From Eutreptiella sp. 'Long Island Sound 2002' (taxonomy: Eukaryota > Euglenozoa > Euglenophyceae > Eutreptiales > Eutreptiaceae), in assembly GCA_964036045.1 (NCBI GenBank), contig OZ038381.1:135872306-135936305 (forward strand): DNA of 64,000 bases, in the 5' to 3' direction. Positions 1-64,000 of this stretch are shown in pieces. How positions within the stretch are numbered: position 1 is the stretch's first letter; each line of letters opens with the position of its first letter. Below the pieces are notes generated by a model. The model was given only the letters and a program-made list of their open reading frames with translations. It was not told where the DNA came from and made no database searches. A program made the translations under genes and the position numbers.

Positions 1-580
1 AGGGGTAAGGGCCAAAGCCCCGCCCCAAAGCCCTCCCCCAAGCCATCGAAGGTGGCAAAGGTGGCGGCGGCCCAGCCCCCCCATGAGGCCCTGGACGTGG
101 AGGCCTTGGGGGCCAGTGTGGCCACCCACGTGACGGACGCTTGCCCGGTTTTGGTGGAGCAGGCGGCCGCCACGGGGGTCGAGGCCGCACTGGCCAAGGG
201 TCGGTCGGCCGACCACAAGTCGGCCTTGGCGAAGGCCGAAAATTTTAAAGGCCCAGGGCAACACCCAGCGTGCCCTGGACCAGGCCCTCAACCTGGCCGC
301 CAAGAGGGGGGAGGAGGTGGAGGCGATGAGGGAGGCCCTGAGGGAGGCCCAGGAGGGGAGGCGGAAGGCGGAGGTGGAGGCGGCCCAGCTTAGGGTGGAG
401 GTGGAGGGGCAGCGGAGGAGGGGGGGTGACCTTGGGCAGCGCTTGGGGGTGGCTGAGGCGCAGGTGCGCAGCCTCACCTCCACCCTCTGTGCCTCCTTCG
501 GGGTGCAGCAGGCCCAGCAGGGGCTGGCGCCGCAAGGGGTGCAGAGTCAGGGTAGCGGGAGTAGGAGTGGGAGCCAATGA
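1..580 (+). pseudogene. Coiled-coil protein of element A, C-terminal part, frameshifted
   Basis: The window opens inside this gene. Frame 1 reads an Ala-rich stretch to about base 240, then the reading moves to frame 2 around the run gaaaattttaaagg and continues as a heptad-rich Ala/Glu/Arg helix (LREAQEGRRKAEVEAAQL) with a Gln/Ser/Gly-rich tail ending at TGA 578-580. The helix resembles the C-terminal coiled coil of the proteins at 27001-28431 (minus) and 54713-58687, and like the latter it lies just upstream of a TET-like gene. The N-terminal beta-rich domain would be off the left edge. No enzyme motif is visible. A role in oligomerisation or binding the family palindromes is inference from shared gene order only. 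Confidence 0.5.
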
Positions 581-583
581 CTA

Positions 584-1183
584 GTGGATTTGCTCAAGGG
601 GTTGCCCAAGGGCATTTTTCGTTGGGAGGAGCGATATGGGGCCCAAGTGGACATGTGCCACTTTGGCCTCGTGGGAAGTGGAAACCCCAACCCCTCTAAT
701 TTTAGGGCGACCCACATGGCCGCTGCTACCCTCAAGCCTGCCCTCACCCCCTTGGTTGCAGACCTCAATGGGTATTGCACCTCCAATGCTCCACCATGGT
801 TCACATGGTGTAGCATCCAAATTGTTCGCCCCCAAGGGACGGACACCATGGGCCTCCACTCCCATTTGCGGGATGGGGCGCCCATGGCGCTTATTGTGTG
901 TGTGGGGTCTTTCACGGGGGGTGAGTTTTGGGTGGAGAGTGGTGGCCTGCTGAATCCCTCCTTGAGGGAAAAAAAGCGGCACACCCGTGTGTGCAAGGGT
1001 AGGGCGGTGGAGGGTTGGGCATGCACCGCCACCCCCCAAGCCCCGGTGTTGTTCAACACCGGGGCACTACACGCTCCATTGCCATGGGAGGGCGAGCGAT
1101 GGAGCGTGATTTTTTATAGTGCGGGGGGGGGTTCTGCACTGCACGCCTTTGTGGCGGCAGCAGCTGGTGTCCATGGGTTTTAG
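584..1183 (+). CDS. TET/JBP-like 2OG-Fe(II) dioxygenase domain, element A
   Basis: Open frame of about 199 codons ending at TAG 1181-1183. The frame opens without ATG; the first ATG is 653-655, so an upstream exon or a lost start is likely. The sequence has the usual order of the TET/JBP double-stranded beta-helix: a WCSIQI strand, a histidine motif (LHSH), then VGSFTGGEFWVESGG, and finally ALHAPLPWEGERWSVIFYS, which supplies the distal His and the Arg expected to contact 2-oxoglutarate. Active members of the family oxidise 5-methylpyrimidines in DNA. Here the acidic residue of HxD appears as His, so activity is doubtful. It follows the coiled-coil gene by 3 bp, and a homologue sits at 58908-59330 in element B. 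A generic 2OG dioxygenase of another class is the alternative. Confidence 0.55.
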   Translation: MDLLKGLPKGIFRWEERYGAQVDMCHFGLVGSGNPNPSNFRATHMAAATLKPALTPLVADLNGYCTSNAPPWFTWCSIQIVRPQGTDTMGLHSHLRDGAPMALIVCVGSFTGGEFWVESGGLLNPSLREKKRHTRVCKGRAVEGWACTATPQAPVLFNTGALHAPLPWEGERWSVIFYSAGGGSALHAFVAAAAGVHGF

Positions 1184-1449
1184 GGTGCCCAATGCTTCCT
1201 CTAACCCCTCCAGTTAGTGTAATTTGTGATTCGATTATTGTTCACTCTTTCTATTACTGTACTCTTTGGACTCTGAGGAGGGGCAACTCGCCCGGAACAT
1301 GTCCTTTTGACTGATTTGAATTTGCGATTGTGGCGCCATGTACCCCGTGCCTGCACATCGTTGACATCTCCAAGGTTTCCTGGGTGCAAAATCAACGTTT
1401 GTGAAGGTCTTAGGGTGCCCAACGCTTGCTCTAACCCCACCAGTTAGTG
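1181..1449. repeat. Pair of 39-bp direct repeats (1181-1219, 1411-1449)
   Basis: Both copies read tagggtgccca followed by a CTCTAACC(C) core and end in cagttagtg; five positions differ by eye. They bracket about 190 bp with no convincing gene and precede the TTATCGCG array of element A. They may be transposase or promoter sites, but nothing more can be shown. Confidence 0.6.
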
Positions 1450-1625
1450 CGCACTAACCCCTGCTCTAACTATTTATCGCGGGGGTTATCGCGCTCTAAC
1501 TGGGTGCTCTAACTAGTTATCGCGGGGGGTTATCGCGCTCTAACTAGTTATCGCGGGGGGTCATCGCGGGGGTTATCGCGCGATAACCTAGTTATCGCGG
1601 GGGTTATCGCGTGGGTTATCGCGTG
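1450..1625. repeat. TTATCGCG/CGCGATAA palindrome array, upstream of A transposase
   Basis: Multiple copies of ttatcgcg and its complement, some forming the full palindrome ttatcgcgcgataa, mixed with ctctaact words. The same array lies downstream of this gene (3418-3530) and upstream of the A dioxygenase genes (41400-41540, 49093-49240, 51480-51545, 62856-62960), which marks it as the signature repeat of family A. Each site holds CpG steps. Confidence 0.8.
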
Positions 1626-1687
1626 TGTTTTTTGGGCCCTTGCTTCAAAACCCTCCCTCATTTCGTGCCCAGGTCCTCTTATTCGTC

Positions 1688-3347
1688 ATGGACAGTGCTG
1701 TCAATGAGGCCCTGCGGGCTCTCAACACAGCTAACCTGCGGCGGTACACCGATCTGCAGTGCCCCAAGGCCCGGCGGCGGCGTTTGAAGGCGGTTCAGCG
1801 GCTGGTGCGAGTTCTATTGGGTGACCCAGACGTCCTGTGTGGCACCAACACCAAAGGCGAAGTTTGTTTAAGTGGTGGGGCGTGCACTGCCCTGTCTGGC
1901 CCACTTGGCGGCCATCTTGCATTAACAGCTCAGGAGCATGAGGCCCTGAGCATGCTACGCATGGCATGCAGCATGCATCTCTCCCAACGGGCCCTTTTGT
2001 GAATGCCCCGCCGTTGCACACAACGGGACCTAAGGACCGTTCGGCAACGGATCATGCCCTACTTTCCCCAAACCACCATTGTAAAGTCTACCACAGGCCG
2101 CAATAGGGCAGCTGCCCATGTGCCTTTGCAATCAATTGTGCAAAATGCAATATCTATGGCCAGAGTTATCGGGAAACCCCCCCCTAGTGGCGTTGCCATT
2201 GTTGTTATTTCAGTTGATGCGACTTCCTTGTGGAAGGCATCCTCCACCCGTGCGGATGTATGGGTTAATGTATGGGGGGGGGGCAAAATATGCTTCGAAG
2301 GTGAAGCTATGGGCCTCATGGTTTTGCATGGATGGTGGGGATGAACAGGCTTTTTTGAGAAGCCTGGACATCTCCGCCAACCTCAACCAAGAGGTGAGGG
2401 ATGTGGAAGAGGACGTTGTCCTCTTTCAAAACCAATTTTTGACTTGCACTGTCATTTTGACAGGGGATGGGAAGGGGATGCAAGCAATGGGGGGGGCTCG
2501 GTCTAAGTGTTGGTTGTGCAAAGACCCCAATGGGATTGTTGAGCAAAGGGGGGTGGAGTCCACCTCAAGATGGGGGGCATTCTTGAGAAGTGTAACCCCT
2601 GATAGGCGGCCGGGGGACTACCAACATGCAGCATGCCGCATCCTAAACGGCATTGCAAAGCGCATTGAGACCACCCTTCAGGCCCTCCCCCCTGGTACCC
2701 CTGGTAAGGCCCAAGCTCTTGCAGCTTTGCAGGCCTTCAAGCAAGCCCTCAAGGATGAGACCTCAGGCATCCCTCTTAGGGAACGCCTCCCTTCGGCCTC
2801 GAGGGCCACAAAAAAAGATTTTGATCTAACCAGCACCAAAGTTTTCCTAACCTCCCCCCCCTTCCAAAGGCAATTTGTGGATTGCCTCAAAGAGCATGTC
2901 CCCACAGTGAGGACCCCTGGGGGACCTATGTTATGGGTTGTTGTGCATGTCATGGGGAAATGCATTGAGGGTTTGTATGAGCTTTGGAGGGTGAGGGAGT
3001 TGTACACTCTAACCCAAGTGGAACGCCACCGTGCGTTGACCACAAAATTTTCAAAAGCGTGGGGAGACTCAGGTTGGTCCCCCACCAGGTGGATCCATTG
3101 GTGCTTGGCACATTCCACCTTTTTTGCCGAGAAATGGAGGAACATTTTTCAGTTTTCCTCCATCCCAACGGAGTATCGGCATGGGCCTTACAAGAGGAGG
3201 CTCAAAAATTGTTTTAAGGGTTGGTCCTTGGTGAGGCCAAGTATGTCCCTCCGCCACATGCACCATTGCATGTCCATGAACGCCCTGGAGCAAGGGCTTT
3301 TGGGACTGGAGGCAGCCAAGGCCTCAGACATTGATGACTTTGTATGA
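1688..3347 (+). pseudogene. DDE-type transposase-like protein, element A
   Basis: Starts at ATG 1688 and ends at TGA 3345-3347, about 550 codons. It is broken by an in-frame TGA at 2000-2002 and by a frameshift in the G-run near 2273-2282. Candidate catalytic residues are Asp in VISVDATSLWKAS, Asp in TGDGKG followed by a CxxC (CWLC) about 12 residues on, and Glu in SSIPTEYRHGPYKRRLK near the C terminus. The gene at 60700-62291 aligns along the whole length, including VICSDATAF, VDGK...CWNC and IPTEWRNKSFK. The layout suits an RNase H-fold DDE transposase with a zinc-binding insertion. Kyakuja/Dileera/Zisupton-like (KDZ) elements are a candidate relative because they too travel with TET/JBP genes, but I cannot test this. 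The gene lies between two TTATCGCG arrays. Confidence 0.55.
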
Positions 3348-3417
3348 AAAAAGACCATACATGCTTTGTGCCAAATGGTTTACGTTGTTTGTCCTAGTGA
3401 GGGATGGAGGAGGGGTG

Positions 3418-3530
3418 CGCGATAACTACCCGCGATAACTGCGCGATAACTAAGTTATCGCGCGATAACTAGCGCGATAACTAGTTAGAGCAAGGTGCTC
3501 TAACTGCGTTCTAACTCTGTTCTAACTGTG
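3418..3530. repeat. TTATCGCG palindrome array, downstream of A transposase
   Basis: Runs of gcgataact and ttatcgcgcgataac followed by repeated gttctaact/ctctaact words. It mirrors the array at 1450-1625 across the transposase gene. Confidence 0.8.
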
Positions 3531-3696
3531 TTCTAACTCTTTGACCCCCCCCCCCCAAAAACCACCCCTACAATGAGGGTTATGTGGGGAAAGAAAGGGG
3601 ATGGGGGGTTTTTGAGGGTGCCGAATCCATTTTTTTAGGTGGTTTGCCCCAAAATTGAGGGTAGGTGGGTGTTCCAGAAATTGCGTTCTAACTAGG

Positions 3697-3730
3697 GGTT
3701 CCGCACCACGCCCTAGAACGCTGCATCCCA
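3697..3730 (-). repeat. Right terminal inverted repeat of element A
   Basis: On the minus strand it begins TGGGATGCAGCG and matches the left ends at 41220, 48918 and 51284 over 34 nt with about four differences. Base 3731 resumes a PB intron (ttctggatgcacgtc, also at 7791), so element A ended here after inserting into PB1. Bases 3531-3696 match the subterminal DNA inside the left ends in inverted form. Confidence 0.75.
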
Positions 3731-3778
3731 TTCTGGATGCACGTCTTGCGTTATCCGTGTTCTGTACGTTCTTTTCAG

Positions 3779-5569
3779 CTGCAGAAGGACCGGTTTTGGG
3801 CCTGGGCGGAGGACACGCCGCAAGAAGAAGAGGAGGAGGAGGAGGAAGACGACTCCTCCAGCAGCAGCAGCAGCAGCACCAGCAGTGCCAGCGCCAGCGG
3901 CGCCAGTGGAAGTCAGCGGGCGCCCACTCCGGAGAAGAAGGCCGCAAGGAGTACCGTTTTGGAGAAAGAGAAGGAGAAGCACAAGGAGAAGGAGAAGGAC
4001 AAGGAGAAGGAGCCAGAGGCAGAAGGAGAGGCGATTGGGCAGCAGAAGCAAGAGCTGGCAGCGGCGGCGCAGGACGTTGTGGTGGTGGAGGGTGCAAAGG
4101 GGAAGGAAGGGAAGGCCAAGGAGGGGAAGCCGAAGGGCAAAGAGAAGGGCAAACAGAAGGGGAAAGAGAAGGGGAAAGAGAAGGCGGGCGGACTGGGCAG
4201 CGTGGGCTTCAAGATTGAAGGAGCGGTGGGTCCCCAGAAGTCCATCCCGGCGAAGACGACTCGCTTCGAGCACTACAAAGACAGCGCGCAATACGCAAAC
4301 GACATGCAGGTGTTCTTCACGTCCCATGCGTTGTGTTTTGCGTGCCTCCGACCATGCTTCTAGAGGTGTCCGCCGCGTTATGCGCGTGATCCGCGTGCCG
4401 GTTCTCTGCTTCCGGACATGTTTGTGGAGGACATCTGTGTGTTTTTCGCGTCCTTCAGGTTCTGGAGTCTGGACTGGCGGAGTATGGGGTGACACTGGGA
4501 CGGCTGGAGAAGCACTACCGACTGTGCTTGAGCGCGGACGCCAGTGGTCGGAAGGATGGTGCTGCTGCCACCCTGCTGCACAGCCAGGTGCGCCCGACCG
4601 CGGTGCAGGGTCTGCTGGCCTGCGGCGGTAAGAACGCGCAATCCGCCTCCGCCGCCCGTGAACACTTGGACCGCGTCTACCGGACGTCGGGGCACCGGCA
4701 GGCCACGGATGGGATCCTGAAAGGGATCTCCGTTTGTACTGGCTGCGTGGAGGCCCCGGAGAGGCCGCCCAGCGCGCTCGTGGGGACAGAGGCACCGGGC
4801 CCGGAGCTGCACGGGGTCCCCTTGGCAGCGCTGAAGGGGCAGCACCCCCTTGGGGAGCGGAGGCGACCGCCGCCGTCCCTTGCGAGCCTGGCCGCCGAAG
4901 ATCTCGTGGACATGAGTACCGACGACCTCAAAGAGAGATACAAGAGAACGGTCACAATGGCCGGGATGATGGCGTATACCCTCACCGAAGACCGCGAGGA
5001 GGAGCTGCCGGCGACGGGCGCGTGGACGATGATCAAGAAGAGGGAGTTGGCGTCGCTGCGGGTATGGTGCGTTATGTACGTTATGTACGTTCCGGTTTTT
5101 TGCCTCCCAACGGGCCTCTGGAGCTGCTTCCGGTTGTTCTGCGCGTTCGCCGCGTGATCCACGTTGCCGACGTCATGCTTCCGGACGTGCCTCCAGGGGT
5201 AATAATCCTCGTTCCGTGTGTTTTCGTTGCAGATGGCAGCAGATTACGGGGACGCTCGGAGCACAACCCAGTTGCGTCCGCCACCCCCGTTTGGGTACCC
5301 CCATCTCCCGCGCCCGGTCCAGCCCCACCACCACCAGCATCACCCCTACGAACACCACCATCAGCTGCAACCCCAACCCCAACCGCGGATGTTCGAGCCG
5401 GAGCCGGAGCCGTACGTCAAGATGGAGCAGGAGTGGGAGCAAGAGTGGGAGTGGCGGGGCAAGCAAGAGTACGTGGAACCGGGAGAAGCGGAAGGGGAAT
5501 GGTGGGAGCAGTATGAGCGGCCACCGACGCAAGAGGAAGTACAGGAAGAAGAGCCGATGCAAGCCGAAG
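3779..5569 (+). pseudogene. PB1 accessory protein gene, three exons, 5' truncated
   Basis: Exons are 3779-4309, 4459-5061 and 5233-5569, with introns 4310-4458 and 5062-5232 (GT...AG). Exon 1 encodes a very acidic and Ser-rich block, then a Lys/Glu-rich stretch with many KEKEK repeats. Exon 2 encodes a conserved globular part (GILKGISVCTGC, LAAEDLVDMSTDDLKERYK, MAGMMAYTLTE). Exon 3 is rich in Pro, Gln and His and holds VKMEQEW, a SUMO-consensus-like psi-K-x-E. The gene continues into an intron at 5570 and is then joined to a piggyBac fragment by an internal deletion. The 5' exons are cut off by element A at 3730. Homologues are at 7175-9605 and, inverted, 20776-24050. No known family recognised; a nuclear, DNA-associated role is a guess from composition. 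Confidence 0.7.
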
Positions 5570-5642
5570 GTAGGGCCACTGTGTGTTCCATGTTCTGCAT
5601 GTCCCTCTGATGTGATTTCGGTCATGTTTCTAGAGGCGTCGG

Positions 5643-6471
5643 CCGCCCCTTCATCACCATGGTGCGAAAGGACACGGCCGGTGTCCTGCAAGCCGGTGAC
5701 CGCATCCAGGCCGGGCAGACGGCTGTGGCCACGGTTGACGGCCACAAGTACGCCCTGCAGGTGTACAAGCAGCCGAAAACCGGAGGCAAACCTCCCAAAT
5801 TGGTGCCGATCTTGTCCAACGTGTGGTACGCTGCGCGGGGCCCCCTGCACCACACGGGCCGGGAAATCCACCCCCTCGTTGCTGCGCACCGCCAACTGGC
5901 ACGGGGGGTGGACTCTGCCAACCAGATGGCGTTGCAGATGCGCCTCTTGGGAAGGCAGATGTCCTGGTGGCAAGCCGTGCGAGGCTTCTTGCTGCGATAC
6001 GCCGCGGCCAACGCGTTTGCAACCTGCCGCGCCCTAGAAAGGTGCCGTGGCACGGATAGCATGTGGGAGTGGCAGTGGGCCCTCCTTCGCCGCCGCTACT
6101 GTACCGATGCGCAGCCGCGCCGCAACATCCACGTCCCCGTTGCCGGCGCCCAACGGCGCACTTGTGCACATTGCGGCAAAGGCCGCACACAATACGTGTG
6201 TCGCGGATGCCCGGACACCCCGTTGCATGTGCAATGCTTTGCACCCGCGCACGGGATCACTACAACGGGCACGGAGGACGCCGAGGGAAGCGAGCCGCCC
6301 CTTAGCCAGGAGACTCAAGAGGGGGACGCCGGGGAGGACGACCCGGAAGCAGACGGCGAGGACGAGGAGGAGGCGGATAGCGATGAGGAGGAAGAAGAGG
6401 AGGAAGCGGAGGACGCTAGAGGGAGCGTAGAGGACGATACGTTGGAGAACTTCTCCTTCAGCGTGCAGTAG
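5643..6471 (+). pseudogene. piggyBac-type transposase, C-terminal half (PB1)
   Basis: Open frame to TAG 6469-6471. It covers the end of the DDE domain (GRPFITMVRKDT, SNVWYAARGP), the segment LARGVDSANQMALQMRLLGR with SWWQAVRGFLLRYAAANAF (compare piggyBac GVDxxDQ ... KWW ... NA), and a Cys-rich tail CAHCGKGRTQYVC...C...CF like the piggyBac zinc finger, then a long Asp/Glu tail ending NFSFSVQ. Upstream, intron sequence of the accessory gene runs straight into this coding part at the shared word ggccgc, so about 1.1 kb including the first catalytic Asp is missing compared with 38326-39885. This copy keeps CAC (His) where the other two copies have TAA. Confidence 0.85.
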
Positions 6472-6829
6472 ACGGGGTGGCGGAGGCGGCCGTGGTGGGA
6501 TCGAGAAGGTCATGGCCGCCAAGCCTCTGCCATCCCCACCCATGGGGACCAGTGCGAAACCTGGGGGGGACCAACCGCGTACGCTGGAAACTTAACCGTG
6601 AGGACGCCGCCCCCCCAACATAGGTGTGCTGTTTTTTACGTGTTATCCGCGTTCTGCTCGTTCCGGTTCAGTGCTTCCGCACATGCTTCTGGAAGCGTTT
6701 TCCGCGTTCTCCGCGTTATCCGCGTTCCGGAGCGTTCTGGAGCGTTATCCGCGTTCTGCGCGTTCTCCTAGCTTACGGGGATAACGTACTAGCAGGTATG
6801 GTGAGTGGAAGCCCAAAAATGGCGCTTCT
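6472..6829 (+). other. PB1 3' untranslated region
   Basis: Continues from the transposase stop to the PB end. Bases 6625-6780 carry the same intron-like words (gcgttatccgcgttctg, gtgcttccgc, tgcttctggaagcg) found in the PB introns. The whole stretch recurs after the other PB 3' ends (39886-40232 and 47580-47925). No gene seen. Confidence 0.6.
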
Positions 6830-6857
6830 GTAGACAAAGGAATATTCCTTTGTCTAC
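6830..6857. repeat. Palindromic PB1/PB2 junction
   Basis: GTAGACAAAGGAA (3' end of PB1), TA, then TTCCTTTGTCTAC (5' end of PB2): a perfect 28-bp palindrome made by two elements of the same family abutting with only TA between them. The same 3' end occurs at 40233-40245 and 47926-47938, both followed by TATG. Confidence 0.8.
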
Positions 6858-7174
6858 GACGTAGATGACGAATTGGGCGCTTCTAAGGGACGGGAGAAGC
6901 ACCTTGCTTTTACGATGCTTCCGGTTTTTGAGGTGGCCCGACGCACTCGCGCATGAGTTTTCATGCGGTTCATCCATTTTCAAGGAGAGAAGCACTTTGC
7001 ATGTTGCCTCTGCCTCTGCTTCCATCGTTCCCATCGTTGTACAGGTGCCGCTTGTCGGCCGCGTTTTCCGCGTTCCGCTTTGGTGCTTCCGCATGTGCTT
7101 GTGGAGGTACGTTTGCTTCGTTTGCCGCGTTCTTTTCGTCTTCCCCGTTGCCCCAGAGGCCCTCTTCTCACAAA
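6858..7174 (+). promoter_or_regulatory. PB2 5' leader with a likely leader intron
   Basis: Lies between the PB 5' end and the first ATG. A likely 3' splice site (ccccag, AG at 7155-7156) precedes a short leader exon and ATG 7175. Intron-like words (gcgttttccgcgttccg, tgcttccgcatgtgcttgtgg) occur at 7060-7110. No separate gene seen. Confidence 0.5.
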
Positions 7175-9605
7175 ATGACCACCCCACTGTACCCCAACAA
7201 CTACAAGCAGTGGCTGAAGGCTGATGGGTCGTTGGAGAAGTGGAAGCCGAAGGAGGCGGGCCAGATGAGCTTCGTTGTTTTTCAGGTGAAAGCGCAGACA
7301 TGTATGTGCCCGCAACATGCAACGTTCGTCGTCCTCGTTCGTTTTGTCCGTCACGTGCTTACTCGACAGTGCCTCTTGCTTCCGTTGCCCATGCTTCCCT
7401 ACTCTTGATTGCATTCTTTCCTGCACAGCGGGGTACTGGTGCGGGTGGGTCGAGCAGAGGGCCAAGAAGCAGAAGAAGCTGCCGGATGGTTGGGACGCGG
7501 CCAAGAGCTTCTACTTGACCACCGTGCAGCTGTACCACGTCAAGGTGCCGAGGCCGCGAAGAAGGGGGCCCTGCCCCAGGTTTGCGACTGCCGTAGCAAG
7601 GCATATCAATGGTTCAAGTACAAGAGGGTATTTCAATGCGTTGCAAATGTGCCTCTGGTGTCAGGGTGGCCTGTGCTGTGTTTTCCTTGTTCCTGACGTG
7701 CTGTATCATTGCCTCCGAACGCGCTTCGGGGATGGTTTCGCGCGTTATCCACGTTCTGCGCGTTCCGGTTTTCTGCCTCCACCCCTGCTTCTGGATGCAC
7801 GTCTTGCGTTATCCGTGTTTTGTACGTTCTTTTCAGCTGCACAAGGACCGGTTTTGGGCCCCGGCGGAGGACACGCCGCAAGGCGAAGAAGAAGAGGAAG
7901 AGGAGGACGAAGACGAGTCCTCCTGCAGCAGCAGCAGCAGTACCAGCAGTGCTAGTTACAGTGCCAGCGCCAACGCCAGCGCTAGTGGCAGTGTGCGCGC
8001 ACCCACTCCGGAGAAGAAGACCGCAAGGAGTACCGTTTTCGAGAAAGAGAAGGAGAAGCACAAGGAGAAGGAGAAGGACAAGGAGAAGGAGAAGGACAAG
8101 GAGAAGGAGGCAAAGGCAGGAGGAGAGGCGGTTGGGCAGCAGAAGACAGAGCTTGCAGCGGTGGCACAGGACGTCGTGGTGGCAGAGGGGGCGAAGGTGA
8201 AGGAAGGGAAAGTCAAGGAGGGGAAGCAGAAGGGCAAAGAGAAGGGCAAAGAGAAGGGGAAAGAGAAGGCGGGTGGTGTGGGCAACGTGGCCTGCAAGAT
8301 CGAAGGAGCGGTGGGTCCCCAGAAGTCCGTGCCGGCGAAGACGACTCGCTTCCAGCACTACAAAGAGAGCACGCAATTGATGAACGACATGCAGGTCTTA
8401 TTCACGTCCCATATGTTGTGTTTTGCGTGCCTCCGACAACGCTTCCAGAGGCGTTTGCCGCGTTACGCGCGTGATCCGCGTGCCGGTCCCTGCTTCCGGA
8501 CATGCTTGTGGAGGACATTTGTGTGTTTTTCGCGTCCTTCAGGTTCTGGAGTCCGGATTGGCGGAGTATGGGGTGACGCTGGGACGGATTGAGAAGCACT
8601 ACCGAGTGTGCTTGAGCGCGGACGCCAGTGGCCGGAAGGATGCTGCCGCTGCCATCCTGCTGCACAGCCAGGTGCGCCCGACCGCGGTGCAGGGTCTGCT
8701 GGCGTGCGGCGTTAAGAACGCGCAATCCGCCTCCGCCGCCCGTGAACACTGGGACCGGCTCTACCGGACCTCGGGGCACCGCGCGGCCACGGATGGGATC
8801 CTGAAAGGGATCTCCGTTTGTACTGTGTGTGTGGAGGCCCCGGAGAGGCCGCCTAGCGCGCTCACGGGGACAGAGCCATGGGGCCCGGAGCTGCACGGGG
8901 TCCCCTTGGCAGCGCTAAAGCGGCAGCACCCCCTGGGGGAGCGGAGGCGTCCGCCGCCGTCCCTTGCGAGCTTGGCCGCCGAAGATCTCGTGGACATGAG
9001 TACCGACGACCTCAAAGAGAGGTACAAGAGAACGGTCACAATGGCCGGGATGATGGCGTATACCCTCACCGAAGACCGCGAGGAGGAGCTGCCGGTGACG
9101 GGCGCGTGGACAATGATCAAAAAGAGGGAGTTGGCGTCGTTCCGGGTATGCTGCGTTATGTACATTATGTATGTTCCCTTTTTTTGCCTCCCAACGCGCC
9201 TCCGGAGCTGCTTCCGGTTGTTGTGTGCGTTCGCCGTGTCATCCACGTTCCCGCAGGGTAATAATGGTCGTTCTGTGTGTTTTCGTTGCAGATGGCAGCG
9301 GATTTTGAGGCAGCTCGGAGCACAACCCAGTTGCGTCCGCCACCCCCGTTTGGGTAACCCCATCTACCGCGCCCGGTCCCGCACCACCACCACCACCATC
9401 ACTTCCACCACCAACACCACCCCTACGAACACCACCATCAACCCCAACCCCAACCCCAAGAGCGGATGTTGGAGCCGGAGCCCGAGCCGTACGTCAAGAT
9501 GGAGCAGGAGTGGGAGGAGTGGCAGGAGTGGCGGGGCAAGGAGGAGGAGGTGCAGCCGGGAGAAGCGGAAGCGCGGGACTGGTGGGAGCAGTACGAGCGA
9601 CCACA
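7175..9605 (+). pseudogene. PB2 accessory protein gene, 5' part, five exons
   Basis: Exons: 7175-7301 (MTTPLYPNNYKQWL...), 7429-7627, 7837-8394, 8543-9145, and 9292-9605, where element C interrupts it. Introns are 127, 209, 148 and 146 nt with GT...AG; the first donor, GTATGT at 7302, is supported by the homologue at 23920. Exon 2 starts in frame GYWCGWVEQRAKKQKK but ends in frame CDCRSKAYQWFKYKR, so there is a frameshift near 7550. Exon 5 has a TAA at 9355-9357 where PB1 reads GYPHLP. Exon 3 holds the acidic/Ser block and KEKEK repeats; exon 5 has long His runs. Downstream exons are at 37795-38146. Confidence 0.7.
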
Positions 9606-9889
9606 TGTACCCTTCGTGAACCGGCCGTTTGACTCGGAGATTCACGGTACCGTGAATTTCCCCTATTTTTGCTGTGTTTTGCTCGTAATTTGGTGCCATT
9701 GTCTTAGGCGTCACAAGTTGCCCGCCCTCTAGGACCCCATATACGCACGATGTGAGAATATTCTACATTTCTAGTTTGAGTGTGCTATTTGACATATGTG
9801 AGCAATGTTGGTACCAGCGTTGTGTGACATCCATTGAAATGGGTGGTGATGTGTTAGCCTTAGGTATCCGCTTCATCTAGTGTATCATG

Positions 9890-12800
9890 TTTGAGGTTTT
9901 TTGCAAGCTGGCCGAAATTGAGGCCAGCTTTTGGGCTCCATTGGAAACATCCATGTGTATATACACCTTTTAACGCTTCTGGCCGAAATTTCGGCCAGCT
10001 TCTTGGTTTAATGTTGAATAACTATACTCATTTTCATTTTTTTAAGGGCTGGCCGAAATTTCTCCCAGCTCTCTGCTCTAATCACCATTCATACACTTAT
10101 ACTGGGCTTTTTTTTGTTGGTGTGGCCGAAATTTCGGCCAGCATTTCCTCTTTCTGCGCATATCAGCAATTGTTTTCCCATCCAACACATTCTTCTTGGT
10201 TCCAGGGGTTCCACAAAACCGACCTATACACCACAAGTGAAAGAACAACAAAGATACGGTTCATTGAGCAGCAAACAAAACTACCCCCAAAGGATATACG
10301 TGTATTTCCTATTTTTATTAACCTGGCCGAAATTTCGGCCAGCTTTTCCAAGAACATCAAAACACATGGTCTTATTCACCAGACAGGCCCAAGCTGGCCG
10401 AAATTTCGGCCAGGTCCTTCAAAACTTTAAATAACGCCACAGAAATGGATACCTTTGAGGTTTTTTGGAAGTTGGCCGAAATTGAGGCCAGCTTTTCCAT
10501 TGGTTCCATTGGAAACATGCATGTGTATATCCACTTTTTAACGCTTCTGGCCGAAATTTCGGCCAGCTTTTTGGTTTAACGTTGAATGACTATACTCATT
10601 TTCATTTTTTTAAGGGCTGGCCGAAATTTCTCCCAGCTCTCTGGTCTAATCACTTTTCATACGCTCATATTCGGCTTTTTTGCCAGTGCGTGCCAAAAAA
10701 ATCAAAACACATGGTAGTATTCACCAGACAGGCCCAAGCTGGCCGAAATTTCGGCCAGGTCCTTCAAAACTTGAAATAACGTCACGGAAATGGATACCTT
10801 TGAGCTTTTTTGGAAGTTGGCCGAAATTGAGGCCAGCTTTTCCATTGGTTCCATTGGAAACATGCATGTGTATATACACCTTTTAACGCTTCTGGCCGAA
10901 ATTTCGGCCAGCTTTTTGGTTTAGTGTTGAATGACTATACTCATTTTCATTTTTTTAAGGGCTGGCCGAAATTTCTCCCAGCTCTCTGCTCTAATCACCT
11001 TTCATACACTCGTATCCCGCTTTTTTGCCGGTGTGGCCGAAATTTCGGCCAGTGTGTCCCATTTCTGCGCATATTAGCAATTGTTTTCCCATCCAAAACA
11101 TCTGGCCGAAATTTCTGCCAACTTGCAATTCTTGCTGTGCATAAATATTACACCGTACACTCCTATAAAGCTGCTTTCTTCTCACAGCGTTAATGTCTTC
11201 TGGTAATACTATAACTGTCATGCTCGTATGGGGTGTGTGCCACGCATTGCCACTGTTTTGTGTGTACATTCTCTGTTTTGCATTTTGCTGGCCGAAATTT
11301 CGGCCAAAGTTGCCTTATGTGGACCCCTGATTCCAAATGACACACATTTCTGGCCGAAATTTCGGCCAGCTTCTCGGCAACCCAATTTTGAACAGTGGTT
11401 TCACATCCAGTGCATGGCTGGCCGAACTTTCGGCTATGGTATTCCATCATTCGTGTCAAGACGTCGATTTTGGGCCATTTTGTGTTGAATTGCGCTTGTT
11501 ATTGCCACTTTTGTTATTTCTCCTTCCATGAAATCCCCTGCTGTAGCATCCTTTTTTATGAACGAGCCTGCACTGGATTCACAGGAGGTGCTTATTTCCC
11601 CTCCAGCTGAAGCTGCGTCCGAAAATGGGCAATCCCAACCTGCCCATCAACCGGACGGGGATAAGGCAAGCACAGAGGGACTTCAAGGGAAGCCTAAGGC
11701 ACCACCAATGAAAAATTCATCAACCACCATCACGTTATCCGACTGGGTCACGTCAACAACCAAAATAAAAGTTTTCTTTGACCAAATTGTAATAGACCAC
11801 GACCGAAGCATTGGCCACGTCCATAAATTATCCGAGGATCGTGTGCAGCGGCGCTATGACGATCTCAAGGCCGCACCGCCTGTGGATTACATCCAAGATC
11901 TTCTTTTTTATAAAGTCATTCGTATGTCTCTTGTTGCCTACTGCCATTCCCAACGGGTTATATTGTTTGCCGGTACGAAGGTTGGCCGAAATTTCGGCCA
12001 GCATCTGCGTCCCTAAGTGTTTTTGGTGTACTGCTATTGTTTTTTCCCATAGCCTGTGTGGATTTGTCAGTTGGCAAGTATTTGCTTGTCATTGAGTGTG
12101 GTACATTGTACACCATCTTCAAATGTCAGTGCACCTGTGTTCTTTGCGCATGTCTACCGTCATAGGTATCCATTTCGGTGACGTTACTTCAACTTTTGAA
12201 GGACCTGGCCGAAATTTCGGCCACCTTGGGCCTGTCCGGTGAATAAGACCATGTGTTTTGATGTTCTTGGAAAAGCTGGCCGAAATTTCGGCCAGGTTAA
12301 TAAAAATAGGAAATACACGTATATCCTTTGGGGGTAGTTTTGTTTGCTGTTCAATGAACCGTATCTTTGCTGCTCTTTTACTTGTGGTGCATAGGTGGCT
12401 TTTGTGGAAACCCTGGAACCAAGAAGAATGTGTTGGATGGGAAAACAATTGCTGATATGCGCAGAAAGAGGAAATGCTGGCCGAAATTTCGGCCACACCA
12501 ACAAAAAAAGCCGAATATGAGCATATGAATGGTGATTAGAGCAGAGAGCGGGGAGAAATTTCGGCCAGCCCTTAAAAAAATGAAAATGAGTATAGTCATT
12601 CAACACTAAACCAAAAAGCTGGCCGAAATTTTGGCCAGAAGCGTTAAAAGGTGTATATACACATGCATGTTTCCAATGGAACCAATGGAAAAGCTGGCCT
12701 CAATTTCGGCCAGCTTCCAAAAAAGCTCAAAGGTATCCATTTCTGTGGGGTTATTTCAAGGTTTGAAGGACCTGGCCGAAATTTCGGCCAGCTTGGGCCT

Positions 12801-13345
12801 GTCTGGTGAATAACACCATGTGTTTTGATGTTTTTGGACCCGACTGGCAGAGAAGCCGAATATGAACGTATGAAAGGTGATTAGACCAGAGAGCTGGGAG
12901 AAATTTCGGCCAGCCCTTAAAAAAATGAAAATGAGTATAGTCATTCAACGTTAAACCAAAAAGCTGGCCGAAATTTCGGCCAGAAGCGTTAAAAAGTGGA
13001 TATACACATGCATGTTTCCAATGGAACCAATGGAAAAGCTGGCCTCAATTTCGGCCAGCTTCCAAAAAAGCTCAAAGGTATCCATTTCTGTGGGGTTATT
13101 TCAAGGTTTGAAGGACCTGGCCGAAATTTCGGCCAGCTTGGGCCTGTCTGGTGAATAACACCATGTGTTTTGATTGTTTTGGCACAAACTGGCCGAAATT
13201 TCGGGCAGGTTCATAAAAAAAGGAAATACACGTATATGCTTTGGGGGTAGTTTTATTTGTTTTTCAATGACCCATATTTTTGCTGTTCTTTTACTTGTGC
13301 TGTATACGTGGGTTTTGTGGTAACCCTGGAACCAAGGGGTAAAAG
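9890..13345. repeat. Array of about 30 GGCCGAAATTTCGGCC palindromes
   Basis: Perfect and variant copies (GGCCGAAATTGAGGCC, GGCCGAAATTTCTCCC) recur throughout E. In the arms, successive sites are usually 68-79 bp apart, for example near 10818, 10891, 10961 and 11034. The right half is largely the reverse complement of the left. Apparent peptides such as AEISAS or GRNFGQ in all frames are only translations of the palindrome. Confidence 0.9.
11528..12016 (+). CDS. Unknown protein in the centre of element E
   Basis: 162 codons from ATG 11528, the only long frame in E not made of palindrome. The N-terminal third is Pro/Ser/Glu-rich; the middle reads DWVTSTTKIKVFFDQIVIDH and YIQDLLFYKVIRM. A GTATGT at about 11923 could be a splice donor, in which case the last residues, which include a translated palindrome (GRNFGQ), are intronic. 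No catalytic motif or family is recognised. It lies between the two fold-back arms, where an element's own gene would be expected. Confidence 0.4.
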   Translation: MKSPAVASFFMNEPALDSQEVLISPPAEAASENGQSQPAHQPDGDKASTEGLQGKPKAPPMKNSSTTITLSDWVTSTTKIKVFFDQIVIDHDRSIGHVHKLSEDRVQRRYDDLKAAPPVDYIQDLLFYKVIRMSLVAYCHSQRVILFAGTKVGRNFGQHLRP

Positions 13346-13637
13346 TAATAATAGATAGACCTCCCCCCCCCCCTACTAAAGGAATGCAATGGTCTAAATG
13401 TAAAATACCACCATATTTTTGTGATTTCGTATCTTTATTTCGAAAATTTCTGTGTAGCTAGAAATAGAAATAACGGCATATATTTCACATACATACCTTC
13501 ATTTTGCCTATTGCCACCGGGGGGGGATAGATACCCCCAAAATAACACCCCTTTTCACATACTTTTCTCCTCACTACAACATGGACTTCCGTGGGCCATA
13601 GCGCCAGGTGGGGGGCGGGCAACTTGTGACGCCTAAG

Positions 13638-13866
13638 ATTGTGTGCTTTTGTCGTGCTATCTTCGCCCAAAGTGAGATGCAACAAATGTGGGCAAATTAC
13701 AGGTTTGAAGTAGCCACATGGTTCAACACATTTGGTGAGATTCACGAGAATGTGAAATTCGCACGAATTTCGTACGAATTCGTACGAAATTCGTACGAAT
13801 TTACACTCATTTCCACTGTTTCGCTTTCTCACAGCTCTCAAACTCTTTGCGCATCTTCTTTTGACC
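13638..13866 (+). promoter_or_regulatory. Element C leader with TTCGTACGAA array
   Basis: Continues the C left end after E. Bases 13757-13800 hold cgtacgaaatt/aatttcgtacg units repeated every 11 bp, followed by tttccactgtttcgcttt and cacagctctcaaa just before ATG 13867. The same leader precedes ATG 59735, so it is probably the promoter and 5' leader of the first C gene. Confidence 0.55.
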
Positions 13867-15570
13867 ATGTCCCAGCAGACTATGTCCCAGCTCGCTAGCT
13901 TGGTCTGGCGCCCCGACCCCGCAGCCGACACCTTCGCCCACTACCAAGCCCTCCCCGTCGCCAACCATTAATTGGAGGAGACGACATACGAGTCGGGGGC
14001 ACTGGGGGTGGACGGTGTTGTGGGCTGGGTAGCATCCCTCGACCCCTCCCCCGATGTGATTCACATCGACCTGCGCAGGCCCACCCGCAACTCCTGTCTT
14101 GGGGGGAAGGCCTGGGCCACAGGTTCATCATCCGACCACTCCTTTTTCCCCTTCTCCTGGCACCGTGCGCACCCCCGGTGGTGGGATGATTTGAGCAGCG
14201 CCCCTTTCCATCCCACCATCCCCCCACAGGTGCACATCCCCGACATCACCCACCCCACCTTCTACAGTACAAGTTCTTTGCAATGGTACCGTGGTGCCTC
14301 ATGCGCCCCCCCCTTCATTTCGAGTGAACCCCCCCCTCCGCACTGAACCCCTTCCTGACCCCCCTCATGGGGTGATGGGCAAGCTGGCCCGACCCCGCCC
14401 CCGATAGGGTTGGCCCCTCCCAGCCGCCCCTCAACTTTGTTGATGGGAACGGCTACATTGTGCTTCGGGGGCTTGTGGAAGCACGGGATTGCGAGGTGGG
14501 GTGGAACAAGGTGATGAAGGCGTGGGGCAGCGCCGACCAAAAAGTCGTCTGAAAAATTTTTGAGCTGCTTTTCAACGCCTCTCGGAGTGAAGATCAGGCA
14601 AGGGATCCTGAGCTCCCCCGGCGTTGGCAAAGCAAAAGCACCTGGGGCCTCTCCGCAAGAAGTTCCAGCCCCCCCCCCCCCCACCGAAAGTGTCCCTCAG
14701 GTTGGGGACCTCCACCCCGTGACGCCGGGCAGCGTCAACGTGGCGAGTGTGGGGAGTGGGGCCCAGCCCCCCCACTCCGATGTCGCCACCCACCCCGAGG
14801 TGCTCCCCCCCGACAGCAGGGACATCTCGGGGTGCCACCTGAGTAGCTTCCTCTGCTTGTCAGAGGACTACCAGGGGGCGGTGCACACGGGCGGACCCCT
14901 GGGGGAGGCGGGGGAGGCGCGCTGGGACACCACTCAGCTGCAGAGGGGGGGCATTCTGCTGATGGTGGCCACCAGCCGCCACCATAGGTTGCCCTCCCCC
15001 CCCTACCGCCAAGGATGGGCTGCAGGGGGCTCTTTTTAACTTGTGGACCCCCGACCCCCGGCACCGCCACCACCAGCCCAACACCACGCACCTGGACCCC
15101 ACCCCCCCCAAGGTGGCCCCGGACGTTGTTGGGGATTTGTCTAGCTGGGACTTCCACAGCGTGGATCGGGTGTTGTGGGAGGGGAAGCGGGCGGTTAGGA
15201 GGGTCCGGTTGTGGGAGGGGGGTGCTGCCCAGGCCTTCTTCGCCGACGCCCCCGAGGCGGTCCCGGCCGGCCCCCCCACCTGCCCCTTCCACCCCACCTT
15301 CCTCTCCCGGTCAGCCCCGGCCTCCGACCTCGCCGTCATGGAGGTCGATGAGCAGTGCATGCTCTTCTTCGTGGGGAGCGTGCACTAGATCGAGGTCTGC
15401 AAAGTGGACAACGTCAATGAGGAGTGGGAGATCCACTTCGCCATGTCGGGCGTTGCTCCCCCTGGGCGGCCGACCACGCTGTGGCATCGGGGGAACACGG
15501 CCCCAGCGTGGCCGTCGCCCAGATGCTCGAAGACCGGGGCATGGTCAATCACATGCCCATGTGATTGCAA
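13867..15570 (+). pseudogene. Large 2OG-Fe(II) dioxygenase-like protein, element C
   Basis: ATG 13867 (MSQQTMSQLASL) with a TAA at about 13969, an internal deletion near 14125 compared with 59735-60128, and several later frame changes. The pieces align with the D gene at 29031-31030: LGGKAWA against LLGKSWM, WWDDLSSAPFHP against WWESLSACPIIP, CHLSSFLCLSEDYQGAVH against GHLSMMLVLSDKYHLEVH, and LQRGGILLMVATSRHHRL against FQRGDMVLFASTVRHRGL. This places HxD at HSD (about 14780) and the distal His at about 14980. The 3' part (CPFHP...) matches the C-terminal D domain. It would be an iron-dependent oxygenase if intact; the substrate is unknown. Confidence 0.6.
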
Positions 15571-15869
15571 GGTGTGCTTGCTTTTTTTTTCCTTTGTTTA
15601 TTGGCAAATTGGACGAAATTCACCTGAAATTCGTACGAAACTCGTACGAATTTCACGTGAATGAATGTACCTGCGGCTCACTTGGAAATGTGAAGTTGGG
15701 GCTCAGTTGGAGCTAAAACGGCTCATTTGGAGCTAAGTGGTGTTTTTCCAGGGGTTTAATGTGAAAACTTGTGGCTTTCGGGGGTGGGTTGGGGTTTTGG
15801 AATGTCCCCAAAGGGATACCAATCCCTAGGCCAAGAGGATTTCACCGGGGGGGGTTTCTTTTTTTCGAC

Positions 15870-16027
15870 GGCTCAGTTGACTGAGCACCCCGACTGAGCC
15901 GTCACTGAGCCGTCACTGAGCCGGCTAAGTGAGCGCTCAGTGAGCGCTTAGTGAGCGCGCCAAATGGCTCAGTGAGCGCTCAGTGAGCGCTTAGTGAGAG
16001 CTAATTGGGGGCTCACTCAGGGCTCAC
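15870..16027. repeat. GAGCGCTCA array, D left end
   Basis: Tandem units such as cactgagcgctcagtgagcgc with a period near 11 bp and variants (gagccgtcactgagccgtcac). Similar arrays lie at 26355-26530, 28720-28800 and 31131-31260. This is the signature palindrome of family D. Confidence 0.85.
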
Positions 16028-16412
16028 TTAACATGCACGGGCCAAATCATCCATCATAAGCACGTACTTGGTCCTTTGTCGCAATGCACGTTCCACAAGC
16101 CTCCTCACCATGTTCTCTCTCCCCTTCCTCTCCCGCCGGGCACGTGACCAAGTCATGCACCGTCGTTGGAACCCCCTTTGCTTGGTCACAGCCCTACTCT
16201 CCACCTCCCAACCTTCCTTGCGGAGGTCGTCATCTAGTGAGTGGTTATCCACCACACACTGCAAGCCCGACCTATCATTCAGGCAACTAACCCCCCCACT
16301 ATTCCTAAGCATCCGTTTCAGTCGCACATGGCTGCCCTCCAATGCAAAGCAACTAAACCTTGCAATGGTCCCCCACCGTGCAACATACGCATACATGTGG
16401 TCAACTCACATG
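16028..16412 (-). pseudogene. DDE-type transposase, D family, C-terminal part
   Basis: Minus-strand frame ending at 16028. DHMYAYVARWGTIARFSCFA LEGSH aligns with the C-family transposase at 33900-34020, including the E..H..LKRMLRNSGG segment that probably supplies the catalytic Glu. It then reads VVDNHSLDDDL. The 5' edge at 16412 is the PB insertion; the rest of the gene resumes at 24439. At the join the codon expected to be Trp is TGA. Confidence 0.65.
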
Positions 16413-16489
16413 TTCCATTGTCTACAGAGGGGACGTTTGTGTCCGGAAGCGCTCCGCGCGGCACAATACGTGCTGCGCGTGTTGCTTCA

Positions 16490-16932
16490 TAACACGCAGC
16501 ACGCGCAGCACGTGCAGAACGCAAACAACACACGCATCACGCGCAGAACGCGCAGAACGCGCAGCACGGCCTTCTAGAGGCAGACTTAGAAGCAGACTTC
16601 CGGCACGCGCAAAACGCGTAGCACGCGGAGCACGTCACTATTGCACACGCGCGCACTTTTGGGGGGCCGCGTCCTCACAGTTTGGGTATCCAGCCTACGC
16701 GGTTGTCCCCCAGGGTTCACACTGGTCCCACGGGTAGGGATGGCAGAGGCTTGGCGGCCATGAAGTTCACGATTCCACCACGCCCGCCCTCCACCACCTT
16801 CTCCTTCCTAATCTTCGTCATCCTCCATGTCCTCGTCCTCTTCCCGGTCACTCTCCTCCTCCTCCTCACTCTCTTCCTCCTCATCCTCCTCCCCCTCCTC
16901 CTCACTCTCCTCCTCCGTGTCATCCTCACTCT
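16490..16932 (-). pseudogene. 3' remnant of a PB transposase gene
   Basis: On the minus strand, 16720-16930 encodes an Asp/Glu/Ser-rich tail like the acidic C terminus at 6330-6450. It is followed by sequence matching the PB 3' flank: ggccgccaagcctctgccatcc, then gaggacgcggccccccaa, then intron-like gcgttctgcgcg words (16490-16640). The Cys-rich and DDE parts are absent. Confidence 0.65.
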
Positions 16933-17352
16933 TGTACCCTTCGTGAACCGGCCGTTTGAATCCAAGATTCACGGTACCGTGAATTTCACCTATTTTTGCT
17001 GTTTTTTGCTCATAACTTGGTGCCATTGTGTGCTTTTGTCGTGCTATCTTCGCCCAAAGTAAGATCCAACAAATGTGTGCAATTTAGAGGTTTGAAGTAG
17101 TCGCATGGTTCAACACATTTGGTGAGATTCGCGTGAATGTGAAATTCACGCACCCAAATTCACGCATAAATTCACGCTAGATTCACAGATTCACGAGAAT
17201 GTGAAATTCGCACGAAATTCGTACGAGTTCGTACCAATTTCGTACGAATTTGGTGCGAATTCGTACGAATCGGCCCCAATTTTGTCTTGTCACTGCCATT
17301 TTTTGCACACATTGGATATTGAACAATTTGTTTTGTAGATCCCTGGATACAC
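16933..17352 (+). repeat. Left end of a second C copy
   Basis: TGTACCCTTCGTGAACCGGC at 16933, followed by the same 400 bp as at 9606-9702 + 13638-13800 without element E. It carries the empty E site (17013-17040) and a TTCGTACGAA array (17200-17275). It is cut at about 17353 by other repeat DNA. Confidence 0.8.
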
Positions 17353-17520
17353 GCTAGCACGCACAATTTCGTTCTAGCCTAAAATGACATCGCGAGGGCA
17401 TTCTAGCCTACAACATCTAGCTAGAACGTAGACTAGAACAGGAATCATTCTAGCCTAGATGTATTCTACACTAGAACACAAATAACAAATCAAAACAATA
17501 CACATTACATTTCTTAATCT
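17353..17520 (+). repeat. CTAGAAC-rich end resembling element F
   Basis: Begins cacgctagcacgcac and contains repeated ttctagcctag and ctagaac words like the F ends at 55593 and 58440-58519. The matching right end was not found. Confidence 0.45.
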
Positions 17521-17706
17521 TTGTTGCATTGCCGACAAATTCGTTGGGAAGGGCATAGGTTATAGGTGATAGTGGATGCAGTGGTGGGGGGGTCCGTTGG
17601 GGTCAAACCATTGTTGCACTGCTCACACAGTTGTTGGGAAGGGTAAAGGTTATAGTTGCTAGTAGATGCATGAGGGTGGGGTGGGGGGGTCCATTGGGTC
17701 AAACCA
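17521..17706 (+). repeat. Two-unit tandem repeat (90 and 96 bp)
   Basis: Units 17521-17610 and 17611-17706 both start ttgttgca and end gtcaaacca, with ttgggaaggg and a G-run plus gtcc inside. No coding potential. Bases 17707-18030 hold a G-rich run and nothing I recognise. Confidence 0.75.
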
Positions 17707-18029
17707 TAGGAGCGTAATCAACCACGTCTAGGGTTGGGAGGGGGGGGGGGGCAAGGAGACCCCCCACTTACAGCCCCTGAGTGTCTGGGTGTGGGGTTAT
17801 GAGGGTGTCTTGCTTGTTGCAGTGCGGTTAAGGTTAGGGAGGGTATCCTTTTTCTCTTCACAGGTTTTGTGTATCCCCATGGCTCTCATGTGCTAGTTGC
17901 TCATGCTTTGGCAGCAAATAATCATTCCTCTCAGTATGCTCCCAGCACTGGCCGTCAACACTTGGCAGGGTGACCGCAAGTGCTGGGCCATCTCTGCCCC
18001 AACATTTGACGTGATCTGTGCTGATATGA

Positions 18030-18226
18030 AAGCAAACAGGTATGTGTGTGTTTGTGTTTGGTTGTGTGTGTTTGTGTATGGGTGTGTATGGGTGTGTGTG
18101 TGTGTGTGTGTGTTTACGTGTGGGCGTTGGCGTGTTCGCATAGTGTGTGTGTGTGTGTCTGTGTGTGTGTGCCGGGGGGCAGGTGTAGGGAAATGTGTGT
18201 GCTTGGTTCTTTGGTCACCTCACGCC

Positions 18227-18257
<31 letters not shown>

Positions 18258-19370
18258 TGTGTGTGTGTGTGTGTCTGTGCGCTGTGTGTGTGTGTGTGTA
18301 TGTTTGTGTGTGTGCCGGGGGGGCAAGTATAGGGAAATTTGTGTGGATGTGGGGACTTCGGTACATGCATAGGTGGTGTTGGTGTGGCTTTTCTGCCAGT
18401 GTCTTGCAAAAATGGTACGAAATTCGTACGAAATTCGTGCGAAATTCGTACGAATTTCGTACGAAAAGTGCCTCACAGATAGGTACTGTGAATGTGGTTG
18501 TTACGAAATTCGTACGAATTTCGTACGAATTTCGTACGAATTTCGCACGAAGTTCAAACAATTTGCATGAACTTGTGTCATTTTTGTGTGTGTGTGGGTG
18601 TGCGTGGTCAGAGGGGTTGTTGTTTGTGTGGGCGTGGGTGCATGGTGTGTGCGTGCCTGGGTGATATGTGCATGCATTGGTGGTTCTTGGGTTCTTGGGT
18701 GGTTTTGTTGAATCATGTGGGATGATACTTTTGTGCCGTTTGTAGTTTGTGAATGTCTGTCGTTTGTGTTTGTTGCTGCTGATTGTCATGATGTGTGTGT
18801 AATGCCTCCTTTTCGGCTGTGTTGGTATCGCTGTTTTGCTTGCTGCTTGTTGTGCTTTGTGTGTCGGCTGCTTCTCACTGGTGACTGTTGCTGATGATCT
18901 GACTGTGTTGTTCTTCTGTGTTGTTGTTGTGTTGCTGTGCTATGTGCTATGGGTGGGTGTGGATGGTTGGATGGGTGGCTGCCTGTTGTTGAATCATCTG
19001 GGACACTACTTTTGTGCTGTTTGTAGTTTGTGACTGTCTGTCGTTTGTGTTTGTTGCTGCTGATTGTCATGATGTGTGTGTAATGCCTTCTTTTCGGCTG
19101 TGTTGGTATCGTTGTTTTGCTTGCTGCTTGTTGTGCTTTGTGTGTCTGCTGCTCCTCATTGGTGACTGCATGCAAATAGTTCGAAATTCGTACGAAATTC
19201 GTACCAAGTTCGTACGAATTTCGTACAAGTTTCGTGCGATCTTCGTACGAATTTCGTACTATTTTTGCAGGACACTGCACGAAGAGCCACACCAGCACCA
19301 CCTATGCATGCAACAAAGTCCCCACACCCACACACATTTCCCTGTACCTGCCCCCCCGGCACACACACAC
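18030..19370. repeat. TG-rich fold-back with internal TTCGTACGAA arrays
   Basis: Left arm (about 18180-18415: tgtaggg, ggtacatgcataggtggtgttgg, gtcttgcaaaaat) is complementary to the right arm (about 19255-19365: atttttgcaggacac, caccacctatgcatg, ccctgtacc). The arms are capped by long TG/CA runs. Just inside are 11-bp-period arrays (18417-18475, 18503-18550, 19180-19262). The middle holds a direct repeat of about 185 bp (18706-18890 and 18987-19168, offset 281). No credible gene. Confidence 0.7.
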
Positions 19371-19395
19371 CCACAAACACACACACACACACACA

Positions 19396-20200
19396 CACAA
19401 TGGATGTGTCACGGTTAAATGTTTAGGGGAGGGGGGTTCTGTGTGTGTGTATGTGTGTCTGCCTGTGCACGTGTCTGTGGATGGGTTTGTGCGGATGCGT
19501 GTATGTGGGTCGGTGTGTCCATGTGTAGTTGGGTGTGTGGTTGTGTGTGTTTGTGTGTGCGCGTGTGTTGGTGTGAGGTGCGGGAAGGGTGTGTGTGTGT
19601 GTGTGTGTGAATGGCTTGTGCGTATATGTGCATGGTTTGGTGCTCCTCACATCCTCACCCCCCCACACACACAGGCGCACGCCCACACCCGGAAACAAAC
19701 AGACAATCGTACATGTACCCCCCCCCCCCACACACACACCCACATGCCATTAGTGGAATGAAGCCGCCCTGCCACCCCACCCACACCCACACCCACACAG
19801 ACCGCCCAGCCACACATACGCACACACACCTGCATAGTGGATGTGTCGTGGTTAGGTATGTGGGGCGGGATCATTGTGGGTGTGTTTATGTGTGTGTGTG
19901 TGTGTGTGTGTGTGTGGATTGGTTTGTGCGCGTGGGTGCGTGTTTGTGTGTGGGTGTGTATCCATGGGTGTGAGGTTTGGGACGGGTTTGTGTGCGTATG
20001 TCGTCGGGTGGCCCCCACATCCTCACACATACCAACACACAGACGCATGCCCGCACGTAGAAACAAACAGGACCTCATGCATCCACCCACATGCAAACCC
20101 AACCATACACCCATACACAAACCCACACAAATCCACACACCCCACACAAAGGCACACCCACACACATGTGCACATGTTGCATGTAGCCAGGGTGCCTGCA
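19396..20200. repeat. Two direct TG/CA-rich units of about 440 bp
   Basis: Units start near 19398 (atggatgtgtcacggttaa) and 19838 (tggatgtgtcgtggttag). Each runs through TG repeats, an acatcctca word, CA repeats and aaacaaacag. Low-complexity frames here are not genes. Confidence 0.6.
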
Positions 20201-20263
20201 GGGGTGCATTGGGGGGGGGGGGTACCCTGGGTGTTAGGACGAATGAGGGGGTGCACAAGGGTG

Positions 20264-20520
20264 AAATTTGTATGAATTCACATGAATTCACACGAAATTC
20301 GTACGAAATTCATACGAAATTCGTGCGAATTTCGTACGAATTCATGTGAATTCACGCCTGTGAATGGGCTACAGGCTTGCCGGGTTTCGGCACCTCTCGT
20401 TTTGGGCACGGTTCGGACATGATGGATGCTTTTGGGGCGGGACTTTCATTGGATGATGCATAATGAAGCCGCGGGAAGAATTTTGGCCCCTCAAATCCTT
20501 CGGAAGGATCCAAAAATATG
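20264..20520 (+). repeat. Truncated C right end
   Basis: TTCGTACGAA array (20270-20350) followed by the diagnostic ggctacaggcttgccgggtt, gatggatgcttttggggcgg and ggaaggatccaaaaatatgg words that precede the C right ends at 34698, 37794 and 45506. It lacks the last ~85 bp. Bases 20521-20775 hold nothing I recognise. Confidence 0.75.
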
Positions 20521-20775
20521 GCATTATTGTACAGCCAAGAAACCGGTATAGCTACCACATATTACGACGCCACTAGTCCGGTGCCTGTTGAGAAAAAGCG
20601 CCTGTCTGCGCTGGAACTTACCAAGGGGGGACCCGCAAAGCGGGCTGCGAACTCTGCCGCCCCCGGGACTCGTCGGGGTCCGGCCATCCCGGACTCGGTT
20701 CCCCAAGCGGGGAGAAAAACCCATGGGACCCCTCCCCCTCCCACCCTTCCTCCCCCTCCCAGCCCTCCCAACCCT

Positions 20776-23700
20776 CTACACTTCTTGGATTTCGCCATCC
20801 GTCATCTTGCCCTCGGCTGCCGTCTCCGTATCTGGATCCCCATCCAGTTCGGCATGTCGTTCCGGGGAGTCGGGGGGCTCCTCCTTCACTCGCACAGGCG
20901 CCTGCAGAACGCGGAAAACGGGGTGCTGTCCTCCAGAGGAAGGCCGGAATCGAGACACATGTAACACGTAACACGCGCAGAACGCGCAACACACGCCAGG
21001 GCGAATTCCAGAGGCACAACAAAACCATACGGGCATGACGCGCAAACGGCAGTGACCCCGCAACGCGCACCTGCTCACCTGCCGGACCGCCATCGCCCCC
21101 TGCTCAGACCTCCGCACGTGCGGCAGCGCCTTCTGCAGCGCCTTCTGCGGGCTCCTTGGGCCCATCTTTGGCCCCCTGACCTTCCGTCTCCGGGGGAGGC
21201 TTCTGCAGAACGCGAACGACGTGACGTCTGTCCTCCAGAGGCACGGCGGAGGCAAGACATGTAGAACGCGCAGAATGTGCAACACGCGCAACACGGAGCG
21301 CACCGGCCTCTGGCGGCGACAAAGAAGCACGCGTGGAGAACATGCAGCACAGCGACCTGCTCCTCCTCCATCCCACGGCGCCAGATCCTTCTGCTTTGAT
21401 GCTCTGGGGATCGTCCCGCGTCTCGCCCGTCTCCTGCGGATCCTGTGGAAACACAAGGGGGGCAACCAAGTGGCAGAACATTGGGCTGACGAGACCGGGG
21501 CTCCACATACATGTGACTCACGGCTCCGTACAAACCACGCATTGAAAGCCGCAACGGAGGACGTACGATCGGGTTGGTTCCGCAGCCGCCCACGCACCTT
21601 CTTGCTCTCTGCCACATCGGTGAATGGGCCGAGCAGCGCCTTCGGATGAAGCTCCGGCGGCTCGCCCGATGCGCCGGGGGGCGCGCCATAGGGCAGGGAA
21701 GGCGGGGGACCCCGCGGCGGCGCGCCATAGGGCAGGGAAGGGGGGTGGCCCCGCGGCGGCGCGCCATAGGGCAAGGGAGGCGGGTGGCCCCGCGGCGGCT
21801 CGCCATGCGGCGGCGGCGGCGGGGGGGCCCCGGGGCTGTGGCGGATAGCCGGGCCACTGCGGGTCTTCGTGGTACGACCGCTGGTACTGCGGTGGCGGGG
21901 CTGGAAGGTGCGGGTACCCGCTCATGTGAGGGGGCGCCCAATCCCAAGCGGCAGTCTGCACAACGCGTAACACGGCAGGTCCTCCTCCAGTAGCCTGCAA
22001 GGAATGATACGTGTAACACGCGTAAAACGCGCATCACGCTACCATGGGCCTCCAGAGGCGGGGCGGAGGCACCAGCGCGCACACCACCGAGACCACAAAG
22101 CACACAGATACCCGCGGTTTCTTCGCCGCCAGCTCTCGGGTGCGCACCAACGACCATGCTCCAGACGCCGGAAGTCCGAGTTGCTGTTCCTCTTCCAGCT
22201 CGTACGCCATCAGGCCGGCCATCCCGACAAACCGGACGAACTTCTCCTTCAGAACGCGGAAAACGGGAATGGTCCTCCAGAGGCACAGTAGAAGCAAACA
22301 CGCAGAACGCGGAGAATGCGCATGACGCGCGGAGCGACCACGTAGAAACACAACAAAGGACGCGCGCAACACCTTCAAAACATCCGTTTCCATGTCAACG
22401 ATGTCTTCGATGCCCATTGCGCTCACCCGATCGCTGACCCCACCTCCACGACCACCTCGCAGGCCCTCCATCTTCAGCTTGGACAAACTGAGGCCCTCCG
22501 CCGGCAGGCTGAGGTCCAACGGCCACTGCGGCGCGGCGGCGCAACCCGTACAAATCGACAAGCCCTTCAAAATCCCCTCCGCCACTGGTCTTGGGCTGCT
22601 CGATGGGTAGCGCTTCTCAAAGTACTCGCGGGCTGCTGCAGCCGACTGGGCGTTCTTGGTCCCGCATCTCAGCACGCTTTGCACCCTCAGGGCCCGCACA
22701 CTGGTGTGCACCAGCAGGGCCAACCCGAGCTCTTGCTTGGACTTGGGTTCCTCCGACAAGAACTCCTTGTAGTGCATCACCAGGCCACCCACGGTCGCGT
22801 TGAAGTCCGTCTCCAAAATTCTCTGCATCGTCTCCAGATCACAGTCGTACGCGCCTCGGTGCTGGAACTTCTCTGCTCTTGTCGGTGCGGCGCTGATGCT
22901 CTTCTGCGGGCCCTTCCCGCCGATCGCAAAGGACACGTTCCCACGGGCTGGCTTGTCCTTGTCCTTCTTTTTCTTGGGCATCTCGGCCTCGGACTTCTTC
23001 GGTGGCACCTTGGGCGGGCTCCGCTCCTCTGCCTTCCGCTTCTTCTTCTCTGCCATTGTCTGCGGCTCCTGCTTGACCTCCAGCATGGTGGACCGCGCTA
23101 CCTTTGCAGAAGAAGAGGAGTGTTTCTCCGGCACAACGGTGTCATTCGGCTCGTCCTCGGAATGCTCCCTCTTCACTGTGCCTCGGGCCTGCTTCTTGCC
23201 ATCGGGTGTCAATGGCTCGTCGTCGTCTTCCTCCTCCGTCTCCTCTTCCTCCTCCTCGTCTCCATCGTCCGCTGCCTCCTCCTCCTCCTCCTCCTCCTCC
23301 TCCTCAGTCTCTTCTTCTTCGCCCTCCAACCAGGTCCACAACCGGTTCGCTTGGATCTGCAGAATGCGCAACACACGTAACACGGTGGCGGTGCCCCCAG
23401 AGGCAGAGCGAGAGGCACATCGGCGGAACGCGCAGAACGCGCAACACGCGCAACACGCGTATGACAAGGGGCAGAATCACTTACAGATGCAACACGCAGC
23501 ACACTCAGAACAACCTTTGTGTACTCGAACCGTCCATCCGGCGTAGCGCGGCAATCTTGGACTTTTGCGGGATCCCCGGGCTTTCCTTTCTTCGTCTTGA
23601 TCTGCAGGCAGTTGGTGCGGTAAGCAGCTTATCGAAAATGGAGACTAGCGACCGTCACGGTGCGACCAAACGGAACATAATGGCACTTGTCATGCATGCA

Positions 23701-24050
23701 TACTTGATATGCGGTCACGTTGGTGAGGTACATCTCATCTTCTCGGCGATCCTTGCTGCCGACTTTCTTGCGGTTGACCCAGGCTGCGTGCCACCCAGCG
23801 GTGCAAAAATGTGTGGCACGGCCCAGAAGCAGAAACAAAGAATACGAAACGAACGACATCGACGTGGGAGACATCCAAAGGCACAACACCCGTACTCCAC
23901 CCCATTGAACAATCACATACATGTCTGTTGTTTGATCTGGAACACGATGAACGCGTTGTGCTTCAGCGTGGCCGCGCTCCTTCAACTGCCCAGGTGGCCC
24001 CCCTTGGCCAGCCACTGCTTGTGGCTGTCCGGGAAAAGCGGTGCGGGCAT
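20776..24050 (-). pseudogene. PB accessory protein gene, D-resident divergent copy
   Basis: ATG 24050-24048 (MPAPLFPDSHKQWL, compare MTTPLYPNNYKQWL). Exon 1 ends at 23921 before GTATGT and has an in-frame TGA where PB2 has Trp. Later coding parts: WVNRKKVGSKDRREDEMYL (around 23730-23800), DCRATPDGRFEYTK, the acidic/Lys block and globular part in one exon 23356-22373, an intron 22372-22247, then EKFVRFVGMAGLMAYELEEE, a Pro/Tyr repeat LPYGAPPRG x3 (about 21670-21780), and a last exon VRVKEEPPDSP...GEIQEV with TAG. Intron positions differ from PB1/PB2. Several psi-K-x-E sites (VKEE, VKQE, VKRE) suggest SUMO acceptor motifs. Function unknown. Confidence 0.65.
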
Positions 24051-24438
24051 GAAGAAAGGGCTGAGGTACAGGAGGACGCGTAGCTCGCGCAAAATGTGGG
24101 TTCCGGGCTCCAGAAGCGTGATGTCTGTTACGTGCGGAACGCGGAAAACGCCTTGCACGGATATGCGACACGAGTGATTTGGGTTCCAGAGGCACACCTA
24201 GAAGCGAACGCTTAGAGCACGTAACACGCGTAACACGCGCGGCACACGAAGCACGAAAGCCAAGGTAGAGGCAATGGCACGATACGCTTCTCACATGGAA
24301 AACGGTGGAAATGAACAAAACGGATGCTTCCATGACGTCTGGCACGTTCGAAAACCCCCCGGAACAACAAAACTTTATGGATTCATTTTTGACGAACAAA
24401 AAACGCTGATTCCGTTCTGCGCGCGGTAGACAAAGGAA
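24051..24438 (-). promoter_or_regulatory. PB leader, D-resident copy
   Basis: Between the PB 5' end (24438) and ATG 24050. It holds intron-like words in minus orientation (gcgttttccgcgttccgcac, gtgcctctggaa). No separate gene seen. Confidence 0.4.
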
Positions 24439-25847
24439 TGTGCGTCCACAAGGTCTTCTCCCATCCCAGGTCAAGGTGCCTTGCCCCCATGGTCAGTTAG
24501 CGTTGCAGCAAGGGACGTTGCTCTGCACCACTCAGAAAGTCGTCCATCCAGGCCACCTCGGCCATGGCCGCAAACGCCTCCCACCACTCCGTGCACACAT
24601 CAACCCATGGCCTGCCCCCCACTTGATGGTTCCCAATCACCGGTGCAACCAGCTGCAACCGTGGGCCCCACAGCCGGGCGTTGACAAAGTGCGCAGCAGC
24701 TCCCATGCGCACTTGTCCTTTGGCATTTGCCTTGTCCTCCCCCCAGTTTCCAGGCCGCACCGTGCGGGCCACTTTCTGTGCCCCGTTTACAACCCCCTGC
24801 ACCAGGGTGGCCGCACTCTTCCTCGATACTCCTCCATGGGTCACCAGCCCCCGCACAATTCCATTGACCCCCGCAATGGCAACACACATGACTCCATGCG
24901 CACCGAAGTCAGGAACGTGGCGGTCTGCCGGGATGTCACGAAATACCGCGGTCAGCCGTACATGGCCCTTGATTCCTTCTAGGGCAACCTCTTGTCCCCC
25001 GAACTTGCGCAAAACCGTTTCACGGTTTGCGCCCACGGTTTGCGCCGCAGCAGTGGCAGACCATGGCCCCGGGGCTCTTCTTGGTGAAGCCGTCCCCGCC
25101 GGCAAGCATGATGTGGGCCTTGCCATCGGCCCGGACGAAGAATAGGGGGCTGTGCGCCACCCCATCCGCGTGCGGCAGTTGCAGGGCCGTAGCAGCGCGG
25201 AGCTGCGTATCGAAGTCACACTCCGATTGCATGCTGTACACCGTGGCCCACATCTCGCTACCCTCCAACAGCCACCATTTAGCAAGCTGTGTGGGCCCAC
25301 AACCCGGTGCAGCCATTGCACAGTGCACGTAGGCCCGATTCCACCGGTTGGTGCCGTCAACGCCGATGGTCACCCAGGTGTTGCGCTGTGCCCCCGGTTG
25401 CAAGGCTTCCGGTGTGCGTACGGCACGCGCTTCATAGAGCAAGGCTAGCCGCTCAGCAATATTGCAGTACGCCCCTTGCATCTCATACTCCCCCTCAAGG
25501 ATACAAACCCGCCGGCTAGCAGGTTGGCTGAGGTGCTTCAGCCACGGTGCCACGTCGGCCCAGCTAACGGTGCTGTCCAGGTTGGGCAGCAGGTAGGCCA
25601 TGTCGCGGCGTGACATCTCTGAACTACGCATCCGCCACAACACGCGCAAGGCCTCCAACTTGATGTCGGGATTGGTGTCCGTGGGCCGGCTATAGTCCTC
25701 AGGGACTAGCAGTATGCTACCATCGGGTTGGAGCTCGGCTCGATATTCCTCACATAGCGAGGCCGCCACCGCGGCCTCCAGATGCTCAATCCGGGTTGCG
25801 CGCTCGCGCTGTGTTCCAAACAAGGAAAAGGGACGTTTAGGTGGCAT
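24439..25847 (-). pseudogene. DDE-type transposase, D family, N-terminal and central part
   Basis: ATG 25847-25845 (MPPKRPFSLFGTQRERATR). Aligns with the C-family gene at 35577-37336: VDGTNRWNRAYVHC against VDGTSRQEASYVHC, DGKAHIMLAGG...CHCC against DGKAQVLMAGC...CWVC, DVCTEWWEAF against SVCKTWWENF. A 13-bp tandem duplication (25021-25033 and 25034-25046) shifts the frame to a TGA; an in-frame TAA follows at 24497-24499. The gene runs on to the PB insertion (24438) and resumes at 16412. Candidate catalytic Asp residues lie in VDGT and DGKA. Role inferred: mobilising D. Confidence 0.65.
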
Positions 25848-26038
25848 TTTGTGTAGCACCTGTGGTATAGGTGTAGTGCCACAAGCAGTCCCCGTGCTTG
25901 CGGCACACTTATCTCTGTTCACATCTCTTTGCTATCCCCCCCACCTGTTTCCCCTTGATTGTTGTCCCTAGCCTTCCCCCCCCCCTTGCCCCTGCAGGAT
26001 TCACACTCTTCGTCGGGGTGGGGTAGTGGGGTTGCACC

Positions 26039-26165
26039 AGGGTGTTTGTCCCATCCCCCCCCCCTCGGGGGATGCCGCCAGGGTGTTTGTCCCGTCATCC
26101 CCCCCCCCCGGGGATGCCGCCAGGGTGTTTGTCCCATCATGCCCCCCCCCCCGCAGCGTCTCCCA
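26039..26165. repeat. Three-unit tandem repeat of 41-42 bp
   Basis: Units begin agggtgtttgtccc at 26039, 26080 and 26122 and carry a C-run then ggggatgccgcc. Bases 25848-26038 are C-rich leader of the D transposase with no other feature; 26166-26354 holds more C-runs. Confidence 0.75.
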
Positions 26166-26354
26166 TTGCCCCCTTTGATGCCCCCCTCCCCCGGGTTGAT
26201 GCCGTAATATGGGCTGCACCCCCCCCCCCCCCCCACAGCCCTGGCACACACCCTGTTTTTAGTCCTTAGTGGTAGGTGGCACATCCCCCTCGCAGCCCCC
26301 GCCCACAACCACCAATTTGTGGCGGCCAACAACTGGAGGGCCCAGCCATCCACC

Positions 26355-26530
26355 CGACTGAGCGCTCACTGAGCCGTTTGGCGCGCTCACTGAGCGCTCA
26401 GTGAGCGCTCACTGCGCCGTTTGGCGCGCTCAGTGAGCGCTCACTGAGCGTGCCAAATGGCGCAGTGAGCGCTCAGTGAGCTCAGTGAGCGCTCAGTGAG
26501 CTCTCAGTGAGCTCTCAGTTACCTCTCAGT
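26355..26530. repeat. GAGCGCTCA array between D transposase and coiled-coil gene
   Basis: Dense gagcgctcactg/cagtgagcgctc units, period near 11 bp, with variants gagctctcag and gcgccaaatggcgc. It lies between the 5' end of the D transposase and the 3' end of the coiled-coil gene. Confidence 0.85.
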
Positions 26531-26639
26531 CACTGCACGCCTAAAGACAGGCACTACACAGGCACCACACAAGAGGCCAATACGTTTTTCAAAAAGACTT
26601 TGCACTCCGAACATACCGCAGGGGCCAGATCTGGCCCTG

Positions 26640-26930
26640 CTCCTGTACGTGTTGTTGACACAGGCCCATAACAGGGCTGAAAGAGGTGGCCCCTGGCCTG
26701 TGTGAAAGAAAGCCGCACATCAGAGCTGAAAGTGGTGGCCTCTGGCTGCCTTGAAAAATTTTCAGCTGCGTGAATATTTTCAAAGCAACATACAACTGCA
26801 ATTGGGACACGGCCAGAATCACGGCACGTTTACCTGTGAAAGAAAGGCACACAGCAGGGCAGAAAGTGGTGGCCCAAGAAGTGCACAGCACTTTGCAATG
26901 TGTAGCCCCAGCCCCCCCAGAAGAAATTTC
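26640..26930. repeat. Degenerate repeats downstream of the D coiled-coil gene
   Basis: Three imperfect units built on gctgaaagtggtggcc and gtgaaagaaaggcacacag (around 26675, 26725, 26855). Non-coding; function unknown. Confidence 0.5.
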
Positions 26931-27000
26931 AGCACCATGAAGTGCTCAACAACAATATATACCATACATATATACGAACCACGTAGTGGGGGTCCAGCGG

Positions 27001-28431
27001 CTACCACAGAGCCGCAGTTCCACGGAGAGAACCCGGACTGCCAACCACGGGTTCTGGCTCCCAGCCAGGCTGCTGAACAGCCGCCACCACATCCGACCGA
27101 TACCGGCGGTCGGCGTTCTGCAGGCGGGTTGACACTTCCGCCTCAACCTTCGGCAGGCTGTCCACGCCCAGTTCCGGCATCGTGGTTGTTCGAGCCAGCC
27201 CCGCAATGGTCTGCAGCTGCTGGCACGACGACTTGGCGTCGGCCATCAGCCGCGTGGCCAAGTGGGCGTACTCCAACAGTTCCAATGCCAGGAATTGCAT
27301 GGACTGCGCGCTATAGGTGGCGGGGGGTGCAGCCGGAACCCCTGACTCGGAGGGGGATGCAGCCCCCGGCCCAAATTCAATGTGCTTCAAGCCCTTGGAC
27401 CGCTGCAGCACCTCCAGGCGTGCCTCACTGCCAGCCCGTTGGCGCTGAGAGTCCACGAGCTGGCCCTGCAGGTTGTCCCGTTGCCGCTTGACCGTGTCTA
27501 GCTCCTCCTTGAGACGGGAGGCTGCTTCTGCTGCTAGACGGGCAACATCCCGCTCGTGGCGGAACTGGTCACGGTCACGGCATGCCTCCCGGTACAAGGT
27601 CATGGGCACGGTGCCCGGTGACCCAGGCTCACGAAGGGGGCTCCCCAGAGCCGCCTTTTGTGGTGCGGCTGCATTTCCCTTGCCCGCCAGCTTTTGGGGG
27701 GGGGCGGGGGGGTTGCTGTCCTTGGCTGCTCGTTTTTTTCCTTTCCTGGTCCCATTGCGGGTACTCCGATCACTGCGGGCGCAAGCACTCTTCCCCCCAT
27801 CCGTCACCTCCCCATCACTGACCACCTCTTGGTCGATGACGTCCTCCCCCAAAGCGCTGGCACGGAAGGTGGCGATGTGGCCACGCATGGCGTGCCAAGC
27901 CTCCGAGAAAAACCCCTCCCCCTGCACTTCCCATGACGCCACCTGCTTAAAAGAAATTGAGCCAGCGCGGGCCAGCAACCCCCCCTCCACCGACCCCACG
28001 GCTAGGTCCAAGCACCAGTGTTTGGACCCCAGCCGGTAGGCAAAGCGGGCTACAAAAAATCTCCCCTCCCCTGCCACAAGCCCACAATCCTCGGAGACGG
28101 TCACCCTGCACGGCAGGTGCATCTGGGTGGGCGTTGTTGTCTGCGCGGCGGTGACCGCATTGAGGGTGACGGTCCAATACCACCTCTCGGTGGAGTGCCG
28201 CGGTACCCCCTTCACGTTAACCGTCCTGTTAAGGAGGTACGCCGCTGCGGGCTGCTTGTTGACCGTGGCAATGTAGAGCCCCAAGTAGCCCGCGCGTACA
28301 TCACTGGCCCGGGGTGCCTGCACCGGGGGGAAAGGGACCGGGGACCCCATGGCCATGTCGGCGAGTGATGGGCCCACCGGCCTCGGACCCTTGTCAACCG
28401 CTGCTGCCCTCTCGCCCGCGGCTGTCACCAT
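27001..28431 (-). CDS. Beta-rich plus coiled-coil protein, element D
   Basis: 476 codons from ATG 28431; the same frame is open for another 88 codons upstream without ATG, so a longer product is possible. Numbered on the long frame: residues 1-130 are Pro/Ser/Arg-rich; 135-275 look like a beta-rich domain (YLGLYIATVNK, RWYWTVTLNAV, FFVARFAYRLGSKHWCLD); 315-325 are strongly basic (KGKKRAAK), a likely nuclear signal; 369-435 form a clear coiled coil. Related proteins occur in C (31600-33070), B (54713-58687) and, in part, A (1-580). It is one of the few intact frames here. Between dioxygenase and transposase genes, it may bind the family palindromes, but no DNA-binding motif is recognised. Confidence 0.65.
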   Translation of the reverse strand: MVTAAGERAAAVDKGPRPVGPSLADMAMGSPVPFPPVQAPRASDVRAGYLGLYIATVNKQPAAAYLLNRTVNVKGVPRHSTERWYWTVTLNAVTAAQTTTPTQMHLPCRVTVSEDCGLVAGEGRFFVARFAYRLGSKHWCLDLAVGSVEGGLLARAGSISFKQVASWEVQGEGFFSEAWHAMRGHIATFRASALGEDVIDQEVVSDGEVTDGGKSACARSDRSTRNGTRKGKKRAAKDSNPPAPPQKLAGKGNAAAPQKAALGSPLREPGSPGTVPMTLYREACRDRDQFRHERDVARLAAEAASRLKEELDTVKRQRDNLQGQLVDSQRQRAGSEARLEVLQRSKGLKHIEFGPGAASPSESGVPAAPPATYSAQSMQFLALELLEYAHLATRLMADAKSSCQQLQTIAGLARTTTMPELGVDSLPKVEAEVSTRLQNADRRYRSDVVAAVQQPGWEPEPVVGSPGSLRGTAALW

Positions 28432-28719
28432 CGCGCGCTCCGCTTCCGATGCCCCCGGCACCCGCTCCTTGGTCACTGACGCGAGTTGCAGTTGCCGCCG
28501 AAGCGGTGGTCGTGAGGAACTGCTGGCACCTTCGGTGGGCGGCGCGAACGTTACCGGGCGCGAACGTTGACTCTGTGTCCTGCTGCCGTTTGCATCAACC
28601 AAAGGCTCGTGCAGGGGGAATTGAGCCCGCAAATGTAGGGGGGGGGGACTCCAAAAGTAAAAGTTTCGATAAAGATGCAAACGGCAGCAAAGCACTGCAA
28701 CGGCCCGGTCCCGGGTTCC

Positions 28720-28800
28720 ACCTCACTGAGAGCTCACTGAGCCGTCAGTGAGAGCTAATTGGGCTCACTGAGCGCGCCAGACGGCTCAATCAGCTCTCAG
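28720..28800. repeat. GAGCGCTCA-type array upstream of the D coiled-coil gene
   Basis: ctcactgagagctcactgagccgtcagtgag and related words. It is a shorter, more degenerate array than the others. Bases 28801-29030 hold a small repeat (gttaagcccactcatggggcaccctg, twice, degenerate) and no gene. Confidence 0.7.
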
Positions 28801-29030
28801 TTGCACCTCCAGACTGGCATTTGCAACTGGCAGCAGGATGCTCGAGCCGCCTCAGCACAGCCCCATGCAGGCCACACACAGGGCCCATAGAGACCCCCAT
28901 ATAGGCCCCGTAAAGGCCAGCAGCAGACTGGCACGGCCTGTGCAGGAGGCCCACGTGCTGGCCACGTTGTGCACATGTTAAGCCCACTCATGGGGCACCC
29001 TGTGCACACATTAAGCCCGCTCGTGGCGCA

Positions 29031-31030
29031 TTACACGCATAACACACAGAGAACCCCCTGCCAGCCCACAGCCCCACAGGCCCACAGCCCCGAACCCACC
29101 TTTCCAAACACCCAGGTGCACCCCACCACCACCCAGTCGCGCCCACTACCAATATTCCCCCCAACACCCCGGTGTGAATCCTGCAGGGCAGGGGCAGAAG
29201 GGAGTAACACCTTGCCGCTGCAGATGCAGCGCATCAAAAGCGGGACCTCGGCGCCCGCATCGCTCCTTGTACACCGCATCTCCGGCCCGCGATGCCACGA
29301 GAAGCCGAGCAGCAAAGCGTGCTGTGCGGAGATGGGGCGTGAGGAGGGGGCCCAATACTGCAGCAACATGGCGGCCTCCCCGGGTCCACTGTTACCCAGG
29401 TCGAGCCATGATGGCCCGCTTGTCCACAGGACGTCGCCTTCCTCCACGTACACGTGGCACATGGGGTCGGCGGCGTCCAGGGCAGGCCTGGCCAGCAGCA
29501 GCGGGTGGTATGGGCAGCCGGGGCCTGACGGGCCCACGGGGCCCAGCCAGTCGTCCAGCTGCTGGAACCGCGGCAGACCGACCGCGCCCTGTAGTCCCTC
29601 GCCGAAGGCGAAGTACTGCCCCCACTGGCTGAGAGCCTTGGGGTTGGGCGGGGGCCCGTCTCCCCGTGGCCGTGAAGCCAGCTCATCCTTGGCCCCTGGC
29701 AGAGGGTCAAGGATGAACCGCTCCACGTCCACCCACTTGTGACGCTCGTCGGGGGTGAGGAAGCGGAAGAGAACAACCTGCTTCCCCACCCCCCGCAGCG
29801 CGGCGAGACCCCGATGTCTCACCGTGGAGGCAAAGAGAACCATGTCCCCACGCTGAAACTCGACGGTCTCGACCCGCAGAGCGTCATGGTCACCCAGGTG
29901 GCTGCCCAAGTGCACCTCCAAATGATACTTGTCTGAGAGGACAAGCATCATTGACAGATGCCCGGGCATCTCACCGATGCTATGGAGCGTACCCGGCAAC
30001 TTATCAACGTCAATATGCCAGGTCTGCTCCCTAGCATCTTCCCCGGCGGCGATTGCCGACCACTGCGTTGGGAAGAGATCCCTCCCCTCGGGCCAGCGAT
30101 GCACTGCACTGCTAACTAGCCCGTTGCAAGGGGTCCCTTCCCAAGAGAGAGATAAGCTTGCCGGGCCGAGTACCCCAGTGCGTGGCAGTTTGGGATCAGC
30201 CAAGCACTCCTCGCGAGAGTGTGCATTGGACAACAAATCCCAAATTGCATCCGGCTGGGCTCCGCAGGAGTCGACGAGAACGCGGTACCAGTTCGCGCAC
30301 TCCTTGGCCTCTACCGCCCCCCTAACCACCCGGAGCCCCAAGTCGCACAAGGACTCATCCGACTCAAGGTCATGAGCCGGGAGTTCATGTGAGAACACCG
30401 GGGCAGCTAGGGAGACGTAGGGGGGAGGGGAGGCGGCACCGCGGAGGAACACGGACTCCTTGGTCCTGTACAGGGCTCGGGTGGTGTAGTCGGGCACCAC
30501 ATGGCACCACTCAGGAATGATGGGACAAGCCGAAAGGCTTTCCCACCATTCCCCTGACACCACCCCGACCCCGAAAGGCAGGGCCTCAAGGAGTCCCTTC
30601 TTGGGTGCAACGTGGCTGACACCAAGATCTGCAGTCCAACCGTGTTGGAGATCTTTGGTGTCATGAACCCGTGTCCCGAACTGGTGGGGGGTACCGACTT
30701 TCCTGAGGACTGCTGCACCAAATCTTGGATAGCAGCCACATGAAAGCGGAAGCGTACGGCACGAAGAGCTGGATGCACCTGGCGCAACATTTGGTTGCAC
30801 CGGTGCATCCAGCTCTTTCCAAGTAGGGTCACATCGGACACGGTGCTGTGGACCACTTCTTGGGAAGGGGCGGGGAGCTGCCGGGCCCACAAATTCAAGC
30901 GCTCTAGGTCCGCCGAGGGCACCCCCGGGTACGCTGCCTCTGTGAAAGCGGTAGGTACCCGGGGGCGAGTATCGAAAGACGCGAGAGCCTTTGAAGCCGC
31001 TGGTTCCAGGCCTGGGACGGCATTAGACAT
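29031..31030 (-). pseudogene. 2OG-Fe(II) dioxygenase-like protein, element D
   Basis: ATG 31030-31028 (MSNAVPGLEPAASK); one frameshift near 30700 then a frame open for over 500 codons. Numbered on that second frame (from 30890): residues 183-203 GLRVVRGAVEAKECANWYRVL start the oxygenase fold; HID at 292-294 gives the metal HxD; LEVHLGSH and FQRGDMVLFASTVRHRG give the distal His 359; Arg 376 is a candidate 2OG ligand. This fits a phytanoyl-CoA-hydroxylase-like double-stranded beta-helix. A second beta-rich region follows (GCPYHP, YVEEGDVLWTSG). The active-site set looks complete. The N-terminal 100 residues are shared with the C-family gene. Substrate unknown; chromatin, nucleic acid or protein are possible given the context. 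Confidence 0.65.
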
Positions 31031-31130
31031 GGTGTGAAAGAGAAGACCTATGGGAGCGAGAAGGAATGGATGGGTAGGCGGATAGGGGGGCGGAGGAGAG
31101 GCGGAAAGGGGGGGGGGGCTCTGAGTGAGC

Positions 31131-31453
31131 CCCCAATTAGCTCTCACTGAGCGCTCACTGAGCGCTCAGTGAGCCATTTGGCGCGCTCACTGAACGCTCA
31201 GTGAGCCGGCTCAGTGACCGCTCAGTGACGGCTCAATCGGGCGCTCAGTCGGCTGAGCCGTCGCCAAAAAAAGTACCCCCCCCCCTTGAACCTTGATCAA
31301 ATGAGTATCTAACACTTCTAAAAACATTAAATGCACATTACCTAGCATGCAAACGCACAACAAACAAGCACAAAGACATCGCAATGCACAACTGAGCCCC
31401 AAATGAGCCCCAACTTCACATTTCCACTTAGCCACCAGTGAGCTGCAGGTACA
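31131..31453. repeat. D right end with GAGCGCTCA array
   Basis: Array 31135-31260, a C-run, then DNA complementary to the D left end (tgagccccaacttcacattt at about 31400) finishing ...gtgagctgcaggtaca at 31453. The outward part is the right terminal inverted repeat. Confidence 0.75.
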
Positions 31454-31599
31454 AATGTGTGTGAATATTGAGGCAACGTGAAATTCGTACCAAATTCGTA
31501 CGAATTTCGTACGAAGTTGTGTGTTTTTCTTCCAATTTGTTCGTTTTGTTGTTGCGTTGTTCCATGTTTGCTCCCCCATTCTCCATTGGTGCCTTGCAC
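31454..31599 (+). promoter_or_regulatory. C leader with TTCGTACGAA sites, upstream of C coiled-coil gene
   Basis: Resumes element C after D: aatgtgtgtgaatattgagg then cgtaccaaattcgtacg sites at 31485-31517 and a T-rich leader. Probably the promoter region of the next gene. Confidence 0.45.
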
Positions 31600-33070
31600 A
31601 CTTCTCCCCGTCTGTAGGTCCCGTTCTGCGCGTGGTCGCCGGACGTTCGGCGCCACACCCGGCGCGGGTTCAAGCCCCGGCCCAGATTGCCCGAGGAGCA
31701 GGGCGAGCCGCCCGGATGCACCGGTGGTGGACGGACCCCGAGCGAGGCCGGCAGTGAGCGCAGTCAGGGCTCGCGGCGCTCTGGACGTTCTGCAGGGGGC
31801 GGCAGCGAGGACAACACCGGGCATGCGCTGCGCGAGGTGCTCGTTGCCATGCCGTCCCGCGAGGACTTGGGCACCGCCCATACCGAGCGCCCCGGTCCGG
31901 GTCACCCTGGCCCCCAGGCAGTCGGATCCGGCCTGGACGCAGAAGGTGCCGCCCGGGCCTGATGGGCGGCACCGGCATCTCTCTGCCGTGTGGGACATGG
32001 TCTTGGAGTCCCGGGGCGTGCAGGGCACCCTCCGCATCTCCCTCCCCTGCCCTATTGTGGTCATGGGGGGTACCAACCTGCCCGAGGGGCAGGAGTTGTT
32101 GGGCCTGCTGGCCTACAAGCTTGTGAGCGGGCACTGGCGGGTGCAGACGGGGGTGGCGCGGATTGGGGAGGAGGGGACGCCGACCACGGCTGGGGTCTTT
32201 GGGTTGAATGTTGTCACGGGGTGGAACAAGCGGAGGCCGGAGTGGGTGGACGTGGCATGACTTGCCATGCGCGTCCATGTGGGGAGGCGGCGGAAGACGG
32301 CGGGGGCTGACGTCATTGACGTTGAGGGGGAGGACGACCCCCCCCCCCCCCGCCCCCCTCGGCCCGGAAGCGGAAAGGCCGCCCCCCCAAGGGCACACCG
32401 AGCCCCCCCCCCCCCCCCGAAAGCCCCGCGTACGGCCACCCCGTCGGAGCGGGCGGAGCTGGCGGAGCCGGCGGCGGGGCGGGGGCAGAGGGGGGCGTTG
32501 CACGAGTGGGTGGAGCAGCAGCAGCAGCTGCAGCGGGCTGGGGCGTGGGAGGCGCGCGCGATCAGCGCGGAGGCCGCCAACCGCGACCTTGAGGCCCGCC
32601 TGTCCAGGGCCAACGGTGGACGAGCGGGCCGCCGAATCCCGGTTGGCGGACGTCACCAAGGAGGGGGACCGCCTGGCCACCAGGGTGAAAGCCCTGTAGC
32701 GCGACCTGGGGACGGCGCGCAAGGCAAGGCCACCGGCACAGGTAGGGGAGGGGCCTGAGGGTGCCGGGGCCCCCCAGGTGTAAGGGCGGGGGGGGGGGGG
32801 GGTGCCGCCCGTGTCCGGTACCTTCTGGCCGGCGCAGAGGCCTGGCATGCCCAATCCGAGGCATGTGCCGGCCAGATGTCGGCGGTGTCCGCCGGCCTGC
32901 GGATGGCCATGATGGCCAGTGGCCAGCAGGCCGATGTGGACAGCGTGGCCCCCAACGCCCCCGGTGTGAGTGCCTCACAGGAGGATGTGCGCCGGCAGTA
33001 CCCCCCCCCCCCCCCACCGCCTCACGTCGGCGGCCATGGACCCCTCCTTTGTTGAGGCGGTGGCGGAGCA
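31600..33070 (+). pseudogene. Beta-rich plus coiled-coil protein, element C
   Basis: Main frame includes AVWDMVLESRGVQGTLRISL, LVSGHWRVQTGVARIGE and GWNKRRPEWVDVA, then TGA at 32258-32260, after which the same frame continues LAMRVHVGRRRKTAGADVID and a Pro-rich linker to a coiled coil (EWVEQQQQLQRAGAWEARA). The D homologue reads AWHAMRGHI across the TGA, so the stop replaces Trp. Frame changes occur near 32610 and 32700. The last part (ACAGQMSAVSAGLRMAMMAS) aligns with the C terminus of the D protein. No intact start identified. The 3' third is repeated at 34699-34990. Confidence 0.55.
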
Positions 33071-33171
33071 GAGGTCCCACGGCTCCGCTAGCCAGAGGTT
33101 GCTCCAGGGGGGGGCTAGCCCTGGGAGCTCTGCTCCAGGGGGGGGGGGGGGGCGTAGCTCACCCTTTAACT

Positions 33172-33739
33172 TCGGGACCACCTGTCCCTTCTAACCTCCA
33201 CGGATGTTATTTGTACATTTTTATATATGAATATACGTACAAATATCCTCCTCCCCCCCCCCCCAGGCATGGGCGGTTTGACCCCCCCACTTTGCGAAAT
33301 TTACTTCAGCACTGTTTGTATTTTAGTTGGGGTATCCTATGCCCCCTGATCTATTACACTGCTGACTGTGTGTCAGCCGGAATCATGACCATTGAACTGG
33401 GCCTGTGGTAACCCCTAAGCTCCATCCTGTGCTTGCTTTGTGAGGGCCAACGTGGGCAAAAGGATGAGTCGAAAGTTTTCTTCGGCAAAAATTCTCTGAC
33501 ATTCACGTGAAATTCGTACGAAATTCGTACGAATTTCACATTCCCTCAATATTCACACACATTCATTCACGTGAAATTCGCACGAATTTCGTACGAATTT
33601 CGTACCAATTTCTGTGAATTTCGTCCAATTGCGTCCGAATTACACTAGATTCCCACAAAATTTATTAGCCTGGGGCAGGGGGATGGTAGAAACCTGCGAT
33701 AAATGCCTCCCCCATTCCAAAGGTCTTGTACCTCACACC
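33172..33739 (+). other. C intergenic segment with TTCGTACGAA array
   Basis: Non-coding segment between the C coiled-coil and transposase genes: a small hairpin-like tttgtac...gtacaaa (33208-33245), a conserved ttgtattttagttggggtatcc stretch, then two 11-bp-period arrays (33502-33540, 33570-33612). The segment recurs at 34990-35576 and, in part, 42847-43289. Confidence 0.6.
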
Positions 33740-34247
33740 ATGCCGCGACCCAAGGAGCCATTCCATTTGTTAGCGGGTCGTACACAACGGAGGCGCCTAC
33801 AAGAGCTCCAGCAAGTTGTTACTAAGCATCCGGAACCATAGTATAGGCATGGGCACCGCCCACAATGAGCTGCAGTGGGGCAAACTTTTGTGGACGCATC
33901 TTTGGATTGACCACATGTATTATTTTGCAAAGAAGTGGAGAATCTTGTCAAAGTTCTCCTGCTTTGCCATGGAGGGAAGTCACCGGAGGCTGAAGCGCAT
34001 GTTGCGCAACAGCGGGGGCCCAAGCCTCCTCCGGAGGAGACTAGGGGTGCAAGTGGTTGTGGACAACCACACAATTGACTATAGCCTTTGGTTGCAAGGG
34101 TGGGATGCGACCAAAAGGGCACAACATGGGCAAGGGCCCATACGTGTACAAACATATGCAAGCCGTACAAGAAGACGGCTTCTAACTGACTTGCCGTGCC
34201 TTGAGACTCTACAGCGGCGGTTCCGGTGTCGCAAGAAACGGACATGA
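33740..34247 (+). pseudogene. DDE-type transposase, C family, internally deleted copy
   Basis: ATG 33740 (MPRPKEPFHLLAGRTQRRRL), then about 1.3 kb is missing compared with 35577-37336. Reading resumes at the C-terminal third: MGTAHNELQWGKLLWTHLW, FSCFAMEGSHRRLKRML (candidate catalytic Glu), VVVDNHTIDYSLW, ending RCRKKRT at TGA 34245-34247. The C-terminal frame is open. The fragment lacks both candidate Asp residues and cannot be active. Confidence 0.7.
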
Positions 34248-34359
34248 GATCACCACACGAACCCAGACCATTGTTGCTTGTGACCGGGGTGCATGCTGGG
34301 GCGCCTACTAGGGGTGTGAGGACAAATCAGGGGGTGCACACCGGTAACATTTGTGTAAA

Positions 34360-34698
34360 ATGGCGTGCATTCACGTGAAACTCGTACGAAACTCGTACGA
34401 AGTTCGTGCCAATTTCGTACGAATTCACGTGAAATCACGCCTGTGAATCGGCTACAGGCTTGCCGGGTTTTGGCACCTCTCGTTTTCGGCTCGGTTCGGG
34501 CATGATGGATGCTTTTGGGGCGGGACCTTCATTGGATGATGCGTAATGAAGCTGGGGGAAGAATCCCGGCCCCTCAAATCCCTCGGAAGGATCCAAAATC
34601 TGGGGTTTCCCCCCGAAAACCTAAAAATTTGGGTAAACTCACGTGAAATTCACGCATTTATTCAAACGGCCAATTATCCCCCGTTCACGAAGGGTACA
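34360..34698 (+). repeat. C right end, inner copy
   Basis: Array 34370-34432, the ggctacaggcttgccggg block, attcaaacggcc and ...cgaagggtaca ending 34698. It is followed directly by an interrupted coiled-coil coding sequence, not by PB. Confidence 0.8.
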
Positions 34699-34990
34699 GG
34701 CCTGGCATGCCCAGGCCGAGGCATGCGCCGGCCAAATGTCGGCGGTGTCCACCGGCCTGCGCATGGTCATGATGGCCAGTGGCCAGCAGGCCGATGTGGA
34801 CAGTGTGGCCCCCGACGCCCCAAGGGTGATTGCCGCACTGGAGGATGTGCGCCGGCAGTACCCCCCCCTCCCCACCGCCTCACGTTAGCGGCCATGGACC
34901 CCTCCCTTGTTGAGGCCTTGGTGGAGCAGAGCTCCCAGGGCTCCGCTATAGCCGCAGCCCTGCTCCAGGGGGGGGGGGGGGTAGCCCACC
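34699..34990 (+). pseudogene. 3' fragment of a second C coiled-coil gene
   Basis: Matches 32840-33172 (ggcctggcatgcccag..., QMSAVSTGLRMVMMASGQQAD) with substitutions, so it comes from another C copy. Truncated at its 5' edge by the C right end. Confidence 0.7.
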
Positions 34991-35576
34991 CTTTAACTTC
35001 GGGACCACCTGTCCCTTCTAACCTCCACGGATGTTATTTGTACATTTTTATATATGAATATCTGTACAAACATCCTCTCCCCCCCCCCCCAGGCATGGGC
35101 AATTTGACCGACATGTGGGGTACTCCCCCCCCCCACTTTGCGAAATTTTCTTCAACACTGTTTGTATTTTAGTTGGGGTATCCTGTGCCCCCCTATCTGT
35201 TACACTGCCGACTGTGTGTCACCCGGAATGATGACCATTGAACTTGGTTTGTGGTAACCCCTGAGCTCCATCCTGTGCTTGCTTTGTGAGGGCCAACGAG
35301 GGCAAAAGGATGAGTCAAATGTTTTCTTCGGAAAAAGTTCTCTTACATTCACGTGAAATTCTTACGAAATTCGTACGAATTTCACATTCCCTCAATATTC
35401 ACACACATTCATTCACGTGAAATTGGCACGAAATTCGTGCGAAATTCGTTTGAACTTCGTACGAATTTTTGGCGAATTTCACTGGATTCCCACAAAATTT
35501 AGTTGCCTGGGGCATGGGGATGGTAGAAACCTGCGATAAATGCCTCCCCCATTCCACAGGTCTTGTACCTCACACC
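34991..35576 (+). other. C intergenic segment, second copy
   Basis: Repeat of 33172-33739: the tttgtac hairpin (about 35036-35070), the ttgtattttagttgggg stretch and TTCGTACGAA sites (35345-35470). The 7.7-kb tandem duplication begins inside it at 35133. No gene. Confidence 0.6.
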
Positions 35577-37336
35577 ATGCCGCGGCCCAAGGAGCCATTC
35601 CATTTGTTATCGGATCATACACAACGGAGGTGCCTACAAGAGCTCCAGCAAGTTGTTACCCAGGAGCTTGAAGCACACCGTCAAGTACCTGCCCGACACC
35701 GGGTAAATAGTGCTTACCCCAGAAACAAGAGTTGTAGTGGCCGTCCAGCCTGAGCGCACCATGGAGGAGAGGTTGATTATGGCCGTCTGGCGGATCCGGT
35801 CATTGCAGCTCTCTAGGACGGAGTCGCGGTACCTAGTGGGGAGCAAGATGTACGGTGTGGTATGGGACCAGGTGTACGGCATGCTTCGGCAGCTAGCGTT
35901 ACCGGAATCCCGGGCGTTCATTGCCTATAAGGGAGACGACACGGCCATCCATGGTGCGGCCTGCTACCTACCTGACCGCATCGGCCATCTGTACAAGTGT
36001 CGACCACCCCCACCCTCGCACATCATGCAGCCTGTTGACCGACGGCTCCATTGGTTGCCTATTGCGGTGGACGGTACATCGAGGCAGGAGGCCTCGTACG
36101 TCCATTGCACGCTTGGTGGCACCGCTAGCCCCAACCAACTATCTAGTTCGTGGCTACTGGGGGGCAGTGAAAAGTGGGAGACCCTCTACCCGGCCCCCCA
36201 AGAAATCGATTTTGATGACGAGTTGCGCAAGGCCGCAACCGTAAGTTTTAAGGATACGGGAGGGAATGATAGGCAGTCCCTTTTTTTTTCTGCGTGCAGA
36301 TGGGAAAGCACAGGTGCTCATGGCGGGCTGCCAAAACTGGAAGGCAGAATCCCCTGGTGCCACCGTGTGCTGGGTCTGCAGGCGCAACTGTGCTCTGTGC
36401 CTTGTTACCTTTGGCACAGCAAGTGCGATAGACGGCAACCGGGAAGGGGCTGTTGCCATAGGTGCTATATATAGGACCATTACGAGTGATAGGCGAGTGC
36501 CTGATTATGGCCTCCATAGGGTCCTTCGTGTCCTGTTGTGTGGCATCAACGGGACACGGGACCTAGTTGTACAATTGACAGGGAAGGCCCCGGCCACTCT
36601 GGCACGCACCATGCTGCAACCGGTTCTTGATGAGGCACGGCTTGCAGCACGAACTTGCACCCGTGCCTCATTAAACAATGACAAGGCAAAAAGCAAGGGG
36701 AAGGTAAGGATGGAGTGTGCTGCTGCCATCCATTTCATGTGGAACAGGGGTTGGGAGAAGATAATAGATGCTTGCCTACAGCAGCCTGGTATGAGCTAGC
36801 ATCAAGTAGGAGGAAAAAGTTGGGAGTCGGTGTGCAAAACGTGGTGGGAGAATTTTGCAAGCATGTGTGTAGACGCTTGGCGTTCCGCATGGTTCTCCGG
36901 GGCCGCCTTGGGGCGGCTCCAGAACCATAGCATAGCCATGGGCACCGCCCACAATGAGCTCAAGCGGGGCAAACTTCTGTTGACGCATCTTTGGATCGAC
37001 CACAAATATTTTTTTGCAAAGAGATGGAGAATCTTGTCAAAGTTCTCCTGCTTTGCCATGGAGGGAAGTTACCGGAGGCTGAAGCGCATGTTGCGCAACA
37101 GCGGGGGCCTAAGCCTCCTCCGGGGGAGACTAGGGGTGCAAGTGGTTGTGGACAACCACACCATTGACGATAGCGTTTGGTTGCATGGGTGGAATGCAAC
37201 CAAAATGGCACAACATGGGCAAGGGCCCATAAGTGTACAAACGTATGCAAGCCGTACAAGAAGACGGCTTGTAACGGACGTGCAGTAACTTGAGATTCTA
37301 CAGCGGCGGTTCCGGTGTCGCAAGAAACGGACATGA
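35577..37336 (+). pseudogene. DDE-type transposase, C family (unit 1)
   Basis: ATG 35577 (MPRPKEPFHLLSDHTQRRCL) to TGA 37334-37336. Lesions: a frame change near 35670, TAA at 35704-35706 (shared with unit 2), one extra T in a T9 run at 36281-36289, a frame change near 36800, and TAA 37286-37288. Readable blocks: AVDGTSRQEASYVHCTLGG (first Asp candidate), DGKAQVLMAGCQNW...CWVC (second Asp and CxxC), WENFASMCVDAWRSAWF, and FSCFAMEGSYRRLKRMLRNS (Glu candidate). Homologous to the D gene at 24439-25847. It lies just inside the C right end. Confidence 0.7.
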
Positions 37337-37439
37337 GATCACCACACAAACCGAGACCATTGTTGCCTGTGACCGGGGTGCATGCTGGGGCGCCTACTAG
37401 GGGTGTGAGGACAAACCAGGGCGTGCACACCGGTAACAT

Positions 37440-37794
37440 TTGTGTAAAATCACGTGCAATCACCTGAAATTCGTACGAAACTCGTACGAAATTCGTGCGA
37501 ATTTCGTACGAGTACGAATTCACGTGAATTCACGCCTAAGAATCGGCTACAGGCTTGTCGGGTTTTGGCACCTCTCGTTTTGGGCGCGGTTCGGACATGA
37601 TGGATGCTTTTGGGGCGGGACCTTCATTGGATGATGCGTAATGAAACCGGGGGAAGAATTTTGGCCCCTCAAATCCCTCGGAAGGATCCAAAAATATGGC
37701 GTTTCCCCCCGAAAACCTCAAAATATGGGTAAACTCACGTGAAATTCACGCATTTATTCAAACGGCCACTTATCCCCCGTTCTCGAAGGGTACA
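37440..37794 (+). repeat. C right end, outer copy
   Basis: TTCGTACGAA array 37462-37530, the conserved ggctacaggcttgtcggg block, and ...cgaagggtaca ending at 37794. PB2 exon sequence follows, starting with the duplicated CA. Confidence 0.85.
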
Positions 37795-38185
37795 CAGGCG
37801 AGGCAAGAAGCAATGCAAGCCGATCAGATGCAAGCCGAACCGATGCAAGCTGAACGAGGTAGGGCCACTGCGTGTTCCATGTTCTCCATGTCCGCCCACT
37901 GTGATTTCGATCATGTTTCCAGAGGCGTCGGCCGCGTTTTCCGCGTCATCCGCGTCCCGTTTTTGTGCTTCCGGTCACGCCTCCGGGAGCAGTTGCACTG
38001 TCCTCCACGCTTTTGGTGTCCCCTCTACACGGCCCCGCGCCGACAGGGACCGGAGCATCACGCCGGTGGGGCAGAGGAGGTCGCCGATCCCCGTGAAGGT
38101 TGAAGAGGCTGAGACGGAATCCGCCGACGAGAATGTGATGCTGGAGGTGTGTGCTCTGTTTTGTGCGCCTCCCCTATGCTTCTGA
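37795..38185 (+). pseudogene. PB2 accessory gene, 3' exons
   Basis: Exon remainder to 37858 (QEAMQADQMQAEPMQAE), intron from 37859, then an exon reading SPIPVKVEEAETESADENVM to 38146, with a psi-K-x-E site (VKVEE). The acceptor expected at 38029-38030 is AC instead of AG; unit 2 keeps AG at 45741-45742. Reading on past 38146 stops at TGA 38183-38185, so the accessory protein may end here and the transposase be a separate gene. Confidence 0.6.
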
Positions 38186-38325
38186 AAACGGTTGCGTGTG
38201 TTGTACGCGTTTTCCGCGTTATGTATGTTCCGGTTAGCGTGCCTCCCAACGTGCCTGTGGAAGCCCTACAGCCTGTGTTCCGCATATTTCGCGTGTGCTG
38301 TGTCATCATTTTAGTGCACTTTGAA

Positions 38326-39885
38326 ATGCCCCTTAATCTCTCGGCTGGTCGCCTCCGCAAGGAGGATTGTGCCACTTCAATTGAGGACGGTTTACGACCT
38401 CGGGAGTCCAAACCCGATGAGCTAGACACAGATGGTATATGGGACTACATGATGCCGCGCATTGTGGATGTCCAAGAGGCTGTCCTCCGAGCTCGGGAAA
38501 GGGACGACCTCGTCCCCCTGGTACCACGGTACAACACCTTCGTGCTATTGCTGGGCATGGTTCGGCCGATGCAGGTGGATGGTGTCTGGGACCGTGATGG
38601 ATTGGTGAGGATTGCCTATCTAGCACGGTTGCTATCCCGGGGGCAATACTATGATCTACACAAACATTGTCGCCCGGATGTGGTGGACCTTATTGAGGCG
38701 GTTAGTGCCCATTGGGCTGCAGCATGGACCATGGGTGGCGCGGCCACGGGGGATGAAACCGTAGTGCCGCATACGGGCCTTAGGGCAGGCCCCCTCAAGA
38801 TGTACATTGTGCGGAAACCGCACAACACTGGCATCAAGCTCTATTGCTTGGCTGATGCACGTACGGGGTACATCGTGGACGTGTACCTCTACACTGGCTG
38901 CCGTGGTGTCCTCCGCCGACACGCTTGTGGTGCCGGCAACCTCAACGCCCGACAGCTGATGGCCATGTGGTGGAAACAGCTGCCGGCTTACACGGTCCTT
39001 GTAGGGGACTCGTTCTTCGGGTCACACGCCACCGCACAACGGCTTTCGCGTATGGGCCGCCCCTTCATCACCATGGTGCGAAAGGACACGGCCGGTGTCC
39101 AGCAAGCCGGAGACACCATCCAGGCCGGGCAAACGGCTGTGGCCACGGTTGACGGCCACAAATACGCCCTGCAGGTGTACAAGCAGCCGAAAAGCGGAGG
39201 AAACCCCCCCAAATTGGTGCCCATCTTGTCCAACGTGTGGCACGCTGCGCGGGGGCCCCTGCACCACACGTGCCGGGAAATCCATCCCCTCGTTGCTGTG
39301 TAACGCCAAGTGGCACGGGGGGTGGACTCTGCCAACAAGATGGCGTTGTGGATGCGCCTCTTGGGAAGGCACATGTCCTGGTCGCAAGCTTTGCGAGGCT
39401 TCTTGCTGCGACACGCCGCGGCCAACGCGTTTGCAACCTGCCGCACCCTAGAAAGGTGCCGTGGCACGGATAGCACGTGGGAGTGGCAGTGGGCCCTCCT
39501 TTGCCGCCGGTACCGTACGGATGCGCAGCCGCGACGCCACATCCACGTCCCCGTTGGCGGCGCCCAACGGCGCGCTTGTGCACATTGCGCCAAAGGCCGC
39601 ACACAAGACATGTGTAGCGGATGCCCGGACACCCCGTTGCATGTACAATGCTTTGCACCCGCGCACGGGATCACTGCAACGGGCACGGAGGACAGCGAGG
39701 AAAGCGAGTCACCCCTTAGCCAGGAGACTCATGAGGCCCAGGCCGGGGAGGACGATCCAGAAGCGGACGGCGGGGACGGGGAGGAACCGGATAGCGATGA
39801 GCAGGAAGAAGAGAAGGAAGCAGAGGGTACTAGAGGGAGTGTAGAGGACGACATGTTGGAGAACTTCTCTTTCAGCGTGCAGTAG
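38326..39885 (+). pseudogene. piggyBac-type transposase (PB2), one nonsense codon
   Basis: ATG 38326 (MPLNLSAGRLRKED) to TAG 39883-39885, 519 codons, open except for TAA 39301-39303 where PB1 has His. Piggy-Bac hallmarks: GDETVVPHTG...GPLKMYIVRKP, then GIKLYCLADARTGYIVD with YTG, VLVGDSFFGSHATAQRL (second Asp), ARGVDSANKMALWMRLLG, SWSQALRGFLLRHAAANAF, and a Cys-rich C-terminal finger CAHCAKGRTQDMC followed by a long acidic tail. It normally cuts and pastes the element in the nucleus. Of the three copies it is the most complete. Start chosen as the first ATG in frame after an acceptor-like tcattttag. Confidence 0.85.
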
Positions 39886-40245
39886 ACGGGGTGGCCGATG
39901 CGGCCGTGGTGGGATGGAGAAGGTCATGGCCGCCAAGCCTCTGCCATCCCCACCCATGGGGACCAGTGCGAAACCTGGGGGGGACCAACCGCGTACGCTG
40001 GAAACTTAACCGTGAGGACGCGGCCCCCCAACATAGGTGTGCTGTGTTTTACGCGTTACCCGCCTTCAGCGCGTTCCGGTTTAGTGCTTCCGCCTCTGCT
40101 TCTGGAAGTGTTTTCCGCGTTCTCCGTGTTCCGGAGCGTTCCGGAGCTTATCCTCGTTCTGCGCGGTCTCCTGGCTTACGGGGATAACCTACTAGCACGT
40201 ATGGTGAGTGGAGGCCCAAAACTGGCGCTTCTGTAGACAAAGGAA
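39886..40245 (+). other. PB2 3' untranslated region and terminal end
   Basis: Same sequence as 6472-6842, with intron-like gcgttacccgcc and tgcttctggaagtg words, ending GTAGACAAAGGAA at 40233-40245 and followed by TA. Confidence 0.7.
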
Positions 40246-40452
40246 TATGTTTTGTGCCAAGCTTAGGTTTCCCCGAAGTTTGGTTCTTGGGCCTGCGAAT
40301 CTTGTGTCACCGACATGATTGGCTCCCAGTAGACCACCTATATGTGGCTATGTGTTCCATGTTTGTAGAGAGCTTACTTGAAACTCTGTGAGACAAATCA
40401 CACCTCGGACACTTTTCATGATTTGTTGCCTGCCGCTGGATGTCCTCAGATG

Positions 40453-40508
40453 TCCGTGGCATTGACCCGGGATATCATCGCTGCTGTATCCCGGGTCAAT
40501 GCCACGGA
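40453..40508. repeat. Perfect 22-bp inverted repeat, 12-nt loop
   Basis: TCCGTGGCATTGACCCGGG... pairs perfectly with its complement across tcatcgctgctg. Unchanged in unit 2 at 48145-48200. The surrounding 40246-41219 is single-copy flank apart from its unit 2 twin, with a frameshifted counterpart of the gene at 48478-48831. Confidence 0.8.
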
Positions 40509-41219
40509 TATCTGCCGATATCCTCGGGCCCATGCCACGGATATAAAGGATTGGTGCTGTCTGAACGGCATCTGACTGCAAAGCAGAGATGTATGACTAT
40601 GAGTCTAAAACGTCTTGTGTGCCTAGTTTGTTTCGTATCCGTGGAGTGATCGATGCAACAGTTTTTGTGTTGGCAACCCACTGAGGGCTTTGCCATTGTG
40701 TACCTGTAGTGCTCACGCTTTGTTGCTTTGCTTGATTGCGTGTATCAGTCGAGAGGCCCGTACGAACAGAAACGGCCCTCAGATATGTCTGGAAAACGTC
40801 AACACCATTCCACAACGTGAGCAGCCCCCGTCAGTGGGGTTGTCTACTTCGCAGGTCAACAGTATCGGGTGTGCAATTGCATCCCACTTGAAGCCAGTCC
40901 TCAACACCCGCCGAAGCCACCGCTCTCCTGAGCGCAGATCGCCCCAACGTGGGTACCGAGGACAAGGCTCAGGAGGTGCAGCTGCTTCGCGAGCCAAATG
41001 GGCCAGGGACCGGCCTTTTTATTTCTGCCACTGCTACGGCCATACGACACGGGATCATAAGGTGCCGTTCCCCTTTACTGATGACCTGGACGTGCAGTGG
41101 CATGAATCACTAAAATTGGGGGGGTATCGTTAGCCGACTGGCGCAAGACCATCAATTTGGAGATACGCGTGATTACACAGAGGTGGCGACCGAAGTGAGT
41201 GTCAACATCTCCAACTACA

Positions 41220-41253
41220 TGGGATGCGCTGTTCTAGGGCGCGGTGCGGAACC
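41220..41253 (+). repeat. Left terminal repeat of element A (unit 1)
   Basis: Starts TGGGATGCGCTGTTCTAGGG and is the inverted counterpart of 3697-3730. Unit 2 copy at 48918-48951; a third at 51284-51317 has different flanking DNA, which sets the first base. Confidence 0.75.
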
Positions 41254-41399
41254 CCCCCAATTTTGGGGGTTGTTAATATGGTTGGAACACAGAATTTCAC
41301 ATCTTACATGGGTGCACTATGATGCAACAATGTGCCTTGCATGTCTCGTTTGCTCGATATTGCCCGTTTTGCACTTTTTGCGATTTGGTCTTTTTGTGC

Positions 41400-41540
41400 T
41401 CTAACTAGTTAGAACGGGGTTAGAGCACTAGTTATCACGGGGGTTATCGCGCGATAACCTAGTTTTCGCGGGGGTTATCGCGCTAGTTATCGCGCGATAA
41501 CTAGTTATCGCGCGAGTTATCGCATTGGTTATCGCCCTTC
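41400..41540. repeat. TTATCGCG array upstream of A dioxygenase (unit 1)
   Basis: Alternating ttatcgcg and cgcgataac words with ctagtt spacers, followed by a T-rich leader and ATG 41595. Likely family-specific regulatory or transposase sites. Confidence 0.8.
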
Positions 41541-41594
41541 TTTTGCTCTTGTTCCATGTTTTCCCCCTTCGTTGTAGCTCTCAAATAATCTACA

Positions 41595-42845
41595 ATGGCC
41601 CTTGCTGCTGCCCACGCTTGGTGCGAGCACCATCAAAAGCTCCTTGGGGTCCGTCTCCTTGGCGGTCTCGAGGGGTTTCCGACGGGTGACATGAATGTGA
41701 GGTGCCCGGTGGCGAGTCATTTTGAACATGGTGTGGACTTTGGACTCATCGTCCATAAGTCCCCCTTCATGGCTGATGAGAAAGACCCCCTGGTTCTCAG
41801 AACTACATCTTCGGGTTGCTAGAGGTAAATCCACGGGTTGCTGCCTTTTTGATCCAGCTTCATCCGGAGGATGTGGACGGGGTGTTGGAGTCCGTTACTG
41901 CCCATGCCGAGAAGGGTGCGGGAACGAAGACGACCCTGTATGGGGGTCAAGAGGAAGAGGTGGAAGTGGAGGAGGAAGTGGACGAGGTTGTGGACGTGGG
42001 GGCTGGGAGGGGGAAGGACAAGCCCGACAACCACCTCATGATTAGCGTCCAGAAGGTAAGGATCTGACCTGGTAAGGGGGAGGGGAAGTCGGATGGTTGG
42101 TTCCCCCAACCCCTCACCCACAACACGCGGCGGGTCTGCACCGACGACCCCGAAACCAAGCTACCCATGCACTCCCTTTGCTCCACAAGGGAGTGGGAGT
42201 GTGAGTGGTATGGGGTCGCCACTCCCAACATTATTTCGGGGCAGGGGGTGATTCTTTTTTCTTTTGTGGTGGGGGGGGTTCGGTGGGGTTGCACCATTCT
42301 TTTGACATGGCCGAAATTTCGAGCTATGACCACACCCCCCAGCACCTCCATCGTGATGCCCCTCCCTCCACTATGCCCGAAGGCACATTGATTGTCTATT
42401 GCCTCATTATGCTCACCCATAATCATGAGGCCGAGGATGGGTCGCATTTTCTTTTTGTGCCCTCTAGTAGTTCGGGGTTCCCTGACCCTTGGGTGGAGAG
42501 GGCTGTGCCATTCAACAGGGGCACTGCCTTTTTTTTAATGCCCTTGATTTTCACTGGGGGTCGGGCATTTCAAAGGCCCTGCCCACTGGTGTGACCCATC
42601 CTCACCTCATGGCATTCTTTGCAACTGACCTAACCCAAGGCCCTAATCTTCGATTCCCCAACCTGCATGTCACCCAGTCCATCCAGCGGCCCCAGCTGGG
42701 GGCACCTGGTGGCCGGGTGGCCAAGACCGCCCCCCGTGAGGGGGCGGTTAGGTGTAGGGGGAAGGTCGTAGCCAAGTGCTATGGCTGCGACCGGGCGGCT
42801 TTGTGCGCCGCCCACAAAGATGGCCTTTGTGTGCCATGCCACGAG
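41595..42845 (+). pseudogene. 2OG-Fe(II) dioxygenase-like protein, element A (unit 1)
   Basis: ATG 41595 (MALAAAHAWCEHHQKLL). One base is lost near 41797 compared with unit 2 (ctcagcaactac). After an acidic linker the frame changes near 42060; REWECEWYG leads to a beta-helix core with HRD at about 42349-42357 as HxD. A T8 run near 42529 separates it from the frame carrying LDFHWGSG, which supplies the distal His. The Cys-rich end is KCYGCDRAALCAAHKDGLCVPC, a probable zinc-binding module. The element B gene at 52056-53578 has the same parts in the same order. Unit 1 is cut at 42846 by the duplication join. Confidence 0.55.
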
Positions 42846-43289
42846 GCCACTTTGCGAAATTTTCTTCGGCACTGTTTGTATTTTAGTTGGGGTATCATGT
42901 GCCCCCTGATCTGTTACACTGCCGACTGTGTGTCAGCCGGAATGATGACCATTGGACCGGGTTCTGGTAACCCCTGAGCTCCATCCTGTGCTTGCTTTGT
43001 GAGGGCCAACGAGGGCAAAAGGATGAGTCAAATGTTTTCTTCGGAAAAAGTTCTCTTACATTCACGTGAAATTCGTACGAAATTCGTACGAATTTCACAT
43101 TCCCTCAATATTCACACACATTCATTCACGTGAAATTCGCACGAAATTCGTACGAAATTCGTTCGAATTTCGTACGAATTTTTGGCGAATTTCACTGGAT
43201 TCCCACAAAATTTAGTTGCCTGGGGCAGGGGGATGGTAGAAACCTGCGATAAATGCCTCCCCCATTCCACAGGTCTTGTACCTCACACC

Positions 43290-45048
43290 ATGCCGCGGCC
43301 CAAGGAGCCATTCCATTTGTCATCGGATCATACACAACGGAGGCGCCTACAAGAGCTCCAGCAAGTTGTTACCAAGGAGCTTGAAGCACACCGTCAAGTA
43401 CCTGCCCGACACCGGGTAAATAGTGCTTACCCCAGAAACAAGAGTTGTAGTGGCCGTCCAGCCTGAGCCCACCATGGAGGAGAGGTTGATTATGGCCGTC
43501 CGGCCGATCCGGTCATTGCAGCTCTCTAGGACGGAGTCGCGGTACCTAGTGGGGAGCATGATGTACGGTGTGGCATGGGACCAGGTCTACGGCATGCCTC
43601 GGCAGCTAGTGTTACCGGAATCCCGGGCGTTCATTGCCTATAAGGGAGACGACACGGCCATCCATGGTGCGGCCTGCTACCTACCTGACCGCATCGGCCA
43701 TCTGTACAAGTGTCGACCACCCCCACCCTCGGACATCATGCAGCCTGGGGAGCGATGGCTCCATTGGTTGCCTATTGCGGTGGACGGTACATCGAGGCAT
43801 GAGGCCTCGTACGTCCATTGCACGCTTGGTGGCACCACTAGCCCCAACCAACTATGTAGTTCGTGGCTACTGGGGGGCAGTGAAAAGTGGGAGACCCTCT
43901 ACCCGGGCCCCCAAGAAATCGATTTTGATGACGAGTTGCGCAAGTCCGCAACCGTAAGTTTTAAGGATACGGGAGGGAATGATAGGCAGTCCCTTTTTTT
44001 TCTGTGTGCAGATGGGAAAGCACAGGTGCTCATGGCGGGCTGCCAAAACTGGAAGGCAGAATCCCCTGGTGCCACCGTGTGCTGGGTCTGCAGGCGTAAC
44101 TGTGCTCTGTGCCTTGTTACCTTTGGCACAGCAAGTGCGATAGACGGCAACCGGGAAGGGGCTGTTGCCATAGGTGCTATATATAGGACCTTTACGGGTG
44201 ATAGGCGAGTGCCTGATTAAGGCCTCCATAGGGTCCTTCGTGTCCTGTTGTGTGGCATCAACGGGACACGGGACCTAGTTGTACAATTGACAGAGAAGGC
44301 CCCGGCCACTGTGGCACGCACCATGCTGCAACCGGTTCTTGATGAGGCACGGCTTGCAGCACGAACTTGCACCCGTGCCTCATTAAACAATGACAAGGCA
44401 AAAAGCAAGGGGAAGGTAAGGAAGGAGTGTGCTGCTGCCATCCATTTCATGCGGAACAGGGGTCGGGAGAAGCTAATAGATGCTTGCCTACAACAGCCTG
44501 GTATGAGGTAGCATCAAGTAGGACGAAAAAGTTGGGAGTCGGTGTGCAAAACGTGGTGGGAGAATTTTGCAAGCATGTGTGTAGAAGCTTGGCGTTCCGC
44601 ATGGTTCTCCGGGGCCGCCTTGGGGCGGCTCCAGAACCATAGCATAGCCATGGGCACCGCCCACAATGAGCTCAAGCGGGGCAAACTTCTGTTGACGCAT
44701 CTTTGGATCGACCACAAATATTATTTTGCAAAGAGGTGGAGAATCTTGTCAAAATTCTCCTGCTTTGCCATGGAGGGAAGTTACCGGAGGCTGAAGCGCA
44801 TGTTGCGCAACAGCGGGGGCCTAAGCCTCCTCCGGGGGAGACTAGGGGTGCAAGTGGTTGTGGACAACCACACCATTGACGATAGCGTTTGGTTGCATGG
44901 GTGGAATGCAACCAAAATGGCACAACATGGGCAAGGGCCCATAAGTGTACAAACGTCTGCAAGCCGTACAAGAAGATGGCTTGTAACCGACGTGCAGTAC
45001 CTTCAGACTCTACAGCGGCGGTTCCGGTGTCGCAAGAAACGGACATGA
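43290..45048 (+). pseudogene. DDE-type transposase, C family (unit 2)
   Basis: Twin of 35577-37336. It keeps the correct T8 run (frame open through DGKAQVLMAGCQNW), so 43423-44220 reads 265 codons, but has TAA at 44218-44220 where unit 1 has TAT. The shared TAA is at 43417-43419. The C-terminal third (44542-45048) is open to RCRKKRT. Reading both units together gives nearly the whole ancestral gene with only the shared lesions unexplained. Confidence 0.7.
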
Positions 45049-45151
45049 GATCACCACACAAACCCAGACCATTGTTGCCTGTGACCGGGGTGCATGCTGG
45101 GGCGCCTACTAGGGGTGTGAGGACAAATCAGGGCGTGCACACCGGTAACAT

Positions 45152-45506
45152 TTGTGTAAAATCACGTGCAATCACCTAAAATTCGTACGAAACTCGTACG
45201 AAATTCGTGCGAATTTCGTACGAGTACGAATTCACGTGAATTCACGCCTAAGAATCGGCTACAGGCTTGTCGGGTTTTGGCACCTCTCGTTTTGGGCGCG
45301 GTTCGGGCATGATGGATGCTTTTGGGGTGCGACCTTCATTGGATGATGCGTAATGAAACTGGGGGAAGAATTTTGGCCCCTCAAATCCCTCAGAAGGATC
45401 CAAAAATATGGCCTTCCTGCCCGAAAACCTCAAAGTTTGGGTAAATTCACGTGAAATTCACGCATTTTTTTAAACGGCCACTTATCACCCGTTTGCGAAG
45501 GGTACA
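45152..45506 (+). repeat. C right end (unit 2)
   Basis: Twin of 37440-37794; ends ...gcgaagggtaca at 45506, followed by caggcgaggcaag of the PB exon. Confidence 0.85.
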
Positions 45507-45897
45507 CAGGCGAGGCAAGAAGCAATGCAAGCCGATCAGATGCAAGCCGAACCGATGCAAGCTGAACGAGGTAGGGCCACTGCGTGTTCCATGTTCTCCA
45601 TGTCCGCCCACTGTGATTTCGATCATGTTTCCAGAGGCGTCGGCCGCGTTTTCCGCGTCACCCGCGTCCCGTTTTTGTGCTTCCGGTCACGCCTCCGGGA
45701 GCAGTTGCACTGTCCTCCACGCTTTTGGTGTCCCCTCTACAGGGCTGCGCGCCGACGGGGACCGGAGCATCACGCCGGTGGAGCAGAGGAGGTCGCCGAT
45801 CCCCGTGAAGGTTGAAGAGGCCGAGACGGAATCCGCCGACGAGAATGTGATGCTGGAGGTGTGTGCTCTGTTTTGTGCGCCTCCCCTATGCTTCTGA
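45507..45897 (+). pseudogene. PB accessory gene, 3' exons (unit 2)
   Basis: Exon to 45570, intron 45571-45742 with an intact ...ctctacag acceptor, exon 45743-45858 (ITPVEQRRSPIPVKVEEAE...). Reads on to TGA 45895-45897 if the following donor is not used. It shows the acceptor lost in unit 1. Confidence 0.65.
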
Positions 45898-46038
45898 AAA
45901 ATGTTGCGTGTGTTGTACGTGTTTTCCGCGTTATGTACGTTCCGGTTAGCGTGCCTCCCAACGTGCCTGTAGAAGCCCTACAGCCTGTGTTCCGCATATT
46001 TCGCGTGTACTGTGTCATCATTTTAGTGCACTTTGAAA

Positions 46039-47560
46039 TGCCCCTTAATCTCTCGGCTGGTCGCCTGCGCAAGGAGGATTGTGCCACTTCAATTGAGGAC
46101 AGTTTACGACACGGGGAGTCCAAACCCGATGAGCTAGACACAGATGGTATATGGGACTACATGATGCAGCCCATTGTGGATGCCCAAGAGGCCGTCCTCC
46201 GAGCTCGGGAAAGGGACGACCTCATTCCCCTGGTACCACGGTACAACCCCTTCGTGCTATTGCTGGGCATGGTTCGGCCGATGCAGGTGGATGGTGTCTG
46301 GGACCGTGATGAATTGGTGTACAATGCCTATATAGCATGGTTGCTATCCCGGGGGCAATACTATGATCTGCACAAACATTGTCGCCCGGATGTGGTGGAC
46401 CTTATTCAGGCGGTTAGTGCCTATTGGGCTTCAGCATGGACCATGGGTGGCGCGGCCACGGGGGATGAAACCGTAGTGCCGCATACGGGCCTTAGGGCAG
46501 GCCCCCTCAAGATGTACATTGTGCGGAAACTGCACAACACTGGCACCAAGCTCTATTGCTTGGCTGATGCACGTACGGGGTACATCGTGGACGTGTACCT
46601 CTACACTGGCCGCCGCGGTGTCCTCCGCCGACACCGTTGTGGTGCCGGCAACCTCAACGCCTGACAGCTGATGGCCATGTGGTCCAAACAGCTGCCTGCT
46701 TACACGGTCCTTGTAGGGGACTCGTTCTTCGGGTCACACGCCACCGCACAACGGCTTGCGCGTGTGGGCCGCCCCTTCATCACCATGGTGCGAAAGGACA
46801 CGGCCGGTGTCCAGCAAGCCGGAGACACCATCCAGGCCGGGCAAACGGCTGTGGCCACGATTGACGGCCAGAATTACGCCCTGCAGGTGTACAAGCAGCC
46901 GAAAAGCGGAGGAAAGCCCCCCAAATTGGTGCCCATCTTGTCCAACGTGTGGTACGCTGCACGGGGGCCCCTGCACCACACGTGCCGGGAAATCCATTCC
47001 CTCGTTGCTGCGTAACGCCAAGTGGCACGGGGGGTGGACTCTGCCAACAAGATGGCGTTGCAGATGCGCCTCTTGGGAAGGCACATGTCCTGGTCGCAAG
47101 CCGTGCGAGGCTTGTTGTTGCGACACGCCGCGGCCAACGCGTTTGCAACCTGCCGCACCCTAGAAAGGTGCCGTGGCACGGATAGCATGTGGGAGTGGCA
47201 ATGGGGCCTCCTTTGCCGCCGGTACTGTACGGATGCGCAGCCGCGACACCACATCCACGTCCCCGTTGCCGGCGCCCAACGGCGCGCTTGTGCACATTGC
47301 GGCAAAGGCCGCACACAATACGTGTGTAGCAGATCCCCGGACACCCCGTTGCATGTACAATGCTTTGCACCCGCGCACGGGATCACTGCAACGGGCACGG
47401 AGGACACCAAGGAAAGCAAGTCGCCCGTTAGCGAGGAGACTCATGAGGGGGACGCCGGGGAGGACGATCCGGAAGCGGACGGCGAGGACAGGGGGGGAAC
47501 CGAATAGCGATGAGGAGGAAGAAGAGGAGGAAGCGGAGGACGCTAGAGGGAGCGTAGAGG
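46039..47560 (+). pseudogene. piggyBac-type transposase (unit 2)
   Basis: Same start (MPLNLSAGRLRKED) as 38326. Nonsense codons TGA 46662-46664 (private; CGA in unit 1) and TAA 47013-47015 (shared). Near 47490-47510 a G-run shifts the frame into TAG, and the final acidic tail is cut by a short deletion after gacatgttggag (47574), removing the NFSFSVQ end. Catalytic-region motifs otherwise as in unit 1. PB 3' end at 47926-47938. Confidence 0.8.
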
Positions 47561-48144
47561 ACGACATGTTGGAGGTGGCGGAGGCGGCCGTGGTGGGATC
47601 GAGAAGGTCATGGCCGCCAAGCCTATGCCATCCCACCCATGGGGACCAGTGCGAAACATGGGGGGGACCAACCGCGTAGGCTGGAAACCCAACCGTGAGG
47701 ACGCGGCCCCCCAACATAGGTGTGCTGTGTTTTACGCGTTATCCGCGTTCAGCGCGTTCCGGTTTAGTGCTTCCGCTTGTGCTTCTGGAAGCGTTTTCCG
47801 CGTTCTCCGCGTTCTCCGTGTTCCGGAGCGTTCCGGAGCGTTATCCTCGTTCTGCGCGTTCTCCTAGCTTACGCGGGTAACCTACTAGCAGGTATGGTGA
47901 GTGGAGGCCCAAAAATGGCGCTTCCGTAGACAAAGGAATATGTCTTGTGCCAAGCTTAGGTTTCCTCCGAAGGCCTCCTTGGGCGTGCGAGTCTTGTGTC
48001 ACCGACATGATTGGCTCCCAGTAGACCATCTATATGTGGCTATATGTTCCATGTTTGTAGAGAGGTTACTTGAAACTCCCTGAGACAAATCACACCTCGG
48101 ACACTTTTCATGATTTGTTGCCTGCCACGGGATATCCTCAGATG

Positions 48145-48200
48145 TCCGTGGCATTGACCCGGGATATCATCGCTGCTGTATCCCGGGTCAATGCCACGGA
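48145..48200. repeat. Perfect 22-bp inverted repeat (unit 2)
   Basis: Identical in arms and loop to 40453-40508. Confidence 0.8.
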
Positions 48201-48477
48201 TATCTGCCGATATCCTTGGGCCCATGCCACGGATATAAGGGATTTGTGCTGTCTGATCGGCATCTGACTGCAAAGCAGAGATGTATGACTATGAGTCTAA
48301 AACGTCTTGTGTGCCTAGTTTGTTTCGTATCCGTGGAATGATCGATGCAACAGGTTTTTGTGTTGGCAACCCACTGAGGGCTCTGCCATTGTGTAGCTGT
48401 AGTGCTCACGCTTTGCTGCTTTGCTTGATTGTGTGTATCAGTCGAGAGGCCCGTACGAACAGAAACGGCCCTGAGAT

Positions 48478-48831
48478 ATGTCTGGAAAACGTCAACACCG
48501 ACAAGTTCCACAACGTGAGCAGCCCCCGTCAGTGGGGTTGTCTACTTTGCATGTCAACAGTATCGGGTCTGCAATTGCATCCCACCTGAAGCCATTCCTC
48601 AGCACTCGCCTAAGCCACCGCTCTCTTGAGCGCAGATCGCCCCAACGTGGGTACCGAGGACAAGGCTCAGTCGGTGCAGCTGCTTCGCGAGCCAAATGGG
48701 CCAGGGACCGGCCTTTTTATTTCTGCCACTGCTACGGCCATACAGCACGGGATCATAAGGTGCCGTTCCCCTTTACTGATGACCCGGACGTGCGCTGGCA
48801 CGAATCACTAAAATTGGGGGGGTATCGTTAG
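48478..48831 (+). CDS. Small basic protein with a zinc-knuckle-like end
   Basis: 117 codons, MSGKRQHRQVPQREQPPS...KLGGYR. Arg/Ser/Gln-rich, ending with FYFCHCYGHTARDHK, which resembles a retroelement Gag zinc knuckle (C..C...GH..R.C) with the first Cys as Phe and the last as His. In unit 1 the same gene lacks seven bases near 40803 and is frameshifted. It lies between the PB 3' end and the A left end, in DNA not otherwise recognised. It could be a Gag fragment or an unrelated small gene; confidence is low. Confidence 0.35.
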   Translation: MSGKRQHRQVPQREQPPSVGLSTLHVNSIGSAIASHLKPFLSTRLSHRSLERRSPQRGYRGQGSVGAAASRAKWARDRPFYFCHCYGHTARDHKVPFPFTDDPDVRWHESLKLGGYR

Positions 48832-48917
48832 CCGACTGGCGCAAGACCATCAATTTGGAGATACGCGTGATTACACAGAGGTGGCGACCGAAGTGAGTGT
48901 CAACATCTCCAACTACA

Positions 48918-48951
48918 TGGGATGCGCTGTTCTAGGGCGCGGTGCGGAACC
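48918..48951 (+). repeat. Left terminal repeat of element A (unit 2)
   Basis: Identical in the 34-nt terminus to 41220-41253. Confidence 0.75.
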
Positions 48952-49092
48952 CCCCCAATTTTGGGGGTTGTTAATATGGTTTGAACACAGAATTTCACAT
49001 CTTACATGGGTGCACTATGATGCAACAATGTGCCTTGCATGTCTCGTTTGCTCGATATTGCCCGTTTTGCACTTTTTGCGATTTGGTCTTTT

Positions 49093-49240
49093 TGTGCCCT
49101 AACTAGTTGGAACGGGGTTAGAGCACTAGTTATCACGGGGGTTATCGCGCGATAACCTAGTTATCGCGGGGGTTATCGCGCTAGTTATCGCGCGATAACT
49201 AGTTATCGCGCGAGTTATCGCGTTGGTTATCGCGCTTCTT
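49093..49240. repeat. TTATCGCG array (unit 2)
   Basis: Twin of 41400-41540 with a few substitutions, upstream of ATG 49293. Confidence 0.8.
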
Positions 49241-50198
49241 TTTCTCTTCTTCCATGTTTTCCCCCTTCGTTGTAGCTCTCAAATAATCTACAATGGCCCT
49301 TGCTGCTGCCCACGCTTGGTGCGAGCACCATCAAAAGCTCCTTGGGGTCCGTCTCCTTGGCGGTCTCGAGGGGTTTACGATGGGTGACATGAATGTGAGG
49401 TGCCCGGTGGCGAGTCGTTTTGAACATGGTGGGGACTTTGGACTCATCGTCCATAAGTCCCCCTTCATGGCCGATGAGAAAGACCCCCTGCTTCTCAGCA
49501 ACTACATCTTGGAGTTGCTAGAGGTAAATCCACGGGTTGCTGCCTTTTTGATCCAGCTTCATCCGGAGGATGTGGACGCGGTGTTGGAGTCCGTCACCGC
49601 CCATGCCAAGAAGGGTGCGGGGACGAAGACGACCCTGTATGTGGGTCAGGAGGAAGAGATGGAAGTGGAGGAGGAAGTGGAGGAGGTTGTGGAGGTGGGG
49701 GCTAGGAGGGGGAAGGACAAGCCCGACAACCACCTCATGATTAGTGTCTAGAAGGTAAGGATCTGCCCTCGTAAGGGGAAGGGGAAGTCGGATGGTTGGT
49801 TCCCCCAACCCCTCACCCACAACACGCGGCGGGTCTGCACCGACGACCCCGAAACCAAGCTACCCATGCACTCCCTTTGCTCCACAAGGGAGTGGGAGCG
49901 TGAGTAGTATGGGGTCGCCACTCCCAACATTATTTCGGGGCAGGGGGTGATTCTTTTTTCTTTTGTGGTGGTGCGGGGGGTTGGGTGGGGCTGCACCATT
50001 CTTGACATGGCCGAAATTTCGAGCTATGACCACACCCCCCAGCACCTCCATCGTGATGCCCCTCCCTCCACTGTGCCCGAAGGCACATTGATTGTCTATT
50101 CCCTCATTATGCTCACCCATAATCATGAGGCCGAGGATGGGTCGCATTTTGTTTTTGTGCCCTCTAGTAGTTCGGGGTTCCCTGACCCTTGGGTGGAG

Positions 50199-50602
50199 CC
50201 CTGGACCCTTGCTTGCCTTTGCCCGAGCCGCCGCTCGGGCGGCTCGAGCAGCGGGAATCGAACCTGGGACCAGCGACGCTGGCGTCCAGGGTGCTTCCAC
50301 TGAGGCACGCGGCGCTGCAACCGTTCAAGGACGCGTGAGGGACTGGAGGAGGGATGCTCAGCTTTACCCAACCTTCCCACACCGCGCTTCGCTTGGGCGC
50401 CATCCATAAGAAACCAAGTGTGCCTAACCGGATGTATGTGGAGTGGACACGTAGTAGTAGTATGTGGGAAAAAGCCATTGGCTTGGGCCTCAGCACATTG
50501 CATGGTTACGACCACTACGAACTGATTTGTGCGGAGCCGGATCCTTTGAGCGGGGGTACCCGGTTAGCCAAGTATCAGTCTCTATGCCAGCCTTGGGTGG
50601 AG
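50199..50602 (-). mobile_element. 404-bp insertion with 12-bp target duplication
   Basis: Present in unit 2 and absent at the same place in unit 1 (42498). Flanked by ccttgggtggag (50187-50198 and 50591-50602). A GC hairpin (gcccgagc cgcc gctcgggc) is at 50221-50240. Size, direct repeat and internal pol III-like boxes suggest a short retroposon, though no A-tail is seen. Confidence 0.65.
50254..50307 (-). promoter_or_regulatory. tRNA-like box A and box B
   Basis: On the minus strand TGCCTCAGTGG (50307-50297) matches box A with one difference, and GGTTCGATTCC (50264-50254) matches box B exactly; they are about 33 bp apart. The acceptor stem does not pair, so this is not a functional tRNA gene. 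It may be tRNA-derived. Confidence 0.6.
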
Positions 50603-51283
50603 AGGACTGTGCCATTCAAGAGGGGCACTGCCTTTTTTTTAATGCCCTTGATGTTCACCGGGGGTCGGGCATTCCAAAGGCCTCGCCCACTGGTGTGACC
50701 CATCCTCGCCTCATGGCATTCTTTGCAATTGAGCTAACCCAAGGCCCTAATCTTCGATTCCCCAACCTGCATGTCACCCAGTCCATCAAGCGGCCCCAGC
50801 TGGGGGCACCTGGTGGCCGGGTGGCCAAGACCGTCCCCTGTGAGGGGGCGGTTAGGTGTAGGGGGAAGGTCGTAGCCAAGTGCTATGGCTGCGACAGGGC
50901 GGCCTTCTGCGCCGCCCACAAAGATGGCCTTTTTGTGCCATGCTAGGAGGGGGAGGAGCTGGAGGGGGGGGAGGAGGAGGAGTTGGTGGAGGACCCCAAT
51001 GGGGTTAGCATTGAGCAATGCGCTGCGTGCTTCCTCCCGGTGGGAACAACCACCGGGCATTTTTTGTTGTCGGGGTGGGGGGATGGAAGGGAGCTGGTTG
51101 CCCCCCTCACTAATGAGGAGGTGGGGGGGGTCGCAGGCCACCCGATCAAGGCCCCTTGGCCAAGGTGTGCCATGGGGAGGCACTGCGCTGGCCCACCTTG
51201 CAAGGGCATGTGGGGATTAGTGTGCCGCCGGGGTGCAACAACCTAACACAAAAAAGGGCACTTGCACTCGTTGTTCACTTGAA

Positions 51284-51317
51284 TGGGATGCGTTGTTCCA
51301 GGGCGTGCTGCGGAACC
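51284..51317 (+). repeat. Left terminal repeat of a third A copy
   Basis: TGGGATGCGTTGTTCCAGGG, diverged from the unit 1/2 copies. It starts the A element interrupted by B at 51546; a TTATCGCG array follows at 51480-51545. Confidence 0.75.
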
Positions 51318-51754
51318 CTCCCAATTTCGGGGGTTGTTAATATGGTTGGAACCCGGACTTTCACATGTTACATGGGTGCACGATGATGCAGCAATGTGTC
51401 TTGCATGTCTTTTTTGCTCGGTATTGCCCGTTTTGGACTTTTTGCGATTTGGTCTTTTTGTGCTCTAACTAGTTAGAACGGGGTTAGAGCACTAGTTATC
51501 GCGGGGGTTATCGCGCGATAATTTAGTTATCGCGTGGGTTATCGCTATGGTGAGCATAACGTGGCATACCAGGAATACCTGGTAGTATCCGGGTAAAAAA
51601 GGGGGTTTTGGAAGAAAGGGGTATGTGGCATGTGCAGGTGGCTACTAATGTACAATGCACAACGCATGCATAGGTGAGTTGGGGAATACCTCTGGTTTGC
51701 CAATTATGATGATCAATGTTGTATTTGAAAGTACCCCATTTTGGGCTCTTGGGT

Positions 51755-51830
51755 TATACGGCCGTATACTCAAGGCTCCAATACCTCAGTATACGGCCGT
51801 ATACTTAGAGTATACGGCCGTATACTGGGA
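51755..51830. repeat. GTATACGGCCGTATAC sites, B left
   Basis: Three palindromes with GGCC cores at 51760, 51795 and 51816 (spacings 35 and 21 bp), upstream of the dioxygenase start. Confidence 0.85.
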
Positions 51831-52055
51831 GTATTTGTTTGCACCACGTGGTTGTTTCAAGTTGAAAAATTCCATTGTTGTGCCTTTTGTGCCCATCTTC
51901 TTGCATGCTTTGCCTTTGCCAAACAATTGCACACCACTTGAAACCAATCTAGGCTCATACTTGACTCATGATTGCAATGTATGTCTCCACATGTGTCCAT
52001 TTCAATCCATATTATGTTGCTTCTTGCTCTCCTAGGCCCTATTTTTTTTTGCACC

Positions 52056-53578
52056 ATGACTGATGTGGGCACTCATGCCTTGCTCAAGAAGTGGGCCGAT
52101 GCCGTAGCTCTCTGCACGGGGCACAGAGGTGTGTACAGCCCCGAAAGCACACGCACTGTGTCTTGGGCTTCTCTTGAGAATTGTGCTTGGTCCACCTTGG
52201 ACACCCCTGTGGCCCTGGTGAAGCTAACACAACGCGTCGACAGCGATCCCCAACCCCACAACCTCACTGACCCTCTTTTGTCGTTGTTTGACAACAACCC
52301 TAACCTGCAAGCTATTGTGCTGCAGCTCCATGACACGGATGCCCGCGCTGTTGCGGAGCACGTTAAAAAAAGCCGCGGGGGACCAAATAGGGGGATGAGT
52401 TTGTATTTGAGGGAATGGGAGATGCCGGATGGCACTCTGGGGATTCACGTCTCGGGGGACGTGGCTGCTGGCTGTCGCAAATGGGAGTGCAAGGCCCATC
52501 AAGTGCAGCGGGGGCATTGGGAGGACACCGCCCCCCTCTACTCCCTCCACTCCCAATCGCCATGGTCCTGGCATGCCGATTTGGAGGGCCACACCCCCCC
52601 CACCTGGTACAAGGGGACCGGGATGCACCCCTCCCTTTTCTTCCCCCTCACCACTGCCCCCCTTTTTGGTGTTGAACACCATCATGTCTCCATCTCAGTT
52701 GAGGTCGTCGATCATCGTCATGTTGACGAGCTCAAGGATTTGCCCCAATGGGGCCATGCTTTCCAAAGTGGCTTCATTTCTGTCGATTGGATGGAGAAGC
52801 TTCAGGATGAGTATGGGGAACTTAGGGGGGATGCGGGGGTCAATATCTTGAATGAGGATTGGCCCGCCGAGACTCGTGCAGGGGACAGTGACACCCTCCT
52901 CATGGCGATTCCACCGGAGGGGGGTGCAATGTACAGTTTTGCAAGGGCGGTCCTTATACCCCACTTGGAGCCTCATTTGGGTTGGAAGCGTCCGGTCGTG
53001 AATGTCACCACCTGTATTGTGGTGAAGGCCGGTACAGTGGATGTGGGAAAAAACAAGTGTGGGCACCGTGACATTAACCTCAGCTATGTTACCGGTCCGG
53101 ATCAACACCATGTTATTTGCTTGTTCCCGATGTTCAGCCCCACACCCGATGATGGTTGTGCTGGGGATTGGTGGTTGCATCACACACGGGCCTCCCGAAC
53201 CCTTGGGTTGTGGCCCCATTGGTCCCATTGGACATTGGGGATGTGTTGTTGGGCAATACACTTGTTGTGCATCGAGGAGGTATTTGCCCTTCCACTAACC
53301 CCAATCGGCCGCCTGTTTTCGGTTTCATTTCAGTTGGTACCTCAAGGTTCGACTACAACAACACTTGCCCCGTTGTTGTTCCCCCTTGGGCCGGCAAAGC
53401 GACCGCATCCCCCCATGGGTCTCAAGCCCCTCATGCCACTTGTGGTGCAGTCGGTTGTGAGGTGATGCTGGATGTGAGTGATGATACCACAGTTTTTTGT
53501 GTTACATGTCGTAGCGTGCCATTATGTGCCGCCCACAGCGTGGAGGGGCAGTGTGGAGCCTGTCAGGAGGACGCTTGA
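52056..53578 (+). pseudogene. 2OG-Fe(II) dioxygenase with Cys-rich end, element B
   Basis: ATG 52056 (MTDVGTHALLKKWADAV), preceded by an acceptor-like ctctcctag. About 360 codons are open: LFDNNPNLQAIVLQLHDTDA matches element A, then KCGHRDINLSYVTG gives the HxD-type motif. A frameshift near 53155 moves to the frame carrying IGDVLLGNTLVVHRGG (distal His) with NRPPVFGFISVGTSRF, then the zinc-like CGAVGCEVMLDV...CVTCRSVPLCAAH...CGACQ, ending TGA 53576-53578. With the frameshift bridged the active-site residues are all present. First gene of B, as in A, C and D. Confidence 0.6.
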
Positions 53579-53593
53579 AATCGGGCTGAGACA

Positions 53594-54184
53594 ATGACGC
53601 AACACACTGGTGTTGCGTGGGGTCGTTGTCCGGCCCCATTTCAGTTCTTGATGCCCGTTGATGGGGCTACCCTTTTTGCGATCCATGAAAATTTGAGCCC
53701 CTGCCCCCTTCGTGTTGATATTGAGGGTCATCCTTCATATGAGGAGTGCCAATTGCGGCAAATGCATGCTAACCCCTTGCCTTGTGTGGGCTCCGATGGG
53801 ACTTTCCTTGCTTGTCCCCCCGGTTCATTGGTGATTTTGCGGGGTTTGATTGGTGGTGTTGCTTTGGCTTTCACCGATGCCACAATTGGCGGGCTTTTGC
53901 ACTGGTTTGCTCTTGGGCACAAGCACCACCTCATGGATGTTGCACTGCCGGACAGCTACGGTTGGGTGAAGTGGTGGCCATTCAAGGCCATCCCAAGAAA
54001 GAAGAAGTCGAAGCCAAAGCCCAAGCCAAAGTCAAGGAAGGGCAAGTCTAAGGAGAAGGCCGGGGAAGAAGTTGAGGACGTGGAAGAGGAAGAAGAGGAG
54101 AAGAATGAGCAGTGGTGCATCTGCAATCAGGTATTTGTTGTGGGCTGTGGGCATGGGTGGAAGTGTGTTGTTGTTATTCATTAA
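53594..54184 (+). CDS. Unknown protein with Lys-rich and acidic tail, element B
   Basis: 196 codons from ATG 53594, 15 bp after the dioxygenase stop. N-terminal 140 residues look globular (VILRGLIGGVALAFTDATIG, HWFALGHKHHLMDVALPDS). Then a strongly basic KKKSKPKPKPKSRKGKSK stretch, an acidic run, and WCICNQ at the possible exon end before GTATTT (54130), which recalls the start of a PHD finger but is not completed. Intact frame. No homologue seen in A, C or D here. Function unknown. Confidence 0.5.
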   Translation: MTQHTGVAWGRCPAPFQFLMPVDGATLFAIHENLSPCPLRVDIEGHPSYEECQLRQMHANPLPCVGSDGTFLACPPGSLVILRGLIGGVALAFTDATIGGLLHWFALGHKHHLMDVALPDSYGWVKWWPFKAIPRKKKSKPKPKPKSRKGKSKEKAGEEVEDVEEEEEEKNEQWCICNQVFVVGCGHGWKCVVVIH

Positions 54185-54414
54185 GTGTCATTCATTTCAA
54201 AAGGTATGGTCACCGGTGGTTTTTTTTGGTTTGCCTGTCGTCAGCCCCTCTCTACATGGTTGCGGTTCTTCGGGTTGAATTTTTTTTGACTTCTTCGCAG
54301 CATTTTTCAATGGCCTACACACATTGCATGTTTGAGGGCAGTGGGGTTTGAAGTAGGGACGTTGCGTGCGCAAGTGTAGCATGCATACCTCTCACCCACC
54401 AGGTGCCATGGTCT

Positions 54415-54600
54415 TGCTATACGGCCGTATACCTTGTGTATACGGCCGTATACCCTCGGTATATTGCCGTATACTCCCAGTTTACGGCCGTATACCGCGA
54501 GTATACGGCCGTATACCTGCCCACCCATTCCGTGTATACGGCCGTATACTCGGGGGTATACGGCCGTATACTGGGGGGTATACGGCCGTATAGTCATAGT
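54415..54600. repeat. Phased GTATACGGCCGTATAC array, eight sites
   Basis: GGCC cores (one is TGCC) start at 54423, 54444, 54465, 54486, 54507, 54540, 54562 and 54584: spacings 21, 21, 21, 21, 33, 22, 22. It lies between the unknown gene and the coiled-coil gene. Bases 54185-54414 hold nothing else recognised. Confidence 0.9.
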
Positions 54601-54712
54601 ATTTGTTGCCAGTTTCAATCCATTTTGACTAGTTCTTTGTTGGAATTTCACCCTTTCTTCCTATGCAGGTTCGGTATGATCCCTAGCACTGCGGAGCATC
54701 ACTGATTACGAA

Positions 54713-57700
54713 GTGGCTGAGCCCCAGGTGGAGTTGTTGGCGCCGAGGGCTGCCGCGGGTCAAGTGGTCTCCGGTCGGGAGTACGAGGAACCAATAGCCC
54801 TGGGGCGCTGGGATGTTGCCAGTGCCCCCTTTGACCTGGCATGCAGCACGGGCAAGGACACTGGGTACTATTACCGACTGAATGTCCTTGATATTCGACT
54901 GCCCATCAGGGTGGTTGCAATTCTGAAGGAGGGGGTATTTGAGGCCTTTTGGGGGGCTGCAGTGTGGTCGAAGAGCTCGGGGAAGGTGCGGGGTTTTTTT
55001 AGCACCACGGGGGAAACATGGAGCATTTCGGACTCCATCATGGTGCTCCAAAGTTTTGGGGGGGAGCCTGTCCCCCCGGAGCAATGCCAGGCACTCCAGG
55101 CCGAGTTGGCCGCGAGGGCTGGAAAACACCTTGGGGGGAGGGGAGTGAAGCGGGCTCATGATGAGCCCGTTGAGGTGAGCGCCACCCCTGCAGCCCCCCC
55201 CACCCGGAAGACCCTAAGCCTTCTGGCTCTGCTGCTGCTGCTGTTGCTGTGAGCTCGGGGGGGCTTGGGGGGGTTGGGGGAGTTGGGGGGATTGAGGCGG
55301 CTGCCCGCCGTGGCGCATGCGAGGCCTTGGGGGACCTCGCTGTGCCAACCACCACTGACATTGTCCGTGCCGTGGTGGCGGGCTTGGGGAAGTCCCGGGA
55401 ACATCTCCAAGGAGATTGGGGAGTTCAGCTGGACTTCCCTGACCTCCTTGAGGGAGGCCAATGCCTCCCTCAAGGAGGAGCTGAAGGTTGCCCATGCTGA
55501 GGGTGACGCCAAGGATAGGAGGATTGTGGACCTGGAGGCCAAGTTGGCTGAGGCCACCTCAAGTGCCCATGCGTGGCATCTCCCCTTGGTAGACGCTAGA
55601 ATACCCAATCTTGTTCTAGCCTAGAACCCGCTAGAGCGGCTAGAATGAAAAAAAGTAGTGGTTGCCCCGACCCATGGGCATATGGGGGTGGGGGTATGAA
55701 GGGTGCAAATTGGACCCCTATTACCATACTACGGGGTCCATACCTTGTTTTTCAGAAAAAGAGATTTTTGACCCAAAATTCAACAAGTACAAAAAACCGT
55801 TCTAGGAATGTTCTTGCAGGCGCTCTGGCGCTCTAGCGCCGCCCCGCTAGAACGGCGCTAGAACGTCACTGGAACGCTTCGCTAGAACAAGGCTAGAACA
55901 AAAACATGCACACACATTTGGCAAGTGAAAGACACCAATGTGGGAAGGGGGGGGGTTCCATGACACATAGACACATACAAACCACCGCACTTGGTACATG
56001 TCTAGTCATATGTGCGCGTGGACACACACACAAACACACACACACACACACACATGCACGCACACATTTTGACATGGACACGGGCACTGTGGGGCTGCCC
56101 TCCCTTCAAGCGTTGGTTGGGGGGGGGCGTCTTTGCTTTTGTCACACATTTTTCGGGGGGGGCTTGAGAACTACCTTGGGCGGGGGGGGGGGTTGAACTC
56201 AGGGGTCCGGGAGGGTGTTCTTTTCTTTGTCTCACAGGTGGTTTTTTATTGGATTTTTTGGATATTCGACCGACAAACTGCAATTTCAAGTCGTAGGCAT
56301 GCCATGCAATGCTGTGCAGTGTTGTGGTGTGTTGTGGTCTCGTTAGGTGTAAAGTGGTGTGGTGTAGTGTGGTGTGGTGTGGTGTACTGCGGTCTGCTGT
56401 AGTGTGTGATCTGCTGTGGTGTGTTGTATTGTGCGGGGGGTGTAGTGTGTTGTGGTCGCATGACGTGCCCTGTGGTGTGTTGTGTTGTCATGTGGTGCGG
56501 TCGGGTGTCATGTGGTGTGGTCTGGTGTCATGTGGTGTGGTGTGGTGTGGTGCGGTGGGGTATCGTGCGATAGGGTTGCCTGTTTGGTTTGTTGAATGGT
56601 GTGTTGGTTGCTTGGCCGGTTGGGTTATTTGGCTCCTTGGGGTACTTGTTGGGTGTTTGGCTGGTTGGGGCACGTTGTGTGGTGTCTTCACCTTGTGGTG
56701 TGTTGTGCTGTAATCCGTTGTATGCTCTGTAATGTCATGTGTGTGGGTACCCATGTAATTACTGCCATTCCAAGGGACGGGGGGGGCTAATAAGCAGTTA
56801 CTATTTTTGTTCTAGCGGCGTTCTAGGGAACTCTTCTAGCGGCGTTCTAGCGGCCGCTAGAGCGCTGCTAGAACAGCTCCGGCGAACGCCGCTAGAACAA
56901 AATTATTAACTGCTCATCAGCCCCCCTCCCCCCCGCCTCCCTTGGAATGGCAGTAGTTACATGGGTACCCAGAGACATGACATCACAGAGCATACAACAG
57001 CATACGGCACCACACACCACAAGGTGCAAACACCACACAACGTGCCCCAACAGGCCAAACACCTAACAAGTAACCTAAGCTGCCAAATAACCCAACCTGC
57101 CAAGCAACCAACACACCATTCAACCAACCAGATAGGCAACCCAATTGCATGATACCCCACCACACCACACCACACCACATGATAACGTGTTGTAGTCTGT
57201 TGTGGTGTGTGATATGCTTTGGTATGTAGCTACGTTGAGTTGTTTGGCAGCTTGGGTTATTTGTTGGGTGTGTAGCCCTTTGGGGCACCCTGTGGCGTGT
57301 GCTGTGGTATGCTGTTGTATGCTCTGTGATGTCATGTGTGTGGGTACACATGTATTTGCTGCCATTCCAAGGGAGGCGGGGGGGCTGGTAAGCAGTTACT
57401 TTTTTTGTTCTCGGGGCGTTCGCGGGAACTGTTCTAGCGGCGTTCTAGCGGCGCTCTAGCGGGCAGCTAGAGCGCCGCTAGAACGGCGCTAGAACGGTTC
57501 CCTAGAACGCCGCTAGAACAAAAATGTTAACCACTTACCACCCCGCCCCCCGCCCTTGGAATGGCAGTAATTACATGTGTGCCCACACACATGGCATCAT
57601 AGAGCATACAACAGCATACCACAGCACACACCACAGGGTGCAGACACCACACAACATGCCTCAACCGGCTAAGCACCCAAGAAATAACCCAAGCGGCCAA

Positions 57701-58687
57701 ACAACCCAACTTGCCAAGCAACCAACACACCATTCAACGAATCACACTAACCACACCACATGAAAACACATCACACCACAGCGCACGTCGTGAGACCACA
57801 ACACACTACCCCTACACACAGTACAACACACCAGAGCCAGTCACACACTACAACAGACCGCAGCGCAGCACGGCACACCACATCACACCACACCACAGGA
57901 CACGAGGCCACAGCACATGACACCAGACCACACTACATGAAACCGCAACACACCACAGCACACCTCATGTGACCACAACACAACACACCACGCCACTACA
58001 TAGCACAGCACACCATAGCACATCATACACCACAACATGCTACAACACAACACACCACACCACTTTACACCTAACGAGACCACAACACACCACAACACTG
58101 CACAACATTGCGTGGCATACCTGCAACTTGAAGGTTTGTCAGTCGAATATGCAAAAAATGCAATAAAAAACCACCTGTGAGACAAAGAAAAGAACACCCT
58201 CCCAGACCCCTGAATTCAACCCCCCCCCCCCCACCCAAGGTGGTTCTCAAGCCTCCCCTGAAAAATGTGTGACAAAAGCAAAGACGCCCCCCCCGCCAAC
58301 CAACGCTTGAAGGGAGGGCAGCCCCACAGTGCCCGTGCCCATGTCAAAATGTGTGCGTGCATGTGTGTGTGTGTGTGTTTGTGTGTTGATGTGTGTGTGT
58401 GATAATTTGTTTGTTGTGTTGTACCTAGGCTATTATATCGTTCTAGTATTGATCTAATCTAGGCTAGAACATCTAGGCTAGAGTGTTCTAGGCTAGAACA
58501 AGATTGGGTGTTCTAGCGTGTACCAAGGGTCAAGGCCAAGGAGTTGGAGATGCAACTCCAAGCGGCCAAGGCCAATGAGGAACGGTCAAGGTCCATTGTT
58601 GCCCATAGTGTCACACGGTCTCCACCCCCACCCCAAGGGTGTGGTAGTCAGGGAAGTGGGAGTCAGGGCAATCAATCCGCCTGCCCA
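54713..58687 (+). pseudogene. Beta-rich plus coiled-coil protein, element B (split by F)
   Basis: The frame is open from about 54695 (TDYEVAEPQVELL) without an ATG. Beta-rich part: YYYRLNVLDIRLPIRVV, FEAFWGAAVWSKSSGKVRGF. The frame changes in the C-run near 55195 (giving AAARRGACEALGDL) and again near 55410. The coiled coil (SLKEELKVAHAEGDAKDRRI) runs into element F at 55592; after F, PRVKAKELEMQLQAAKANEE continues in the same frame. It ends with Gly/Ser/Gln-rich text and CPACGLPRKPA at TGA 58685-58687. Same place and build as the D and C genes. Confidence 0.55.
55592..58519. mobile_element. Element F: nested fold-back, 2.9 kb
   Basis: Ends share ACGCTAGAA(T/C)ACCCAATC in inverted orientation (55593 on; ending 58519); flanks GTA on both sides. 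Outer arms about 56064-56370 and 58050-58358 are complementary. Inside are two smaller fold-backs (56690-56785 with 56938-57030; 57290-57385 with 57540-57640). GCTAGAAC/GTTCTAGC palindromes cluster at 55805-55885, 56810-56905 and 57415-57525. Long TG and CA runs fill the arms. No credible gene. Confidence 0.8.
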
Positions 58688-58907
58688 GCATGTGGCCTGC
58701 CCCGAAAGCCGGCATGACTACCCCCTTCCAACCCCGCCCTTGCAGCTTTGTCCTGAGAGCTGGTGTAACGCAAGGTGCACATCTTGGGTGTACAAGTGCA
58801 CAATGTGCAGTTTGGGGCTACAGGGACATGCAGGCAAGGGAACGATTGGCTCTGTGCGCGCTTGTGCAGCGGGAATGAAAGGCAAAGGGAGCTAATTTGC
58901 CTTTCAA

Positions 58908-59330
58908 ATGCACATGCGCATGCAAATTTTCCAAGGTGGTTCCATTGGTCCACCATTCAAGTGGCACAATGCAGTACCTCACAAGAATGCCGGGGCATCG
59001 CCATACGAGGGATCCTTCTCCGCTTTCCGCCATTTGGTTGTCGGGGCGCATAGTGGAGGGGAGGTCTGTGTTGAATCTGGTGGAGTGCTCCATAGTCCCA
59101 CGCAAGGGACCCCGATGCGGTTGGATGTATATGGAGGTGGTGTTGTGGATGCGAAAGCCTACAAGGGCTGGCCGGGACTGGTTTTTAACTCCAAAGCCTA
59201 CCAGGGGCCTGCCCCGTGGAGGGGGGAGCGCTATGGCATTGTTTTCTACAATGGTTGCAACACAAATTACCTCCCTGATGAATCTATTGAAGAGTTATTT
59301 GCCTATGGCTTTCGTCCTTTGGGCCACTAG
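58908..59330 (+). CDS. TET/JBP-like dioxygenase domain, element B
   Basis: Open to TAG 59328-59330; the 5' part (58690-58907) seems to lie in other frames, so the gene may be broken or spliced. Core: VPHKNAGASPYEGSF, VVGAHSGGEVCVESGG, and FNSKAYQGPAPWRGERYGIVFYN. Compared with the A gene at 584-1183, GG-E...VESGG and PW-GER--IVFY are kept, but the HxD acid is Asn and the distal His position reads Tyr/Gln. It is therefore probably inactive as an Fe(II) oxygenase, at least as read. Same neighbour order as in A: after the coiled-coil gene and before the transposase. Confidence 0.45.
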   Translation: MHMRMQIFQGGSIGPPFKWHNAVPHKNAGASPYEGSFSAFRHLVVGAHSGGEVCVESGGVLHSPTQGTPMRLDVYGGGVVDAKAYKGWPGLVFNSKAYQGPAPWRGERYGIVFYNGCNTNYLPDESIEELFAYGFRPLGH

Positions 59331-59350
59331 GGAGCACCGTATACTACTGT

Positions 59351-60128
59351 GTACCCTTCGTGAACCGGCCGTTTGAATCCGAGATTCACGGTACCGTGAA
59401 TTTCAAAACTTTTTGCTGTGTTTTGCTCGTAACTTGGTGCCATCGTGTGCGTTTCTCGTGCTATCTTCGCCCAAAGTGAGATCCAACAAATGTGTGCAAA
59501 TTAGAGGTTTAAAGTAGCCACATGATTCAACACATTTGGTGAGATTCCGTCGAATCTGAAAGTCAGGCACCCAAATTCACACAGAAATTCACGCTAGGTT
59601 CACAGATTCACGAGATTGTGAAATTCGCACAAAATTCGTATGAATTTCGTACGAATTTCGTACAAATTTGCCCCAATTTCCACTGTTTCGCTTTTTCACA
59701 GCTCTCAAAGCCTTTTTTTGCATCTTCTTTTGACAATGTCCGAGCAGACCTTGTTCCAGCTCGCCCGCCTTCGATCCCGCCCCGATCCCGCTGCTGACAC
59801 CCTCGCCCACTACCAAGCCCTCCCCGTCGTTCACCACCAATTGGAGGAGGCGACCTAGCAGTTGGGGGCACTGGGGGTGGACGAGGTTGTTGGCTGGGTA
59901 GCATCCCTCGACCCCTCCCCGGATGTGATTCACATCGACCTGCGCAGCCCCACCCACAACTCCTATCTTGGGGGGAAGGCCTGGGCCACAAATTTGTGGA
60001 GGGAACTCCGCCGCCAACTCCCCTCCCTTAAATTTTTGCATCTGACCCCTCAACCCGCCACCATTAACCAACTCCTCAATTCCATGTGCACTAACCCGGT
60101 GGGGAAGCCTAAGGACGCCCACGTCTAG
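59351..60128 (+). pseudogene. C left end with 5' part of the C dioxygenase gene, inside B
   Basis: TGTACCCTTCGTGAACCGGC at 59351, C leader and array (59610-59670), ATG 59735 (MSEQTLFQLARL) with TAG at 59856-59858, and reading on to TAG 60126-60128 (GWVASLDPSPDVIHIDL, WRELRRQLPSLKFLHLTP). It keeps the part deleted in the copy at 13867. The C right end is missing; the fragment decays after 60240. Confidence 0.7.
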
Positions 60129-60239
60129 GTGTACCCCACCACTAACTTTGTGTATACCCCCCCCAATTGCGACATGGTGGGCCTCCACGATCTTTCTGCA
60201 GGTGCCCCATCTGACCACTCCTTTTTCCCCTTCTCCTGG

Positions 60240-60430
60240 CACCTTGCTATGCAAGATTCAGCGCAAACTGTTCGCCGTATGCTTCCAGTGTACGGCCGTA
60301 TGCTGACAGGTATACGGCCGTATACTCGGAGGTGATGTCGGGGATGTGCACCTGTGGGGGGATGGAGGGATGGAAAGGGGCGATGCCCAAAACCTCCCAC
60401 CACCGGGGGTGCGCACGGTTCCATTGGGCA
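60240..60430. repeat. Rearranged C gene piece around B palindromes
   Basis: Forward C sequence stops at ccttctcctggcacc (60241). B palindromes follow, with GGCC-type cores at 60273, 60294 and 60316 (spacing 21 and 22). Then 60332-60420 is the reverse complement of C sequence at 14161-14255. So an inversion or fold-back has occurred here. Bases 60430-60699 contain an open stretch (YLESIQEFCDGIKRRQL) of unknown origin. Confidence 0.6.
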
Positions 60431-60699
60431 ACTGGCCCACATATGCGTGGAACATGTTTGCGCAGCACTTATTCACACAACTATGTTTACGAATGCCCAT
60501 CCGAAGGAGAAGGGGCTCTACTTGGAGAGTATTCAAGAATTTTGTGACGGAATCAAACGCCGGCAATTGACCCCCTTTGCAGTATGTGATTTGCATCTAC
60601 AAACGTCAACGCCACCACATTATTTTGTTTCACATCATATGGCCCACCTTGATTTTTTTACATTAGGATTGTGGGGAAAGAGGACAACGGCAAACACGT

Positions 60700-62291
60700 T
60701 TGTGGATGCAATCGGTAACATCAACATTGCTTGGTGATGATGTACTTTTACGACCCCATGCCCAAGGCCTGATGATTCTTTTACAAGATGGTGAGGTAGA
60801 TGCGGCCGACAAGGAGGCAATTAACCTACTCCGATGGATGCGGCGGCACCATCTTGCCATTCGGGCATTGAAAGGTTGCATGAGCACAACATGCACTTGT
60901 GACCATGTGATGGCAATGCGTAAGACGGTCACACCTTACCAGTCCAAGGGCAGGGTATAGGAGGTGGCCGCAAAGGGGGTACGCGGACATGTGGGGTGGT
61001 GGAATTGCATGATATCATCACCACCATGGTTGCATGTGCCCATGCTGAGGACAGCATTCCGAAGTATGAGGAAAATACATATTTGGCTGTTGTAATCTGT
61101 TCTGATGCCACTGCTTTTCACAATGCCAGTGCCACGCGCTTTGACGTGCTTGTGGACCTGTGGGAGGATAGGTGAGCACACCATGATGGTCAGGCGTGGG
61201 CCTCATGGTGGGTTTTTGATGGGGGGGATGATATGGCCCATCTGCAAAGGATGGATGCCGTGGGGAAAGTGAACGACCAAGTCAAAAAACTTGAAACAAA
61301 GGGCGGCATAGAAATCGGGGGAACTCCCAAAAAATTGTTGTGTTTCAAAAGTGTGGACGGAAAAGTCATGATGTCGGGTTCGTGTGGGAAATGTTGGAAT
61401 TGCAATCTCAAGCCTGACCAATTCCAAGCCCATTTATTTGCAATTGCAGATTTTCCAGTGCTTGCTCGCATTGGCTCCCTTATGTCTTGCATCCCTCCCG
61501 TCCGCAATGTTGGAGAGGTGGCACATTGTTGTGCAAGGGTGGGGATAGGCATTGGGAAACGTCTCAAGGACAGTGCCCGCACATGGGGCTCACAAGGAGC
61601 CCTAAGGGCCGTGTCCCATTTCATTTCTAACCTCCAACAAGAGGCGAAGCACATCCTTGTGGCCGAGAGAGTGACGCGTGCTCCCTTGAAAGCGAAGGAA
61701 GACACTCTCGACATTAACGCCTTCCGCCTTTTTTTTGAAACACCTGAGTTGCACGCCGAGTTGGTGCGCATTGTTGCAATGTATTGTGCCCATGTTGTGA
61801 CGTGGGAGGGCAACAAGTGGCTCAGAACCAGTGCCGTCCTGCACCTCATGTTGCAGGCCTGTTACTATGTGCAACAGATTTGGCGCCATGTGGGTCATGT
61901 TCCCATGGATCAACGTCAACGTTATGCATGCATGGTTGCACAATTCACCAAGGCATGGAAAGCACTGGGCTGGAGTGTTCCTGTCTGGGTGCATTGGGTG
62001 GTGTGCCACAGTGGTGCACACCTCCAAAGGTGGGGTAATTTTATTAAGTTGTCCTCCATTCCCACGGAATGGAGGAACAAAAGTTTTAAAATGGATATCC
62101 GCCGTTGTTTTCAAGGGTGGAAGCTGAGCAAGCCTTGTGTCACCCGATGGGGACTAAGGCATGCTCTGCACCTGGATGCCCTTGATTGGGGCATCCGTTT
62201 GTGGTTTGGGGAAAAGGGCTTGGGTAGAGAGGGGATGAGGTTTGGCATGCAACGCATGCGGAAGAAGCATCGTGCACCAAAACACATGTAG
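60700..62291 (+). pseudogene. DDE-type transposase-like protein, element B
   Basis: Reads DKEAINLLRWMRRHHLAIRA in one frame, changes frame near 60955, then VVICSDATAFHNASATRFDV (first Asp), TGA at 61173-61175, and an open frame from 61176 to TAG 62289-62291. Further blocks: VDGKVMMSGSCGKCWNC (second Asp plus CxxC), a helical middle (ISNLQQEAKHILVAERVTRA), YVQQIWRHVGHVPMDQRQRY, and LSSIPTEWRNKSFKMDIRRC (Glu). Full-length homologue of 1688-3347. The element B ends should be its substrate. Only two lesions separate it from an open gene. Confidence 0.6.
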
Positions 62292-62544
62292 GTATATATC
62301 ATATGATATGATATGATGTGCAATATGCATAAGTATGTATATTAAGTATATATCACATGCATAAGTGGATCCCATTTGACATTTCGGATGGGACATCAAA
62401 GAAGGATGCTTCTTGTGGTCTTTTGCTTTGCTCATATGGTGCTCTTTTGTGTGGACAATGTTTTTGGGGCTTGGAGAGTCACGAGTACTTGCAAGGGGGG
62501 GGGGGGGGGTACTTGATGAGAATGGTGGCATGGGTGGAAGGTTC

Positions 62545-62625
62545 AAAGTCCCCGTATACTCCAAGTATACCGCCGTATACTTCCGAGTGTACGGCCGTAT
62601 ACTCCGAAGTATACCGCAAGAATAC
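62545..62625. repeat. GTATACGGCCGTATAC sites, B right
   Basis: Cores at 62550 (CCCC), 62571 (CGCC) and 62593 (GGCC), spacings 21 and 22, plus related gtatacc words. They mirror the left array. Bases 62292-62544 hold a short catatgatatg repeat and no gene; 62626-62821 nothing recognised. Confidence 0.8.
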
Positions 62626-62855
62626 TTCTCCAATACTTCGAGTATCCTGACAAATACCTCAAAAAGTGTAGACTGCCACACACAGGTGTGGGTGTATGGA
62701 ATCGGCTTGGTGGTTTTTTGACCCTCTCCGCCCCTATTTTCAGGGTGCTAAACCCATTTTTTCATATCCCGTGGGCACACGGAACGACTAGATACATGTG
62801 ACAAAATGGCTGTTTTTGGGGGGTATTCTTGGTATGCCAGGTTATGCTCACCATA

Positions 62856-62960
62856 GCGCTAGTTATCGCGCTATAATTAATTATTGCGCGAGTTATCGCA
62901 TAGGTTATCGCCCTTCATTTCTTCTTGTTCCATGTTTCCCCTCTTCGCTTTAGCTCTCAA
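62856..62960. repeat. TTATCGCG array, A copy 3 (resumes after B)
   Basis: gcgctagttatcgcgctataat and gcgagttatcgc words followed by the A leader (cttgttccatgtttcccc) and ATG 62971. Confidence 0.75.
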
Positions 62961-62970
62961 ATAATCTACA

Positions 62971-63617
62971 ATGGCCCTTGCTGCTTCCCACGCATGGTGC
63001 GAGCACCATCAAACGCTCCTTGGGATCCCTCGCCTTGGCGGACCCGAGGGGTTTACGATGGGTGACACCACTGTGAGGCGCCCTGTGGCGAGTCATTTCG
63101 AAAAGGGTGTGGACTTTGGACTCATCCTCCACAAGTCCCCCTTCATGGCCGACGAGAAGGACCTCCTGGTTCTCAGCAACTACATCTTCCAGTTGCTAGA
63201 GGTAAATCCAGGGGTTGGTGGATTATTGATCCAGCTTCATCCGGAGGATGTGGTCGCCGTGGTGGAGGACGTCACTGCCCATGCCGAGAAGGGTGCGGGG
63301 ACGAAGAGGACCCTCTATGTGGGTCAGGAAGAAGAGGAGGAAGTGTCGGAGGAAGTGGTGGAGGTGGAGGAAGTGGGGGGGTGGGAGGGGGAAGGACAAG
63401 CCCCACAACCACCTCATGATTGGTGTCCAGAAGGTAAGGATTTGACCTGGTAAGGGGAAGGGGAAGTCGGATGGTTGGTTCCCCCAAACCCTCACCCACA
63501 AAACCCGGCGGGTTTGCACCGACGACTCCGAAACCAAGCTCCCCATGCACTCCCTTTGCCCCACAAGGGAGTGGGAGTGTGAGTGGTATGGGGTCACTAC
63601 TCCCAACATTATTTCGG
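62971..63617 (+). pseudogene. 2OG dioxygenase-like protein, element A copy 3, truncated
   Basis: ATG 62971 (MALAASHAWCEHHQTLL), open for 160 codons through VNPGVGGLLIQLHPEDVV and an acidic tail, then the same frame change seen in units 1 and 2. Similarity stops at 63617 (cattatttcgg), before the HxD region. Diverged from units 1/2, so it is an independent copy. Confidence 0.65.
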
Positions 63618-63706
63618 CGGGTGGCGAAGCATGGGTCGATGAAAAAAAGATTGGAACACGAGTTGCACCTGACAAGTCCTCCACGCCGTGTGCCTTTTCC
63701 ACAGCG

Positions 63707-63862
63707 ATGTCTGAAGATGACGAAGAAGGGACACAGCAAGACAGGCAGCCCCGGCGTACACGTGATGGACGGAAGTCCATGTCTTCAAGGCGTCAAGCTG
63801 AGTCTGAGGACATGAACCCCACTGGTTTCACGACTGCATGGAAAACAAGTGTCGACTCCTAG
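63707..63862 (+). CDS. Short charged reading frame, unknown
   Basis: 51 codons from ATG 63707 (MSEDDEEGTQQDRQPRRTR) to TAG 63860-63862, preceded by an acceptor-like ttttccacag. Polar and disordered. The sequence from 63618 on is unrelated to element A and may be the start of another insertion or host gene cut by the window edge. Bases 63863-64000 show no feature I can name. Confidence 0.3.
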   Translation: MSEDDEEGTQQDRQPRRTRDGRKSMSSRRQAESEDMNPTGFTTAWKTSVDS

Positions 63863-64000
63863 TGCAAAGGCCTTCATGGTTCTGTGAAGAAGCTTAGCAA
63901 CACGACTGGCCAGAACCTTCAGCTTATGAAGCTAATGCTGCGCCACCAAAAGTCTCGCAAGCAGAAATTGACGAAGTTATGCGGGTGCACAATCTGGACG

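Follow-up and report, generated by a model that had tools for sequence, protein, structure and literature searches.

Organization of the window

The stretch of 64,000 nucleotides analyzed here (the window) belongs to a contig of 180 Mb in a genome totaling 2.28 Gb and is a nest of repeats, whose families were recovered by self-blast and comparison of open reading frames. Several of these families, named A to D in Table 1, have a common order of genes, with a large gene 1 followed by a coiled-coil gene 2 and by a transposase carrying the motifs VDxT, DGK...CxxC, and E...K. The copies in the window are broken and nested, D being inside B, gene 2 of D being interrupted by an inverted repeat at 56 to 58 kb, and the A transposase being split. 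The B copy that hosts D halts at 51547 and restarts at 62854; the B copies at 41219 and 48917 are uninterrupted there, and the palindrome at the insertion place shows differences of a few bases between B copies. Also, genes 1 and 2 of C flank A, and thus, from this gene order, A probably jumped into C.

Table 1. Features of families A to D in the window and of the complete B copy L027 (last four lines, positions within L027)
Feature	Position	Strand	Remarks
B copy 1, 3' part	1..3730	+	right TIR ...GCATCCCA, mirror image of the left TIRs at 41219, 48917, and 51283
B TGA CTA junction, gene 2/TET-like frame	578..583	+	
B TET/JBP-like frame	581..1180	+	~200 aa, same frame as gene 2
B RAG1-fold transposase (predicted)	1688..3344	+	frame broken near 2280; tblastn of P0004
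C gene 1, decayed homologue of A gene 1	14146..15106	+	tblastn E 2e-10, hhalign E 1.2e-20
Family A element	15841..31290	-	approximate ends by 185-bp TIR alignment; contains a further ~8-kb insertion
A transposase, C-terminal part	16067..16411	-	
A transposase, N-terminal and middle part	24500..25931	-	
A gene 2, beta region and coiled coil	27004..28722	-	ORF of 573 aa
A gene 1, probable 2OG-Fe(II) oxygenase, HID...H	29034..31022	-	PF13640 E 0.076, below gathering; relatives P0094-P0105
C gene 2 fragment	32036..32338	+	33% identical to A gene 2 by tblastn (E 2e-7)
C transposase, C-terminal part	33774..34244	+	internally deleted copy
C transposase, tandem copy 1	35707..37285	+	copy 2 at 43420-45045
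B copy 2, 5' part with left TIR	41219..42846	+	gene 1 from 41685
B copy 3, 5' part	48917..51282	+	gene 1 at 49380-51051
B copy 4, left end	51283..51547	+	interrupted by D, resumes at 62854
Element D	51548..62853	+	TIR TGGTGAGCATAAC... at 51548 and 62853; TA duplication on both sides
D gene 1, in pieces	51972..54181	+	homology with B gene 1 in the N-terminal half, hhalign E 1.8e-5
D gene 2	54680..58714	+	interrupted by inverted-repeat insertion 56022-58400
D TGA CTA junction	58715..58720	+	here GCA TGA CTA
D TET/JBP-like region	58721..59327	+	decayed in the window copy; open in frame in one genome copy (L041/L062)
D RAG1-fold transposase (predicted)	60667..62288	+	
L027 gene 1	388-2517		709 aa
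L027 gene 2	2721-3963		one frame shift in L027
L027 TET-like frame	ends at 4599		
L027 transposase	5070-6728		552 aa

Other features are interspersed with these elements. A direct tandem duplication of 7.7 kb (35133-42846 and 42847-50950, 95% identical by self-blast) copies together parts of C, of B, and of a piggyBac-like element that lies between them, the latter recognized by a transposase fragment at 38113-39300 on the plus strand (PF13843, E 1.1e-12) with a copy at 45816-46661. A further gene family, acidic and lysine-rich, is found at 22037-23476 on the minus strand and at 4390-5154 plus 8384-9616 on the plus strand, with about 32% identity between places, and apparently derives from an element inserted both within the A transposase and, again, downstream of B copy 1. 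Moreover, a large inverted repeat with arms of up to 909 bp (about 93%) occupies 9890-13336 and is AT-richer than its surroundings, whereas the insertion in gene 2 of D is a 2.4-kb inverted repeat by self-blast, absent from the genome copy L041. Finally, arrays of a palindrome-like unit, AATTCGTACGAATT, occur at 13743-13816, 18397-18578, 19161-19289, 33487-33635, and many other places in the window, as if it were a subterminal motif common to several elements.

Two pairs of families

Profile comparison with hhalign separates the families into two pairs, both for gene 1 (A-C, E 1.2e-20; B-D, E 1.8e-5) and for the transposase (A-C, E 3.3e-51; B-D, E 2.6e-34), the D transposase being about 29% identical to that of B, with a gene plan common to both. 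By the same method, direct comparison of transposases across the pairs is non-significant for A-B (E 0.031), A-D (E 0.02), and C-D (E 0.073) and gives E 0.0015 for B-C; the link of A and C to B and D passes solely through outside relatives (A-tpX, E 1.8e-4; C-tpX, E 9.2e-7). For gene 1, the similarity between A and B is non-significant (hhalign E 0.46), yet HxD and the distal H are in register. In the case of gene 2, homology was found for A-C only, by tblastn, and hhalign gave no significant pair among the families. The preliminary description had proposed the same genes in the same order in A to D; the order holds, whereas homology across all families gives way to the A-C and B-D pairs.

Copies of B and D in the genome

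Intact copies of the 552-aa B transposase are present elsewhere in the genome. A first-look search with P0004 gave 7740 places, of which the best 79 were scored, all being 99 to 100% identical and 78 free of internal stops, although this scoring takes the best matches first and is therefore silent on decayed copies. For the D transposase, 5330 first-look places were obtained, and many of the best 110, which were scored, have an open frame of 541 aa. Also, gene 2 of D is an uninterrupted frame of 387 aa in L041.

Both ends were located in 18 of the 20 B regions fetched, and 16 of these 18 copies show a perfect target duplication of 2 bp (the failures being L024 and L037), with 3 bp in none. Thirteen copies of 6.6 to 7.1 kb were used further: 12 are 99.3 to 99.7% identical to the majority, and the other (L022, 81.5%) apparently carries foreign sequence. 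Complete copies with both ends and all genes, for which a genome-wide search had been suggested, do exist for B; one of them, L027, measures 7109 bp and bears four genes on the same strand. The 413-aa gene 2 frame of B is represented by P0143, which stands for 219 sequences. The flanks of L027 (C7:79200780 and 79207890) place this copy in a telomere-like repeat of CCCTAA type. Besides, in the database ORFs P0002 and P0136, a single frame links gene 1 with either the transposase or the TET-like domain; these ORFs are apparently internal deletion derivatives of B, from which chimeric proteins might be made.

Transposase type and termini

By structure prediction, the transposase adopts a RAG1/Transib fold, the model comprising a RAG1 core in which the metal and zinc residues are present. 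CxxC and H-x4-H are present in P0064 and in the B, D, and C transposases; the A transposase retains CHCC and the second H, the first H not being seen in it. The termini are TGGGATGC..GCATCCCA in B and TGGTGAGC..GCTCACCA in D, to be read against a terminus rule that its source gives as valid "in most cases".

Transib transposons make 5-bp duplications and have CACWGTG ends, and the 2-bp duplication of B led us to reject Transib proper. A place within KDZ, the kinship suggested in the preliminary description, was rejected as well. TET genes do accompany KDZ transposons in fungi (PMC12730594), but a TET-bearing KDZ branch is contradicted by the RAG1/Transib fold, by C(2)C-H(4)H, and by the 2-bp duplication in 16 of 18 copies, against 7 bp in Kyakuja and 8 bp in Dileera and Zisupton, which makes this assignment exceedingly improbable.

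The oxygenase-like genes

Gene 1 carries the metal-triad motif HxD...H, as HLHRD...H(RGSG) in B and HID...H(RG) in A, the two being in register within an alignment that is itself non-significant. PF13640 matched 4 of 16 members with E of 1 or less; the best, P0136 (E 4.1e-4), reached 21.7 bits against a gathering threshold of 27, and the other matching members (E 0.076-0.13) are all below gathering. The intact gene 1 of L027 matched no Pfam family, and in B the C-terminal part of the gene is cysteine-rich. From these motifs and sub-threshold matches, gene 1 is likely a 2OG oxygenase.

The third gene of B, encoding a TET-like domain, has a homologue in D (hhalign E 3.1e-9). The preliminary description had assigned such a gene to A and B, which is right for B; a six-frame profile search of the window, with a profile mostly derived from B, found none in A or C. 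The segment FTGGEFWVE...LFNTRALHAPLPWEGERWSVIFY presumably resembles TET/JBP enzymes. However, PF12851, which we take to be the Pfam TET/JBP model, gave no match in P0109, P0137, 23 A4 members, the D domain in two pieces, or the ORFs of the window, so the suggested profile check returned sub-threshold PF13640 matches for gene 1 and nothing for the TET-like gene. The model of the domain has a pLDDT of 42 and found no usable structural match. Moreover, where TET enzymes carry HxD (or HxE), B has HSHLRD and D has HRHMRD, that is, HxH, the distal H and R being present. A TET/JBP identity for gene 3, drawn from a motif resemblance, is therefore not proven. Of the claim that these are autonomous elements with their own oxygenase chemistry, what stands is an autonomous-looking set of several genes that includes two oxygenase-like ones.

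The exchange of HxD for HxH in both families, together with the lack of a TET-like match in A and C, would also suit a reading in which the oxygenase-like genes are degenerate passengers and the HxH domain is dead or structural and thus non-catalytic. Nonetheless, the TET-like sequences form clusters whose members (235, 69, and 29) are near-identical, the B and D domains can still be aligned, and pN/pS over the TET-like region is 0.47-0.49, a value drawn from only 15 variants, so that a passenger status seems possible but is not the reading that we favor. If catalytic, HxH would be a new metal center for a TET-like enzyme; otherwise, it would mark a domain turned structural.

The UGA-CUA junction

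In B, gene 2 ends with ...AGC CAA TGA CTA GTG..., and the TET-like frame follows in phase. This junction is held by 17 of the 20 fetched B regions (the remaining three are shorter and internally deleted), as TGA CTA in 16 and TGA GTA in one, and the window copy has TGA CTA. Among 20 small D pieces, 12 contain the junction; adding those of L041 and of the window copy makes 14, of which 12 read TGA CTA, one TGA CTG, and one AGA CTA. The codon that precedes the D stop is CAA, except in the window copy and L058, where it is GCA. In L041, located on C1, gene 2 ends with CAA TGA CTA CCC, and the frame then remains open for 204 codons, covering the whole domain. The 9-mer CAATGACTA is identical in B (L027) and D (L041), with 30-nt flanks that match at 6 and 5 positions, as expected by chance; three further 9-mers are common to both within 150 nt, none of them in register.

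In human cells, high readthrough has UGA CUA as its consensus, which performs best with G at +7, and human candidates comprise 144 with UGA CUA and 30 with UGA CUA G (PMC4359377). The B junction has this favored G. Thus, at the level of sequence, both elements of a type II readthrough context are found here, UGA CUA and a conserved in-frame coding region downstream. A stimulating 3' RNA structure was not detected (z -1.63 in B and +0.63 in D), a control stretch of B folding better (z -2.46). In some older B-like proteins (P0106, P0107, and P0115), the stop is replaced by sense codons; hence, a fused frame of gene 2 and the TET-like region without stop is present in some copies, which is silent on function.

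The same arrangement could be produced by splicing, with an intron that links gene 2, or else gene 1, with an acceptor immediately past the UGA, giving either a fusion or a separate mRNA without readthrough. CTAG directly follows TGA in B, and TTGCAG lies about 30 nt downstream in D, as such acceptors might. However, the purine-rich stretch before the B CTAG makes it a poor acceptor, and B and D would require different acceptors, yet they have the stop context CAATGACTA in common between flanks at chance identity. Moreover, the frames of genes 1 and 4 run without interruption in L027, as does that of gene 2 in P0143, and splicing appears unlikely. Alternatively, gene 2 would terminate at the UGA and a separate TET-like protein would be started anew, at an internal or non-ATG codon, by termination-reinitiation. 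The ATG that overlaps the stop (CAATGA) is out of frame; an in-frame ATG (MCHFG) does exist about 24 codons downstream in B, although a start at this first in-frame ATG past the stop would drop the conserved beginning of the TET-like domain. In L041, the only D copy whose open frame was read, the HxH motif is preceded by no in-frame Met, so initiation there would lose an N-terminal half that is still alignable between B and D. Two separate proteins are, then, quite improbable, and readthrough of the UGA is the reading followed below.

A proposed fusion and its possible role

Readthrough of the UGA would yield a minority product in which gene 2 is fused to the TET-like domain. The gene 2 part may in turn bind the palindrome arrays of the element (TTATCGCG palindromes, CpG-bearing in B), and the fusion would then bring the oxygenase to the element's own ends where, with gene 1, it would remove or alter base modifications that silence the element or block its transposase. 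This whole account, in which B and D, with A and C as reduced versions, would be DNA transposons of the RAG1-related (CMCT) clade that combine a readthrough fusion, palindrome targeting, and the removal of silencing modifications, is one that we hold, by a narrow balance, to be probable. Its most specific version is rather doubtful, namely, that programmed UGA-CUA readthrough makes a little of a fusion between the coiled-coil protein and a three-histidine (HxH...H) TET-like domain, aimed at CpG-bearing palindromes, with gene 1 completing the pathway. If true, it would represent a self-targeted epigenetic eraser produced by translational recoding in a DNA transposon.

A mutational test for 5mC gave a mixed result, CpG sites evolving faster in all five comparisons but with transversions raised too. 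Between the tandem copies, CpG transitions amount to 6.1% versus 2.8% elsewhere and transversions to 4.0% versus 2.4%. In X1 versus X2, transitions (9.6% versus 5.8%) are raised more than transversions (7.1% versus 6.4%), whereas in B3 versus B4, transversions at CpG are raised more than transitions. Overall, the CpG transition excess is larger, slightly or clearly so, in X1-X2, the tandem units, and B2-B3 and smaller in the comparisons with B4.

Comparison with known systems

The elements would constitute a large group of oxygenase-carrying transposons with recent activity, placed beside RAG1/Transib and outside KDZ, and the precise conservation of a recoding-type signal in two diverged families leads to a specific, testable hypothesis, that of a targeted base-modifying enzyme made by readthrough. 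Within the open-licence literature on TET/JBP transposons, RAG1-like elements, and transposon readthrough, neither a two-oxygenase element nor a UGA-CUA TET fusion was met, which is weak evidence of absence; the preliminary description likewise knew of no described family with two oxygenase genes in this order. To our knowledge, no oxygenase genes are present in Transib or RAG-like (RAGL) transposons. A likeness exists with TnpA-TnpD of En/Spm (CACTA), where a second protein, alongside a transposase, binds subterminal repeats and counteracts promoter methylation; here, the product of gene 2 is a putative DNA-binding protein, and we know of no TnpA counterpart of the oxygenase-like domain.

On the other hand, there is no novelty in the carriage of TET genes by this clade of transposases, because such genes on fungal transposons of the RAG1-related clade (ESTA, EnSpm, and Plavaka) are already described (PMC12730594). 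Kyakuja and Zisupton are mentioned for Chlamydomonas and relatives (PMC8226300). The TET+ CMCT transposons of fungi (ESTA, EnSpm, and PlavakaB; Kojima 2025, PMC12730594) have the same transposase signature, D, D, C(2)C, H(3-4)H, E, and short target duplications as here, some of them encode a TET/JBP-type dioxygenase, and the ESTA transposases are RAG1-like. Plavaka of lineage A, compared by description only, likewise has 2-bp duplications and T..A-ended termini (TGT..ACA), whereas all TET-bearing Plavaka families of that source are placed in lineage B (PMC12730594). The present elements differ from the TET+ CMCT transposons in their TGG..CCA termini, in 2-bp duplications of several dinucleotides where ESTA uses TA only, in HxH instead of HxD or HxE, and in having a second oxygenase-like gene together with a coiled-coil gene that places an in-frame UGA-CUA before the TET-like domain. 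Regarding this last feature, type II stop-codon readthrough in alphaviruses, LDHB, and AQP4 (PMC4359377) likewise combines the UGA CUA(G) context with a frame that stays open past the stop. In contrast with those cases, the context is found here in DNA transposons, where readthrough would add a whole domain to a coiled-coil protein.
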